Shown in pieces: positions 1 to 64,000 of a stretch of DNA of 64,000 nucleotides (positions are counted from its first letter, which is position 1; every line of letters starts with the position of its first letter). A model generated the notes under the pieces. The model did not search any database. It had not been told where the DNA came from and worked only from the letters and a program-made list of their open reading frames with translations. The stretch lies in contig CACVBU010001004.1 in the NCBI GenBank assembly GCA_902728285.1, positions 39,869-103,868 on the forward strand, in the 5' to 3' direction. The DNA comes from Clytia hemisphaerica (Eukaryota > Cnidaria > Hydrozoa > Leptothecata > Clytiidae). The position numbers and the translations under genes were made by a program.

Positions 1-547
1 GATTGTCACGAGAGCAAGGAAAATTTCTATCAATGCATTTTAAACATGTAAAAACTCTGGTGAACCAAAAGAAAGTTGATATTCTATTTTCAAAACAAAC
101 TGCTTTTTTGAAGTTTTTTTCAACTCAAATATCTTAAAATTTCGACTTAAAATGAGATCATAAGGATTTTTTGAGAAAAAAAATGTCTTAACTTATGATA
201 CTTTGTGCAAAGTAACGGTTTTTCGTTCCGTCTTTTTTTCTTTTCTCTTTTTCTTAAATCAGGGGCAATGTATATCTACAAAAATTGATCTTGTTTATCA
301 AAAATTGAGAATATTTTACAATAAGAAAACCAAAGGAAAATTTATATTTTCAAAATAGATGAAATATTTTGCATATACTTCCATATATAAAATATTAGAA
401 AAAAGGTTTAATATATATACAAAATATTGAAAATATTGAAAAAAAGGTAAAAAATTATAGCATCCAAAAGTTATATTTTTTGAAATGCATGCCAAAAAGT
501 AAAAAACTTTCAAAACAGGGAAACAATTTCATAATTTCCAACAACAT
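1..547. other. AT-rich DNA, no gene seen
   Basis: Homopolymer-rich A+T sequence with stops in all frames. I see no coding region, RNA gene or clear repeat. Confidence 0.6.
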
Positions 548-825
548 ACACTTTGTTAAATATAAGAACAATTTTATAAGAACAACGAGGCTCAAAATCG
601 CCAAAAAATAAGAACAATTTAAGAACAATGCTGAGCCTGAAAACTACTCAATTTCAAGCAATTTAGGGGTCAAAGTAATAAAAATTGGGTATAATGCCTA
701 AAATACCTCACTTACATCCTATTAATAAGAATATGATATGATAGAGGCTCAAAAGTGCAAAAAAAAAAAAAAAGAACAGTCGAGGCTCAGAAAAATTTTA
801 CTGGTTCTTATATTAAAAAAAGTGT
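548..825. mobile_element. MITE with ~22 bp TIRs and TA flanks
   Basis: The ends are inverted copies (548-569 against 804-825), both reading CACTTT..TAATATAAGAAC-like with about two mismatches. Each side is flanked by TA, as expected for Tc1/mariner-type insertion. There is no coding capacity. The interior repeats a GAGGCTCA motif several times. The superfamily is inferred only from the TA target. Confidence 0.6.
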
Positions 826-1404
826 AATGCAAAAGAAGAAAAAACAAATCTCATATATACTGGGAAACATTTTCATAATCTGAAAGAACGTCGAAAGGAA
901 AAAATTCCCCTAGCAGAAGGCATTTTATAATTTTCAAAAGCGTGCTGCAAAAGCAAAAAATGTCACATAATTGGCAATCATAATTTCCAAAAATATGAAA
1001 AAGAAAAAAAGTCGTCATGTCAGGATATTGCTTGAAAAAATTTTCAATTGAGGCGCAAATAAAAAAAAGGTAGTGTTTTCGGAAACCAGCCAGGTGAAAA
1101 TTAATAATTTTCTGATCCGTCCGCAGACTATGGGTTCATCAATATAGTTCATTATAAAAAAAATCAAGTTGGATTTGTCAAGATTTGTTTGTTAGTAGTT
1201 GATACATTATAGTATATTCAGGGCTTACTTCTTTTACTGTTTGTACATAAAAGTTACCTTTAAAGTTCTATTGCAATGATCTTATTACTTAAAAAGGTTA
1301 TCAAAAAAATCAAATAAAATTTTTTTTTCTGGCCGGCCGCATGAAAGCTTTTTTCCTTCACCCGCATTCCGACACTACATTTTTTTATTTTTGCCTTACA
1401 GCAA
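826..1404. other. AT-rich DNA, no gene seen
   Basis: Low-complexity A-rich sequence with no supported feature. Confidence 0.5.
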
Positions 1405-2012
1405 AATTTTTCTACATTTTTAAATGCATGGAAGAGAATGTCAAGTTCACAACAAAAGTTTTCCACATTTTAAACGCACGGGGCAGAAAATGTCCAAATT
1501 CACAGGAAAAATTTCCACGTTTTAAACGCACATGGAAGAAATGTCCAAATTCACAGCAAAAGTTTTCCACGTTTTATACGTACGTGGAAGAAAATGTCCA
1601 AATTCACAGCAAAAATGTCCATGTTTTAAACGCACGTGGAAGTTAATGTCCAACTTCACAACAAAAAGTTTTCCACGTTTTAAACGCACGTGGAAGTTAA
1701 TGTCCAACTTCACAACAAAAAGTTTTCCACGTTTTAAACGCACGTGGAAGAAAATGTCCAAATTCACAACCAAAGGTTTATTCCCACGTTTAAAATGCTC
1801 TTTTGGAAGAAAATGTCCTTAAATTCACAGCAAAAGTTTCTACGTTTTAAATGCATGTGAAAGAAAATGTCCAAATCAACAACAAAAGTTTTCCACGTTT
1901 TAAACGCACGTGGAAGAAGATGTCCACAGCAATAATTTCCACGTTTTAAACGCACGTGCAAGAAAATGTCCAAATTCACAACCAAAAGTTTTCCACGTTT
2001 AAAATGCATTTT
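1405..2012. repeat. Tandem array, ~54 bp unit, about 12 copies
   Basis: The unit contains TTTTCCACGTTTTAAACGCA followed by CGTGGAAGAAAATGTCCAAATTCACA-type sequence. It recurs at about 1411, 1461, 1516, 1568, 1619, 1674, 1728, 1784, 1840, 1891, 1939 and 1993. Each unit holds a short inverted repeat, CCACGT..ACGTGG, that could form a hairpin. Because 54 is a multiple of three, several units stay open on both strands and mimic an 18-residue repeat protein. I treat those frames as a by-product of the array. Confidence 0.85.
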
Positions 2013-2194
2013 AAAACACAAAGGGAAATTCAATCATCAATGTACTGTATCAATTAGTAAATTTTGCTCTGGGTTTAAATTTTAAATCCAACCACAACCA
2101 TTTCCTTGGGTTGGGTGCCACATCTAGATATCTACCATCTGTCTGACCATCATAAACGATAAAAAAGTGAGTTCAAACTTTTTCGATGTTAAGT

Positions 2195-2770
2195 AGGTAT
2201 TTAATTTTTCAAATATAGCATGGTCAGATTTATCGACAAATATTCAGTCACCTGCCTTGTTAGAATTTGTGTAAATATACGGGCAAAATTGAAGTTAGTT
2301 TGTTGTGTTGTGAAAGTTGATAAAATGTCCTGTTTTTCAAGAGATTGCACAATCTCGCATGCCAAAACAAACGAAACATCGCAAATCCAGGAAGGAATAA
2401 TAAAGAACTTCATCATCAACCATTTCTTGTAACAATCATACAAAAATCATGATCCAATTCAACTCATTAAAGCATAAAAACCAAAGAAAAATAGCGAAAG
2501 AGCAGTAGCAACCAGTTGTTTATTTTTGCCACCATCTTTATTTTGACTGTTGGAAAGCAGTATGGTCCGATCAACAATACGCTTCCGAGCCGGGCGACGT
2601 TTCCCGATTGACAAGGAGGATGGAGCGCCGTGCCCATATTTTCTCGCGACGTTTCTTAAAGAAATGACGTCTTCATCCTACAATAAAAATACTCAACTGT
2701 TTTTGACGCCGGAGCTCGATTTACAAAGAGATTTGACAAAGCAAATTTCGGATTCAAGAGGGGCAAGTAG
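2195..2770. repeat. Dispersed ~0.5 kb repeat, copy 1
   Basis: From AAAGTTGATAAAATGTCCTG onward this stretch matches 9360-9780 in the same orientation over about 450 bp with scattered substitutions and small indels. Both contain GCAGTATGGTCCGATCAA and a following CGGGCGACGTTTCCCGAT. Copy 1 has about 60-90 extra bases near its left end. The right part can be read as a short exon-like frame in copy 2, but it is interrupted here. The class is unknown. Confidence 0.75.
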
Positions 2771-3299
2771 TGAAGAACTTTTGTTAGATTTTGGTTGTTT
2801 TTGGTTTGTTTTGGTGGATTTTTTTTACAATATAAATGTCTTTATACTTTCTTAGTATTACTTTTAGTATTCAGTGTAATTTCTGTAAATGCACCAACCT
2901 TTTAAAGATTGTTTTTTGCACACAAATGTTGATTATTTTTTGTTTGTTTTGGTGGACTGATTTTTACTGATTTTTCTCAAATCCAAACTCAAAGATCATA
3001 AAGAAACAGTAACAGGTATGTTCCTTATGCTTTTTCAGTAATTTTCATGTTGGTATAATCTTGTGCGGTCCTATCAAAACGACTGTTGACCGCCGCCAGA
3101 CAACTGAACACAACCGACTGACCGACAACAGTCAAAGTCAGTCAAAGTCTCTAGCAGCAGCAGTACAAATATGTGTACAAAACAGATAATTTTGTCTTCA
3201 GAAAGATCTACAGACTTCTGTATAGGTAGTTTGTATCTTACTAACGATCAACCTCACTTTTTGTGTACCAACAGAACAGCCCAATTTTGTAATTTTACA
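2771..3299. other. Intergenic, no gene seen
   Basis: T-rich sequence with a short repeated GACTGAC/GTCAGTC cluster at about 3080-3145. No coding region is supported. Confidence 0.5.
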
Positions 3300-4640
3300 G
3301 AGCCCTTACGAATTGTTTTGCAATTCAAATACATTCCAAGGACAATCCATTTGCAATTCAAAATCTGAATGTATTTGAAATATTTTGGAAATAAAAGAAG
3401 AACAATCCAAATGTGATTCACAATCTGAAATGCTTTTGAATTGTATTTTTGATTTTCAAAAGAGTTTTCGAATGTATTTCAAATACAATCCAGAATGGAT
3501 GGTATTTGAAATGTCCAGGAAAACAAAAATAGCAACATTCGATAATTCAAATGTAATCCAGTACTGAGCATGCCCAGGCTTGTCAGAAAATCGAACTCCA
3601 AAATCAAAACAAACCACTTCAAGATTTTTCAGAGTCAAGGAAGGTTTACTTGAAAGACGGAAAGCTTTACAAATTATATTTTTAATGTGAAATACTCTAG
3701 AATGTATTATGAGGTTGTTGATTGTGGCTTTTTTGAAAAATGGTTGTTACATTATATATTTTCATATAGTTCCCGCCCTGGCAATAATGTATGTAAGTTG
3801 TTGATTTTTTATGACTTTTGTACCTGTTCTAAATTTGCATCAATATATTTGGTTTTAAAGGAAAAGATAGCAAAGAGGGTCCGAGTTTTTAGCCATTTAT
3901 TTTGTGATCTATAAACAGAGATCAGAGAAGCTGCTTGTATACTTTTTAAATGAAATCTTACGTTTTGTAGGAGTCCATGTTCTGGAAGTCTTGATTGAAT
4001 TTCCACTAAACAACGTCATTCTTTTTCTTGAATGCTTGAATGTTTTGAATTAAAAGGAGGTAACAGGTTTGTTAAATTTCATATGAGTATAAAATAATCT
4101 TTCTTGATAATGAAATTTATTTTCGTAATAAGCATTGCAAATTTTCTGAATCTTCTGGTGTTTTCAAATTCTGCCATATTGTCCAATTTTAATTGCATTG
4201 CCCACACACAATGCATGATTTAGATTGCATTTGAAATGTGAAATGTGCAATGGAATGACTTCTATGTTTCAAATACAATTCAAATTAGATATTTCAAAAA
4301 CATTTCACAGATTGCTTTTGAAATGTGTTTTCGAAATGCTTTTGAATTGCTAACTATTTTCTTGTAAATTCACAATTCAAATACAATTCAAATTATACAA
4401 TTCAAAAGCAGTTCATGGATTGCTTTTGAAATGTCATTATGAAGTGCATTTGAAGTGCTAACTATATTCTTAGAAATTCATAATTCAAATACAATCCAAA
4501 TTATACAATCCAAAAGCAGTTCATGAACTGCTTTTGAATTAACTGCGAAATGTATATGAATTATTATTCGAATTGTAACTGAACCTTCTTTGAAATACAT
4601 TTGAATTGTACAATTCAAATACAATTCACATTCGTAGGGG
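3300..4640. repeat. Clusters of short AATTCAAATAC / GTATTTGAATT repeats
   Basis: Two clusters (3300-3560 and 4170-4640) consist of imperfect alternations of AATTCAAATACAATTC and its reverse complement, such as TTTGAATTGTATTTGAA, at 20-60 bp spacing. The intervening 3560-4170 is ordinary AT-rich DNA. The near-palindromic units look like a degenerate satellite or foldback repeat. No coding function is evident. Confidence 0.65.
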
Positions 4641-4872
4641 AGCACATTGAAAATTCACTTTTGAGGTCCTGAAAACTATGAAGGTTAGTGTAATATTTAT
4701 CGAGTATGTCTAGGTAAGTAGGGAAAAGCAATAAATTCATGTTTTAAGTTGTATTTTCATGTAAATGAAGCTAAATAAGGGACTGTTTATGTTTGTTTAC
4801 TAGTACATGAATATGATTCCGAACCATATCGAATATGGTGCTAATAGCGAATATGGTGCTAGCCTAGAGAAT

Positions 4873-4904
4873 ATAACAAATCTGATGCGAATCAGATTTG
4901 TTAT
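4873..4904. other. Perfect 14 bp hairpin
   Basis: ATAACAAATCTGAT is followed by loop GCGA and then its exact reverse complement. It is isolated and has no associated gene. It may be the core of a small foldback element. Confidence 0.6.
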
Positions 4905-6274
4905 TATTTTCTGCTTAGCACTCGCATCCGATAGGAATTAGATGCTAACTTGTTATGTTGATCGTTTCCAAGCTCCTCACAAAATGTTTAAACGCGGTCA
5001 AGTCAAATCCCGTAATGCAAACCTTTCAGATGTTAAAATATGCCCGACCTTTAGAGCAAAGTGTGTCGTAGCATATTTCCACATCTGGTACCAGATAACA
5101 AGAAAATGAATGCAAACGAATGAATGCAAACAAAAATGAAAGTAAGGAAATAAATAATAATAAATGAAAAAATTAAATAAAAGACAAGTCCAATATTTTC
5201 TTGTGATTTTATTTGTAAATAAGGAAAACTCAAATCACGCCAAAAAAAATTCATTTTCACGATCACGCCAATAACTAGACTATGTTATAGTCTAAGACGA
5301 ATCACTATCAAAGTAAAAAGCCCAAAGCCGAAGAAAATTCGCAAGCGGTTTTTTTTTGCAGAAAAGAGTTTACAGTCGGTAGAGTTGCTAGTCTTAGACT
5401 ATACGATTTTAGCGCAAAATACAAAAACAGCTCAAATTGTATGAATTGGAGTTTCCGTATGCGAGGCCAACTGTGTTTGTTATCGAAAAAATCAAAACAA
5501 AACAAAAGAGGCGGGAGAAAGAAACTGAGATTCCAAGAAATGATATCTTTCTTTTTGAATACCCTCTCCCTTTTATTCCTTTTATATTTTCTTGGAACTA
5601 CAATTTCTTTTCTTAGAATAACAAATTTTTATGAGCAGTCATTTCTTTAATAAGTTTGTAATTTCTTTGCAACAAGGATATCTATCTAAACTTTCACCTT
5701 ACAAATTTCTTAAAAAACATCAAACCATGTAAAGTTTTTTTGTTTGTTGTTGTTTCTTTGCCTGAGGATTATATCCTTATATTTACCCCTTTTATATATT
5801 AAAGTCCATGTAAATAAAAAGCTATAGTATATTCTCCCCACCACCATTTTGCTCAAAGACAAAGGATATGTATACAAATCATTGACAGTTTTATAAATAC
5901 TTGCAATTTCGAATTTGTGACTTTCCTGTTTTGTTTGATAAAAGTTTTTAAATTAGTGGATGAAAAATCTTATAACTTTTGCAGGGAAAAAGTAAAAAAG
6001 TTCCAGCTTGTAAACTTTGCAGTATGTTGATCTTGCTTTGATTTGAGCTTGAATTTCTTTCTTCCCAAAAAGAGACATTAAAAATGAGGATGAAATAGGA
6101 GAAAAGTTAAGAAATCCCCAGAGATTAGCTTAAAATGGAAAAGTACCGATTAGTAAAAACCTTGAGGCAGATTTAAATGACATTAAATTTCTTATTTACA
6201 AAAACTGATAAATAGGTAATTCAATCATGATAAACAAATGATTCTAAACTGTCTTCCGACAATACTGTATTACA
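4905..6274. other. Gene-poor AT-rich DNA
   Basis: No gene is supported. A short hairpin (TAGACTAT..ATAGTCTA) lies at 5276-5294. The rest is homopolymer-rich sequence. Confidence 0.5.
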
Positions 6275-6810
6275 GTCTCGACTAATTCCAGAAGGCTGAT
6301 GTAAATTTTTCCAAGCCATAATCTCAAATTATATCAGGACGTCAAGTGAAAAATTGCATATCATGATGACATATTTCAGTAACAGTCTCAATTTATACCA
6401 GGGCGTTGGTGAAATATTCCAAGTCATAATCTCAAATTGTACGCAGGACGTCAAGTGAAATAAGTTATAATTTCAAATTAAACCAGGACGTCAAGTGAAA
6501 TTTGCAATTTTATATCTCTCAAATTCTACCAGGACGTCAAGTGAAATATTCCAAGTTATAATCCCAAATTAAACCAGGACGTCAAGTGAAATATTCCGAG
6601 TTATAATCCCAAATTAAACCACGACGTCAAGTGAAATATTCCAAGTTATAATCTCAAATTGTACCAGAACGTCAAGTGAAATATTCCAACTTATAATCCC
6701 AAATTAAACCACGACGTGAAGTGAAATATTACAATTTATAATCTCAAATTATACCAGGACGTCGTGAAATATTGCAAGTCTTAATCTCAATAATAAACCA
6801 GGATGCTGTG
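6275..6810. repeat. Tandem array, ~47 bp unit, about 11 copies
   Basis: The unit reads approximately ACCAGGACGTCAAGTGAAAT followed by ATTCCAAGTTATAATCTCAAATT. Most copies keep the ACGTCAAGTGAAA core, which contains an AACGTC/GACGTC-like core. The first and last units are degenerate. It has no coding capacity. Confidence 0.85.
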
Positions 6811-7495
6811 CCAAATATTTCATTTCTGTATTGTGCTCTCTGCAAATTACTGCCATATTTTCCCATGCATCCTATTTCTGAATTTCTGATTCTTACCTAG
6901 AAAATTTAGAATAATAATCTGATAATTTTTACAGGTACGACTAGGTAACTGAACTTCTCGACAATTCAAATCAAAATGAGAAAATGTGAAAGTGTTCGAA
7001 CAAAAAGTATGTTAAAAGCAGTCTTTTAAAGTAAAATCCACAATTGACAATAAGTACTTTGTTTGACATTTTTCAAAGTTGTCAAAGAACTGCTAACACC
7101 AGGTGAAAATAACTATTTAAGAGTGGAGATATGAGGGTATTCACATATCTAATGAAACGCTGCCTGTGATTCATAGGATTCATAAGAAATATACAAACTG
7201 ACTTACCTTACTTAGTTTCTCTGTACGTCTTTTTGCTGTATGTAGACTTGTTGAAAAATCATTTTAAAACAGCTTCTACAGAAGCATACTTGAGGAAAAA
7301 GTACTCCCTTAAACTAAGTTATCTTGTAGTCTCAATAAAACAAATGAACCAAGAAGAAAGAATCCATAATGAGCTGGATTTTCACAGAAAAACCATAGAT
7401 CCATCTTGTCCTTGTGTTTCTTCCCAGTGACCAGCGTGTTTTGATCGTTTGAACCAAGCTCGGCCTTTAAACTTAGGCGGTTTTCACCACGGAGC
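6811..7495. other. Intergenic, no gene seen
   Basis: Ordinary AT-rich sequence. Short open stretches here have no recognisable features. Confidence 0.5.
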
Positions 7496-7656
7496 GACTA
7501 ACCAGTCTCACTGGTTAGTCCAAGCAAAACCGCAAATTTTTTTTTATGCCAAAGAGTTATCGTCCGTTTCTTCGAAACTCTCCCGCCGATTTTTTTTCCG
7601 TATAGCGCCATACCGCCATTTTTCCCGCCTTTACTATCACTGTAACGGACGATAAC
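7496..7656. repeat. Pair of hairpins, possible foldback element
   Basis: Bases 7496-7520 form GACTAACCAGT / ACTGGTTAGTC with a 3 bp loop. Bases 7556-7568 (GTTATCGTCCGTT) pair with 7644-7656. Together they suggest a short non-autonomous foldback or MITE, but its outer ends are unclear. Confidence 0.45.
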
Positions 7657-7790
7657 ATCGTCTAGCCAATAACTAGTTTTCACGATCATGCTTAAATAAT
7701 CAATTTTCACGATTTAATTATATCAGCTGAAAAAGTCAAAATTGTGTACAATATATATTTATTTACATGATAGTAGCACGGCTGCATACA

Positions 7791-8025
7791 TTAAAATGAT
7801 ACAAATATTAGACAAAATAAAATTTTAACTATTTGAAATGCTTTGAGGTCTGAAATTGAAGAACATTTTCCGCAAGAATTTGAAGACAGTGGAAAAAAAT
7901 GTCTTCCACTACGTTGACGCACCACTGCTCCATTTATGGATGCCCACTCTCTCATCTCTCGTTTTTGTTCTCTGGTGAGCCCTTGGTTTCTCTTTGCTCG
8001 TGTCGAGAAATCCAAGTCACTCAAT
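7791..8025 (-). pseudogene. 3' exon part of decayed multi-exon gene (left of insertion)
   Basis: On the minus strand an open frame (begins LSDLDFSTRAKRNQGLTREQ) continues directly from the segment at 8976-9288 once the 950 bp insertion at 8026-8975 and one copy of its 6 bp target duplication are removed. The frame junction is exact. The predicted C-terminal part is basic and low-complexity and runs to a stop at 7791. I recall similar sequences as the C-terminus of a high-copy uncharacterised cnidarian protein family. That is unverified and the function is unknown. Confidence 0.6.
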
Positions 8026-8975
8026 GTGGGGGGCGTACAAGGTTTTGAATTACCGCCATCCCGGCCATTTTTTTGAAAATCACCGTTATCCCGTCCAAAT
8101 TTTTCGAAAATACCGGTCCCGCTGTTTTTCCCATAAAATTCTAAGGACTAGAAGTAAAAAATTCGGCAAAATGGAATATGATGTGTATGAGGTCGATCAC
8201 TATTTTTGTATTTTGTTTCGATTGCAAAATTTCAGCCTTATCAGACAATTTTAGAAGTTTCTAGTCTGCCCCAAATTTTAGCCTCGTAAAATTCGAATCT
8301 TTGTCTGGTTTATCCTAGGCTACGGTCATATCTCCCGCGCTCCGGACGTAAAACTTCTTCTCTTTGAAGGGAAGCTCAAGTGGAACAAAGGAGATATGAC
8401 GTAGCCTAGTTTCTCCGCGAACAAAACATTTTCATAGGAACCGGGCTTTATAAAGCCCCTTGCACATCTACATTAACGTTTCAAATAAGGTTTTTTATGA
8501 AATGTAAGATCCTTATTTTTTGCGAGGGGCAAATCACTAAAATAAATCTCGTACACAATTTTATAAATCAAAAATAAATCAGATAAAAATCATAAATAAA
8601 TCATAAATCAAAAATAAATCATAAATCAAAAATAAATCATAAATCAAAAATGAATCATAAATCTCGTACATCATTTTTCGAGTGATTTACCCCTCGATTT
8701 TTTGGGTGTTTTTCGCGTTTTTTCACCTTTGTTGACTCCTGTGACAAGCTTTTTTTATAGTCCGAAAATTTTATGTACACCGTCTACGTATGGCTTTTAC
8801 CGAAATACCGTTGTTTTTTATGAGAATTACCTCATCCCGGACGAAAAATCAGGCGTTTTACCGTCACCGTGGCTCTTGCAAAATACCGTTTCCCGAACAC
8901 TTTTTATCGTTTTTACCGCTTCCCGGCCCTAAATTAGGCCTTATCCCGAATACCGCCAGATCGTACGCCCGCCAC
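8026..8975. mobile_element. 950 bp TIR element with CTCAAT target duplication
   Basis: The ends are inverted, GTGGGGGGCGTAC at 8026 and GTACGCCCGCCAC ending at 8975. They are flanked by a perfect 6 bp duplication, CTCAAT (8020-8025 and 8976-8981). Next to the termini, both arms carry diverged CCG/CCCG-rich sequence. A second small inverted repeat lies inside (8315-8335 against 8390-8409, CTAGGCTACG..CGTAGCCTAG). An AAATCATAAATCAAAAATA tandem run occupies about 8562-8662. There is no transposase frame. It is non-autonomous and I cannot assign the superfamily. It interrupts a coding exon. Confidence 0.8.
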
Positions 8976-9288
8976 CTCAATGACAGTGCTGTGTCGGGAA
9001 GCGGATACCATCTTTCCCTTGAGATGAAATAATGGGCACTCCATTCGGTGGCAGATTTGAGAGATTCCTTGACTGACGAAGCAAACTATTGAGTATATGA
9101 TACGAGGTGTTCCTTGCTTTTTATTGATGGCTGAGTGCAAGTTCTCAACGGCAAGGGTCATACAACTCAGCAAATTGACTGAGACTTTCTGTGTTTCTGT
9201 CTTTAGACGTTTTAAGCCCCACTGAAGCATTTTGATCAAGTCGATTGTAATAGCGGAAACATTTCCCTCAGGACCATTCAATGTGTGC
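8976..9288 (-). pseudogene. Internal exon of decayed multi-exon gene (right of insertion)
   Basis: The minus-strand frame reads LNGPEGNVSAITIDLIKMLQ, then a segment with VENLHSAINKK. After a one-base shift near 9090 it continues through FASSVKESLKSATEWSAHYF and ERWYPLPDTALSL, and then passes into the 7791-8025 segment. The shift, in an otherwise convincing coding stretch, is either decay or a sequencing indel. I recall the motifs VENxHS, KESxK and SWYPLP from an uncharacterised multi-copy family, unverified. No catalytic motif is recognised. Confidence 0.6.
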
Positions 9289-9321
9289 GGTAGGTTTCCC
9301 GGTCGGTCGGTCTACAAGGTG

Positions 9322-9790
9322 AGGCAGTTTAATTTTTCAAATATACCTAGCATGATCAAAGTTGATAAAATGTCCTGTTTTTCAAGAATAGAAGAGAAGA
9401 GATTGCATCTCTCATGCCAAACCAAACAAAGCATCAAATCCAGGAAAGATTAACAACAAACTTCATCATCAACCATTTCTTGTAACAATCAAACAAAAAT
9501 CATCATCCAATTCATCTCATTAAAGCATAAAACCCAAAGAAAAATAGCAAAAGAGCAGTAGCAACCAGTTGTTTTTTTGCCGCCATCTTTATTTTGACTG
9601 TTAGAAAGCAGTATGGTCCGATCAAAAATACGCTTCCGAACCGGGCGACGTTTCCCGATCGGCAAGGAACCGTAGGCATGTTTAACGGTGACGTGTCTCA
9701 AACGAAACGTACTCCGCCTCGAAAAAAGAACACTGTACTGTTTTCCCGCTCGGAGCTCGATTTAAAAAGAAAGTTGGAAAAAAATCCATA
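9322..9790. repeat. Dispersed ~0.5 kb repeat, copy 2
   Basis: This is the direct-orientation partner of 2195-2770. An open stretch at 9594-9791 (+) encodes a short basic peptide (..KQYGPIKNTLPNRATFPDR..). In copy 1 the matching frame is interrupted, so it is not evidently conserved as protein. Confidence 0.75.
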
Positions 9791-10712
9791 ATGGCTTCCC
9801 CACGGCTCATAGAGAATTAGACTTTTAGTATATAGATAACAATAGCGTTCAGTTTGAGGTCGTTGTTGTTATTTTCGGCCCGCGTAGTTTGATTATTCGC
9901 CCGATAGTGTCATTTGGGCCCGACGCGAAGCGGAGGGCGCAAATGGCACCGGAGGCACGAAAATCGCTAAAATTTGTCATCACGCAAAAAATAGCGAAAA
10001 ATAGCCCAAATCACGCATCACGCCTCAAATTTTTGCCCTATCACGCATCACGCCAAAATCACGCCGAAAAAAATCTCTAATCACGCCATCACGCAAGAAA
10101 AAAGTCGCCATCACGCAAACCACTGGGGGGCCTCGTTTAGTCTCTATGCTTCAATGCAACGACTTCAATCCAATTCCGAGCGGGCCGCTAATGACGATAT
10201 TGCCCTATAACCTGGGCGGTTAATGATATTTTAGCCCTCTGACGCCTGACGCTTTAGTTTCCTCAGCGCGGATATGACAATTTGAGTCACAAAGCCTTTC
10301 ACCTAAATATTTAGGCGAACACTTCAAGTCGGCTCGCATAATTTCTTATACGCGCGCCACCATTCAGATCTCTGATTTGCATGGACCAACCAATCAGAAT
10401 ATCCGCATAATCATCTCAGATGAGAATGCAGACGATCTAGGTAAACCAGACTGTAAACATAAGAAATAACAAACTCTAAAAAAAGCTTACGGGCTGGATA
10501 TCCAGGTTATGACTGTCACAAAAATGGATAAAATTCGCAAAAATCATAAAAGTTTCAGCTCGCGATAAAGTTTGTACGCCCGTTAAGAAGCGATTAACCT
10601 CGATTAGGTAAGGATATTTGTCCAAAAGAGCGCTTCATTTGTTTGAAAAGAGGCAATCACACATCGTATTATCGTTCAGGTTTTTTATTAGTCCACTAAC
10701 ACAAAAGAAAGC
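9791..10712. other. Non-coding DNA with ATCACGC-rich patch
   Basis: Bases 9975-10125 repeat ATCACGC/TCACGCC many times and are unusually GC-rich for this window. The patch at 9930-9960 (GCGAAGCGGAGGGCGC) is also GC-rich. These look like remains of a mobile element. No gene is seen. Confidence 0.5.
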
Positions 10713-10932
10713 TCAATCGAAAATTTCGATTGTCGAACCAATCGAATATAATCGAAACCAATCGAAGTGATTGACCGAATCGATCGAAGCCAATCGAATA
10801 AAATCGAACCAAATCAATCTAAAAAAGATGTAAATCTTCGATTGACTTCGATTGGCTTCGATCGATTCGACCAATCACTTCGATTGGTTTCGATTATATT
10901 CGATTGGTTCGACAATCGAAATTTTCGATTGA
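10713..10932. repeat. Foldback repeat with 86 bp arms
   Basis: 10713-10798 and 10847-10932 are inverted copies with only about two mismatches, separated by 48 bp. Both arms are built from repeats of AATCGAA / CGATTGG, so the arms also contain internal short repeats. It could form a long hairpin. It is probably a MITE or foldback element. I do not see a clear target duplication. Confidence 0.8.
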
Positions 10933-10948
10933 CATCCCCTGAATTAGA

Positions 10949-11085
10949 ACACCCCTGTCTCACAGGAATTTTTGAACTGTAAATAAAATAACATTTGAAA
11001 CGCCTACCCATCAAAAAGGAAAAGATCGCTAATAGTATTTTACCCACTTCATTATTTAAACTCTGAGTCACGGAGACAGGGGTGT
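10949..11085. mobile_element. Small MITE, TIR ACACCCCTGTCTC
   Basis: ACACCCCTGTCTC at 10949-10961 is matched by its exact reverse complement at 11073-11085. A second element with nearly the same termini lies at 23865-24031, so this is a family. There is no coding capacity. Confidence 0.6.
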
Positions 11086-11161
11086 ATTTAGATATCAAGA
11101 CAGCGTGCCATCCCATTTTTTCTTTGAAAACAACATTAGCTATCCTAAACCTTGGTTTTCA

Positions 11162-11430
11162 TAATATTAGCAAGTTCTGATCAAAGCATACACATGGCAG
11201 AAAATTTTTAAAGTTACCAAAGGTTTTGATGTAGGCTAGAAGAGCTGGATTGCATAATGCCAATACACCACTTGGATTTTGACGGTCCCTGTTTCGAACA
11301 TAGTCTTGACTCTTTAAATGTAATCCCACAACATTCTGGAAATCAGCTTCTGCACGATTTCTCAAAGTATAAAAGATGGAGAGACAGCCACATTTATCGT
11401 TCAGTTGAAGGTACCAGTTAGCGAAACTCG
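11162..11430 (-). pseudogene. Candidate exon of the minus-strand gene
   Basis: The minus-strand frame contains WYLQLNDKCGCLSIFYTLRN and then EADFQNVVGLHLKSQDYVRN, ending near a possible donor (TTTG|GTAACT, in the YIKTF region) or at a stop at 11162. It lies between exons at 11652-12080 and 8976-9288 with the same orientation. I infer membership from position and coding quality. I do not recognise a domain. Confidence 0.4.
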
Positions 11431-11651
11431 CCTTACCTTAAGGGAATAAATTAATGCGAGAATAAATTAATGCGGTATAAATCAATGCAAATGACACCTC
11501 AAAAATTTCATGTTTTGCGGAATTAATTAATACGAATAAACCACATTGTAAACTTTATTCATGATAAAATCACAGCAAAATTATTGAAAATGCAGAATTT
11601 ATTAATCCAAATTGACCAAATGTTAGGAATTGCGGAATTAAATAATGCGAA

Positions 11652-12080
11652 TTAGGACCAAATTCTTATTTGTTTGATAAATGTTTGTTTGATGTTGTCC
11701 CCAGATTTACCACTCTTCGAGCAGTAGTGGACATCAAGTGGTAGACAAACCTCGCTGTCAGGACTCGTAACAGACGATACGACAGCTTCGCACACTTTGT
11801 TTTGGCAACCATTTCCTTTTTCAAAAATTGCTCCGTTTTGCATTGTTCGTAATGAAATTCGTGCATTTCAAGCCCAACATTTACATTTCTGGCTTCGTCA
11901 AATTGGATTGATGGTTTCAACGCAGTGCCATCATTGGAAAAGACAACTGGATAAACGTCCACTACCGTGTTCGACACAATAGTCAAAGGACGGTCATCGT
12001 TGTTTTGGAGCAATCGGTACATGAGTAGTGATAAATACTTCACGACACCAGGAGCTGTGGTATAAGCGGTTTTGTTTTTC
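11652..12080 (-). pseudogene. Exon of the minus-strand gene (DDGTALKPSIQFD region)
   Basis: It begins after an acceptor (CCCTCTATGTTTAG|GAAAAAC) in a phase that joins the exon at 12314-12787 in frame (..TIR|KNKTAYTTAPGVVKYL..). The frame runs through LLMYRLLQNNDDRPLTIVSN and FSNDGTALKPSIQFDEARNV. It then needs a one-base shift near 11810 to continue into VCEAVVSSVTSPDSEVCLPL. Coding quality is good on both sides of the shift. The 3' end is uncertain; a donor-like GTAAAT lies in the VHYCSKSG region. The function is unknown. Confidence 0.6.
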
Positions 12081-12313
12081 CTAAACATAGAGGGATAGAA
12101 TTAAGGTAAATGAATACAGTATTAGCAAAAGAAACACTTCATATCTCAAGCAACCAACCAACCTGTAAATTCAAAATCTGCTCAGGTTCAAACATTGACA
12201 ATACATAAATCTGAGGCTGAGATTGATGTTAATTTGTGCCTAGGTTTTGGTCGATTTTTAGCAACGGTTTGCTCTTATAAAAAAGCGTGTACTCAAAGCA
12301 AGTAAATAATTAC

Positions 12314-12787
12314 CGAATCGTTTCAACCCCAGGGCCGCCAAGATTCATGCGAATTTAATTCAACTGATCTCCTCTTTCCTTGTTTTCAAATCTCATCGGT
12401 CCTCTTACGAAGTTGAAAGTGCTCTCGCCACCAAGGTGTGCAATGGATGAAAAAAACTCTATGACATCTTTGTCATAAGGATGTTTAGTATCATAGTAAA
12501 TTTGCGTGACATCGTTCAAATATTTGTAGAAAATTTGGTCTTTGGAAATCCAACCATCTCTAATCAGCTTATCCAATCGCTTACAAACTGAATCAGCTTC
12601 AACGTCAGCAATACATAGATATCTTCAGTTTTTGTCAAAGTCACTGGGTTCTATGATTTCAGCCTCAGAATCGCAGATTGTATCAGAATCACTGTCACTC
12701 GAAAAGACATTTTGATCAGAGAGAGGCTTCTTATAATCTTGTTCCTTGTAGTCCTCCCAATCTGTCACTTCTAGATCCGAATCTGGC
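12314..12787 (-). pseudogene. Exon of the minus-strand gene (FVRGPM region)
   Basis: Acceptor TTTTTGTCTTCCATCAG|GCC and donor GATTCG|GTAATT bound a frame with an acidic N-terminal part (SDSDSDTICDSEAEIIEPSD) followed by LDKLIRDGWISKDQIFYKYL, LGGESTFNFVRGPM and MNLGGPGVETIR. Two in-frame stops interrupt it, one after DFDKN and one after GDQLN. They mark decay or sequence error. It splices in frame to 11652-12080. This is the most upstream exon I can see. Confidence 0.6.
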
Positions 12788-12848
12788 CTGATGGAAGACA
12801 AAAATTGTTAAATGTTTTGATGAGTTTATTTCATAAAAGTAGATAACC

Positions 12849-12949
12849 ATCCCAGTTGGAACACAATGGTGTTTCAACGTCCATCTAACGTTATATGGAC
12901 GTTGCTAACGTTAGATAAACTTTGAAACAATGTTGTGTGCCAGCTGGGA
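12849..12949. mobile_element. ~100 bp MITE, TIR CCCAGYTGG..
   Basis: Near-complete inverted repeat: TCCCAGTTGGAACACAATGG at the left against CCAGCTGGGA at the right. The arms extend about 43 bp with some mismatches, through TTTCAA and ATCTAACGTTA. The loop is ATGGACGTTGC. The element consists almost entirely of TIR. Confidence 0.7.
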
Positions 12950-12959
12950 GAGTTGTCTA

Positions 12960-13125
12960 AAATGATGTCTTACTCTATTTCAATAATGTAAATATAAAAA
13001 CTATAAGTGAACGTAAAAGTCAATGTATATTTGTGCTAAAACTTATAAATGAACATAAAAAACACAGTAGTGTACGACGTTTCGACGGTTGTCTTTATCA
13101 AGTTAAATGTAAGCGTAGAAAAATT
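12960..13125 (-). mobile_element. Penelope-like element 3' terminal remnant
   Basis: On the minus strand the sequence between ORF1-element copy A and 12960 carries GTCGAAACGTCGTAC and a T/A-rich tail. This resembles the terminal repeat of Penelope-like elements. A GIY-YIG fragment in the same orientation lies upstream at 14869-15228, so copy A appears to separate the coding end from this tail. The assignment is inference from motif memory and context. Confidence 0.4.
13072..13103 (-). ncRNA. Degenerate hammerhead-ribozyme-like motif
   Basis: The minus strand reads CTTGATAAAGACAACCGTCG and then AAACGTCGTAC. It compares with the hammerhead core CUGAUGA, a GAC..GUC stem II and GAAAC. Stem II and GAAAC are intact. 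The CUGAUGA box is altered to CTTGATAA, so it is probably inactive. Penelope-like elements are known to carry hammerhead motifs in their terminal repeats, which fits the neighbouring GIY-YIG fragment. Confidence 0.4.
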
Positions 13126-14327
13126 TATTCATAGAATTATATTTCACAGGTCTATCGACCTCTACGAAATAATTTAGATTTATAAATATTGTCTACTTCT
13201 TCATCTGTCGTCCAGTCGTCATAAGATATGGGCAGAGAAGACGTTGTTTTGGTCTTTGTCCTAGGTTTTCGAACTAGGCGAAGGTTTGTTCTAGGGCTTC
13301 CTCTTACATGCCAAACGAAATCATCATTTTTTAAATTCATTTTATTCGCCTTTTGGCACATATCTTTAATAATTTTTCTTTTGTTGATGGTGAAGTCGTC
13401 TGTAATGCTAAAGCCACCAATTTCATTGAATCGTTTCAGCTTATGCAGATTTTGCATTATCCGTTCTTTTTCCTCTATACTTTTTAAGATCAACTTGATT
13501 GGACGCCAATGTAGCCCTTTTCTGTTTTGTCCAATGCGATTGGTGGGACGGTTTGATATCTTGGACGCCAATGTTACCTAGTATACCTTCAATATCTATT
13601 CTGTCTTGTTCCTGTTGTTCCTCTTTGTTATCTACCTCTAATTCCACCATTCATGTATAAAATATTTCGTTTTCTTGATTCGATGTCTCTGTCTTCATTC
13701 TTGTTTTCTTGTTGTGTGTTCTCTCACTGCTGATTTGATATTATCCTTGTGTTTCTTATTATTTCAGCGTATGTTTTTTCTGATGATTTTTCCTATGTAA
13801 TTCGTCGTTAGCTTTATTTCTTCTTTTATAATCTGCTTGGTTTTTATTTCAAAGTCAGCCATCTTATTGGTTAAGATGTTTTCGATATCGTTCTTAAGGC
13901 TGCGGTTCTTGGCTAGCTGGTTGTTGAGTTTTTAATGACGTCGTCCTTCTTCTCAATCTCCCCCTCTGCATCATATGATACGAGTTCTCACCTATTTTAC
14001 TCATTAGAGATCGTGTTATCCGCACGCAATTCTGACATAGATTTTGTTCGTTATAAGTGTTGGCAAAAATTTGCAGCTGATAAAGCGGTAATTGTGTGCA
14101 CTCATAGTGTACCATGCGGTGGCATTTTCGGCATTTTAGACGGTTTTGGTCATCGTCATCTGAGCAGGAGGTGAGAGTGCATGTTTGGTTTTGTTTAGCT
14201 TCTTCAAATGGTTGTTTTTCTTGCTTTTTGTCGGTTTTTTCGTTCATGTTTTTGATTTTGCTAAATTTCAACCATTTTTGAAGAACTACACAAAATGCGT
14301 GTTGACTAACTGACGTCAAATAAAAAT
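13126..14327 (-). mobile_element. ORF1-only CR1-like element, copy A (broken)
   Basis: A 1202 bp unit collinear with copies B and C and sharing exactly their ends: TTTTTATTTGACGTC at the 5' side (14327) and ..ATTCTATGAATA at the 3' side (13126). The ORF1 frame is broken by several small indels into fragments (about 13894-14290, 13441-13650, 13152-13571). The PHD-finger and RNA-binding segments are still recognisable. The 3' stem-loop AGGTC-GATA-GACCT is preserved. It sits between the Penelope-like coding remnant and its tail. No poly(A) is present and no clear target duplication is visible beyond two bases. Confidence 0.85.
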
Positions 14328-14868
14328 TGCTTTGCAAATTGAGAGTGTTATGGATGTTATATAAAATAATTTGGCTGAAAGTATGTCTATCTAGGGAAAA
14401 AAAATTAATTACAAAGAAGTTAAACTAGGCATATGGGATTAAAAGGAAAGAAACTGTTAAAAATATTAAGTACACGTTTAAAAAGGTTGTAAAATGTGAA
14501 AATAAATTAATAGATAAATAAAGACCATGTCGTAAAGGGAGTAAATGTAGTACATAGCTGAACTATACACAATGACATAATTGCTCATAACATTTAGAAA
14601 TTAACAAGCCAATAGGAAAAATAAAACACGTAAAATAAGATACTATAACAATTACACGAATCCTAAGGGTATTAATTACACTAGCATAAAAAATGTCTAG
14701 TTAATAATGGGCCCTTACTCACCGAGCTTTCATGACCCATTAAATATAAGTTAAATATTTGCAAAAATGACTCAAGTATAATGTCCAAAAAAAAAGGAAA
14801 ATAGCAACTTATGGAAAATAAAAGCAAACAAAATAAAAAAAGAAAAGAAGAGCGAAAGGTCAAATATC
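14328..14868. other. Non-coding, likely Penelope-like 3' UTR
   Basis: AT-rich, with no frame of interest. It lies just downstream of the GIY-YIG stop on the minus strand, so it may be that element's 3' untranslated region. Confidence 0.35.
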
Positions 14869-15228
14869 CTAACCGAAGTCTTCTAACGGCACATCTCGAT
14901 CATTAAGACCATCGGGAGAAAAAGAATTAAGTTTATATTGTCAAAAAAACTCCCTGCGGCGTACTGATGGAAGATCTGGGGCTTGGTCGATTAATGTAAC
15001 TTCCCAGTTTTCCATGCCGTGATGATCCTCTTGTTCGAAATGTGCATGAAAGGAGGCTTGCGTAACGATAGAACCCGTTTTGTGTTTCCTATGGCAGCAC
15101 TTGTAGTTATTAAACCTAGTTCGAAAAGGAGTGGTAGCACTGCCAACGTATTGAAAGGTGAAAAGGTACACAACACACTTGAAATTACAATTCAGGTCCT
15201 TCGTTCTGGTCTTATATTCTTATAAAAA
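14869..15228 (-). pseudogene. GIY-YIG C-terminus of a Penelope-like retroelement
   Basis: The minus-strand frame has YKTRTKDLNCNFKCVVYLFT, then FQYVGSATTPFRTRFNNYK, QASFHAHFEQEDHHGMENWE and VTLIDQAPDLPSVRRREFF. An in-frame stop sits where this family normally has FW. The frame then continues QYKLNSFSPDGLNDRDVPLE to a stop at 14869. The order (VVYL..YVG..R..H..RRRE..QY..GLN) is that of the GIY-YIG endonuclease domain at the C-terminus of Penelope-like reverse transcriptases. The RT itself is absent. I am confident of the domain type and less so of the exact clade. Confidence 0.75.
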
Positions 15229-15759
15229 CTATAAGATACAATTCTCGCTACAAAAATAAGATTCAATGTAGTTATAACTAGACGGTTCCCGTCGTCGCAA
15301 ACGCCGGTTAACGGTTTTGCTTGCACATCAAAAGCCTTTAAAATACTATAATGTGGGTTAATTCCTGACATCGTTTTGGCTTAAAATTATACTTCTAAAC
15401 TTTCTACATTAGTCAAAATTTTGTGTCTGTAAGCCTCGATGATATGTCTTTTTAAGATAACGGAAGTTTGTGTTCAATGGAAAACCATAGTGACCCTGTC
15501 AAAATTATCGAGGGTACCCGTCGTTGCAGACGCCAAAAGGTGTCTGAAGTGATGGGAGCCTTAGTTGTGAAGGAGAGGCTCGGGCTTTGCGATTGAGCAC
15601 TGAAGGTTTTCCCGTTTGTTGGCTTCACATGCGGACAGCTTAAGACCGGCGCATATTCAATGCAACCAACATTGAAACCTTTTTAAATAATGTTAGACGA
15701 AGTTTAATCATCAAACAACAATGTTGGATTTTGTTGCGTGTGTTGATATAAAAAAACAG
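15229..15759 (+). repeat. Dispersed repeat with CTAGACGGTTCCCGTCGTCG start
   Basis: Starting at about 15278, TATAACTAGACGGTTCCCGT is followed by CGTCGCAAACGCC, which recurs at 22913. A variant, GGTACCCGTCGTTGCAGACGCC-like, lies at 15514. No coding frame is seen. ORF1-element copy B is inserted immediately downstream, and sequence after it (about 17050-17260) again resembles the 23240-23560 stretch of the other copy. Copy B therefore appears nested in this repeat. Confidence 0.5.
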
Positions 15760-15838
15760 TTTTTATTTGACGTCAGTTAGTCAACACGCATTTTGTGTAG
15801 TTCTTCAAAAATGGTTGAAATTTAGCAAAATCAAAAAC

Positions 15839-16909
15839 ATGAACGAAAAAAACGACAAAAAGCAGGAAAAACAACCATTTGAAGAAGCTAAACAAAACCA
15901 AACATGCACTCCCACCTCCTGCTCAGATGATGATGACCAAAACCGTCTAAAATGCCGAAAATGCCACCGCATGGTACACTACGAGTGCACACAATTACCG
16001 CTTTATCAGCTGCAAATTTTTGCCAACACTTATAACGAACAATATCTATGTCAGAATTGCGTGCGGATAACACGATCTCTAATGAGTAAAATAGGTGAGA
16101 ACTCGTATCATATGATGCAGAGGGAGATTGAGAAGAAGGACGACGTCATTAAAAAGCTCAACAACCAGCTAGCCAAGAACCGCAGCCTTAAGAACGATAT
16201 CGAAAACATCTTAACCAATAAGATGGCTGACTTTGAAATAAAAACCAAGCATATTATAAAAGAAGAAATAAAGCAAACGACGAATTACATAGAGAAAACA
16301 TCAGAAAAAACATACGCTGAAATAACTAAGAAACACAAGGATAATTTCAAATCAGCAGTGAGAGAACACCAACAAGAAAACAAGAATGAAGAAAGAGACA
16401 TCGAATCAAGAAAACGAAATATTATTATACATGGAATGGTGGAATTAGAGGTAGACAACAAAGAGGAACAACAGGAACAAGACAAAATAGATATTGAAGG
16501 TATACTAGGTAACATTGGCGTTCAAGATATCAAACCGTCCCACCATCATCGCATTGGACAAAACCGAAAAGGGCTACATTGGCGTCCAATCAAGTTGATC
16601 TTAAAAAGTATAGAGGAAAAAGAACGGATAATGCAAAATCTGCATAAGCTGAAAAGATTCAATGAAATTGGTGGCTTTAGCATCACAGACGACTTCACCA
16701 TCAACGAAAGAAAAATTATTAAAGATATGTGCCAAAAGGCGAAAAAAATGAATTCAAAAAATGACGATTTCGTCTGGCATGTAAGAGGAAGCCCTAGAAC
16801 AAACCTTCGCCTAGTTCGAAAACCTAGGACAAAGACCAAAACAACGCCTTCTCTTCTGTCCATATCCTCTGACGACTGGACGACAGATGAAGAATTAGAC
16901 AATTTATAA
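15839..16909 (+). CDS. LINE ORF1-type protein: PHD finger, coiled coil, RNA-binding domain
   Basis: 356 residues. I chose the ATG after AAAAAC at 15839 because it is conserved with copy C and precedes a lysine/glutamate-rich start. Residues 23-74 form a C4HC3 PHD-type finger: C23, C28, C39, C42, H47, C50, C71, C74. Residues ~91-185 are strongly charged and heptad-like (coiled coil). Residues ~192-275 (KRNIIIHGM.., RPIKLILKS..) resemble the RRM-like nucleic-acid-binding domain of LINE ORF1 proteins. Residues ~280-325 (FSITDDFTINERK..) resemble its C-terminal domain. The tail is acidic. Expected role: binding retroelement RNA as a ribonucleoprotein chaperone. About eight substitutions separate it from copy C. 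Nothing else is encoded in the unit. Confidence 0.85.
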   Translation: MNEKNDKKQEKQPFEEAKQNQTCTPTSCSDDDDQNRLKCRKCHRMVHYECTQLPLYQLQIFANTYNEQYLCQNCVRITRSLMSKIGENSYHMMQREIEKKDDVIKKLNNQLAKNRSLKNDIENILTNKMADFEIKTKHIIKEEIKQTTNYIEKTSEKTYAEITKKHKDNFKSAVREHQQENKNEERDIESRKRNIIIHGMVELEVDNKEEQQEQDKIDIEGILGNIGVQDIKPSHHHRIGQNRKGLHWRPIKLILKSIEEKERIMQNLHKLKRFNEIGGFSITDDFTINERKIIKDMCQKAKKMNSKNDDFVWHVRGSPRTNLRLVRKPRTKTKTTPSLLSISSDDWTTDEELDNL

Positions 16910-16928
16910 ATCTAAAATTATTTCGTAG

Positions 16929-16960
16929 AGGTCGATAGACCTGTGAAATATAATTCTATG
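16929..16960 (+). other. 3' stem-loop plus ATTCTATG terminus
   Basis: AGGTC (16929-16933), loop GATA, GACCT (16938-16942), then ATTCTATG at 16953-16960. The same stem-loop and terminus occur in copies A and C. LINE reverse transcriptases of the CR1/L2 group recognise a 3' stem-loop followed by short terminal repeats. The same role is inferred here. Confidence 0.6.
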
Positions 16961-16964
16961 AATA

Positions 16965-17460
16965 AAAATAAGAATAATAATTCGAAATCGTGCAACAAAA
17001 ATGCCACACCTTTTTATTTGAAACTTTGTGACGTCGCAGTACTTTTTCATGAAATTGACGTCAGAACTTTTTTCGTCTACAAATAGCAGTGTAGAGTCTT
17101 CTCTAATCCGAGTTTTCTACGCTTGTCAAACTTAGCGCGAGACTTTTTGTATCGAAGGTGGATAGGTTTTCCAGCCGCGGCGTTCAAATTTTAGAAACCT
17201 TAACATATGTTACTGGGCTAGCGTTACAGAAATTTTTCATAAACTCATTTAGTATAGAAGATAAAAAAGATTTCCAGTTAAGGAAAGGCTATCTGGAAAA
17301 TGGATAAGAATCTTTTAAATTATCTTTCTCTTATCCTTTATTCTAAAATTATTGTCCAAAATTAGATCATAGAGCAATGCAGCTGAAATATGAAAAGGGA
17401 AGTGGAGGGGCATTAAAATCCAAGTAATTATGTTTCTTTACTTTTCAAGGCATTAAGTTT
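16965..17460. other. Non-coding, continuation of dispersed repeat
   Basis: TTGACGTCAGAACTTTTTTC and, further on, GCTAGCGTTACAGAAATTTT have diverged counterparts at 23240-23560. No gene is seen. Confidence 0.45.
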
Positions 17461-17462
17461 GT

Positions 17463-17635
17463 TCATCTACTAACTTCAACATCAGAATCGATCTCTTTTG
17501 CTGGGAATCTTTTCAATCGCTTTCCAGGCGGTGGCGATTGAAGCATGTCGTTTACGTTTAATTGTTTCTTCTTTCCACTCTTCTTTTCGCTCTTCTCTTT
17601 AGCATTTTTCTTTTTTAAGCACTCGTCGTAATGTT
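17463..17635 (-). CDS. Candidate terminal exon, lysine-rich hypothetical
   Basis: Acceptor TTTCCCCTATCTTTCAG|AA is followed by a frame reading HYDECLKKKNAKEKSEKKSG, then LQSPPPGKRLKRFPAKEIDS to a stop. The basic PPPGKRLKR stretch could be a nuclear localisation signal. Upstream sequence stays open further (to 17849) but is less protein-like. I recognise no family. It is supported only by the splice signal and composition. Confidence 0.3.
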
Positions 17636-18179
17636 CTGAAAGATAGGGGAAACTTGGCAACATTTCTGAAGCAAATTCAAATCCTACCAAGGTCATCACT
17701 ATGATGACCCTATCAATGTGAATTGACATCATAGTATGTTCAAAAATAATTCTGAAGCTTGAAATATTGTCATCGAATTTCAAAAAAGTGGTAGGATATT
17801 TATAGTTGCCTGCTTTAGTGAAACATCTGCTAATTAGAAAAAGCGACATACATATCTCCTAGAATGCTAAAACTCCTGAATTGAAATTATGAAAACAGAG
17901 CTATTTAGTAGACTACTAATCCGGAAGGTACTAGGGTTGCGAGCTGAAAGGTATATGCCGCCCGACTTTTGACCCTCGGTCGGGCTAAAAAGGAGAAAAA
18001 GATTTTGAAGACGATTTCGTGATTTTAAAATCCTTATTGGAACTTATTTTCCTATCTTTCCGACTCTTAGCGGGAAATTTAATTTTCTTATTTTGATACT
18101 CTCAGATATTCCAATTCAGATATGCCTTCTTCTAGATTTTCTTCTTTATGTATATTTTTCTGAGATTTGATTATTCGTC

Positions 18180-18480
18180 AATTCTCGAAACGTTTTGGTC
18201 ACGTTTTTTGCAGGGGAAAGTACTTTTTCTTTCTGAAGGTAAATTCCTGAAGAGATCACGTTCATTGCAGGGATATTACTTTTCTTTGTGAAGGTAAATT
18301 CCTGAAGGAATTATTGATCAAAGTCCGAAACGTTTTGGCTACGTTTTTGCTGGGAAAATACTTTTCGTTGTGAAGGTAAATTCCTGAAGGAATTATTGAT
18401 CAAAGTCCGAAACGTTTTGGCTACGTTTTTGCTGGGAAAGTACTTTTCGTTGTGAAGGTAAATTCCTGAAGGAATAGTTT
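18180..18480. repeat. Tandem array, ~82 bp unit
   Basis: The unit contains GTCCGAAACGTTTTGGCTAC, then a GTGAAGGTAAATTCCTGAAG block. Units start near 18183 (degenerate), 18323 and 18405. The array resumes at 19145-19200 on the far side of two MITEs, which shows that those inserted into it. Confidence 0.75.
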
Positions 18481-18753
18481 AACCTTTCAAAGCCGCTAAC
18501 TTTTTTGAAAAAGGCCAAAAAGTTCATCATTTTTTTCTGGAAATTTATTCTTTCAAAGGCAATTTCTCGACCAGGACAAACGATTCAGTATCAACTTTGG
18601 TATCGTTGGAAAGCTCTTTCTCTCAGCTACAAAAAATAGCGGATTTTTTTTCTCTGAATCTCAAGTGGTCAGGAGTTATGACCAAAAGACTGTGTATCGG
18701 TAAAATGGCCTTTTCAAAACGTATATATACGTATTCTGGCTTCTAAGGGTTAA
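18479..18753. mobile_element. TTAA-flanked MITE, copy 1 (piggyBac-like)
   Basis: Begins TTAACCTTTCAAAGCC and ends GGCTTCTAAGGGTTAA, imperfect inverted termini with TTAA at both ends. That is the target site and end style of piggyBac elements. It is 275 bp with no coding frame. It contains the palindrome CGTATATATACG near the right end. It is about 95% similar to copy 2. Confidence 0.75.
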
Positions 18754-18867
18754 CATAGACTCAATTGTTTTTCACTTTTCATTTAAAATGCCTTTATCTA
18801 CTTTCTCTCAGTACCAATAGTCATTTTTGACAGTTTGGACCAGTTTTAAAGATTTAAAAAAATTTTA

Positions 18868-19144
18868 TTAACCTTTCAAAGCTGCTAACTTTTTTGAAAA
18901 AGGCCAAAAAGTTAATCATTTTTATCTGGAAATTTATTCTTTCAAAGGCAATTTCTCGACCAGGACAAATGATTCAGGTATCAACTTTGGTATCGTTGGA
19001 AAGCTCTTTCTCTCAGCTACAAAAAATAGCAGCTTTTTTTTTCTCTGAATCTCAAGTGGTCAGGAGTTATGACCAAAAGACTGTGTATCGGTAAAATGGC
19101 CTTTTCAAAACGTATATATACGTATTCTGGCTTCTAAGGGTTAA
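18868..19144. mobile_element. TTAA-flanked MITE, copy 2 (piggyBac-like)
   Basis: 277 bp, same orientation and ends as copy 1. It is separated from it by 114 bp of unrelated sequence. The tandem array resumes immediately after its right TTAA. Confidence 0.75.
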
Positions 19145-19504
19145 ATATCTGAAGGAATTGTTTGATCCAAAGTCCGAAACGATTTGGTTGCGTTTTCTCT
19201 AGGTTTTTCTTAATAGAAAGATGTCTATATTACACATATATAGGGGTGGATAAAATATAAATGGGGCATCAGACCCCTCTGCAAACTATGAATAAAAAGA
19301 GCAGATGCTGAAAATTTCAACATGATTATGTCAATTATTTCTCTACATTATGTTACTTTTAAATGTGCATAGTGGGTTTCAAGCAGACACCATGCATTCT
19401 AACCTCAATAATGATTCTTTCATGGGTTGAACTGAAATTTATAGATAATGAACTTGGTTTTCAATTGTTTTTTACTTTAGTGAAATAATAAATAATTGGA
19501 GAAA

Positions 19505-20143
19505 ATGGATCAGGACAGATTAATTGAACAACTTAAATCAGTGATACACCAAGAAATACCATCATTACATCCACCTAACCGAGATGGCCTTGGGTCATTG
19601 GTTGCAAGAACAAGGAATTTAGCTAGAAGTGAAGATGGGAGTACAAGTCAAAGGTTGGCAAATGCAGCACGTGAAAACATTCAAGCTTTTGCCAGTAATA
19701 CTGGCCACCACCAGGTCACCCAAATAGCCTGTTAAGTAGTGGTGAGGAAAGAAAAGCCATCAACACATGAGATGCAGATGCTGTTGCCAAAAGACGATGG
19801 AAATGGGATGATGAAAACTATCCTTTCTCCGAAGGCTTCGTTTGCTAGAAAAAATTTAAATCTCAACAATCACATGTTGGAAACGGAAATTCGTAATAAA
19901 ATTGTTTCCACGTGCAAAATCGATCTAACTAATTTGAAACCAAATGACTTTCAATTTGCAAAACGGAGTAAAAATAGACTTTTTGCCCCGACAGTGGAGC
20001 CTGGTTTTCATTTTGACTATGATCAAGTAAAGAAATTAGCTGGACAGGGGAAAAAATATACACGACTCAACAATTCGATTTCAAACGACAACGATAAAGA
20101 CGATGATGATATTTTGCCACCTGTGCTCAGAAATTTTCAACGA
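19505..20143 (+). CDS. Candidate exon, hypothetical protein (frame shifted)
   Basis: An acceptor-like TTTTTTACTTTAG precedes ATG at 19505. The frame encodes MDQDRLIEQLKSVIHQEIPS and on to a break near 19735. A second frame (19739 on) includes NLNNHMLETEIRNKIVSTCK and APTVEPGFHFDYDQVKKLAG, then ILPPVLRNFQR before a donor CAACGA|GTAAGA at 20144. One or two shifts are needed to join the halves. The TIR element at 20155 begins just inside the intron. I recognise no domain. It may belong to one of the repetitive gene families nearby. Confidence 0.4.
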
Positions 20144-20260
20144 GTAAGAATCTAGCCTGGGAATCCAAGCTCATAATGTTAGAGAAAACAAAAAATACCT
20201 CACCTCGCAAAGTTCCAAAATTATAGAGCTTGGTGCAGGTAGATTAGTCTGACACTTACC

Positions 20261-21465
20261 TATTCATAGAATTATATTTCACAGGTCTATCGACCTCTAC
20301 GAAATAATTTTAGATTTATAAATTGTCTAATTCTTCATCTGTCGTCCAGTCGTCAGAAGATATGGACAGAAGAGAAGACGTTGTTTTGGTCTTTGTCCTA
20401 GATTTTCGAACTAGGCGAAGGTTTGTTCTAGGGCTTCCTCTTACATGCCAAACGAAATCGTCATTTTTTGAATTCATTTTTTTCGCCTTTTGGCACATAT
20501 CTTTAATGATTTTTCTTTCGTTGATGGTGAAGTCGTCTGTGATGCTAAAGCCACCAATTTCATTGAATCGTTTCAGCTTATGCAGATTTTGCATTATCCG
20601 TTCTTTTTCCTCTATACTTTTTAAGATCAACTTGATTGGACGCCAATGTAGCCCTTTTTGGTTTTGTCCAATGCGATGATGGTGGGAAGGTTTGATATCT
20701 TGAACGCCAATGTTACCTAGTATACCTTCAATATCTATTTTGTCCTGTTCCTGCTGTTCCTCTTTGTTGTCTACCTCTAATTCCACCATTCCGTGTATAA
20801 TAATATTTCGTTTTCTTGATTCGATGTCTCTTTCTTCATTCTTGTTTTCTTGTTGGTGTTCTCTCACTGCTGATTTGAAATTATCCTTGTGTTTCTTAGT
20901 TATTTCAGCGTATGTTTTTTCTGATGTTTTCTCTATGTAATTCGTCGTTTGCTTTATTTCTTCTTTTATAATCTGCTTGGTTTTTATTTCAAAGTCAGCC
21001 ATCTTATTGGTTAAGATGTTTTCGATATCGTTCTTAAGGCTGCGGTTCTTGGCTAGCTGGTTTTTGAGCTTTTTAATGACGTCGTCCTTCTTCTCAATCT
21101 CCCTCTGCATCATATGATACGAGTTCTCACCTATTTTACTCATTAGAGATCGTGTTATCCGCACGCAATTCTGACATAGATATTGTTCGTTATAAGTGTT
21201 GGCAAAAATTTGCAGCTGATAAAGCGGTAATTGTGTGCACTCGTAGTGTACCATGCGGTGGCATTTTCGGCATTTTAGACGGTTTTGGTCATCGTCATCT
21301 GAGCAGGAGGTGGGAGTGCATGTTTGGTTTTGTTTAGCTTCTTCAAATGGTTGTTTTTCTTGCTTTTTGTCGGTTTTTTCCTTCATTGTTTTGATTTTGC
21401 TAAATTTCAACCATTTTTGAAGAACTGCACAAAATGCGTGTTGACTAACTGACGTCAAATAAAAA
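20261..21465 (-). mobile_element. ORF1-only CR1-like element, copy C (intact)
   Basis: Exactly 1205 bp with the same termini as copy B: 3' TATTCATAGAAT at 20261 on the plus strand, 5' GTCAAATAAAAA ending at 21465. It is nested in the TIR element at 20155-22163. It keeps the AGGTC/GACCT stem-loop and ATTCTATG. Flanks beyond both ends are unrelated to copies A and B. Confidence 0.85.
20316..21386 (-). CDS. LINE ORF1-type protein, copy C
   Basis: 356 residues, collinear with the copy B product and differing at about eight positions (for example start MKEKTDKKQ, KKLKNQL, KTKQIIK, GQNQKGL, RKSRTK). All eight PHD zinc ligands, the coiled coil and the RNA-binding C-terminal half are intact. The frame is open upstream of the element boundary to 21536, but I place the start at the ATG homologous to copy B. 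Two independent intact frames imply recent activity or selection on the protein. Confidence 0.85.
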   Translation of the reverse strand: MKEKTDKKQEKQPFEEAKQNQTCTPTSCSDDDDQNRLKCRKCHRMVHYECTQLPLYQLQIFANTYNEQYLCQNCVRITRSLMSKIGENSYHMMQREIEKKDDVIKKLKNQLAKNRSLKNDIENILTNKMADFEIKTKQIIKEEIKQTTNYIEKTSEKTYAEITKKHKDNFKSAVREHQQENKNEERDIESRKRNIIIHGMVELEVDNKEEQQEQDKIDIEGILGNIGVQDIKPSHHHRIGQNQKGLHWRPIKLILKSIEEKERIMQNLHKLKRFNEIGGFSITDDFTINERKIIKDMCQKAKKMNSKNDDFVWHVRGSPRTNLRLVRKSRTKTKTTSSLLSISSDDWTTDEELDNL

Positions 21466-22165
21466 CCTGAGATCAGATTATGGTTGTTTTCTGCCCACCA
21501 CGCTGAAGCTCTAAAGGGATGGGTGAAAACATACAATAGGGCGCCGTATCAGTTTTTGACTTCCTGGCGCACAACAAGATTCTTGTTGTAAAATTTTCCG
21601 CGGGAGGAGTATTTTCCTCAGATATATAATTTTCAAGTGCCTTTAGAGGTTTACCGTGCACGTAAGAAAATTATGAACAGCTGTTATCAGGTTATCTGAC
21701 ACAGAATGTTATAAACAGTCGGTGTATGAACCCTTGTTGACAGACTTTCTGAACTTTGGAAACCCAGGCAAACACACATAATCAACTTACCATAAAAGCT
21801 CTTTCAAAAGCTCTAAAGACTTTCAAAACTACTAAAAACCACATCAAAACATTAGCCACATGTATTTAGATACCCAGCCAACAGCCATTTTGTTTCTAAA
21901 ATGAATCTATGTTTTCATTTTCATTTGTTTTCCTTTTTTTCTGCAGAGTCAGCTTTTCCATAAATTATGCGCACGCATCGAAATTATCAAAATGCGCGCG
22001 AAAGTACTGCTAAGTAATACGCCGAAAGCTGGCCAATCAGGCCGAACCTGCATTGCAGGGAAAAATCTCCCTGCAGGCGAGTTACCTGCGCCAAGCGTTA
22101 AACAAGCAGCAAAAATATCATAAACTAGACTGTGAACAAAGTTTAACGCTTGGATTCCCAGGCTA

Positions 22166-22910
22166 AGTGTATTTTTGAAAAACAACCATCATAAGCGCGT
22201 TGTATTTAATGGTGAACACACATGTTTAAAAAAGCTTTTTTATACAGATTTTTAAAACGCAAATAAAATTATTATAGCATTCGAATTTCGGAAAACAGTA
22301 CATATTTGAAGTTTCCATTAAATTTCGCGTTTTTTGATGTATATATGATCAAGGTAATTATTAAAACATAAGTACTAATTTGTGGAAAAATGCAAGAATT
22401 CTCCAATTTTTAAGTGAATTCTTGAATTGCATGAGTAATCTTTCTAATTGGGCATTGAAAATTTGCCATTATCTTAAACCCATGTTTTGTAATGTGTTTT
22501 CAATAATTCGCATAGAAAAGTCTTAATAGATGAAAAGTTTTGGTGCTCAAAGTTGACTAAAATACGGACTAAAATTCCATTTTTATACTGACGTAAGCCT
22601 TTATAGCATAACAATTCCATTGTTTGGAGCCGATAAAACCTTTGCGAATTGTTAAAATAAATACACTACCTTTTGTTGAAAGCGAAATTTTCCGAGAGAC
22701 TTTAATACTATCCCCATGCAATAACGATTTAAAGGTAATTTGGTAGCATTTCGTTGCTGATAAGATTTTACAGACCAATTTTCCAGATCTCTTTTTGACG
22801 TAACGAGCAAACAATTTTTCAATATATAATAGAACTATAGAGTCGAATGGAACCTATAGGATATAAAAGACCTATTTAATTAAATTAAAAGAGTACCAAA
22901 TGTTCAATAG
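22166..22910. other. Non-coding, no gene seen
   Basis: AT-rich sequence without a supported gene or repeat. Confidence 0.45.
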
Positions 22911-23560
22911 ATATAACTAGACGGTCCCCGTCGTCGCAAACGCTGGTTTATCTTGCGCATCAAAAGCCCTTAGGATTATAAAGATGGTATTGTTGATGCT
23001 CTCTAACTTTATTTTTAAGGGGAATTTGAATTAGTTTTCATCAACCACGCGAGTATATCGAGAAGTTGGAAGATTTCTCGTAAATATTTTTCTATGCTTC
23101 AAATTGAATGTGAGAATATGACTTGAAATCTTCACCATAAAATTAGCTTAGTAAACAGTAAATTGTCAATTATGAGAGTTTCTTCCGGAAGTTTGAAGGC
23201 GATTTCAATTTAATCAAAAACGTGATTTTTGAATAATTGACGTCAGAATTATTTTCGTTAAAAAGTCACTGTAGGGGCTTCATCGATTCGAATGTCAAAT
23301 CCTTTTTTGGACGGGGGTTTTATCGGAATGTAGTGCTAATTTTCGCGCTCAATCATAGATGTAAATTAAATTTTAAACACAAAATTAAAACCACGACGTA
23401 TCATCAACTACTTTTTCGAAAGACAATATGATTTTTTGTCTTAAAACTGCAGGAAATCCCTCTTTCATACTGGAATCAAACCCCTGGCAAAATTTGAGAA
23501 TAACAGCTCAGCTACCATCTAGCGTTACACACATTTTTCATAAACTACCGCCGAGTAGAG
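22911..23560 (+). repeat. Dispersed repeat, CTAGACGGTCCCCGTCGTCG start
   Basis: ATAACTAGACGGTCCCCGTC followed by GTCGCAAACGC matches 15272-15302. Further in, ATAATTGACGTCAGAATTAT and a TCTAGCGTTACACACATTTT stretch parallel 17040-17240. It belongs to the same wider group as the GGTACCCGGCGTCGCAC repeat (27413, 43668). The class is unknown and no protein is visible. Confidence 0.55.
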
Positions 23561-23864
23561 TGTTGTTGAACACATCAAAAGCCCTTTTGGATGGTGTGGG
23601 AAGGTAATAAGCTTGAATTCTAAGCCCAAAGACCGAAATATTATCACTTATAACTGATTGAAAACCGTTGAAAGACATTACAAATACTGTAGCAAAGAAA
23701 ATAACGAAACGAGAAGAAAACCGAATAAACAAACAAGTTGTGAGAGAATTTGAAGCTATCAAGAATGCGTCCGCTATAAACAGGTATTTACATTTTGCTA
23801 TTTCCTTTTAAAAGTTTGTTATTTTCGGCTCAACCCGGAAATTCTAAGGTATGATACATCGATC

Positions 23865-24031
23865 ACACCCCTGTCTTGGTGTTTTTATCCTCGCGTTTAT
23901 CGGGCTTGAAAATTCGCTGGGATGGAACATTATTAAATCTTGATTGAGGAGAATGTTCTAAATAAAAATGTCCAGAATTGTGTCTAACTTTGACCATCGG
24001 AGCTGCTCTGACCGGGTTGAGATAGGGGTGT
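23865..24031. mobile_element. Small MITE, TIR ACACCCCTGTCT
   Basis: ACACCCCTGTCT (23865-23876) is inverted at 24020-24031 as AGATAGGGGTGT (one mismatch). It shares termini with the element at 10949-11085. Confidence 0.5.
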
Positions 24032-24477
24032 TCTATCGGATAACTTAAGCTTTGAAAGTTTGACGTTTGAGATCTTTATCAGACACACGATAGTTTAATA
24101 TAGATTCTGAGATAAAACCTTATAAGTTTGGTCCAGTAGTTGTGAAGTTAACCGTCAAAAAGGTGTAAAAAGAGTCCACAAATCATCCATATTTAATTTT
24201 CAAAACAAAGGTCTGGGCTTGGATGAACTTTTAATGATTTGTAACATACAAGAGAGATAAAAGTGAGTGAGTTTTTGGTCAAATCAAGTCAAATTGCAAG
24301 TAAAATGTATATTATATCAAAGAGAATATAAAAACAAGTTGGAGAGAGTACGAAAAAAATCCTATTTTTCGATGTGTTGGACCGTAATAATAGCTATTTA
24401 TTTGCGCTCTATTATGAGCGGACCAATCAGCGTGCGTTATTTCGGTTTGTTAATTTTAGGAAAAATAAGAGAAAACA

Positions 24478-24981
24478 ATGGATAAAAGAAACGTGCATTG
24501 CACGGACAGACCAGACGAGGTGATTTTGAAAGCAACATAGCGGATATTTTCGAAGTAGAAACAGAGTATTTGGGGCTTGAAGAAATAGATTTTGGTGAGG
24601 ATATACCCATTGTTGGTGATATTTTTCCTGCAGATGATATCGATTCAGATGTAATTGTAGAAGAGAATAAACTTTATGAACATGGTGAGAATGATAATGA
24701 TGAAAACATAGATTTTCAAATACCCACCATAGTATCTGTGGATGAAGATGGTGTTGAGAATGTGAAGGAAGAAAGCTTTGATGAAGATACCACTTCAACT
24801 AATGAAGCCAAAAAGAAGTACCCTAAAAGAGCTCAAAAAAACAAACCAAACCACACGACTGTGCACCAGCTAACTCCCACATCAACAACATCAGAAGACA
24901 ACAACAACAAGATTTTGATTTGTCGAATCTGCTCAAAAATATATCAACGTAAATACGCCTTTTTGAAGCACCAAGCTGGCT
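24478..24981 (+). CDS. Exon 1 of C2HC zinc-finger gene
   Basis: The main frame (from about 24486) encodes an acidic region (GDFESNIADIFEVETEYLGL.., IDSDVIVEENKL..), a basic KKKYPKRAQKNKP stretch, and a C-terminal zinc finger, ICRICSKIYQRKYAFLKHQA followed by GC (C-x2-C-x12-H-x4-C). A strong donor, GGCT|GTAAGT, splits the last Cys codon. An ATG at 24478 (MDKRNVHCTDRPDE) is one frame off, so a single-base indel near 24530 may separate the true start from the rest. I recall the N-terminal finger plus the C-terminal part at 28.4-29.3 kb as one uncharacterised multi-copy cnidarian family. That is unverified. Confidence 0.55.
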
Positions 24982-25318
24982 GTAAGTAACTATATTATTA
25001 AATTCAACTTTTTCTTATATTACTGTTAATGAATCTAAAAAGATTGAATATATGAACTCTCTTTCAAATCATTTATGGCTGACCTAAAAACTGACCTACT
25101 AAAAATGGACAAAAATGGACAAAAACAGGCCTAAATTCTCCATTTTTGCTGACCTGCTTCCGATAGATTCACAAGGCTGCCTCTAATGTCTAAAGGAAGA
25201 TACAGTTTTTCAAAGAATTAGAAAATTTACAACGAGGCTTTTCAAAATAAATGTTGCTTTTTTTAGCTCAAAATTTGTTTTTACGACATTTCACATAGTC
25301 AATAATTTATTTATTCAG

Positions 25319-25407
25319 GTGTTGCAAAAGAATTGGCGGCAGATGATGTTGTTGTTGATGAAAATGCAAAACATACCGTGATCAAAGATAAAGCTGATGA
25401 GTTGTGA
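25319..25407 (+). CDS. Possible alternative terminal exon 2a
   Basis: Acceptor TTTATTTATTCAG|GT joins exon 1 in phase, restores the zinc-ligand codon as TGT (Cys), and adds 28 residues (VAKELAADDVVVDENAKHTV..) before TGA. An ATTAAA signal follows at about 25443. It is therefore a candidate early-terminating isoform. RNA evidence would be needed. Confidence 0.4.
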
Positions 25408-25693
25408 CAATTTTGTCTAAACAAATTGTAAATGTACTGTTAAATTAAACCTGGCAACTAACCCGTAGGTTAAAAACCAACATTGCCACCCCTTTACTTT
25501 ATTAATAACATTGAGTTATCGGCAATAACTTATATCGGCGTACTGGCTATGGGAAAGTTGTCAGGTGTCAGGCTTTATCATTGATCATTTATAGTATCGT
25601 CGGAGACATCTACATTTTTTCTATAAAGCAGTATTTTCTATAATTCAATACATTTCAAAATTTTATGCAGTGCAATATATTTTGAATGTCTTA

Positions 25694-26932
25694 GGGAGCG
25701 TCTCCTTTTAAACGAAAATGAAACGAATGCTTCTTTTATGTTTCGTTTAGCTTTCGTTTCGAATACATTCAGATAATGATGTCTGATTAACTTTAATTAC
25801 TGAAGAAAAGAAGATAATTGAACTGAAAAAAGATAATATGTGACCCCCCAAGCGATTTGGAGTACATTAAAAATGAGACCGGTCTTGGTGCGGACAGATC
25901 GATAAAATGTGCGGCAAAAAAGCGGCGAAACGATTTACCGTGCGGTAAAATGATACCAAAAAAATCATCGAAAAATCTTTTCTAAAAATCCATTCAAACG
26001 CACTCGATCGGTCACTAAAGAGCACCATTTGAATAGGTGCGGTATTCAGTGCGGTCATGGTGCGGACATTTTGCCGTTCGAAACGTTTGCCGGCAAACGA
26101 GAAATCATAACAAACAGCATACATTTTACGGAAGGGTTTTTTACATGACTGTTCGCCGATTTTATAACGTTCGGCAAAATAAATAAAGTTGAACTCAAGA
26201 ATTCACATGTGAGCATCGAACATCGAACATCGCAAGTTCTTTTTGTGTGTCCAGAAACAAGTTGTTGTTTTGCTTGCTTGAACTCGAGGCTGAAATTCTT
26301 ACGGCAACCGAAAAAATATAAACAAACGGCGGGGACCGCACCATCGTCTGCTTTAGTCGGCGGGGACCGCACCATCGTCCGCTTTAGTCGGCGTTTTGTA
26401 CGCACGGACCATACGGTACTGTGCGGTCTTCTGGCCGCTTTTTTCAACTTTCACACGCACAATTAACCAGTCGGAAAGCGGCACGAGTACGACCGCACCA
26501 AGACCGGTCTCGTTTTTAATGTACTCCAAATCGTTTGGAGGGTCACATATTTTGAAACGAATGGTGAAAGGAAATAAATCTTTTCTCTGGATTTCATATA
26601 ATTTTCATGTCATCCAAAACTTTTAGCAATAGTGTCATTTTGTTACTACAACAATAGATAGTTCTTACTTCCTCAAAATGCGTAATATTTTTTTCGATGT
26701 TTAAAGGGATTCAGTTTCTGAAGTATCTTGCTTTCAAGCTTGACAAGTTTTCTGATATCTTTTGCCCCCGATTTAAGAATTATTTTAAACCTGGTTCTGA
26801 TAAAACATAAAAATTATGATAGAAGGCTGCGAAGGTACTTTCCGACATAACAACCCGAAACACTTTGCAAATTACTTCATTATAATTCATATTTGAAATG
26901 AAAAAATTGAAACAATATTTGGAGACGCTCCC
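25694..26932. mobile_element. Outer TIR element with TTA duplication (Harbinger-like)
   Basis: GGGAGCGTCTCC (25694-25705) is inverted at 26921-26932. TTA flanks both sides (25691-25693 and 26933-26935), the target length and composition of PIF/Harbinger elements. Excluding the nested element it is about 525 bp. There is no coding frame. It lies in the intron between exons 1/2a and 2b of the C2HC gene. Confidence 0.65.
25836..26549. mobile_element. Inner TIR element with ~60 bp TIRs
   Basis: ATATGTGACC at 25836 begins an inverted repeat that includes GATTTGGAGTACATTAAAAA and GAGACCGGTCTTGGTGCGG. It is matched at 26490-26549 with few mismatches. The interior is GC-rich with repeated GTGCGG, plus a tandem duplication of GGGGACCGCACCATCGTC at 26328-26390. 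It has no transposase. It is nested in 25694-26932. Confidence 0.75.
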
Positions 26933-26995
26933 TTACCAACTTTGAGAAATATCTAGTATTCATGCAAAATATGTAACTGATAAGTTTACAATTAC

Positions 26996-27223
26996 TTAGG
27001 TGCCAAATAAACAGAGGGTTGGAAAAATTTTAATAAAAGGGGGGACCTAATTGCCGGGGGGTTCGATATAATACTTCTGAAAACCCCATCAAAATAAGGG
27101 ACCTTCCCTTTGACAGTTGAAAGTATTTCAAAAACTAATAAACGGGGGGTCTTATAAGGTCCGGCGGGTTGGAAAAAATCTAAAAATTAACAAACGGATG
27201 GGGGGGGTTTATTTGGCACCTAA
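26996..27223. mobile_element. ~228 bp MITE, TIR GGTGCCAAATAAAC
   Basis: TTAGGTGCCAAATAAAC at 26996-27012 is the exact inverse of 27207-27223, with TA at each end. The interior has G-rich runs (ACGGGGGG, GGGGGGG). It lies about 57 bp upstream of the exon 2b acceptor. Confidence 0.65.
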
Positions 27224-27279
27224 GAGTATGTCTTACAGAAGCTTTAGTGTTCAGTGATTATGTATATTTTTCTTTTTAG

Positions 27280-27412
27280 CTTTAGAAGCAGAAGGGATAC
27301 GTCTCGTCGAAGAATCTTTGAAATGTGTAAAGAATGATAAAGACCTCCAAGATGATGAGCCAAGCAAAACCGTGTCCAAGGCAGAAATGATGCTATCAAT
27401 AGATTAAAGTGA
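27280..27412 (+). pseudogene. Exon 2b of C2HC gene, left of repeat insertion
   Basis: Acceptor TTTTTCTTTTTAG|C joins exon 1 in phase. The split codon becomes TCT (Ser) and the frame continues LEAEGIRLVEESLKCVKNDK and ..KAEMMLSID. An in-frame TAA at 27405 follows. Beyond that, removing the repeat at 27413-28428 makes the frame run on into 28429 (..SDSSYFCTKMYLYVKFHKQM). The TAA is therefore a nonsense change or error inside what was a longer exon. Confidence 0.5.
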
Positions 27413-28428
27413 ACTAGCCGGTACCCGGCGTCGCACGCCGGTTAAGCTGTAGCTGAACGCACTAAAAGTCCTTTGGATGTTGAAGCTGGCTTAAAAAAGC
27501 GATCAAATAAAAAAAAGAAATCTGTACAACGTTTAACTCTAACCTTCCCCGGGTGTCTTATCTTTTAACCATATTTGGATCGTTTACTGCCCCCCTCCCG
27601 AGACATAAAGCCCTAGTCCCCCCCCCCGGGAAAATGACGTACACACTTTTTAGCAGTAACGACCAATGAAGTATAAGCCCGAAGGGCTAGAAGTCAATCT
27701 CCTTGGTAGGATTTGAAGCCAACAAATCCTACCAAAGTAGCGCGGCCTTGAGCGGCTCGCCTGGTTTTTACACAAATGACAGATTAATACTATAAAATTT
27801 ACCTCTAAATTTCGAAAAAAATATCAATCGTAAACAAAGGAATTGCTAGATTCAATCTGTCGTCAAAAATGCGGCGCATTTTTTAAGCTTCACTTTTTCT
27901 TGCCTGAGAAAGGTTAGAGATTGAACTTTAGCCCTTCGGGCTTTAAACTCAATGGTAACGACGGCTTGAATATTTTTATAAGAAAAAAGAAGTGAACTGA
28001 TTTTTTCTTATGCTTTATATCGCCCTTTGAATGCTGTTGTTGTCCACAAACCTTTTTATGTTTTGATTTACTTTTGAAATATTCTTTTCTATGAAATGAA
28101 ATTGTTTTGTTTTGAAAAGAATTCGAATGTCATTAATAAATACGATCGTTAAATACATTCGAAAACATTTAAAACAAAAGAAGAGAGAAAAAGGCAAGTC
28201 TGGGCAGAAGTTAAAATTACTAAATGTAGATGGGCCTTAAATTTCAAAACAAAGGCTTAATAAAGTCTAAACCAAGCTCTATCCGATCTTTTGCAAATGG
28301 CGCGAATCCAATAAAACAAATTTGTGGAGCAAGAGACTAAAAGTCATAATTTTAAAACACAAACAAAGCGAAAACGAAAGTAGAAAACACAGACAAACAC
28401 ACATACAGACTACCACTATTAATATATA
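27413..28428 (+). mobile_element. Dispersed ~1 kb repeat, ACTAGCCGGTACCCGGCG..CTATTAATATAT
   Basis: It shares both ends and about 250 bp at each side with 43668-45187 (and its palindromic mirror 58121-59644). The start is ACTAGCCGGTACCCGGCGTC followed by GCACGCC. The end has ATTATGACTTTTAGTC-type sequence in inverse and CTATTAATATAT. It is flanked by GA on both sides (a possible 2 bp duplication). No protein is encoded and there are no long TIRs. I cannot name the class. It is inserted within a coding exon. Confidence 0.65.
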
Positions 28429-29338
28429 GATTCAAGCTACTTCTGTACTAAAATGTATCTATACGTGAAGTTTCACAAGCAGATGAAAGCCGACTACCTC
28501 TCGGCTAAGTTTCACAGTATGGCTCTTGATGATGGAAATGAATGACAATCCATTTTTTCAATTAATTGAGAAATTTTTCCCTGATGTACAACCCTCTTCA
28601 ATGTGCCATGTTTACCAGTATTTTTTTAAACACTTTTTACAAAAGACTTTAGCCTTTTGTATAAAGCCGAATGATGAAATGATAGACATTAGAAAAATTG
28701 CAATGACTCAAGACGAGAAATCTACCCTCAGATACGTTGCAGGATTCCTCATTTTCTCCCTGAAGAGAAAATTAAAATAACATCATCCCAAGCCAAAGCA
28801 GTCCTTGCTCTCTTGGAGCAATTGGCTTCAAAAATGACGATGGCCTCGGCGATCAAATTACTTTGAATGATTTCACCTGTCATTGGGTGGACCAAATCAA
28901 CAGAGGAGAACTTATGAAGATAACCGATGATTTTTATGCCTTTGTAAAATTAATGGAAAATTTGGCAAGAGTTGTTTTGATATGCTTATTCGATACTGTG
29001 GCAATGAAAATTGTTATTGGAGATTTAAGAAATACGTTTTGCTACAAGAAAAATGGGATTCCTTAACCATTGGATCGAGCGTTAGCACATCAAATTCTAT
29101 CAGCCATTTTTTTAAATGGGCGAATTTAAGAATGCATGCTTTTATAAGACACTGGCTGGAACTACGTAGGAATGAACTATTCAAAAAGGGTGAGGAAGTT
29201 ACTGAGAAAGCTGCTCCAGCAATGCGAAAGGCTTTGAAAGTCAAAAGAAGATTGAAGTTGGGACATCAGACAACACCCATTAAAGATAAAACATCATCAG
29301 CAAAACTTGCTGCAAGAAAAACCCATGAAAAATATTAA
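28429..29338 (+). pseudogene. C-terminal exon of the C2HC gene family, frame broken
   Basis: Successive frames carry convincing protein: YLYVKFHKQMKADYLSAKFH, then DEKSTLRYVAGFLIFSLKRK, then FTCHWVDQINRGELMKITDD, then FFKWANLRMHAFIRHWLELR and a lysine-rich tail ending KTHEKY. At least three one-base shifts (about 28540, 28780-28850 and 28985) separate them. The pieces are collinear and complement each other, so this is one coding region with indels, not several genes. I recall LRYVAGF and CHWVDQINRG as motifs of an uncharacterised repetitive family, unverified. Confidence 0.55.
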
Positions 29339-30089
29339 AAAACTGTAGCTGCCAAAAAAGAAAAATAATTTGTGATTTTAATTTATGTTAACGATTTTAT
29401 TTTTCATTTTTTATATCTTTTTCTTGATTTTAAGGTGAAAACTATTAATTTTTGTACTATAAACAAACAAATTTTAGTTAGGCATCAAATTCTTTATATT
29501 GAATACTGTATAATTCTATATATCAAGACCCCATTTTGATGAAGAAAAAAAACAAGTAAATCAGTGCACAAAAACCTGACATACCTTTTAGAAGAAAGAA
29601 ATAAAAAAATTAAAAACAAAAGGAATACACAAGACACAAAAGGAAGTGATAAACTGAAGACCGAAGTCGAATATCAGCTGCGGTACCACAAGTAAGCATC
29701 TCCTGCCACCCTAGAGTCACCCGTCAGCTTAACAAGAAGAAAGAAATTAAAGGGATAATCCAATACTAGAACAAAAGACGCTAGCAAATAAACTTGTTTC
29801 ATTTTATCCAGCAAACTTAAAAACGATTCACGGAAAGTTTGTGCGGGAATTGCGAGAGAAATGAAGTTGAGATAGACTAGCACCAGAAGCTTCGAAGCTT
29901 TCAAAATGGAAGCGAAATAATTTGATCAGTGAAATGTTTTTATTTTTACCACTGATTAATTATACTTTTAGGTGTCTATAACATGTTAATATTATCAAAA
30001 TCATAAAGTGTTTTTATTCAACTATCTTTGTGCAAAGTTTCAATGTTTATTTTTCTATGATGCTGAAGATACAAGAAGATTTTTAATGT
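29339..30089. other. Non-coding 3' flank
   Basis: AT-rich, with no supported feature. Confidence 0.45.
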
Positions 30090-30094
30090 CAAGG

Positions 30095-30259
30095 CAGGGC
30101 CGGCGAATCAATTTTGAAAGTGGAGGGGCCAAATAGTAAGTGTCTAAGGAGGCGCCACCATGGCCACCAATTTTTTTTTTCTTAGCAAAAAAGTGGGGGG
30201 GCCATGGCCCCCCCCGGCCCCCCCCCCCCCCCCCCCCCTTTCGCGTTTCGCCGGCCCTG
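30095..30259. mobile_element. Short GC-rich MITE, TIR CAGGGCCGGCGAA
   Basis: CAGGGCCGGCGAA at 30095 is inverted at about 30247-30259, and CAAGG flanks both sides (30090-30094 and 30260-30264). The CAGGG..CCCTG termini recall hAT elements, but the visible duplication is 5 bp rather than 8. The interior has a long C run (about 30201-30239) prone to length error. Confidence 0.6.
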
Positions 30260-30378
30260 CAAGGTTGAATTCTTTTGCTAACCAATTTATACAGAACTAT
30301 ATCTTCTCTTGCTTCTTTCAGTTAAATAACAATGTAGTCAATTTTGAACACTCAAGAGGAGAAAGAGATTTTTATTTT

Positions 30379-30520
30379 CTTTCGAAAGTGTGCATATGGA
30401 TCTGAGAAGTAAAATGAAACTCATCAACAAGACAAGAAAGACTTGTTCATCTCTCGAAAGTGTTTGTATATGGATCTGAGAAGTGAATGAAACTCATCAA
30501 GACAAGAAAGCCTCGTTCAA
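30379..30520. repeat. ~72 bp tandem duplication
   Basis: CTTTCGAAAGTGTGCATATG followed by GATCTGAGAAGT..ATGAAACTCATCAA and AAGACAAGAAAG occurs twice, near 30379 and 30456. There is no coding function. Confidence 0.7.
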
Positions 30521-30641
30521 AGAAGATTTTCATGGTTTGTACTTCAAAATATGGGACATTTTTGTTCATCCAATGACTTGAAAAATCAACTCCAGAGACT
30601 GTAGTCTACATAACTTTAGAATACTTCGAAAGAATCATGGA

Positions 30642-31268
30642 CAGTGGCGGCCTGGCAGGGGGTGCAGGGTGTGCAGTGCACCACCCAGAAAGACCTAAGA
30701 GGGGCGCCAAAAAGCTTTTCAAGGGGGCGCCAAAAATTGTTTTGATGTTTGGTTGGGCGATTTTGCGCCCTTTGACACGTTTTTAGCGCCTTCTATAAGT
30801 GCAATGTAAATTTTTTTTCGCCTGTGGCGCTTCGTTTTATTTTGATCCTAACTGCTCGCTGTGGTTTTTGTGGTCTTATGCGGACTAATTTTTTCCTTTT
30901 TAGAATATCTTATAAGCTGTTTGACCTTTCTTACACCAAATTTTTTTGCCTGCGGCGCTAGAATTACAGAGAACCCTTATTCTTGCCAACTTTCGAATTT
31001 TTCGGGCCTCTTTCAGCCATTGATCTTTAGTGGAGAGTACAGTAAACCCAGGAAATAACAAGGAAATAGATATCAAATTATCATTACCACCACCTTCGTA
31101 TAAATAAAACTTTCTTGACTCAGAGATTCTGGGCATTACTTTCAACCAGTCACTGCTCTTACATTAATATTTTCACTTAATGGTATAGGGCGCAAATAAG
31201 GACAAAAATACCAGGGGCGCCAATTTCATAGCTTGCACCACCAAGAAAATTAAGCCAGGCCGCTACTG
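30642..31268. mobile_element. hAT-like MITE with perfect 8 bp target duplication
   Basis: CAGTGGCGGCCTGGC at 30642 is inverted at the right end as GCCAGGCCGCTACTG (one mismatch). The flanks are ATCATGGA at 30634-30641 and again at 31269-31276, the 8 bp duplication typical of hAT transposons. At 627 bp it carries no intact transposase. GGGGCGCC/GGCGC motifs recur near both ends. Confidence 0.85.
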
Positions 31269-31276
31269 ATCATGGA

Positions 31277-32515
31277 ACGCTGATATTATTTTCTCGATAA
31301 AAGCACTGTATCGTGAGATTTTGCACAAACCAAATAAAATGAAGTGAAAAGTAACTCTACGATGAACAAAAAACTCTGGTTAGTTCTGAGCATCATATTG
31401 TATACTGATTTGGAATTTTATGAAATAATGTTGAGGAAGTAGCAGTAGGACACATTGATTTGATTAAATTTAAAATCCTGTGACTATCATTGAAAATTAA
31501 GATCAAACCATCGATCAAAAGACTTTGTCTTCTTGTGATTCTGGCATGGTTCGACTCTGAAGCTACATATCTCTGCACCATTTTTGAAAGTCCTCGTACA
31601 TGCTATGATTTGGGAACAGTTGAACATATTTTTCATGTACCAGTTTGTTTCGTGATGGATGGACATTGCTGCATTTTTTACAGTGGTATGGATATGCTGC
31701 TGTAAGAAGAACTGTTTACATTTTATTTACGTTGTTAACTTGAGTGAATGTGGAATATTGTGACTGATGTTGTATGAAGTGACGATAAATACATATACTC
31801 AATGATAAAATTATAAGATATTAATAACATTTTCTGCTAAAAAAAGGAAGTATTTTTTCACCAACAGTTTTGATAAAATTTTATTTACTAGGCAACTTTT
31901 TTCCCTATGAAGTGCTACTGTGTGAAAAATTCTGAGGGTGCTTTAATTAAGAATTTTTTTTGAATGGAAAGAAATATTCTGGAATGCAACTTCAAAGAGG
32001 AGGTCATATTATTATTCAAATACTTTTGCATCACTCTTGATAAAAGTGAAGCCATAAAGAATTTGTAAATACTTTATATAGTTTTAAAATCCAAATGTAT
32101 ACACAGGAATTTTGTAATGTGATGTTATTTTTTTCAAAAAAATGTATTATGCTTTATTTACTATTTGTTATTTTGTTCATCTGCTCTTGATGAAACACAA
32201 AGAACACAGGAAAACAAAAAAGAACTGTTTATATCTCACAATCTCTTTGTGTATAGAAAAACTCTTGTGTAGTATTTACATTTGTGAATCAATTTTGGCA
32301 TAGCAAAACAGAAAATTTCCTTCATATATAAAGTATGATACAAGACAGAAGAAATTACACGAAAGATTTTTCATTCCCTTCCCAACTTCGAACTTTTTTA
32401 TGTCGCAAAGTATTTTTCGGTTTGTTTAGATTACGAAAACGAAAGTGAAAATCCCGTTCGACCAATCAAATTGTAAACTTTTATCGCGCTCGACCATAAT
32501 ATTTTGATTTGCGTA
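31277..32515. other. Gene-poor AT-rich DNA
   Basis: No coding region or clear repeat. Just right of it, ATTGGATTAACCCTTTAAAA is present twice in tandem (about 32518-32560), immediately upstream of the LINE. Confidence 0.45.
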
Positions 32516-32555
32516 GTATTGGATTAACCCTTTAAAACGTTGGATTAACCCTTTA

Positions 32556-35291
32556 AAAAACTCTGCTACAGCTGCTTTCACAGAAATTGAGAAAAAATTC
32601 TACACCTTCCCTGCCAAACCCTGGTGGAATTCTGACCTTCGCTCTGCTCGTGATATCTTACAGAAAATGTTCAATACCTGGAGGGAGGATAATTTTAATA
32701 AAGACACAACCTGCATCTCATACAACAGATACAAATTTGCCAGGAAGAAATTCAGATTACTCGTCAAACAGGCAAAACACCAGGCCACTGTTGATCACTA
32801 TGTGAAAATAGATCAAATGAAAAGCTTTAAACCGAAATCATTTTGGACCCAAATGCGTCTCAACAAAAATACCACACAGAAACTCTTCACAATCAACAAC
32901 AAAAGAGATATAACCAACGAATTTAAGAATCACTTTGATCACCTGCTGAATACTCCCCGCGTTGAAGGAGTGGACAACACCGCGTCTAATGAAGAACTCA
33001 AAGGCTATCTCCATTCAATAGACACCAGCGAATCTGACTTTTATGTTACTGAAACTGAAATTATGAACTGTTTGAATAAATTAAAACGAGGAAAATCCAG
33101 AGATCCTTTTCAACTAAAAGGGGAGCACTACTTACTGGCAACATCACCTACCTTCGTTACCTATCTAACCCGTCTAGCAAATGACATCTTCGCAGCGGAG
33201 GAAATCCCATCAGACCTTAGCTCGTCAATCATTATACCTCTCGTGAAATCGTACAAAAAGTCCCTTAACGATCCCAACAATTACCGTGGGATAAGCTTGA
33301 TCCCGATGATTACAAAGCTTTTAGAACTCATCATTGTGGAAAAATGCCCAACGTTAAAGGAAAACAGTAACACTCAATTCGGTTTTACTTCCAATTCATC
33401 AACGATTCACGCAGAAACGATTATTCTGGACACAGTAAAATACTACAACAGTCGAAACACCCCAGTCTACATATGCAGTCTCGATGCGGAAAAAGCCTTT
33501 GACTGTTGTAATTGGCATACACTCTTCAAAAAACTGGCCGACAAAAACATTTCCAACACAGTCATAGCATTTTTAATCAGACTCTACTTAAATGGTACTG
33601 CAATCGTTCACTACGCCTCAAATTTCTCAGCCTTGTTCCCTCTGACTCAAGGTGTACGCCAGGGAAGTGTTTTGTCACCATACTTATTCAATATATATAC
33701 TGAAGACCTACTGAACTCCATTCAATCTTCAAATATTGGAACATTCCTCCCAAATGACTTCAACACTTCAATAATTGCTTATGCAGACGATATAGTTCTC
33801 CTAAGTCCGTGTCTATCACAACTCCAACGTATGATCAGGATATGTGAGTTGTTTGGCCAAAAGAACGGGATTAAATTTTGTCACACCTTATCCAAATCAA
33901 AAACTCAATTCGTCATTTCAGGCAGTTGTCCTATCGATAATCCTAGCTTGACCCTCAACGGTATACCTGTGCTTCCACAAAACGAGCTAATCCACCTTGG
34001 TTTCTCCTGGAGCGTCAAAAGGGGATTTATCAGCCTTAATAAACACAAAGATAGTCGTGTATCTGAACTCTGGGCAGCAGCAACCTCACTCATAACAGCA
34101 GGCATACGTCATTGTCACCCTAATTCAATTGTTACTCTGTTCAGCTCCATTTTGATTCCTAAGCTTTTGTATGGACTTGAACTGTGTACATTAAATAAAA
34201 ATGAATTGAACCAACTGGACATCTCCGCCAGAACTTGTCTTAAATCACTCTTCAACGTCTCAAAGAATAGTCGAAACCACCTCCACCGTGTATATAACAT
34301 CCCTGACATCTCGAAATTGTTGGAAAAACGTAAACTTTCTCTGTTGAAACAGCTCTTCTCGAATCCTCTGACCTCAGATTATACAATTGCGGCGACCACC
34401 ACCTCGACTGTCTGCTTTGATTACTCCTTTGCTTCTCAAGCTGCCAATATAGCCTTGTGTAATGGAATCAACCTACCCTCAACCGTCATGTGTAGTAAAA
34501 TCAAGTTTGACCTGGGGAACGATGACATCACAAATGCTGAATACAGTGAGGACATTGTCAGAATTCGGGAACTAATAGAGAACTGGCATATCAATAAAAA
34601 CAGAATACTATTAAAGTCTTTACTAGAACACTATATCCCTGGCGCATAAAACTACACTTTTTTATCTACTAGATATATAGCTGTCAGTAACTGTGGACTC
34701 ACAGTCAGGTCTGTAGAGACTTTTTCTCTCCTTATCTTCTACCCCCGCTCTCCCCTTGTCTGTTTCTCTAGGCCTTATGTTTATCCTCAGTTATTGCAGC
34801 TAATTCTCTACATACACCAACCAGACCAGAGTATCCCTCTCTTATACTTTGTTTTGATTTTTTGAGGTCTGTTGTTGGTTTTTGAGATTTTACTCCTGGG
34901 TTTTTACTACCTTTTGTTTTGATTTTGATTTTGATTTCTATCGAGGTTTTACTCCCATACAGGTCAGGGAATCACAGTTTCTTTGTTAAGTGACACATAT
35001 CAGCGGGCTCATCCTAGGTGATTCCCTTTTTATTCTATACGGGTAAGCGAGATGACCTGGCTTTCCCTAGGGCATATCATACTTCCATACGGATAGGCCC
35101 TGTAGCGGATCTATGAGCCCGCCCCCGGGGAAGCGAAGTCACTCCAACTCGTTTGTCAGTTATATAGTCTATAAAAAAAAGTAAATAAAAACGAAATTTT
35201 TAAGTGTAAATTATTTTTTCAAACAAGAGTTATATATTATACCATATTTTTGGTGATTAAAGAGAAACGAAAAAAAAAAAAAAAAAAAAAA
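32556..35291 (+). mobile_element. 5'-truncated LINE with RT ORF, 3' UTR and poly(A)
   Basis: Coding similarity begins at about 32560 without an endonuclease domain and ends at a stop at 34647-34649. A ~630 bp 3' untranslated region follows and finishes in an A tract of more than 20 bases (35270-35291). This layout (5' truncation, 3' poly(A)) is typical of target-primed LINE insertion. A T/A-rich flank prevents me from defining a target duplication. Confidence 0.75.
32667..34649 (+). CDS. Non-LTR retrotransposon reverse transcriptase
   Basis: 660 residues from the first ATG. The frame is open upstream to about 32520 with KPWWNSDLRSARD just before it, so the ATG is internal to the original ORF2. 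RT landmarks: NNYRGISLIP (about 212-221), DAEKAFD (catalytic D273), GVRQGSVLSP (from 329), YADD (Y372-D375). The thumb and a C-terminal region follow, ending ..LLEHYIPGA. No endonuclease remains because of 5' truncation. The whole RT is open, unlike the other LINE here. I cannot assign the clade safely; the family is CR1/I/Jockey-like in layout. Function in life: copying element RNA into a nicked target. Confidence 0.85.
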   Translation: MFNTWREDNFNKDTTCISYNRYKFARKKFRLLVKQAKHQATVDHYVKIDQMKSFKPKSFWTQMRLNKNTTQKLFTINNKRDITNEFKNHFDHLLNTPRVEGVDNTASNEELKGYLHSIDTSESDFYVTETEIMNCLNKLKRGKSRDPFQLKGEHYLLATSPTFVTYLTRLANDIFAAEEIPSDLSSSIIIPLVKSYKKSLNDPNNYRGISLIPMITKLLELIIVEKCPTLKENSNTQFGFTSNSSTIHAETIILDTVKYYNSRNTPVYICSLDAEKAFDCCNWHTLFKKLADKNISNTVIAFLIRLYLNGTAIVHYASNFSALFPLTQGVRQGSVLSPYLFNIYTEDLLNSIQSSNIGTFLPNDFNTSIIAYADDIVLLSPCLSQLQRMIRICELFGQKNGIKFCHTLSKSKTQFVISGSCPIDNPSLTLNGIPVLPQNELIHLGFSWSVKRGFISLNKHKDSRVSELWAAATSLITAGIRHCHPNSIVTLFSSILIPKLLYGLELCTLNKNELNQLDISARTCLKSLFNVSKNSRNHLHRVYNIPDISKLLEKRKLSLLKQLFSNPLTSDYTIAATTTSTVCFDYSFASQAANIALCNGINLPSTVMCSKIKFDLGNDDITNAEYSEDIVRIRELIENWHINKNRILLKSLLEHYIPGA

Positions 35292-35750
35292 ATCTGAAAA
35301 AGAAAAAGTAAGTTTAAAAAGTCGGTCTAGAACCCGGTTCGGCGTCGCAAATTTTTTTTCCGTAAGCGGCCCAAGACCTGGGAGGACCCTGCCGACGCAC
35401 CGGACTGTCTAGACTGGAGTCGTTTATAATGCGTGTAATACTAATAATACCAATACTACTAATAATAAAACGGGATTTAGTTTGTATAAACGACTGGAAG
35501 AATCCGGTGTTCCAGCCTTATAGATACAGGGGCTAGCTCTGCGTAGCGAGAAAACAATTTATCAAGCAACAACAAACTCTCAAAACGAAATCAACTCAAA
35601 TGAAAAAGTTTCAATACACAAATCCACACACATTTTTTTTTCTCAAGAATTATTTTGAGCAGGAAAAAATTATGATTGCAATATTGACACTTTTCTTTTG
35701 TTTGGAGTTAGTGCACAAAGGTTTCTAGACGACTAAAATTGTTCCATTCA
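35292..35750. other. Non-coding with GGCGTCGC-type motif
   Basis: AGAACCCGGTTCGGCGTCGC at 35330-35349 resembles the start of the dispersed GTACCCGGCGTCGC repeats. An inverted 11 bp pair (TAGACGACTAA at 35726, TTAGTCGTCTA at 36597) brackets the next element. No gene is seen. Confidence 0.35.
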
Positions 35751-35900
35751 TTAAGCCTGCTGTCCACTAGTGCTATTTTTAGTTATCGGGAAATGTTATC
35801 GCGAAACCTTATCGCATGTCTGAAGTTATTTTTAGATTTTACATGTCCACTATAAAACAGTGTAATCGCGAAATAAAAATTATTTCGTCAAAACTTCAAG

Positions 35901-36032
35901 ATGAGAGAGGAGGAAGAGCTACAGCTGGCGCTTCTTTCTTGCTTGCTTTTAAAACATAGGCAACAGAAGTCAGCAAAAGTGAAGAAGAAACGTAAAGTCT
36001 GGGTAAAGGAAATCTTTACAATATCGGCATAA
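35901..36032 (+). pseudogene. Harbinger transposase N-terminal exon remnant
   Basis: 43 residues: MREEEELQLALLSCLLLKHR, then a KKKRKVWVKEIF stretch before TAA. A leucine-rich start followed by basic residues and a W-V-x-x-x-F motif is typical of Harbinger/HARBI1-like N-termini. A donor-like CTGG|GTAAAG lies within VW|VK. The catalytic DDE part is absent. Confidence 0.5.
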
Positions 36033-36086
36033 AGTAAAATAAATCGTCTGATAAAAACCAGGGAAATCGGTGGATTATATTCTTAC

Positions 36087-36264
36087 CTTCTTCCATTCCA
36101 AGATATTTTTCGATTTCACTCCAACATTTCTCCTTCAATGGTTTATTTTTGTGGTCGGGACGCGACTTGTCATACAAACATTTGTAATTTCTGACGGCTT
36201 CAGATAGTGTTTCATCTTCTTCTAAATTATTTTTTCCCTCTTGGCATGTTGACTCAAAATACAA
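36087..36264 (-). pseudogene. MADF/Myb-like DNA-binding exon of Harbinger element
   Basis: The minus-strand frame reads ETLSEAVRNYKCLYDKSRPD, then KEKCWSEIEKYLGMEEG, up to a donor GAAG|GTAAGA. The spacing of L..AV.....LYD......K....W..I...LG is the MADF (Adf-1-type trihelix) signature. Harbinger elements encode such a protein as their accessory DNA-binding subunit. Downstream exons are missing from this deleted copy. Confidence 0.7.
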
Positions 36265-36798
36265 TCACACAAGACCACACACCAAAAGTCAAAAATGCTC
36301 TCATGATATGAAGATGTTCTTATCGCAAAATGAATTTCTCTCATTTTTTCTTCCCTCGCGTGTAATTTGATCTTATGTAAATATTGATAAAAACTATCGC
36401 GAAACGTTTGTTTCGCGATTGGATAAAAATCTCGAGTGAAAACTTTTTCACTCCCTATCGCAAAATAAAATAACGCGATACACAAGTTTTTTTCGCGATA
36501 GACAGTGTTATTTATAGTTCATCGTTTTGCGATAGCTAAAAATAGCCTAGTGGACAGCAGGCTTTACTTTTTGCTTTATTTCTACTATGTATAAATTAGT
36601 CGTCTAGCTTGCTAGACTACGGTCTGTCCTGTGGCAAAAAGTAACATGTGTTGCATACGGGGAATTTTGGACGCCGGACATTTATGATTAATCAGCGCAA
36701 AATTGTTACCCTTCGATACACAATCCCAAATATCTCAACAACCAAAGAAGCTTTTAAATTCTGTAAAGAAAATTTTTTTTTCAGGGAAGGATAGAGCT

Positions 36799-37335
36799 TT
36801 AAAGGGACCCCTCGCTTAAAAATGATAACAAGACACTCACTTCATAATCATATAAAAAGCAACTTCCCAAAGTATTAGAATGCAAAACTCTTTCTTCGCT
36901 CCATAATCACAAATTATAAATTTTGATGTTCACTCAACTTTCAGAAATTTCAACTGGCTTCTGAAGGCCTTCAAATTTTCTTGCGCTCTTGTCGCACCAA
37001 GTTGTCGACACAAATGCGCCAGAAAATCACAGAGTGTTGAGGCCAGCTCTGGTTCGAACAGTCTAGAATCCGCGCTCTTCTCCTAAGAAAAAGCCTTTGC
37101 TTGGAGTCGAGTTGTGGGTTTATGGAGAATCGGTATCGGCTTCAGAACTCCCAATGAGCCCCGGCTGTGTTGGTTTCAGTCAGACAGAGGCGCCATACTG
37201 TTTTCAGAGCAATCTTTCGATATCTCTACAGGAACTAGCAGTAAGTTTTATGTTCCTTGAATATGTTGTTGGGGGTTTTTGAACCAATATAGTTTGATTT
37301 CCTAAAGATCCCAAACAAGCGAGGGGTCCCTTTAA
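36799..37335. mobile_element. TTAA-flanked MITE, TIR TTAAAGGGACCCCTCGCTT
   Basis: 19 bp perfect TIRs at 36799-36817 and 37317-37335, each starting with TTAA (piggyBac-type target). The interior (536 bp) is less AT-rich and has short open stretches without recognisable protein. Confidence 0.8.
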
Positions 37336-37932
37336 GAGTAACATAACCTCATATAAACACTTTCTCGTTTTTTTCTTTTTAGAAATCAGGATCAAAGACG
37401 CCAAAGGTAATTTTTCAAAATGTTCGAACCTGTTTTCAAGGAAAATCTAGGCTTATAAATGCGACGGGTACATCATGCATAAAACATAATGCATATTGCA
37501 TAATGCATAATTTACAGAACGATTTTATATTTTTTTAAACTCTCCTTTGAAGAGGCTAAAACCGCGAAAACCTTAGTAGAGTTTCTTAAGTAAACATTCC
37601 AATCAGAGGGATTCCCCCCCCCCCATTTCCTCAGACATGATATTTACTTTTCGAATCCGAACGAAAGAGAAAACATTTGAATCATAACAACAAAGGGCTT
37701 TCCATCCGCATTAATAAGAAGATGCAACTGATCAGATTGATCAGAAAGGTTTCCCCCTTCTTCTTTCTCAAACAAAGGTAAACACATAAACATTCGAATG
37801 TAAAAATATTCGAAGTTTATTTTCTTTGGTCTAGCTTTTGCACGAAGCTCTTCAATTTATATTGGCTTACCTAACAAAATTCACATGGTTGATGATTTGT
37901 AAGAGGGAAACCCGTTGAACTTTACCAGCAAC
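37336..37932. other. Non-coding, ATGCATAATGCAT-rich patch
   Basis: AAATGCGACGGGTACATCAT at 37456, followed by repeated ATGCAT/GCATAA, matches in inverse 45195-45225 over about 30 bp. No gene is seen. Confidence 0.45.
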
Positions 37933-38099
37933 CACAGGAAAAAATTAGCAGATCACAAGTTTGTGAAGCGTCGTTTCCAGCCCTTAAAAATCGGATTTTC
38001 AAAATTTAGTTTGTGAAATACATAAAGTTTGGGATATTGTGAACATTGGGTTTTCTTATTTCACATTGAAGTTTTCTTTTCACAACGTCATCGTGAATT

Positions 38100-38790
38100 T
38101 GATTTTCACAATGTTTAAAAAGATAGGTTGTAAAGTTCCATTTCACAAGTTTGTTAATTTTATACGTCATAACTTGGGATATTGACCATCACAAGGTAAA
38201 ATGGCATGGGAACTAACTCTTCTGATACCAAGTTTGGGAATATCAATTTCCGACCCCAAAGACATTTTCTTTAGTCTGATTTGGGATTTCTCAAACCCTT
38301 GGTATTTTTTAGTCAAAAAGATTTATTTTCACAAGCTTAAGAAAAATAGGTTGTAAAAACCCATTTCACAAGTTTGTTAATTGTATATATCATAATATCT
38401 TTGGGATATTGACATTCACAATGTAAAATAGCATAGAAACTAACTATTCTGATACCAAGTTTGCAAAAGTCAATTTCCGACCCCAAAGACATTTTTCTTT
38501 GGTCTGATTTGGGATTACTCAAATCCTGGGTATGTTTTATTCTTTGTTATGACAAATTTGTGAATTTAGTCTTTGCAATGTAGAAATTGTTTTCACAAGT
38601 TTGAAGTTTCAAAAATAAGCTTTTCAAATTTCATTTCACAAGGTTAAGTTATGTGGTTACCATAGATTGGGATATTGAAAATAACGATGCAAAATAACAT
38701 GGATTCACTAATTAGACACCCGATTCGGAAAGATTCATTTCTGTATCTCTCCTATAGCCTAATTTGGGATTTTGTGAATCCCGAATGTTT
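38100..38790. repeat. Subterminal tandem array, ~225-265 bp unit, three diverged copies
   Basis: Landmarks AGGTTGTAAA (38124, 38349) and TTGGGATATTGA (about 38172, 38400, 38666) repeat in order, with TTCTGATACCAAGTTTG and GACCCCAAAGACATTTT in the first two units. Confidence 0.7.
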
Positions 38791-38893
38791 TATGATCTAA
38801 TTATTATATCTAACTTTTACAATGAAAAAAATATACATATGTACGAAGACGAAAAATGATAAAAATGAAGAAATAACTTAGTAAATGCAATAG

Positions 38894-39064
38894 ACCTTAT
38901 CGGAGTTTTTGATTTTTCTAAAAAAGTGATGCATTGTGGGATTGTTTCGAGTGTATAACAATAGAAATCTCCTAGGAATTCCTCGAGAGAATTCTATTGT
39001 AATACACTCGAAACAATCCCACAATGCATCGCTTTTTTAGAAAAATCAAAAACTCCGATAAGGT
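38894..39064. repeat. Foldback element with ~70 bp arms and TAG flanks
   Basis: ACCTTATCGGAGTTTTTGAT and the following sequence up to ACACTCGAAACAATCCC-type sequence are inverted around a ~30 bp loop, with only about two differences. TAG occurs on both sides (38891-38893, 39065-39067). It is non-coding. Confidence 0.8.
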
Positions 39065-39920
39065 TAGAGTTTGAACTCGTGCAAAATTAGTTTTGTTCTC
39101 AGCATGTAAGGCAAAGATAATTATTCTAATGTTACATTAATAAAATCAAGCAATCTGAATGTGTGAAATGGTTTGGTTTTAAGTGCAGCTTTGGTTTAGG
39201 GTCAGAGTTTGAAATAATATGTTTTTGATATATAAAATACAGTAAAACTGTATTGAAATAATGTGTATTTTTGATACCGAAACATTACGTCATTACTCAA
39301 AAGAGTATACTCTTAAAAGTAATGAACAGCGTTAAGATCTGGCGGGAGGTATTCCTTCGGGAACCTAAAGACAGCCATCGACGAACACGTAGCCCAGCTG
39401 GATTTCAACCTGCTACGTGAAGACTGACCGTGAGTGCTTAACCGACCGAGGGCAAGTGAAGTTGAAAAACTTGCTTAAATGACTTGCTGTGAAGGAAAAA
39501 AACAGGGTCAACCTCCAGCTCGCACGCGACTTGTTTTTCGTCACGTTTAAGCGTTTACCTGTTAGTTTTCATATATACTTGGCTAACCAGAATCCTAACT
39601 TAATTAAACTCGGTTTAAAAAATGCTGACCAAAAGTAGCATAAAGCTTTTTAGAAAAATTTCTCGTAAATTGTCATAAGTACATTGAATTGAAGTGATAA
39701 TCGTAATATCCATAATCAAAAGAACAAATGAATAAGGTGGACTAAAGTCACAGTTCAAACGACTCAATATCGATCATTGGAATTCCACCAGAATCTCTAC
39801 GATAAAGAGGGATATTACGACTATCCAAAATTTTATCATACAAAAAGAAACTGCTAAAACCAAACCACGCCCCTACTAATGAAATCCCAAAAAATAAAGA
39901 TAAAACAAAAAAGACTTCAC

Positions 39921-40109
39921 CGATGAAATTCTCAGTTTTGATCTATTGTCCATTGATACACTGCGAAAATCCAAATATTCCAAATAATTTTCCTGGAGAG
40001 CTTGATCGACCAGTTTAACGTTTGTTACTGAAATTGAACCGATGAAGACGACAACTGGATTGTTACTTCCATAACATAGGATTTCGCCACCTTCCAAACT
40101 AGGTACAAG
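39921..40109 (-). CDS. Candidate internal exon, unknown protein (left arm)
   Basis: Acceptor CTACTTTTCATAG|CTT and donor TCATCG|GTGAAG bound exactly 63 codons in phase 0-0, reading LVPSLEGGEILCYGSNNPVV, then VFIGSISVTNVKLVDQALQE and LEYLDFRSV... The coding character is convincing and the hydrophobic VVVFIGSISV suggests a folded core. I recognise no family. The same 189 bp exon sits at 63166-63354 in the other arm but with compensating indels that garble the frame. It lies inside the 37933-42957 TIR element. Confidence 0.45.
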
Positions 40110-40390
40110 CTATGAAAAGTAGAAAAAGTAATGAGTTTTGGTACAACAGTCCAGTCTTTGTGGCTCAAGCAGAGTCCAGTATACTACGACTACGTAGTCG
40201 TTCGAGTTATGGGACGTTCAAGTTTTAGAGAAGAAAAACAGCCTAAGATTTTCTCAAAGGAACGAGAAAAACTGTTCGAGTGATACATTTTGAGACATCA
40301 GGAAACTTTCGAGTTACGGAGAGTCGACCTGGTCGACTGTAGTAGTATAATAGAACTAATGAATACGAAAAAAGACACTAAGTTTGAAAT

Positions 40391-40801
40391 CAGCCGGCGA
40401 GGTGACCTTTTGAGATGTTTCAGCTAGAGATTTTGATCTGTTCTGATAAGATCTTCGAAAATTAATCAGCTAGAAATAATGGTGTGTTCTGACGAGACGG
40501 GTATAACCAAGGTCATCAAACGTGTTCTTGTTGTCTTGGTAACCCTAGAAAGCTTCAGAACACATCTTTTAAGTAGACAGGGGAGGGGGTATAATATAGA
40601 TAAAATTTATGTGATCTTGTTGCCTGGTAACCGTAGAAAGTTTCAGAACACATCTTTCGTGGAAAAAATCAAATATCTTACAAGTCGATAAAGGTTTTAT
40701 AGAAATCAGAACACATCATTTGTATAAGAAAATCGAAGTTCATAACATGTGGTCTCCTAGAAGATAAGAACACATATTTCCAAAAAATTCTCCGCCGGCT
40801 G
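40391..40801. mobile_element. MITE-like unit with CAGCCGGCG ends and internal repeats
   Basis: CAGCCGGCG at 40391 is inverted at 40793-40801. The interior repeats a GTAACC.TAGAAAGYTTCAGAA-type block (near 40539, 40627 and weaker copies), as well as TGTTCTGA and its inverse. Confidence 0.4.
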
Positions 40802-41194
40802 CATATGTCAATTGTTGTGTATAAGTCGTATAAGTGACAGACTAGCCCACCAACCTATACTTTTTTCAGCTACAAAACAATATAAATACTTGATTTGTTT
40901 GATAAATTACAAGTTGACTTTTGATAGCCAGCAGTATCTTGCACTTTATTTCTTGCTTGATTCCTCGATATTTTTTAAGTTTTGAAAGAAAACGAATTTT
41001 CGCGCTATCAAAAATACAACTGTAAAACTATGAAAAAGTCTTCCATATAAGGAAATTTGCAAACATGGAAAAACGGACAAAATCAATGCGAAAGAAATCA
41101 AATTTTTCTCTTCAATACTTATATGTGTGGGAAAGGTGTAGAGGTGTGAAAAATACTTGTGTGCGATTTACACATTTCTATTGCAAAGGAAACA

Positions 41195-41241
41195 ATGGAA
41201 AGACAAATTAAACATCACAAGAAATATAAACTTCTTTATCG
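41195..41241 (+). CDS. Candidate first exon of plus-strand gene (left arm)
   Basis: ATG at 41195 (MERQIKHHKKYKLLY..) ends at a donor TATCG|GTAAGT. Joined to 41628 the split codon gives Arg and the frame continues RLDDITVKNS. The mirror in the right arm has homopolymer differences. Confidence 0.4.
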
Positions 41242-41627
41242 GTAAGTTTTATTACTTTGATTTCAATTTTATGGATTTTAAAATTAAAAAAAAAAAATTT
41301 CCCATACCAATTTGATAGCAAAATTTAATTTGATAAGATTTTTATAAGAAAAATGTATGAAGAGAGAAATTTTCGATTACGTAATGAAAATCTACTCCAA
41401 TCAGCTTTTAAGATTCAAAATGAATTTGTCCAATCAGCTTTCATTGCTAGATTTTCAAATTCTGTTCATTATTCGTTGATATTTTTTTTCAATACAATAT
41501 TTTTGTTAGTCTGTTGTCTTATATATTTTTAGTTGAGCGGGGTAACAGCATGGAGGGGAGTTTTTTTTGATAGAATAAATTTGAAATAAGTTTCATTTTT
41601 ACCATTAATTTTTATTTTGCTCTTTAG

Positions 41628-41736
41628 ATTAGATGATATTACCGTAAAAAATTCAGCAAATTACTATTATGGAATAAAGAAAGACGCCAAAAACGACCAT
41701 TGGCTCGCAATATCTTGGTTGGAAAAAGAAATTTGA
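41628..41736 (+). CDS. Candidate second exon of plus-strand gene (left arm)
   Basis: Acceptor TTTTGCTCTTTAG|A. The frame is LDDITVKNSANYYYGIKKDA, then a C-terminal stretch that differs between arms: NDHWLAISWLEKEI then stop in the left arm, TTSLARNILVGKRNLIVS.. in the right. One arm must carry an indel. I cannot decide the family. The right-arm reading slightly recalls BEN-domain sequence, at low confidence. Confidence 0.35.
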
Positions 41737-41878
41737 TTGTATCGATATATTCAGTTCCTTGATGAGAATTATACAAATTACTAGCTAATTATCAAATTAC
41801 TCGCTAATGTTATTGACTGAAGACAATGTAAAAATCGACAAGATGACTAAGATGACGTAGTGAACCACCGACTTACAG

Positions 41879-42048
41879 AGAAAGCTGTGCTTGAAAATTG
41901 CAAAAAATCCAGTTGAACTGACTGACAAACACAATGGGAAATGGAAGTCATGTCAGTTGCTGAGCGATCAAACGATACTGAACTACAGGAGCTATTCATG
42001 GATTCATCTTTTCCTAAAGGTTCTCTGTGGATGTCGTTAGAAATTTGA
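41879..42048 (+). CDS. Candidate third exon of plus-strand gene (left arm)
   Basis: After an acceptor CGACTTACAG|A the right-arm copy gives a clean frame through KLCLKIAKNPVERLTNTMGM, EVMSVAERSNDTELQELFMD and SSFPKGSLWMSLEI to a stop. The left arm has two indels in the middle, and its last 37 residues are in the same frame. Neighbouring exons at 41195 and 41628 share orientation. The function is unknown. Confidence 0.45.
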
Positions 42049-42224
42049 AATCTATGTAAACACGTAAAAAACGTAAATGGTTGGGATATATTTTCTGGAC
42101 ATGTATTAAAATTGTATTTGTTACTTTATTTTAATAAAATCGTTCTTCAAAATGATTGTATTTTAGCATATTATAGAAACAAGCAAGAAACCTATATTCA
42201 CATTGCATTTCAAACGTGCTTTAA

Positions 42225-42660
42225 AGTAGAACCCAGATCCATTTTCGACCATTTCCTAATTTATCCAGTTTAAGGACAATTTTGAACAAGCTAATAGTTC
42301 TACATTGGAAAGTGCTTTTTTACAAAGTTTGGGAAGAGTAAAATCTAGAACCATTTTCGACCATTCCCTAATTTAAACAGTTTCAGGGCAAGTTTGGTTA
42401 AGCTAAGTTCTGCATTGGTAAGTGCTTTTTTACAAAGTTTGGGAAAAGTAATATCTAGATCCATTCTCGACCATTCCTTAATTCAAACAGTTTCAGGACA
42501 AGTTTGGATAAGCTAAGTTCTACATTGGGAAGTGCTTTTATACAAAGTTTGGGAAAAGTTAAATCCAGATCCATTTTCGACCATACCCTAATTCAAACAC
42601 AATTCCAAATATGGGGGAAAACATAATATTTTAATGGGAAATGATGTTTCACAATAAAGT
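42225..42660. repeat. Tandem array, ~117 bp unit, about four copies
   Basis: The unit carries ATCCATTTTCGACCATTCCC, TTTCAGGACAAGTTTG, GCTAAGTTCTACATTG and CTTTTTTACAAAGTTTGGGA. It is mirrored at about 60640-61080 and subterminal in the 37933-42957 element. Confidence 0.8.
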
Positions 42661-43285
42661 TTGGCAAACGTAACATCTGGACCCGTTTTTTTGCTGGTTC
42701 CCAGCGTCAATCTAGGCTAACAAAAGGTCTGGACAAAAATAAATCGGTTAGGTTTTTGTCATTTTTGGATTGTGAAACTGTGACTCACAAGCTCCAGAAA
42801 TTGAAATTCCCAACCAGGGTATCCGAATATCCGCATCCAGATTTAAAGTTTGTGAAATTGCATATCCCAACCTTGTGATTAGTTTGGGAAACTCACCTAT
42901 TCCCAAATCTGGAAACGACATTTCACAAAGCTTGTGATCTATTAATTTTTTCCTGTGAATTGTTCGAAAAGATCTCTGAGAAAAAACCCAGAATAAAGAT
43001 CGTGCTATAAAATTTACGTTTTCCAGTAAGAAAATGTAATATACGGAGGAGATATTTTCGTGTTTTTTCTACACTTTACTACGTTCTGTAAAATACAACT
43101 ATGAAAATCAAAATGGCAACAAGCATTTTCAGTGGATCGTGGATTTTCTTCATCATCCAAAATTCAAATTTACAGCTTTCTACCTTTTATTTTCTGGTAG
43201 AAAATGGTATATTTGTTTTGATGAAAGTATTATCTCTCAGATTCTCCTTATTATAGCCTCTAAAATTGACATTTTTCAAATATTA

Positions 43286-43656
43286 TGCATTGTGCACCCG
43301 GGGAGGGGGGGCAGCTGGGCAAAAGGACCGACGGGTATGTGCGGGTCCTAAGGGTACCTTTTCCAATATGTTTAAAATGCTCTGTAAGGGTCGGAAAAAC
43401 TAGAGATGCACTGTAAGGATAGAAATTTCAGAAAATTCTTGAAAAATCTAGATATTTTGACCAAAAATGCTAGAATTTTGACCATTTTTTGCACGAAAGG
43501 GATCGAAAATTTGGGGGAAAATGCACTCTAAGGGTATGATTTTCACTGATTTTTGCTGCACTGTAAGGGTGCAATTTTAAAAGCCAATTTTTGGCCCGCA
43601 CATACCGTCAGTCCGCAAACCCAGTGCCCCCCCCCCCCCCCGGATTGTGCATTATG
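43286..43656. mobile_element. GC-rich-ended MITE (left arm)
   Basis: TGCATTGTGCACCCGGGG with a G-run and GGACCGACGGGTATGTGCGG is inverted at the right end, with a C-run of about 15 bases. The interior repeats CTGTAAGG(G)T-like words. Mirror 59655-60030. Confidence 0.65.
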
Positions 43657-43667
43657 AAATATGCATT

Positions 43668-45187
43668 ACTAGCCGGTACCCGGCGTCGCACGCCTGTTAA
43701 GCTGTAGCTGAATGCACTAAAAGTCCTTTGGATGTTGAAGCTGGCTTAAAAAAAACGATCAAATGAATAAAAAGATATCTTCAAAGTTTGACTCTGACCC
43801 TCCACCGGGGGTCTTTTTCTCGCTTCGCTCGCATTAAATACGACGTCCAGTTTTCCACAATTTGAGAAAATGTCACGGTAAAGAGGATTGAAATGTTAAA
43901 ATGACAGTTCTTTATGAAAAAGCGGGAAAGCCACAAAGAATAGTGCAACTTTGTTTTTATCTGACCTAAAAAGATAAATAAGTCAATACACCTTTCCCGT
44001 AATTCAAACTTCTCAGAAATGGCCCGGGAAAATGTGCGCTCCACTGTTGTGTCTAAAATTGTTTTGGGGGTAAACAAACGCGTTTTTGCCTGCGAGGGGT
44101 TAGGGAAAGTGGGTTTTCAGCTTCTAAATTTTGATAGCGATCTTCTTTTGGCAAAAGATTTTCAGGGTGGTATACTATCATGAATAGATTGAACATACAA
44201 AAATTTGAGGGGATTTTGTTTGACAGAACTTGGGAAAAGCTCAAAAAACCAACGAAGGGTTTGTTTACCTCCAGAGACCAAACGGTGGAGAATATGAAAC
44301 TATTGCGCGTGCATTAGTTTTACGAATTACGGGAAAGGTGATTCTAAATTGTTTTTTTAAACCTTTTGTTTAACTTTTCGAATTTAAACATGTAAAATAA
44401 CGTACCCTTAAAGGAAGAAATTTTGGCGGGAATTTAATTTGGCGGATGGCCAAAAAAGTTTTTTCAGAGGGAATTTAATTTGGCAGATGGACGAAAAAAC
44501 TAAATTTGGCATGAATTTAAAAGTTTAACCTTAAGATGGCGTGAAAACAGCGAAAAAAGCAAAAACACCTTAAAAGAGATCATATTTTCAAAATGTTTAA
44601 TTTGGCGGGAATTTAATTTGGCGGATGGCGGAAAAAAGAAATTTTGGCGGGAACTTAATTTGGCGGATTTCAGTCAAATCCGCCAAATCTTCTTTCCGCC
44701 AAAATTTCTTCCTTTAAGGTACATAGTTAAAGAGATGGACTACTTTCTTCTCTTGCTTTTATCGCACTTTGAATGCTGTTATTGTTCGACAAACTTTTTA
44801 AATTTATGTTTTGATTTACATTTGAAATGTTGTTTTGTTGTGAAAAGAATTCGAATGTCATTAATAAATACATCCAAAAACATTTCAAACAAAAGAAAAG
44901 AGAAAAACAGGACCAGGCAAAGCTGGGCAGAAATTAAAATTCCTAAATGTAGATGGGCCTTAAATTTCGAAACAAAGGCTGAATAAAGTCTAAACCAGGC
45001 TCTATCCGATCTGTCAATCAAAACAAACTTATCGAGAACAAAACATTGCTTGCGAAATCTTTTGCAGATGGCGCGAATCCAATAGAACAGATTTGTGAAG
45101 CAAGAGACTAAAAGTCATAATTCTAAAACACAAACGAAAACGAAAGTGGTGACACACAAACACACACAACACCCGCTATTAATATAT
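43668..45187 (+). mobile_element. Dispersed GTACCCGGCGTCGC repeat, second copy (left arm)
   Basis: It starts ACTAGCCGGTACCCGGCGTC and ends CTATTAATATAT like the 27413-28428 copy. It is longer because of the MITE at 44402-44722 and other unique sequence. Mirror 58121-59644, where the start has GGTACCC duplicated. No protein is supported. Confidence 0.65.
44402..44722. mobile_element. MITE rich in TTTGGCGG (left arm)
   Basis: GTACCCTTAAAGGAAGAAAT with TTTTGGCGGG at the left is inverted at 44696-44722. GGGAATTTAATTTGGCGGAT repeats several times inside. Mirror 58584-58905. It is nested in the dispersed repeat. Confidence 0.7.
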
Positions 45188-45910
45188 TGATGTTTTTGCA
45201 TTTTGTACCCGTCGCTTATAAATGGGGCTTTAGGGCATTATTTACTTTGATAAGTCTATTGAAATCGTAAAAGACATTCCTGGGATTGATCAATGCCCAT
45301 GTGACATCAGGACATTTTGAATAAAACTCAAATTTAGGATTTTCTTCGGGAATTTTAAATGTCTTTTCGTAGGAGTATTCACAAGTTTTGTGTTCCCTGA
45401 TAGAAATATTTGACAGGCAACTGTGTGTGTTAATGTAATAAATGATTTCTTCTTGATTTATTTGGAAAGTATGGATAATTTAAAGTTAACAAGAATAGAG
45501 AAGGAAGAATTTCTTTCTCGCTTTATCTGCCTATGAGTTTCTCCTGTTTGTGTCTTCTTGATACGATTGCAGCATGACAACGGGTGTAAATTTCCATCTT
45601 CTACATTTGTATTTAGGAAGCAGCTGAACAGTCATACCAGACAGGGAGTCCAGCCATCCAGCCATAAATTTGGATACTGATAAATTTGTATGTTGCTGCA
45701 ACCACACGAGCCGTCCTACAAAATGAAGAGAAAAAACAAACTCAAAAATTAAAAAAAAAACTGTCTACTGTATTTTAATCAGTTCATTCCCCTTCGCAAT
45801 TTTCATCAGCCTTGAAAAAAACTAATAGTACTTTCAATCCAAATAAAAATGTTTAAAATAATGCCTACCTTCAAAAGCTTCTTTGTATAAACGTCTGTTG
45901 CACCATCCAT
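45188..45910. other. Non-coding, TACCCGTCGC motif
   Basis: TTTTGTACCCGTCGCTTATA at 45201 matches 37450-37475 in inverse. The rest is unassigned AT-rich sequence. Confidence 0.4.
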
Positions 45911-48288
45911 CCCCCGAAGAAACCCTGACATAATCATTGGCTCAGAAACCCACGTTGACCCTTCAATCGGTGAATCTGAATTTGTTCCACCAGGCTACAC
46001 TGCTTTCCGTAGGGATCGTGAGGATGGTTGGGGTGGAGTTGTTATAATGACCAAGCTTTCCCTTATTGCTAAAGAAGTATTCAATTCCAAAGACACTGAG
46101 TGTATAACAGTCAAAATTGAAACATTTAAAAAACCAGTTTGTTATAGTTTCTGCTTACAGAGCACCAGAAACAAAATTGCCATACCTCGAAAATTTAAAA
46201 CAAAGGACATTAAATCAATTGCCTCAAAGTACGAGACAAGTCCAATCTGGATTGGGGGCGACTGGAATCTACCTGATATTGACTGGTCAACAAACTCAAT
46301 CGTCAGTCACAATTACTCAAAACAAATCAACGAAACAGCAATTAAATGGTTTATGACTGTAACCTTGACCGAATCATTGACTTTCCAACAAGAATAAACC
46401 AATACCCTTGATATAATATTGACAATAAACTCTTCACTCCTGTCAGATGTGAAGAATTTCCCAGGGATAAGTGATCACACTGCTATTGGTGTAATTGATG
46501 TTATTTGCCATCCTATCTGGCAGCGCTCAATTAAAAAAAACGGTCCATGTATGGAGTAGAGCGAACATTCCATTACTGAAAGAAGACCTAAAAACAACAT
46601 GTGCACTATTCTGTGCTAAACACGAGAATGGAGATTTTGCTATTGACACAATATGGGGAGAGTTTAAAGACATCATCAACGAAACCATGAGAAAGATACC
46701 AACCAAAAACTCCACGTCAAAGATTCAGCCAGCCATGGGTAAATCGGAAGTGTAGAAGATTATCCCGCAGAAAGAATCGCCTATACAAACGCGCAAAACA
46801 AACACGACTCGAATCAGATTGGTCCAGGTTTCGAAATGTTGTCAATGAGTGCCAAAAACAGTGTCGTAAAGCACATGACAAGTACATCAATGAAAGCATC
46901 CTAGAATCATCTGACACCAAGCGCGTTTACAAGTTTATCAAATATAAACAAAAAGACGATATCACAGTTGCCCCATTAAAGAAGAATGGGAGTCTTATCA
47001 TCGACGATCGGAAAAAAGCAAATATCCTTAATGAACAGTATTGAAGTGTTTTCTCTATTCGTAACAAAGATATACCACCCATTAGATCGCCAACTGTTGA
47101 GAATTCAATGTCCGAGATCGAAATAAACAAAAGTGGTGTCGAAGCGCTACTTAACCGGCTTAATCCACAGAAAGCAACAGGACCGGATAGCATATCATCA
47201 AGATTCCTAAAGGAATTTTCAGCTAAGATTTCTTCACCCCTCACAATGATATTCGAACTGTCCCTCAAATCAGGTACCCTTCCCAAAGACTGGTCGCATG
47301 CATTTTCTTGTACCTGTGTACAAAGGGGGTAACAAAGATAAGAACCAGGCTGAAAATTATCGACCAGTTTCACTCACATCGATTTGTTGCAAGTGCCTGG
47401 AACATATTATTTATAGCAATGCAATGACACACCTTAATGATAATAAAGTATTGAGTGACTACCAACATGGTTTCAGAGAAAAACGTTCATGTATGAGTCA
47501 ACTTTTAACCACCGTCAACGACTTTGCTAGGAACCTTAATGATAAGAAACAAATAGACCCTATCTTACTGGACTTTAGCAAGGCATTTGACAAAGTTAAC
47601 CCCTTCAAACTTTGTCTAAAGGCATCACACTATGGTATTCGAGGCACCACACTTAAATGGATAAAAGCATTCCTATCAAACAGAACGCAACAAGTTTTAC
47701 TAAACGGGAAATCCTCAGATACGGCTAACGTTTTGTCTGGTGTACCCCAAGGCATCGTACTTGGACGACTATTATTCTTGATTTACATCAACGACATGCC
47801 ATCATACGTTAAATCTAACATTCGCCTATTTGCAGATGACGCTTACTTGTATCGCATAATTGATAGTATTTGTGACCCAATCACACTTCAAGATGACCTC
47901 ACAGCACTTCAGCAATGGGAGACACTATGGGATATGGAATTTCATCCTCAAATGTGCAAACATCTCCCAATTACAAATAAAACCAAACCCATAGAAAGCA
48001 CATCTTCTATCCATCAAACAGAGCTTGAGAAAGTATCTAACGCTAAATAACTTGGAGTAACCCTGAACAATAAGCTCAAGTGGAACACTCATATCGACAC
48101 AATATGCAAAAAGGCAAATCAAAAGAGATCTTTTCTTCAAAGGAACCTGAGGAATTGTTCATGTAAAATCAAAGCGAAAGCATTCAATACATATGTTAGA
48201 CCTATCCCGTCCTATGCATCTCCAGTGTGGAACCCAGTATCGAGCCAAACCTTATGTGATAATCTTGAAATGGTCCAACGAAAATAGA
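45911..48288 (+). pseudogene. CR1-like LINE ORF2 (endonuclease + RT), broken, left arm
   Basis: The endonuclease part reads RNPDIIIGSETHVDPSIGES, GYTAFRRDREDGWGGVVIMT, then the hallmark GGDWNLPDIDW at about 46250. A linker follows and the RT part has RLNPQKATGPDSI, ENYRPVSLTSICCKCLEHII, DFSKAFDKV, SGVPQGIVLGRLLFLIYIND and FADDAYLY. The C-terminal segment with YVRPIPSYASPVWNPV and LEMVQRK ends abruptly at a stop at 48288. Several one- or two-base shifts break the frame. The layout and motifs are those of CR1/Rex-type LINEs. The normal region after VQR is missing, so the 3' end is lost. Confidence 0.8.
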
Positions 48289-49990
48289 AATGAATTTAAA
48301 ATCGAAATTTCGTCTTATTTTGACAGAAACTAGATCATATGGTTTTTTTCCCTTGTGTATCAGCCTCTTATGTTTTCTTAATCACTAACACCAGGTTGCC
48401 TTGGCCCTAGTTCAAGCTTGTTTAACACTAATTCCCAGGTCAGCATCAATTTACGTTCTTGAAGCCTTTTCCAATTAACTCTTACTTAACACAAGGAGTA
48501 ATTTCTAGTATAATGCCTAGCATTTCTAACTTTTAGTGATTTATTTACATATATTTTATTTATTTAATTTGTCTTACCTTTTTATTTTGCATGAAGCTGA
48601 TGAAACTTCCTATTTTTTTGCAAGTTTAGGTTAGCCTCCACCCATGTTTTTTATTCTCACTAATTTTAAATTCTTTGCCTTTGTTTACCTTACTCTTTCT
48701 TACATCACTCATTTGAAGCATTTCTCTCTGAAAACCATAAAAATATTTTAAATGTTTAACTCATTTAGTATTTATTTTTTTGAACTTGTTGAACTTGTTG
48801 AACTTCTCATCACCGCCAATTTACATTTTCAGCTTGAGGATTCAACTTAATTTCAAACTCCTCGTTTTCAATACCGCCCCGCTTTCACATTTTGGTATTC
48901 TCAGCACCAAGCGATTATGTTAAGCTTTGTGTCAACATTCTCAGCCTTAATTCTCAACTTTACTACTTATCCTCGGTTTGATATGAGCTTTTCTTTAGGA
49001 ATTTTATATTATAAATTAATTTTGAATAAAGAACCAAACATTTATTTTAACTCGTTTTCATTTATTTTTTTGTTAAATGTTTTTATATGTAGGGAAAACG
49101 AACATGTATGTTTTGTTACTACTTAAATATATACATAGATAGATAAAGAAAGACCTGAAGTAACACACAAGAAAAAAAAGATATTGAAGGAACACAAAAA
49201 AAGCTTTGACCTTCAAATCTAGTATCTATCACCATAAGCCAGATTATTGAGGCTCTTTTTGATACAATTTTCCAATAGAAATCTTTGGGAAGAAGTAAGA
49301 CTGTTTGAAGGATCTTGGAGATTTAAAGTCACTAAACCCCAGGTTCCATCCAAGAAAACATAAAAAAACAAGCCGATCAAATTTTCAGAAGCTTTTTGAA
49401 GTTTAAAAAGTAAATTGATTCAATTAACTTAAAGATTTTTAACAAAAGCCTCCATCCACCATAAAAAATGAGTGAAAAAGTCGCTACTTTGGCTACCATG
49501 TTGCCACTCGTTGCGCTGATATCAGCCAATCGAAATGTGCCGCGGGAAAATCGGAGACTTTGATTGGTTTGTTTTTTGAGCAATGGAATGCGTCAATCAC
49601 TTGATCAAAACATATATTATTAGCCTCCGCATCGAAACGCGGTCAGCGAATTTTGCGGATTAATTTCACAGCGAAAATGCATCCAGTGAAGTGTGTGTAA
49701 TGCATCATGATTCAAGTCCACTTAAATAATTATATACTATATACATAATATATGTTACAAGTTCTGTACGGATTCTCAAGCTCGGTTATAATAAAAACTA
49801 TTACATTTTAGTAGCAGAACCGACTAACATTGTTATGTAGCTGGAAAGATGCAGTTTGTTTTCAAGTTAAATCTTTAAAGTAAAACAAATTGTGTGGGTT
49901 TTTTCTACTTCCAAACACCTACCAATAGTTTTAGTACACTCCATAATAAAGGAAGATGGCTCATCTTTTGGATGACTTTCTGGTTACCCC
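48289..49990. other. Non-coding, unassigned
   Basis: AT-rich sequence following the truncated LINE. GAACTTGTT repeats three times near 48783. No gene is supported despite a few short open frames. Confidence 0.4.
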
Positions 49991-50570
49991 ATAAACACGA
50001 TGTGACATGAAAGTGAAGAGACATGATTTGTTGGTTTTTGTTTGATTTGTTGACTCCTATATCTCATGGCAAATGGGATAGCAAATGACTTTTCATGTAT
50101 TGCTTGGCTACATATGATATACTTCTAACTTTGAACACCTCCAGAATGTTGAAAAAAGCATTTTACGAGATAACTTTCGATTATAATTTTCATGGAAATT
50201 TTTAATCGACAGATTTGACTTGGCGTCAGTTTTGTTTGGTTGATAAATCTTTAGCTACACCATGACCGTGGGATGATTTCCAATAAACTTTTTTTGTTGT
50301 ACAATGACTTTTATGTCTGGCTTAGTTATATGATTGGTATCAGAATGTTAGGAAAAAAACATTTTACGAGAAATTGTTGATATAAATTATATTGACTTTA
50401 CAATTTTGGCGGTGTGGGTTTTGTTGGTTGATGATGTTTACACTATAGGATGGTTTTCAAAAAACTGTTATATTGATTGTTGTTTGTTGGAATTAATTAC
50501 CAAAAAAAGAGAACCTTTTTTGATAAATACTTTATTTTTTTTAATGATTCGAAAAAAAAACATCTTTCTC
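49991..50570. repeat. Two diverged ~225 bp direct repeats
   Basis: GACTTTTCATGTATTGCTTG..AGAATGTTGAAAAAAGCATT (from 50088) is echoed by GACTTTTATGTCTGGCTTAG..AGAATGTTAGGAAAAAAACA (from 50306), with further parallel blocks ending in TTGGTTGAT. Confidence 0.5.
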
Positions 50571-50784
50571 TAGTCTTGTAAACCAATGCAGTGTCTGTTT
50601 TCAAATATTGAAAGCTCTATACCTACTGAATTGAAGCTCTGACTAGCTCTGTTTTTAAAACATTGAGCCATAGATTTTTACTTTGTCGTAATGTAAATTT
50701 TTGGCAAACAGCATGCCAGTTCTATCTGGACAATTATGTATGTATACTCTATTGTATTGTTGATAATGCTTTTGTGTGAAAATA

Positions 50785-51125
50785 AAAATACAATAACTTT
50801 TTAATGGTTTGAGCCAAATTTCTGAACTTTGCAGGAAGCATTCTACTCATAGAGATATTTTGAAAGAATCTTTAATGGAAATCTGAAACCATTTAGAAAA
50901 TTCATAATGGCGTCCAAAAAATAGCGTAAAACTGCTGAGAAAGCCAAAATTCTAAATCTAGCGCCAAAATAGAAAACTAGTTAACTTTTTTAATGGTTTG
51001 AGCCACACTTCTGAATTTTTCAGGACACATTCAGCATATAGGGGTGCTTTCAGGAATTTCAAAATGAAAATCTGAAGCTTTTAATAAAAGTCATAATTGC
51101 GTCCATAAAATAGCGTAAACTAGGT
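50785..51125. repeat. Two diverged ~200 bp direct repeats
   Basis: TTTTTAATGGTTTGAGCCA..TTCTGAA..TTTGCAGGA recurs at about 50797 and 50988. Both are followed by CATAATGGCGTCC / CATAATTGCGTCC and AAAATAGCGTAAA. Confidence 0.65.
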
Positions 51126-51639
51126 AAAATTTATGAAACACTGGGATCTTCAATTTTTCCATTGAAGTAGGACTAGGAAATTTCTCACTAAGGTAGGGAT
51201 TTATTTAATCATAACTCAAATGAGACTTCAAAATGTTTCGAAAGCATATAATTGTTTATTACCATGAATTCTTGTAGAATTTATGTAATTTAGTCATATC
51301 TTAGTGGTTAATAAATAAAGCAGGTAGTACAATTTGTTTGGTTTTTCTTTATCATTCCAACCATTAAGGTTTATAAAAGAAGATTTACTCATTTTTGTCT
51401 CGTGTTATCAGACTGGTCATAACAACCTGTAACAATAGTCAACTACTTTTGTTTTGTAATGGAAAGTTGATAATGCTCATCAAACAAGCATTATAGCAAA
51501 AACTAGATTGATTTGAGTATTGATCAATGTATAAATTCTCCTAAACTTTTGTTGTTATTGTTTATTTTAATAATACTAATGAAAGGAAGTGTAGCCATTT
51601 ACACAAAATTTGTTATCATGTTAAGTACCCTATTGTTTT

Positions 51640-51651
51640 TATAAACCCTAT
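51640..51651. other. 12 bp spacer at palindrome centre
   Basis: TATAAACCCTAT separates the perfectly paired 19 bp immediately flanking each side. Such a short spacer is what a fold-back template switch, or a read passing from one strand to its complement, would leave. Confidence 0.9.
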
Positions 51652-54600
51652 AAAACAATAGGGTACTTAACATGATTAACAAATTTGTGTAAATGGCCCA
51701 CTTCCTTTCATGTATTATTAAAATAAACAATCAACAAAAGTTTAGGAGAATTATACATTGATCAATACTCAAATCAATCTAGTTTTGCTATAATGCTTGT
51801 TTGATGAGCATTATCAACTTTCCATTACAAAACAAAAGTAGTTGACTATTGTTACAGGTTGTTATGACCAGTCTGATAACACGAGACAAAAATGAGTAAA
51901 TCTTCTTTTATAAACCTTAATGGTTTGGAATGATAAAGAAAAACCAAACAAATTGTACTACCTGCTTTATTTATTAACCACTAAGATATGACTAAATTAC
52001 ATAAATTCCTACAAGAATTCATGGTAATAAACAATTTATATGCTTTCGAAACATTTTGAAGTCTCATTTGAGTTATGATTTAAATAAATCCCTACCTTAG
52101 TGAGAAATTTCCTAGTCCTACTTCAATGGAAAAATTGAAGATCCCAGTGTTTCATAAATTTTACCTAGTTTACGCTATTTTATGGACGCAATTATGACTT
52201 TTATTAAAAGCTTCAGATTTTCATTTTGAAATTCCTGAAAGCACCCCTATATGCTGAATGTGTCCTGAAAAATTCAGAAGTGTGGCTCAAACCATTAAAA
52301 AAGTTAACTAGTTTTCTATTTTGGCGCTAGATTTAGAATTTTGGCTTTCTCAGCAGTTTTACGCTATTTTTTGGACGCCATTATGAATTTTCTAAATAGG
52401 TTCAGATTTCCATTAAAGATTCTTTCAAAATATCTCTATGAGTAGAATGCTTCCTGCAAAGTTCAGAAATTTGGCTCAAACCATTAAAAAGTTATTGTAT
52501 TTTTATTTTCACACAAAAGCATTATCAACAATACAATAGAGTATACATACATAATTGTCCAGATAGAACTGGCATGCTGTTTGCCAAAAATTTACATTAC
52601 GACAAAGTAAAAATCTATGGCTCAATGTTTTAAAAACAGAGCTAGTCAGAGCTTCAATTCAGTAGGTATAGAGCTTTCAATATTTGAAAACAGACACTGC
52701 ATTGGTTTACAAGACTAGAGAAAGATGTTTTTTTTTCGAATCATTAAAAAAAATAAAAGTATTATCAAAAAAGGTTCTCTTTTTTTGGTAATTAATTCCA
52801 ACAAACAACAATCAATATACCAGTTTTTTGAAAACCATCCTATAGTGTAAACATCATCAACCAACAAACCCACACACCGCCAAAATTGTAAAGTCCAATA
52901 TAATTTTATATCAACAATTCTCGTAAAATGTTTTTTTCCCAACATTCTGATACCAATCATATAACTAAGCCAGACATAAAAAGTCATTGTATAACAACAA
53001 AAGTTTATTGAAAATCATCCCACGGTCATGGTGTAGCTAAAGATTTATCAACCAAACAAAACTGACGCCAAGTCAAATCTGTCGATTAAAAATTTCCATG
53101 AAAATTATAATCGAAAGTTATCTCGTAAAATGCTTTTTTCAACATTCTGGAGGTGTTCAAGTTAGAAGTATCATATGTAGAGCCAAGCAATACATGAAAA
53201 GTCATTTTGCTATCCCATTGCCATGAGATATATGAGTCAACAACAAACAAAAAAACCAACAAATCATGTCTCTTCACTTTCATATCACATCGTGTTTATG
53301 GGGTAACCAGAAAGTCAATCCAAAAGATGAGCCATCTTCCTTTATTATGGAGTGTACTAAAACTATTGGTAGGTTGTTTGGAAGTAGAAAAACCCACACA
53401 ATTTGTTTTACTTTAAAGATTTAACTTGAAAAACAAACTGCATCTTTCCAGCTACATAACAATGTTAGTCGGTTCTGCTACTAAAATGTAATAGTTTTAT
53501 TATAACCGAGCTTGAGAATCCGTACAGAACTTGTAACATATATTATGTATATTATGTATATAATTATTTAAGTGGACTTGAATCATGATGCATTACACAC
53601 ACTTCACTGGATGCATTTTCGCTGTGAAATTATCCGCAAAATTCGCTGACCGCGTTTCGATGCGGAGGCTAATAATATATGTTTTGATCAAGTGATTGAC
53701 GCATTCCATTGCTCAAAAAACAAACCAATCAAAGTCTCCGATTTTCCCGCGGCACATTTCGATTGGCTGATATCAGCGCAACGAGTGGCAACATGGTAGC
53801 CAAAGTAGCGACTTTTTCACTCATTTTTTATGGTGGATGGAGGCTTTGTTAAAAATCTTTAAGTTAATTGAATCAATTTACTTTTTAAACTTCAAAAAGC
53901 TTCTGAGAAATTTGATCGGCTTGTTTTTTATGTTTTCTTGGATGGAACCTGGGGTTTAGTGACTTTAAATCTCCAAGATCCTTCAAACAGTCTTACTTCT
54001 TCCCAAAGATTTCTATTGGAAAATTGTATCAAAAAAGAGCCTCAATAATCTGGCTTATGGTGATAGATACTAGATTTGAAGGTCAAAGCTTTTTTTGTGT
54101 TCCTTCAATATCTTTTTTTTCTTGTGTTTACTTCAGGTCTTTCTTTATCTATCTATGTATATATTTAAGTAGTAACAAAACATACATGTTCGTTTTCCCT
54201 ACATATAAAAACATTTAACAAAAAAATATAAATGAAAAAACGAGTTAAAATAAAATGTTTGGTTCTTTATTCAAAATTAATTTATAATATAAAATTCCTA
54301 AAGAAAAAGCTCATATCAAACCGAGGATAAGTAGTAAAGTTGAGAATTAAGGCTGAGAATGTTGACACAAAGCTTAACATAATCGCTTGGTGCTGAGAAT
54401 ACCAAAATGTGAAAGCGGGGCGGTATTGAAAACGAGGAGTTGAAATTAAGTTGAAGTCCTCAAGCTGAAAATGTAAATTGGCGGTGATGAGAAGTTCAAC
54501 AAGTTCAACAAGTTCAAAAAAATAAATACTAAATGAGTTAAACATTTAAAATATTTTTATGGTTTCAGAGAGAAATGCTTCAAAATGAGTGATGTAAGAA

Positions 54601-55012
54601 AGAGTAAGGTAAACAAAGGCAAAGAATTTAAAATTAGTGAGAATAAAAAACATGGGTGGAGGCTAACCTAAACTTGCAAAAAAATAGGAAGTTTCATCAG
54701 CTTCATGCAAAATAAAAAGGTAAGACAAATTAAATAAATAAAAATATATGTAAATAAATCACTAAAAGTTAGAAATGCTAGGCATTATACTAGAAATTAC
54801 TCCTTGTGTTAAGTAAGAGTTAATTGGAAAAGGCTTCAAGAACGTAAATTGATGCTGACCTGGGAATTAGTGTTAAACAAGCTTGAACTAGGGCCAAGGC
54901 AACCTGGTGTTAGTGATTAAGAAAACATAAGAGGCTGATACACAAGGGAAAAAAAAACCATATGATCTAGTTTCTGTCAAAATAAGACGAAATTTCGATT
55001 TTAAATTCATTT

Positions 55013-57396
55013 CTATTTTCGTTGGACCATTTCAAGATTATCACATAAGGTTTGGCTCGATACTGGGTTCCACACTGGAGATGCATAGGACGGGATAGGT
55101 CTAACATATGTATTGAATGCTTTCGCTTTGATTTTACATGAACAATTCCTCAGGTTCCTTTGAAGAAAAGATCTCTTTTGATTTGCCTTTTTGCATATTG
55201 TGTCGATATGAGTGTTCCACTTGAGCTTATTGTTCAGGGTTACTCCAAGTTATTTAGCGTTAGATACTTTCTCAAGCTCTGTTTGATGGATAGAAGATGT
55301 GCTTTCTATGGGTTTGGTTTTATTTGTAATTGGGAGATGTTTGCACATTTGAGGATGAAATTCCATATCCCATAGTGTCTCCCATTGCTGAAGTGCTGTG
55401 AGGTCATCTTGAAGTGTGATTGGGTCACAAATACTATCAATTATGCGATACAAGTAAGCGTCATCTGCAAATAGGCGAATGTTAGATTTAACGTATGATG
55501 GCATGTCGTTGATGTAAATCAAGAATAATAGTCGTCCAAGTACGATGCCTTGGGGTACACCAGACAAAACGTTAGCCGTATCTGAGGATTTCCCGTTTAG
55601 TAAAACTTGTTGCGTTCTGTTTGATAGGAATGCTTTTATCCATTTAAGTGTGGTGCCTCGAATACCATAGTGTGATGCCTTTAGACAAAGTTTGAAGGGG
55701 TTAACTTTGTCAAATGCCTTGCTAAAGTCCAGTAAGATAGGGTCTATTTGTTTCTTATCATTAAGGTTCCTAGCAAAGTCGTTGACGGTGGTTAAAAGTT
55801 GACTCATACATGAACGTTTTTCTCTGAAAAACCATGTTGGTAGTCACTCAATACTTTATTATCATTAAGGTGTGTCATTGCATTGCTATAAATAATATGT
55901 TCCAGCCACTTGGCAAACAAATCGATGTGAGTGAAACTGGTCGATAATTTTCAGCCTGGTTCTTATCTTTGTTACCCCCTTTGTACACAGGTACAAGAAA
56001 ATGCATGCGACCAGTCTTTGGGAAGGGTACCTGATTTGAGGGACAGTTCGAATATCATTGTGAGGGGTGAAGAAATCTTAGCTGAAAATTCCTTTAGGAA
56101 TCTTGATGATATGCTATCCGGTCCTGTTGCTTTCTGTGGATTAAGCCGGTTAAGTAGCGCTTCGACACCACTTTTGTTTATTTCGATCTCGGACATTGAA
56201 TTCTCAACAGTTGGCGATCTAATGGGTGGTATATCTTTGTTACGAATAGAGAAAACACTTCAATACTGTTCATTAAGGATATTTGCTTTTTTCCGATCGT
56301 CGATGATAAGACTCCCATTCTTCTTTAATGGGGCAACTGTGATATCGTCTTTTTGTTTATATTTGATAAACTTGTAAACGCGCTTGGTGTCAGATGATTC
56401 TAGGATGCTTTCATTGATGTACTTGTCATGTGCTTTACGACACTGTTTTTGGCACTCATTGACAACATTTCGAAACCTGGACCAATCTGATTCGAGTCGT
56501 GTTTGTTTTGCGCGTTTGTATAGGCGATTCTTTCTGCGGGATAATCTTCTACACTTCCGATTTACCCATGGCTGGCTGAATCTTTGACGTGGAGTTTTGG
56601 TTGGTATCTTTCTCATGGTTTCGTTGCGTTGATGATGTCTTTAAACTCTCCCCATATTGTGTCAATAGCAAAATCTCCATTCTCGTGTTTAGCACAGAAT
56701 AGTGCACATGTTGTTTTTAGGTCTTCTTTCAGTAATGGAATGTTCGCTCTACTCCATACATGGACCGTTTTTTTTAATTGAGCGCTGCCAGATAGGATGG
56801 CAAATAACATCAATTACACCAATAGCAGTGTGATCACTTATCCCTGGGAAATTCTTCACATCTGACAGGAGTGAAGAGTTATTTGTCAATATTATATCAA
56901 GGGTATTGTTTATTCTTGTTGGAAAGTCAATGATTCGGTCAAGGTTACAGTCATAAACCATTTAATTGCTGTTTCGTTGATTTGTTTTGAGTAATTGTGA
57001 CTGACGATTGAGTTGTTGACCAGTCAATATCAGGTAGATTCCAGTCGCCCCCAATCCAGATTGGACTTGTCTCGTACTTTGAGGCAATTGATTTAATGTC
57101 CTTTGTTTTAAATTTTCGAGGTATGGCAATTTTGTTTCTGGTGCTCTGTAAGCAGAAAACTATAACAACTGGTTTTTTAAATGTTTCAATTTTGACTGTT
57201 ATACACTCAGTGTCTTTGGAATTGAATACTTCTTTAGCAATAAGGGAAAGCTTGGTCATTATAACAACTCCACCCCAACCATCCTCACGATCCCTACGGA
57301 AAGCAGTGTAGCCTGGTGGAACAAATTCAGATTCACCGATTGAAGGGTCAACGTGGGTTTCTGAGCCAATGATTATGTCAGGGTTTCTTCGGGGGA
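55013..57396 (-). pseudogene. CR1-like LINE ORF2, mirror copy in right arm
   Basis: Reverse-complement counterpart of 45911-48288 with its own indels: two extra bases near 55829 close the RT frame earlier, and the endonuclease frame (GGDWNLPDIDW) shifts at a different point. Elsewhere it is open where the left copy is broken (a run of 118 residues at 56260-56616), so the two copies correct one another. Confidence 0.8.
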
Positions 57397-58120
57397 TGGA
57401 TGGTGCAACAGACGTTTATACAAAGAAGCTTTTGAAGGTAGGCATTATTTTAAACATTTTTATTTGGATTGAAAGTACTATTAGTTTTTTTCACGGCTGA
57501 TGAAAATTGCGAAGGGGAATGAAACTGATTAAAATACAGTAGACAGTTTTTTTTTTAATTTTTGAGTTTGTTTTTTCTCTTCATTTTGTAGGACGGCTCG
57601 TGTGGTTGCAGCAACATACAAATTTATCAGTATCCAAATTTATGGCTGGATGGCTGGACTCCCTGTCTGGTATGACTGTTCAGCTGCTTCCTAAATACAA
57701 ATGTAGAAGATGGAAATTTACACCCGTTGTCATGCTGCAATCGTATCAAGAAGACACAAACAGGAGAAACTCATAGGCAGATAAAGCGAGAAAGAAATTC
57801 TTCCTTCTCTATTCTTGTTAACTTTAAATTATCCATACTTTCCAAATAAATCAAGAAGAAATCATTTATTACATTAACACACACAGTTGCCTGTCAAATA
57901 TTTCTATCAGGGAACACAAAACTTGTGAATACTCCTACGAAAAGACATTTAAAATTCCCGAAGAAAATCCTAAATTTGAGTTTTATTCAAAATGTCCTGA
58001 TGTCACATGGGCATTGATCAATCCCAGGAATGTCTTTTACGATTTCAATAGACTTATCAAAGTAAATAATGCCCTAAAGCCCCATTTATAAGCGACGGGT
58101 ACAAAATGCATAAAACATCA

Positions 58121-59644
58121 ATATATTAATAGCGGTGTTTGTGTGTTTGTGTGTCACCACTTTCGTTTTCGTTTGTGTTTTAGAATTATGACTTTTAGTC
58201 TCTTGCTTCACAAATCTGTTCTATTGGATTCGCGCCATCTGCAAAAGATTTCGCAAGCAATGTTTTGTTCTCGATAAGTTTGTTTTGATTGACAGATCGG
58301 ATAGAGCCTGGTTTAGACTTTATTCAGCCTTTGTTTCGAAATTTAAGGCCCATCTACATTTAGGAATTTTAATTTCTGCCCAGCTTTGCCTGGTCCTGTT
58401 TTTCTCTTTTCTTTTGTTTGAAATGTTTTTGGATGTATTTATTAATGACATTCGAATTCTTTTCACAACAAAACAACATTTCAAATGTAAATCAAAACAT
58501 AAATTTAAAAAGTTTGTCGAACAATAACAGCATTCAAAGTGCGATAAAAGCAAGAGAAGAAAGTAGTCCATCTCTTTAACTATGTACCTTAAAGGAAGAA
58601 ATTTTGGCGGAAAGAAGATTTGGCGGATTTGACTGAAATCCGCCAAATTAAGTTCCCGCCAAAATTTCTTTTTTCCGCCATCCGCCAAATTAAATTCCCG
58701 CCAAATTTAACATTTTGAAAATATGATCTCTTTTAAGGTGTTTTTGCTATTTTTTCGCTGTTTTCACGCCATCTTAAGGTTAAACTTTTAAATTCATGCC
58801 AAATTTAGTTTTTTCGTCCATCTGCCAAATTAAATTCCCTCTGAAAAAACTTTTTTGGCCATCCGCCAAATTAAATTCCCGCCAAAATTTCTTCCTTTAA
58901 GGTACGTTATTTTACATGTTTAAATTCGAAAAGTTATAACAAGGGTTTAAAAAAACAATTTAGAATCACCTTTCCCGTAATTCGTAAAACTAATGCACGC
59001 GCAATAGTTTCATATTCTCCACCGTTTGGTCTCTGGAGGTAAACAAACCCTTCGTTGGTTTTTTGAGCTTTTCCCAAGTTCTGTCAAACAAAATCCCCTC
59101 AAATTTTTGTATGTTCAATCTATTCATGATAGTATACCACCCTGAAAATCTTTTGCCAAAAGAAGATCGCTATCAAAATTTAGAAGCTGAAAACCCACTT
59201 TCCCTAACCCCTCGCAGGCAAAAACGCGTTTGTTTACCCCCAAAACAATTTTAGACACAACAGTGGAGCGCACATTTTCCCGGGCCATTTCTGAGAAGTT
59301 TGAATTACGGGAAAGGTGTATTGACTTATTTATCTTTTTAGGTCAGATAAAAACAAAGTTGCACTATTCTTTGTGGCTTTCCCGCTTTTTCATAAAGAAC
59401 TGTCATTTTAACATTTCAATCCTCTTTACCGTGACATTTTCTCAAATTGTGGAAAACTGGACGTCGTATTTAATGCGAGCGAAGCGAGAAAAAGACCCCC
59501 GGTGGAGGGTCAGAGTCAAACTTTGAAGATATCTTTTTATTCATTTGATCGTTTTTTTAAAGCCAGCTTCAACATCCAAAGGACTTTTAGTGCATTCAGC
59601 TACAGCTTAACAGGCGTGCGACGCCGGGTACGGGTACGGCTAGT
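58121..59644 (-). mobile_element. Dispersed GTACCCGGCGTCGC repeat, mirror copy
   Basis: Mirror of 43668-45187, including the nested TTTGGCGG MITE at 58584-58905. The terminus reads CGGGTACGGGTACGGCTAGT, with one repeated GGTAC unit compared with the left arm. Confidence 0.65.
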
Positions 59645-59654
59645 AATGCATATT

Positions 59655-60030
59655 TCATAATGCACAATCCGGGGGGGGGGGGGGCACTGGGTTTGCGGAC
59701 TGACGGTATGTGCGGGCCAAAAAATTGGCTTTTAAAATTGCACCCTTACAGTGCAGCAAAAATCAGTGAAAATCATACCCTTAGAGTGCATTTTCCCCCA
59801 AATTTTCGATCCCTTTCGTGCAAAAAAATGGTCAAATTCTAGCATTTTTGGTCAAAATATCTAGATTTTTCAAGAATTTTCTGAAATTTCTATCCTTACA
59901 GTGCATCTCTAGTTTTTCCGACCCTTACAGAGCATTTTAAACATATTGGAAAAGGTACCCTTAGGACCCGCACATACCCGTCGGTCCTTTTGCCCAGCTG
60001 CCCCCCCTCCCCGGGTGCACAATGCATAAT
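59655..60030. mobile_element. GC-rich-ended MITE, mirror copy
   Basis: Mirror of 43286-43656. G-run and C-run lengths differ from the left arm. Confidence 0.65.
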
Positions 60031-60639
60031 ATTTGAAAAATGTCAATTTTAGAGGCTATAATAAGGAGAATCTGAGAGATAATACTTTCATCAAAACAAA
60101 TATACCATTTTCTACCAGAAAATAAAAGGTAGAAAGCTGTAAATTTGGATTTTGGATGATGAAGAAAATCCACGATCCATTGAAAATGCTTGTTGCCATT
60201 TTGATTTTCATAGTTGTATTTTACAGAACGTAGTAAAGTGTAGAAAAAACACGAAAATATCTCCTCCGTATATTACATTTCTTACTGGAAAACGTAAATT
60301 TTATAGCACGATCTTTATTCTGGGTTTTCTCAGAGATCTTTTCGAACAATTCACAGGAAAAAATTAATAGATCACAAGCTTTGTGAAATGTCGTTTCCAG
60401 ATTTGGGAATAGGTGAGTTTCCCAAACTAATCACAAGGTTGGGATATGCAATTTCACAAACTTTAAATCTGGATGCGGATATTCGGATACCCTGGTTGGG
60501 AATTTCAATTTCTGGAGCTTGTGAGTCACAGTTTCACAATCCAAAAATGACAAAAACCTAACCGATTTATTTTTGTCCAGACCTTTTGTTAGCCTAGATT
60601 GACGCTGGGAACCAGCAAAAACGGGTCCAGATGTTACGT

Positions 60640-61080
60640 TTGCCAAACTTTATTGTGAAACATCATTTCCCATTAAAATATTATGTTTTCCCCCATATTT
60701 GGAATTGTGTTTGAATTAGGTTATGGTCGAAAATGGATCTGGATTTAACTTTTCCCTAACTTTGTATAAAAGCACTTCCCAATGTAGAACTTAGCTTATC
60801 CAAACTTGTCCTGAAACTGTTTGAATTAAGGAATGGTCGAAAATGGATCTAGATATACTTTTCCCAAACTTTGTAAAAAAGCACTTCCCAATGCAGAACT
60901 TAGCTTATCCAAACTTGCCCTGAAACTGTTTAAATTAGGGAATGGTCGAAAATGGTTTTAGATTTTACTCTTCCCAAACTTTGTAAAAAAGCACTTTCCA
61001 ATGTAGAACTATTAGCTTGTTCAAACTTGTCCTTAAACTGGATAAATTAGGAAATGGTCGAAATGGATCTGGGTTCTACT
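60640..61080. repeat. ~117 bp tandem array, mirror copy
   Basis: Mirror of 42225-42660, with about four units containing GGGAATGGTCGAAAATGG-type sequence. Confidence 0.8.
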
Positions 61081-61249
61081 TTAAAGCACGTTTGAAATGC
61101 AATGTGAATATAGGTTTCTTGCTTGTTTCTATAATATGCTAAAATACAATCATTTTGAAGACGATTTATTAAAATAAGTAACAAATACAATTTTAATACA
61201 TGTCCAGAAAATATATCCCAACCATTTACGTTTTTTACGTGTTTACATA

Positions 61250-62105
61250 GATTTCAAATTTCTAACGACATCCACAGAGAACCTTTAGGAAAAGATGAAT
61301 CCATGAATAGCTCCTGTAGTTCAGTATCGTTTGATCGCTCAGCAACTGACATGACTTCCATTCCCATTGTGTTTGTCAGTCGTTCAACTGGATTTTTTGC
61401 AATTTTCAAGCACAGCTTTCTCTGTAAGTCGGTGGTTCACTACGTCATCTTAGTCATCTTGTCGATTTTTACATTGTCTTCAGTCAATAACATTAGCTAG
61501 TAATTTGATAATTAGCTAGTAATTTGTATAATTCTCATCAAGGAACTGAATATATCGATACAATCAAATTTCTTTTTCCAACCAAGATATTGCGAGCCAA
61601 TGATGTCGTTTTGGCGTCTTTCTTTATTTCCATAATAGTAATTTGCTGAATTTTTTACGGTAATATCATCTAATCTAAAGAGCAAAATAAAAATTAATGG
61701 TAAAAATGAAACTTATTTCAAATTTATTCTATCAAAAAAAACTCCCCTCCATGCTGTTACCCCGCTCAACTAAAAAATATAAGACAACAGACTAACAAAA
61801 AATTGTATTGAAAAAAATATCAACGAATAATGAACAGAATTTGAAAAATCTAGCAATGAAAGCTGATTGGACAAATTCATTTTGAATCTTAAAAGCGGAT
61901 TGGAGTAGATTTTCATTACGTAATCGAAAATTTCTCTCTTCATAATTTTTTTATAAAAATCTTATCAAATTAAATTTTGCTATCAAATTTGGTATGGAAA
62001 TTTTTTTTTTTAATTTTAAAATCCATAAAATTGAAATCAAAGTAATAAAACTTACCGATAAAGAAGTTATATTTCTTGTGATGTTTTAATTGTCTTTCCA
62101 TTGTT
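61250..62105 (-). CDS. Mirror copy of the plus-strand exons
   Basis: Contains the reverse-complement counterparts of 41195-42048. The third exon is cleaner here (frame through ERLTNTMGMEVMSVAERSND to the stop). The first is altered near the donor (KKYNFFI instead of KKYKLLYR). Confidence 0.4.
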
Positions 62106-63165
62106 CCTTTGCATAGAAATGTGTAAATCGCACACAAGTATTTTTCACCCCTCTACCTTCCCACACATATAAGTATTGAAGAAAAAATTTGATTTCTTTC
62201 GCATTGATTTTGTCCGTTTTCCATGTTTGCAAATTCCTTATATGGAAGACTTTTCTAGTTTTACAGTTGTATTTTTGATACGCGAAAATTCTTTCTTTCA
62301 AAACTTAAAAAAATATCGAGGAATCAAGCAAGAATAAGTGCAAGATACTGCTGGCTCTCAAAGTCAACTTGTATTTATCAAACCAATCAAGTATTTATAT
62401 TGTTTGTAGCTGAAAAAAAAAGTATAGGTTGGTGGGCTAGTCTGTCACTTATACGACTTATACACAACAATTGACATATGCAGCCGGCGGATAGAGTTTT
62501 TTTAGAAATATGTTTTCTTATCTTCTAGGAGACCACATGTTATGAACTTCGATTTTCCTATACAAATGATGTGTTCTGATTTCTAGAAAACCTTTATCGA
62601 CTTGTAAGATATTTGATTTTTTCCACGAAAGATGTGTTCTGAAACTTTCTAGGGTTACCAGGCAACAATATCACATAAATTTTATCTATATATTATACCC
62701 CCTGTCTACTTAAAAGATGTGTTCTGAAGCTTTCTAGGGTTACCAAGACAACAAGAACACGTTTGATGACCTTGGTTATACCCGTCTCGTCAGAACACCA
62801 TTATTTCTAGCTGATTAATTTTCGAAGATCTTATCAGAACAGATCAAAATCTCTAGCTGAAACATGCTCTCAAAAGTCACCTCGCCGGCTGATTCAAACT
62901 TAGTGTCTTTTTTTCGTATTCATTAGTTCTATACTACTCAGTCGACCAGGTCGACTCTCCGTAACTCGAAAGTTTCCTGATGTCTCAAATGTATCACTCG
63001 AACAGTTTTTTCTCGTTCCTTTGAGAAAATCTTAGGCTGTTTTTCTTCTCTAAAACTTGAACGTCCCATAACTCGAACGACTACGTGTCGTAGTTATTGG
63101 ACTCTGCTTGAGCCACAAAGACTGGACTGTTGTACCAAAACTCATTACTTTTTTACTTTTCATAG

Positions 63166-63354
63166 CTTGTACCTAGTTTGGAAGGTGGCGAAATCCTATG
63201 TTATGGAATCGTAACAATCCAGTTGTCGTCTTCATCGGTTTCATTTCAGTAACAAACGTTAAATGGTCGATCAAGCTCTCCAGGAAAATTATTTGGAATA
63301 TTTGGATTTTCGCAGTGTATCAATGGACATAGATCAAAACTGAGAATTTCATCG
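63166..63354 (+). CDS. Mirror copy of the 63-codon exon (frame garbled)
   Basis: Same acceptor (ACTTTTCATAG|CTT), same donor (TCATCG|GTGAAG) and the same 189 bp length as 39921-40109. Insertions near 63210 and deletions near 63262 and 63330 shift the frame internally. Confidence 0.45.
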
Positions 63355-64000
63355 GTGAAGTCTTGTTTTATCTTTATTTTTTGGGATTTCATTAGTAGGG
63401 CGTGTTTGGTTTTAGCAGTTTCTTTTTGTATGATAAAATTTTGGATAGTCGTAATATCCCTCTTTATCGTAGAGATTCTGGTGGAATTCCAATGATCGAT
63501 ATTGAGTCGTTTGAACTGTGACTTTAGTCCACCTTATTCATTTGTTCTTTTGATTATGGATATTACGATTATCACTTCAATTCAATGTACTTATGACAAT
63601 TTACGAGAAATTTTTCTAAAAAGCTTTATGCTACTTTTGGTCAGCATTTTTTAAACCGAGTTTAATTAAGTTAGGATTCTGGTTAGCCAAGTATATATGA
63701 AAACTAACAGGTAAACGCTTAAACGTGACGAAAAACAAGTCGCGTGCGAGCTGGAGGTTGACCCTGTTTTTTCCTTCACAGCAAGTCATTTAAGCAAGTT
63801 TTCAACTTCACTTGCCCTCGGTCGGTTAAGCACTCACGGTCAGTCTTCACGTAGCAGGTTGAAATCCAGCTGGGCTACGTGTTCGTCGATGGCTGTTCTT
63901 TAGGTTCCCGAAGGAATACCTCCCGCCAGATCTTAACGCTGTTCATTACTTTTAAGAGTATACTCTTTTGAGTAATGACGTAATGTTTCGGTATCAAAAA

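Follow-up and report, generated by a model that had tools for sequence, protein, structure and literature searches.

A palindrome with arms of at least 12.35 kb in a Clytia hemisphaerica contig, probably a fold-back chimera retained in the assembly

Organization of the locus

The window analysed here is a stretch of 64,000 nucleotides of contig C695 (C695:39869-103868) in a Clytia hemisphaerica genome assembly of 417 Mb and 951 contigs. When the window is compared with its own reverse complement by BLASTN, positions 39268-64000 match themselves inverted with 98.197% identity. This self-hit includes 97 mismatches and 352 gap letters and counts each arm twice, so that about 48 mismatches and about 176 gap letters belong to each arm. 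The core of the palindrome has exact arms of 25 bp, the left ending at 51639 and the right starting at 51652, with a spacer of 12 bases (51640-51651) between them. Within 39268-64000, 19,486 20-mers have their reverse complement in the same interval, against 0 in each of three mononucleotide shuffles, and the palindrome is therefore not a product of chance. It is confirmed as present in the assembled contig. The self-match and the mapping of the exact arms agree with a preliminary description of a giant near-perfect palindrome with arms over 12.3 kb and a 12 bp spacer. That description took 39268 as the start of the arm; the position is no boundary and only mirrors the end of the window (39268+64000=103268). 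The features of the region, in window positions, are as follows.

35286-39267, forward strand: stretch also present in C470 (520 to about 4497); its mirror, if any, would fall in the N run beyond the window
37925-41294 (approximate), forward strand: dispersed element of the outer arm, with many partial copies of about 86-95% identity
39268-51639, forward strand: left arm; its outer edge is the mirror of the window end only, and identity with C470 reaches left to 35286
47250-48050, forward strand: reverse-transcriptase frame (RVT_1 in Pfam), 266 aa stop to stop, in the left arm; same length in C470
51626-51639, forward strand: left half and loop of a native inverted repeat; the sequence turns back here
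51640-51651, no strand: spacer at the turn, 12 bases; relative to C470, the end of the top strand followed by the opposite strand
51652-64000, reverse strand: right arm, the reverse complement of the left arm; runs into N (C695:103869-110291)
55250-55843, reverse strand: right-arm mirror of the reverse-transcriptase frame, 197 aa between stops

The N run covers 6,423 bases and starts exactly at the window end. Comparison of the sequence beyond 64000 with the left arm, a check proposed with the preliminary description, meets the N run first and then 33.6 kb of fetched sequence without a mirror match. With the N run at the window end and no return of the mirror after it, the length of the right arm lies between 12.35 kb and about 18.8 kb. 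C695 runs on for 1.08 Mb beyond the N run. Its opening stretch (C695:1-12475) also consists of N; the 10 contig starts sampled all begin with other letters. No long fold-back was found in the first 3 kb of these 10 starts, a small and short-ranged sample, and two of them contain short inverted matches (33 and 92 bp) whose halves are separated by some 200-290 bp.

Unfolded copies in C470 and C421

In a genome search with the centre as query, two places match besides C695, one in contig C470 and one in contig C421. C470:520-16898 corresponds to C695:75154-91511 with 99.26% identity over 16.4 kb and then continues into other sequence, with no fold. The right arm matches the same place in C470 inverted, with 98.54% identity. 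A dispersed repeat at C470:16544-18582, 93% identical to its copy in C421, spans the centre unbroken in both of these contigs and is cut by the fold in C695. Unfolded sequence through the turn is present, then, in C470 and in the C421 copy of the repeat.

Left of C695:75154 the neighbours of the shared sequence differ. C470:1-519 is one dispersed repeat; at this place C695 carries the poly-A end of a reverse-transcriptase element. Three causes would account for the difference: an insertion that is polymorphic, an erroneous join at a repeat, or the presence of the locus twice in the genome. C470 may therefore represent another copy in the genome, or else one of the contigs may be joined wrongly at this point.

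Among the best 40 of 4,124 candidates, which were scored, the 7.5-kb core of the arm is complete in three, namely each of the two arms and C470. For this reason the core does not look like a high-copy mobile unit. Window 35286-41300 is complete in the left side and in C470; the right arm has just the inner portion, which starts at query base 3983, before the N run begins. For C470:20001-28000 the one complete match listed is C470 itself (for these two queries the best 40 of 4,871 and the best 40 of 5,599 candidates were scored). Terminal inverted repeats of a large transposon were considered as a source of the arms and rejected, given the three full-length places of the core among the matches listed and a centre that lies inside a dispersed repeat, not at its edge.

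Geometry of the centre

A native inverted repeat with 8-bp arms and a 6-base loop, complete in C470 (16882-16903), lies at the turn. Inverted 8-bp repeats of this kind occupy 1.0-1.5% of positions across four stretches, so the hairpin, noticed after the fact, is a mild coincidence. The left arm ends at C470:16898, and the right arm begins, reversed, from 16906, which is 4-8 bases past the end of the left arm. Measured with the outer 8-mers included, the centre (window 51626-51665) has 40 bases compared with 22 in the native hairpin and contains both strands of the loop: first the loop, next a few bases, and lastly the opposite strand, which runs back through the loop. The consensus may be in error in these 40 bases. 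If a 3' end had primed copying while folded on the native hairpin, whether in vivo or in vitro, a single copy of the loop would be expected between the inverted repeats. This single-loop centre is absent, and priming was rejected, allowing for such consensus error. The sequence of the centre fits a strand switch at the end of a duplex rather than priming. Fusion of sister ends in the cell would give the same centre, and the geometry thus speaks against priming and not against every biological route.

Differences among the two arms and C470

The left arm, the right arm and C470 differ in 194 events. The right arm has 110 private ones, the left arm 59 and C470 18; in the remaining 7 all three are different. 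In the 18 events private to C470 the two arms agree, and 13 are extra bases in C470; they may be errors in C470 or differences between two loci. Private differences of the right arm pile up at its outer end and at the centre; their variance/mean is 7.45, and the highest value among 5,000 uniform simulations is 2.49. Those of the left arm are clustered too, densest toward the centre (2.67 against 2.40), and those of C470 are weakly clustered (1.72, p 0.017). Among private indels, the right arm has 41 deletions and 22 insertions, and the left arm, with 17 and 19, has no deletion excess. Isolated private substitutions number 22 in the right arm (15 transversions), 5 in the left arm (3 transversions) and 1 in C470 (0 transversions). 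The reverse-transcriptase frame is shorter in the right arm (197 aa) than in the left arm and C470 (266 aa in both).

Whether homopolymer indels dominate the divergence, as the preliminary description states, varies with the aligner. In a MAFFT alignment of the arms there are 99 indel events, 60 of them in runs of 2 or more, and 149 columns with a substitution, many of which come from an insertion and a deletion lying within a few bases of each other. True substitutions, whose scatter had been taken to keep a real duplication open, are few once such indel pairs are set aside (22/5/1 isolated). The deletion excess, the clustering and the indel-pair changes of the right arm look like consensus error. 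Gene conversion in a real palindrome could also give uneven divergence; the deletion excess and the 'substitutions' made of indel pairs favour consensus error.

The dispersed element of the outer arm allows comparison with an outgroup, namely four fetched copies of its inner part from the many listed. There are 90 columns in which the left arm equals C470 and the right arm differs. The outside copies back the left arm and C470 in 73 of them, the right arm in 10 and neither in 7, and neighbouring columns are not independent. All 10 right-backing columns fall within alignment columns 1593-1838 (about 246 columns), together with 7 others that back the left arm and C470. Such a patch is not expected of random error and might reflect polishing with sequence from other copies (cross-polishing), or a right arm that is truly a separate copy. 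Three of the four outside copies have 90.6-91.6% identity with the left arm and a lower 87.8-88.8% with the right arm; in the fourth, L035, the best pieces are unequal in length, so left and right are not comparable. That the right arm is simply another copy of this element was rejected on the same columns, with 73/90 against it, the one patch of 10 for it and 7 undecided.

Between two parts of a dispersed element, in the left side and in C470, there is a 171-bp self-palindrome (38894-39064, 94%). It looks like a palindromic insertion, since these two parts are close together in scored copies elsewhere (81 bases apart in C594).

Origin of the palindrome

On the basis of C470, C421 and the error pattern, we consider it highly probable that the palindrome is a fold-back chimera retained by the assembler and not a structure of the chromosome. 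One DNA fragment would have ended at about C470:16898-16906, where the small native hairpin lies. The sequencer would have passed from the top strand of this fragment to the bottom strand as if they were a single molecule, or library preparation would have linked the two, and C695 would then have been lengthened with the folded read during assembly. The true continuation past the centre would be the one in C470. We infer the read-level origin, the platform and the link of the false arm to the sequence after the N run. The preliminary description had leaned toward a chimeric read of both strands, and the evidence from the genome itself (the unfolded contig, the clustered errors of the right arm and the strand-switch centre) tends the same way.

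Fold-back artefact reads are characterized in the Breakinator paper (PMC12870357) by a second half that lies within 200 bp on the opposite strand. The figures given there are about 0.55-0.6% of nanopore genomic reads, typically under half of them with a gap longer than 11 bp at the turn; of the three PacBio samples in that paper, the HiFi data contain virtually no such reads. The palindrome resembles the reads described there in its reverse-complement second half, its turn within a few bases and its near lack of a spacer. The second segment follows within 200 bp on the opposite strand (C470 16898 versus 16906), little or no extra sequence occurs at the turn (12-base spacer, 4-8 base offset), and unfolded sequence through the turn exists (C470, C421), with a different left neighbour in C470. 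Unlike those reads, it is seen in an assembled contig. Whole-genome amplification likewise gives palindromic chimeric long reads (Pacasus, PMC6218980; PMC13265396), which are similar in being artificial long inverted repeats that disturb assembly. Their origin is said in PMC13265396 to be the annealing of displaced 3' ends to nearby strands; strand ends that were joined match the two-loop centre in C695 more closely.

Several observations weigh against a chimera and are at the same time what a real, recent inverted duplication, in the organism or in one haplotype, would have in its favour. These are the unlike left neighbours of C470 and C695 at C695:75154, the patch of 10 right-private columns (of 90) that agree with outside copies, the 18 events common to both arms against C470, and the continuation of the contig past the N run, where the false arm would need a second misjoin if the run stands for withheld letters instead of a gap. 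The private differences of the left arm (59, clustered as well, with no deletion excess) and the lack of a long fold-back in all 10 sampled 3-kb contig starts also sit poorly with an artefact, the latter on a small sample. In a real duplication a break at the hairpin would have been followed by joining of the sister ends, and C470 would be either a further copy or the allele without the rearrangement. The position of the turn, within a native inverted repeat of 8-bp arms and a 6-base loop, also speaks for it, even if this was noticed afterwards and such repeats take up 1.0-1.5% of positions. We nevertheless regard this explanation as unlikely, and similarly unlikely in the specific form of a germline or somatic variant with at least 12.35 kb per arm, a near-zero spacer, sister strands joined end to end at the 8-bp hairpin and C470 as the unrearranged allele. 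If made by fold-back priming, the duplication should have one copy of the loop, and both loop strands are found; the deletion excess, clustering and indel pairs of the right arm look like consensus error. In yeast, fold-back priming targets an 11-bp imperfect repeat with a 6-bp spacer, according to PMC10622511, and the 8-bp arms and 6-base loop in C470 are a comparable short native inverted repeat at the turn, a feature shared with the human duplications as well (PMC3907307). In contrast to these yeast and human duplications, the palindrome has no single-loop centre and has an unfolded copy in C470, and the human spacers are far longer (766-70,466 bp, median 3,428, in the series given in PMC3907307), where sister fusion would leave none.

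Least probable, and in our view very doubtful, is a two- or three-copy segmental duplication of the 16.4-kb unit, two inverted copies of which the assembler joined at the centre. Such a duplication would account for a unit common to C470 and C695 with a left neighbour that is not. Isolated substitutions are few in the left arm (5 of 59 private events) and in C470 (1 of 18); the private events are mostly indels or indel pairs, so little resembles the divergence of old copies. The fold also lies inside the dispersed repeat and not at a repeat border.

If the fold-back chimera is the correct explanation, at least 12 kb is falsely duplicated, two unrelated regions may be joined in the contig, and gene counts, synteny and structural-variant calls would be misled. 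If the palindrome is real, it is an unusually long and almost spacerless one that survives in a eukaryotic genome, and it would be useful for learning how cells tolerate such sequences.

Other features of the window

No Rfam family of non-coding RNA scores above the gathering score within the window. At 32517-35285 lies an element whose reverse-transcriptase frame (32517-34649) spans 710 aa between stops; its poly-A tract ends where identity with C470 starts. Three copies of a 1.2-kb element (13124-14333, 15753-16966 and 20261-21466) are 96-98% alike and alternate in orientation. Two copies have frames of 380 and 406 aa, and the third has one of 176 aa; each frame resembles a PHD finger weakly, with a score under the Pfam cut-off. 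A short self-palindrome of 220 bp (88%) lies at 10713-10932, and tandem arrays are found at 1403-2008 (54-base units), 6386-6803 (45-base units) and 42223-42599 (110-base units).
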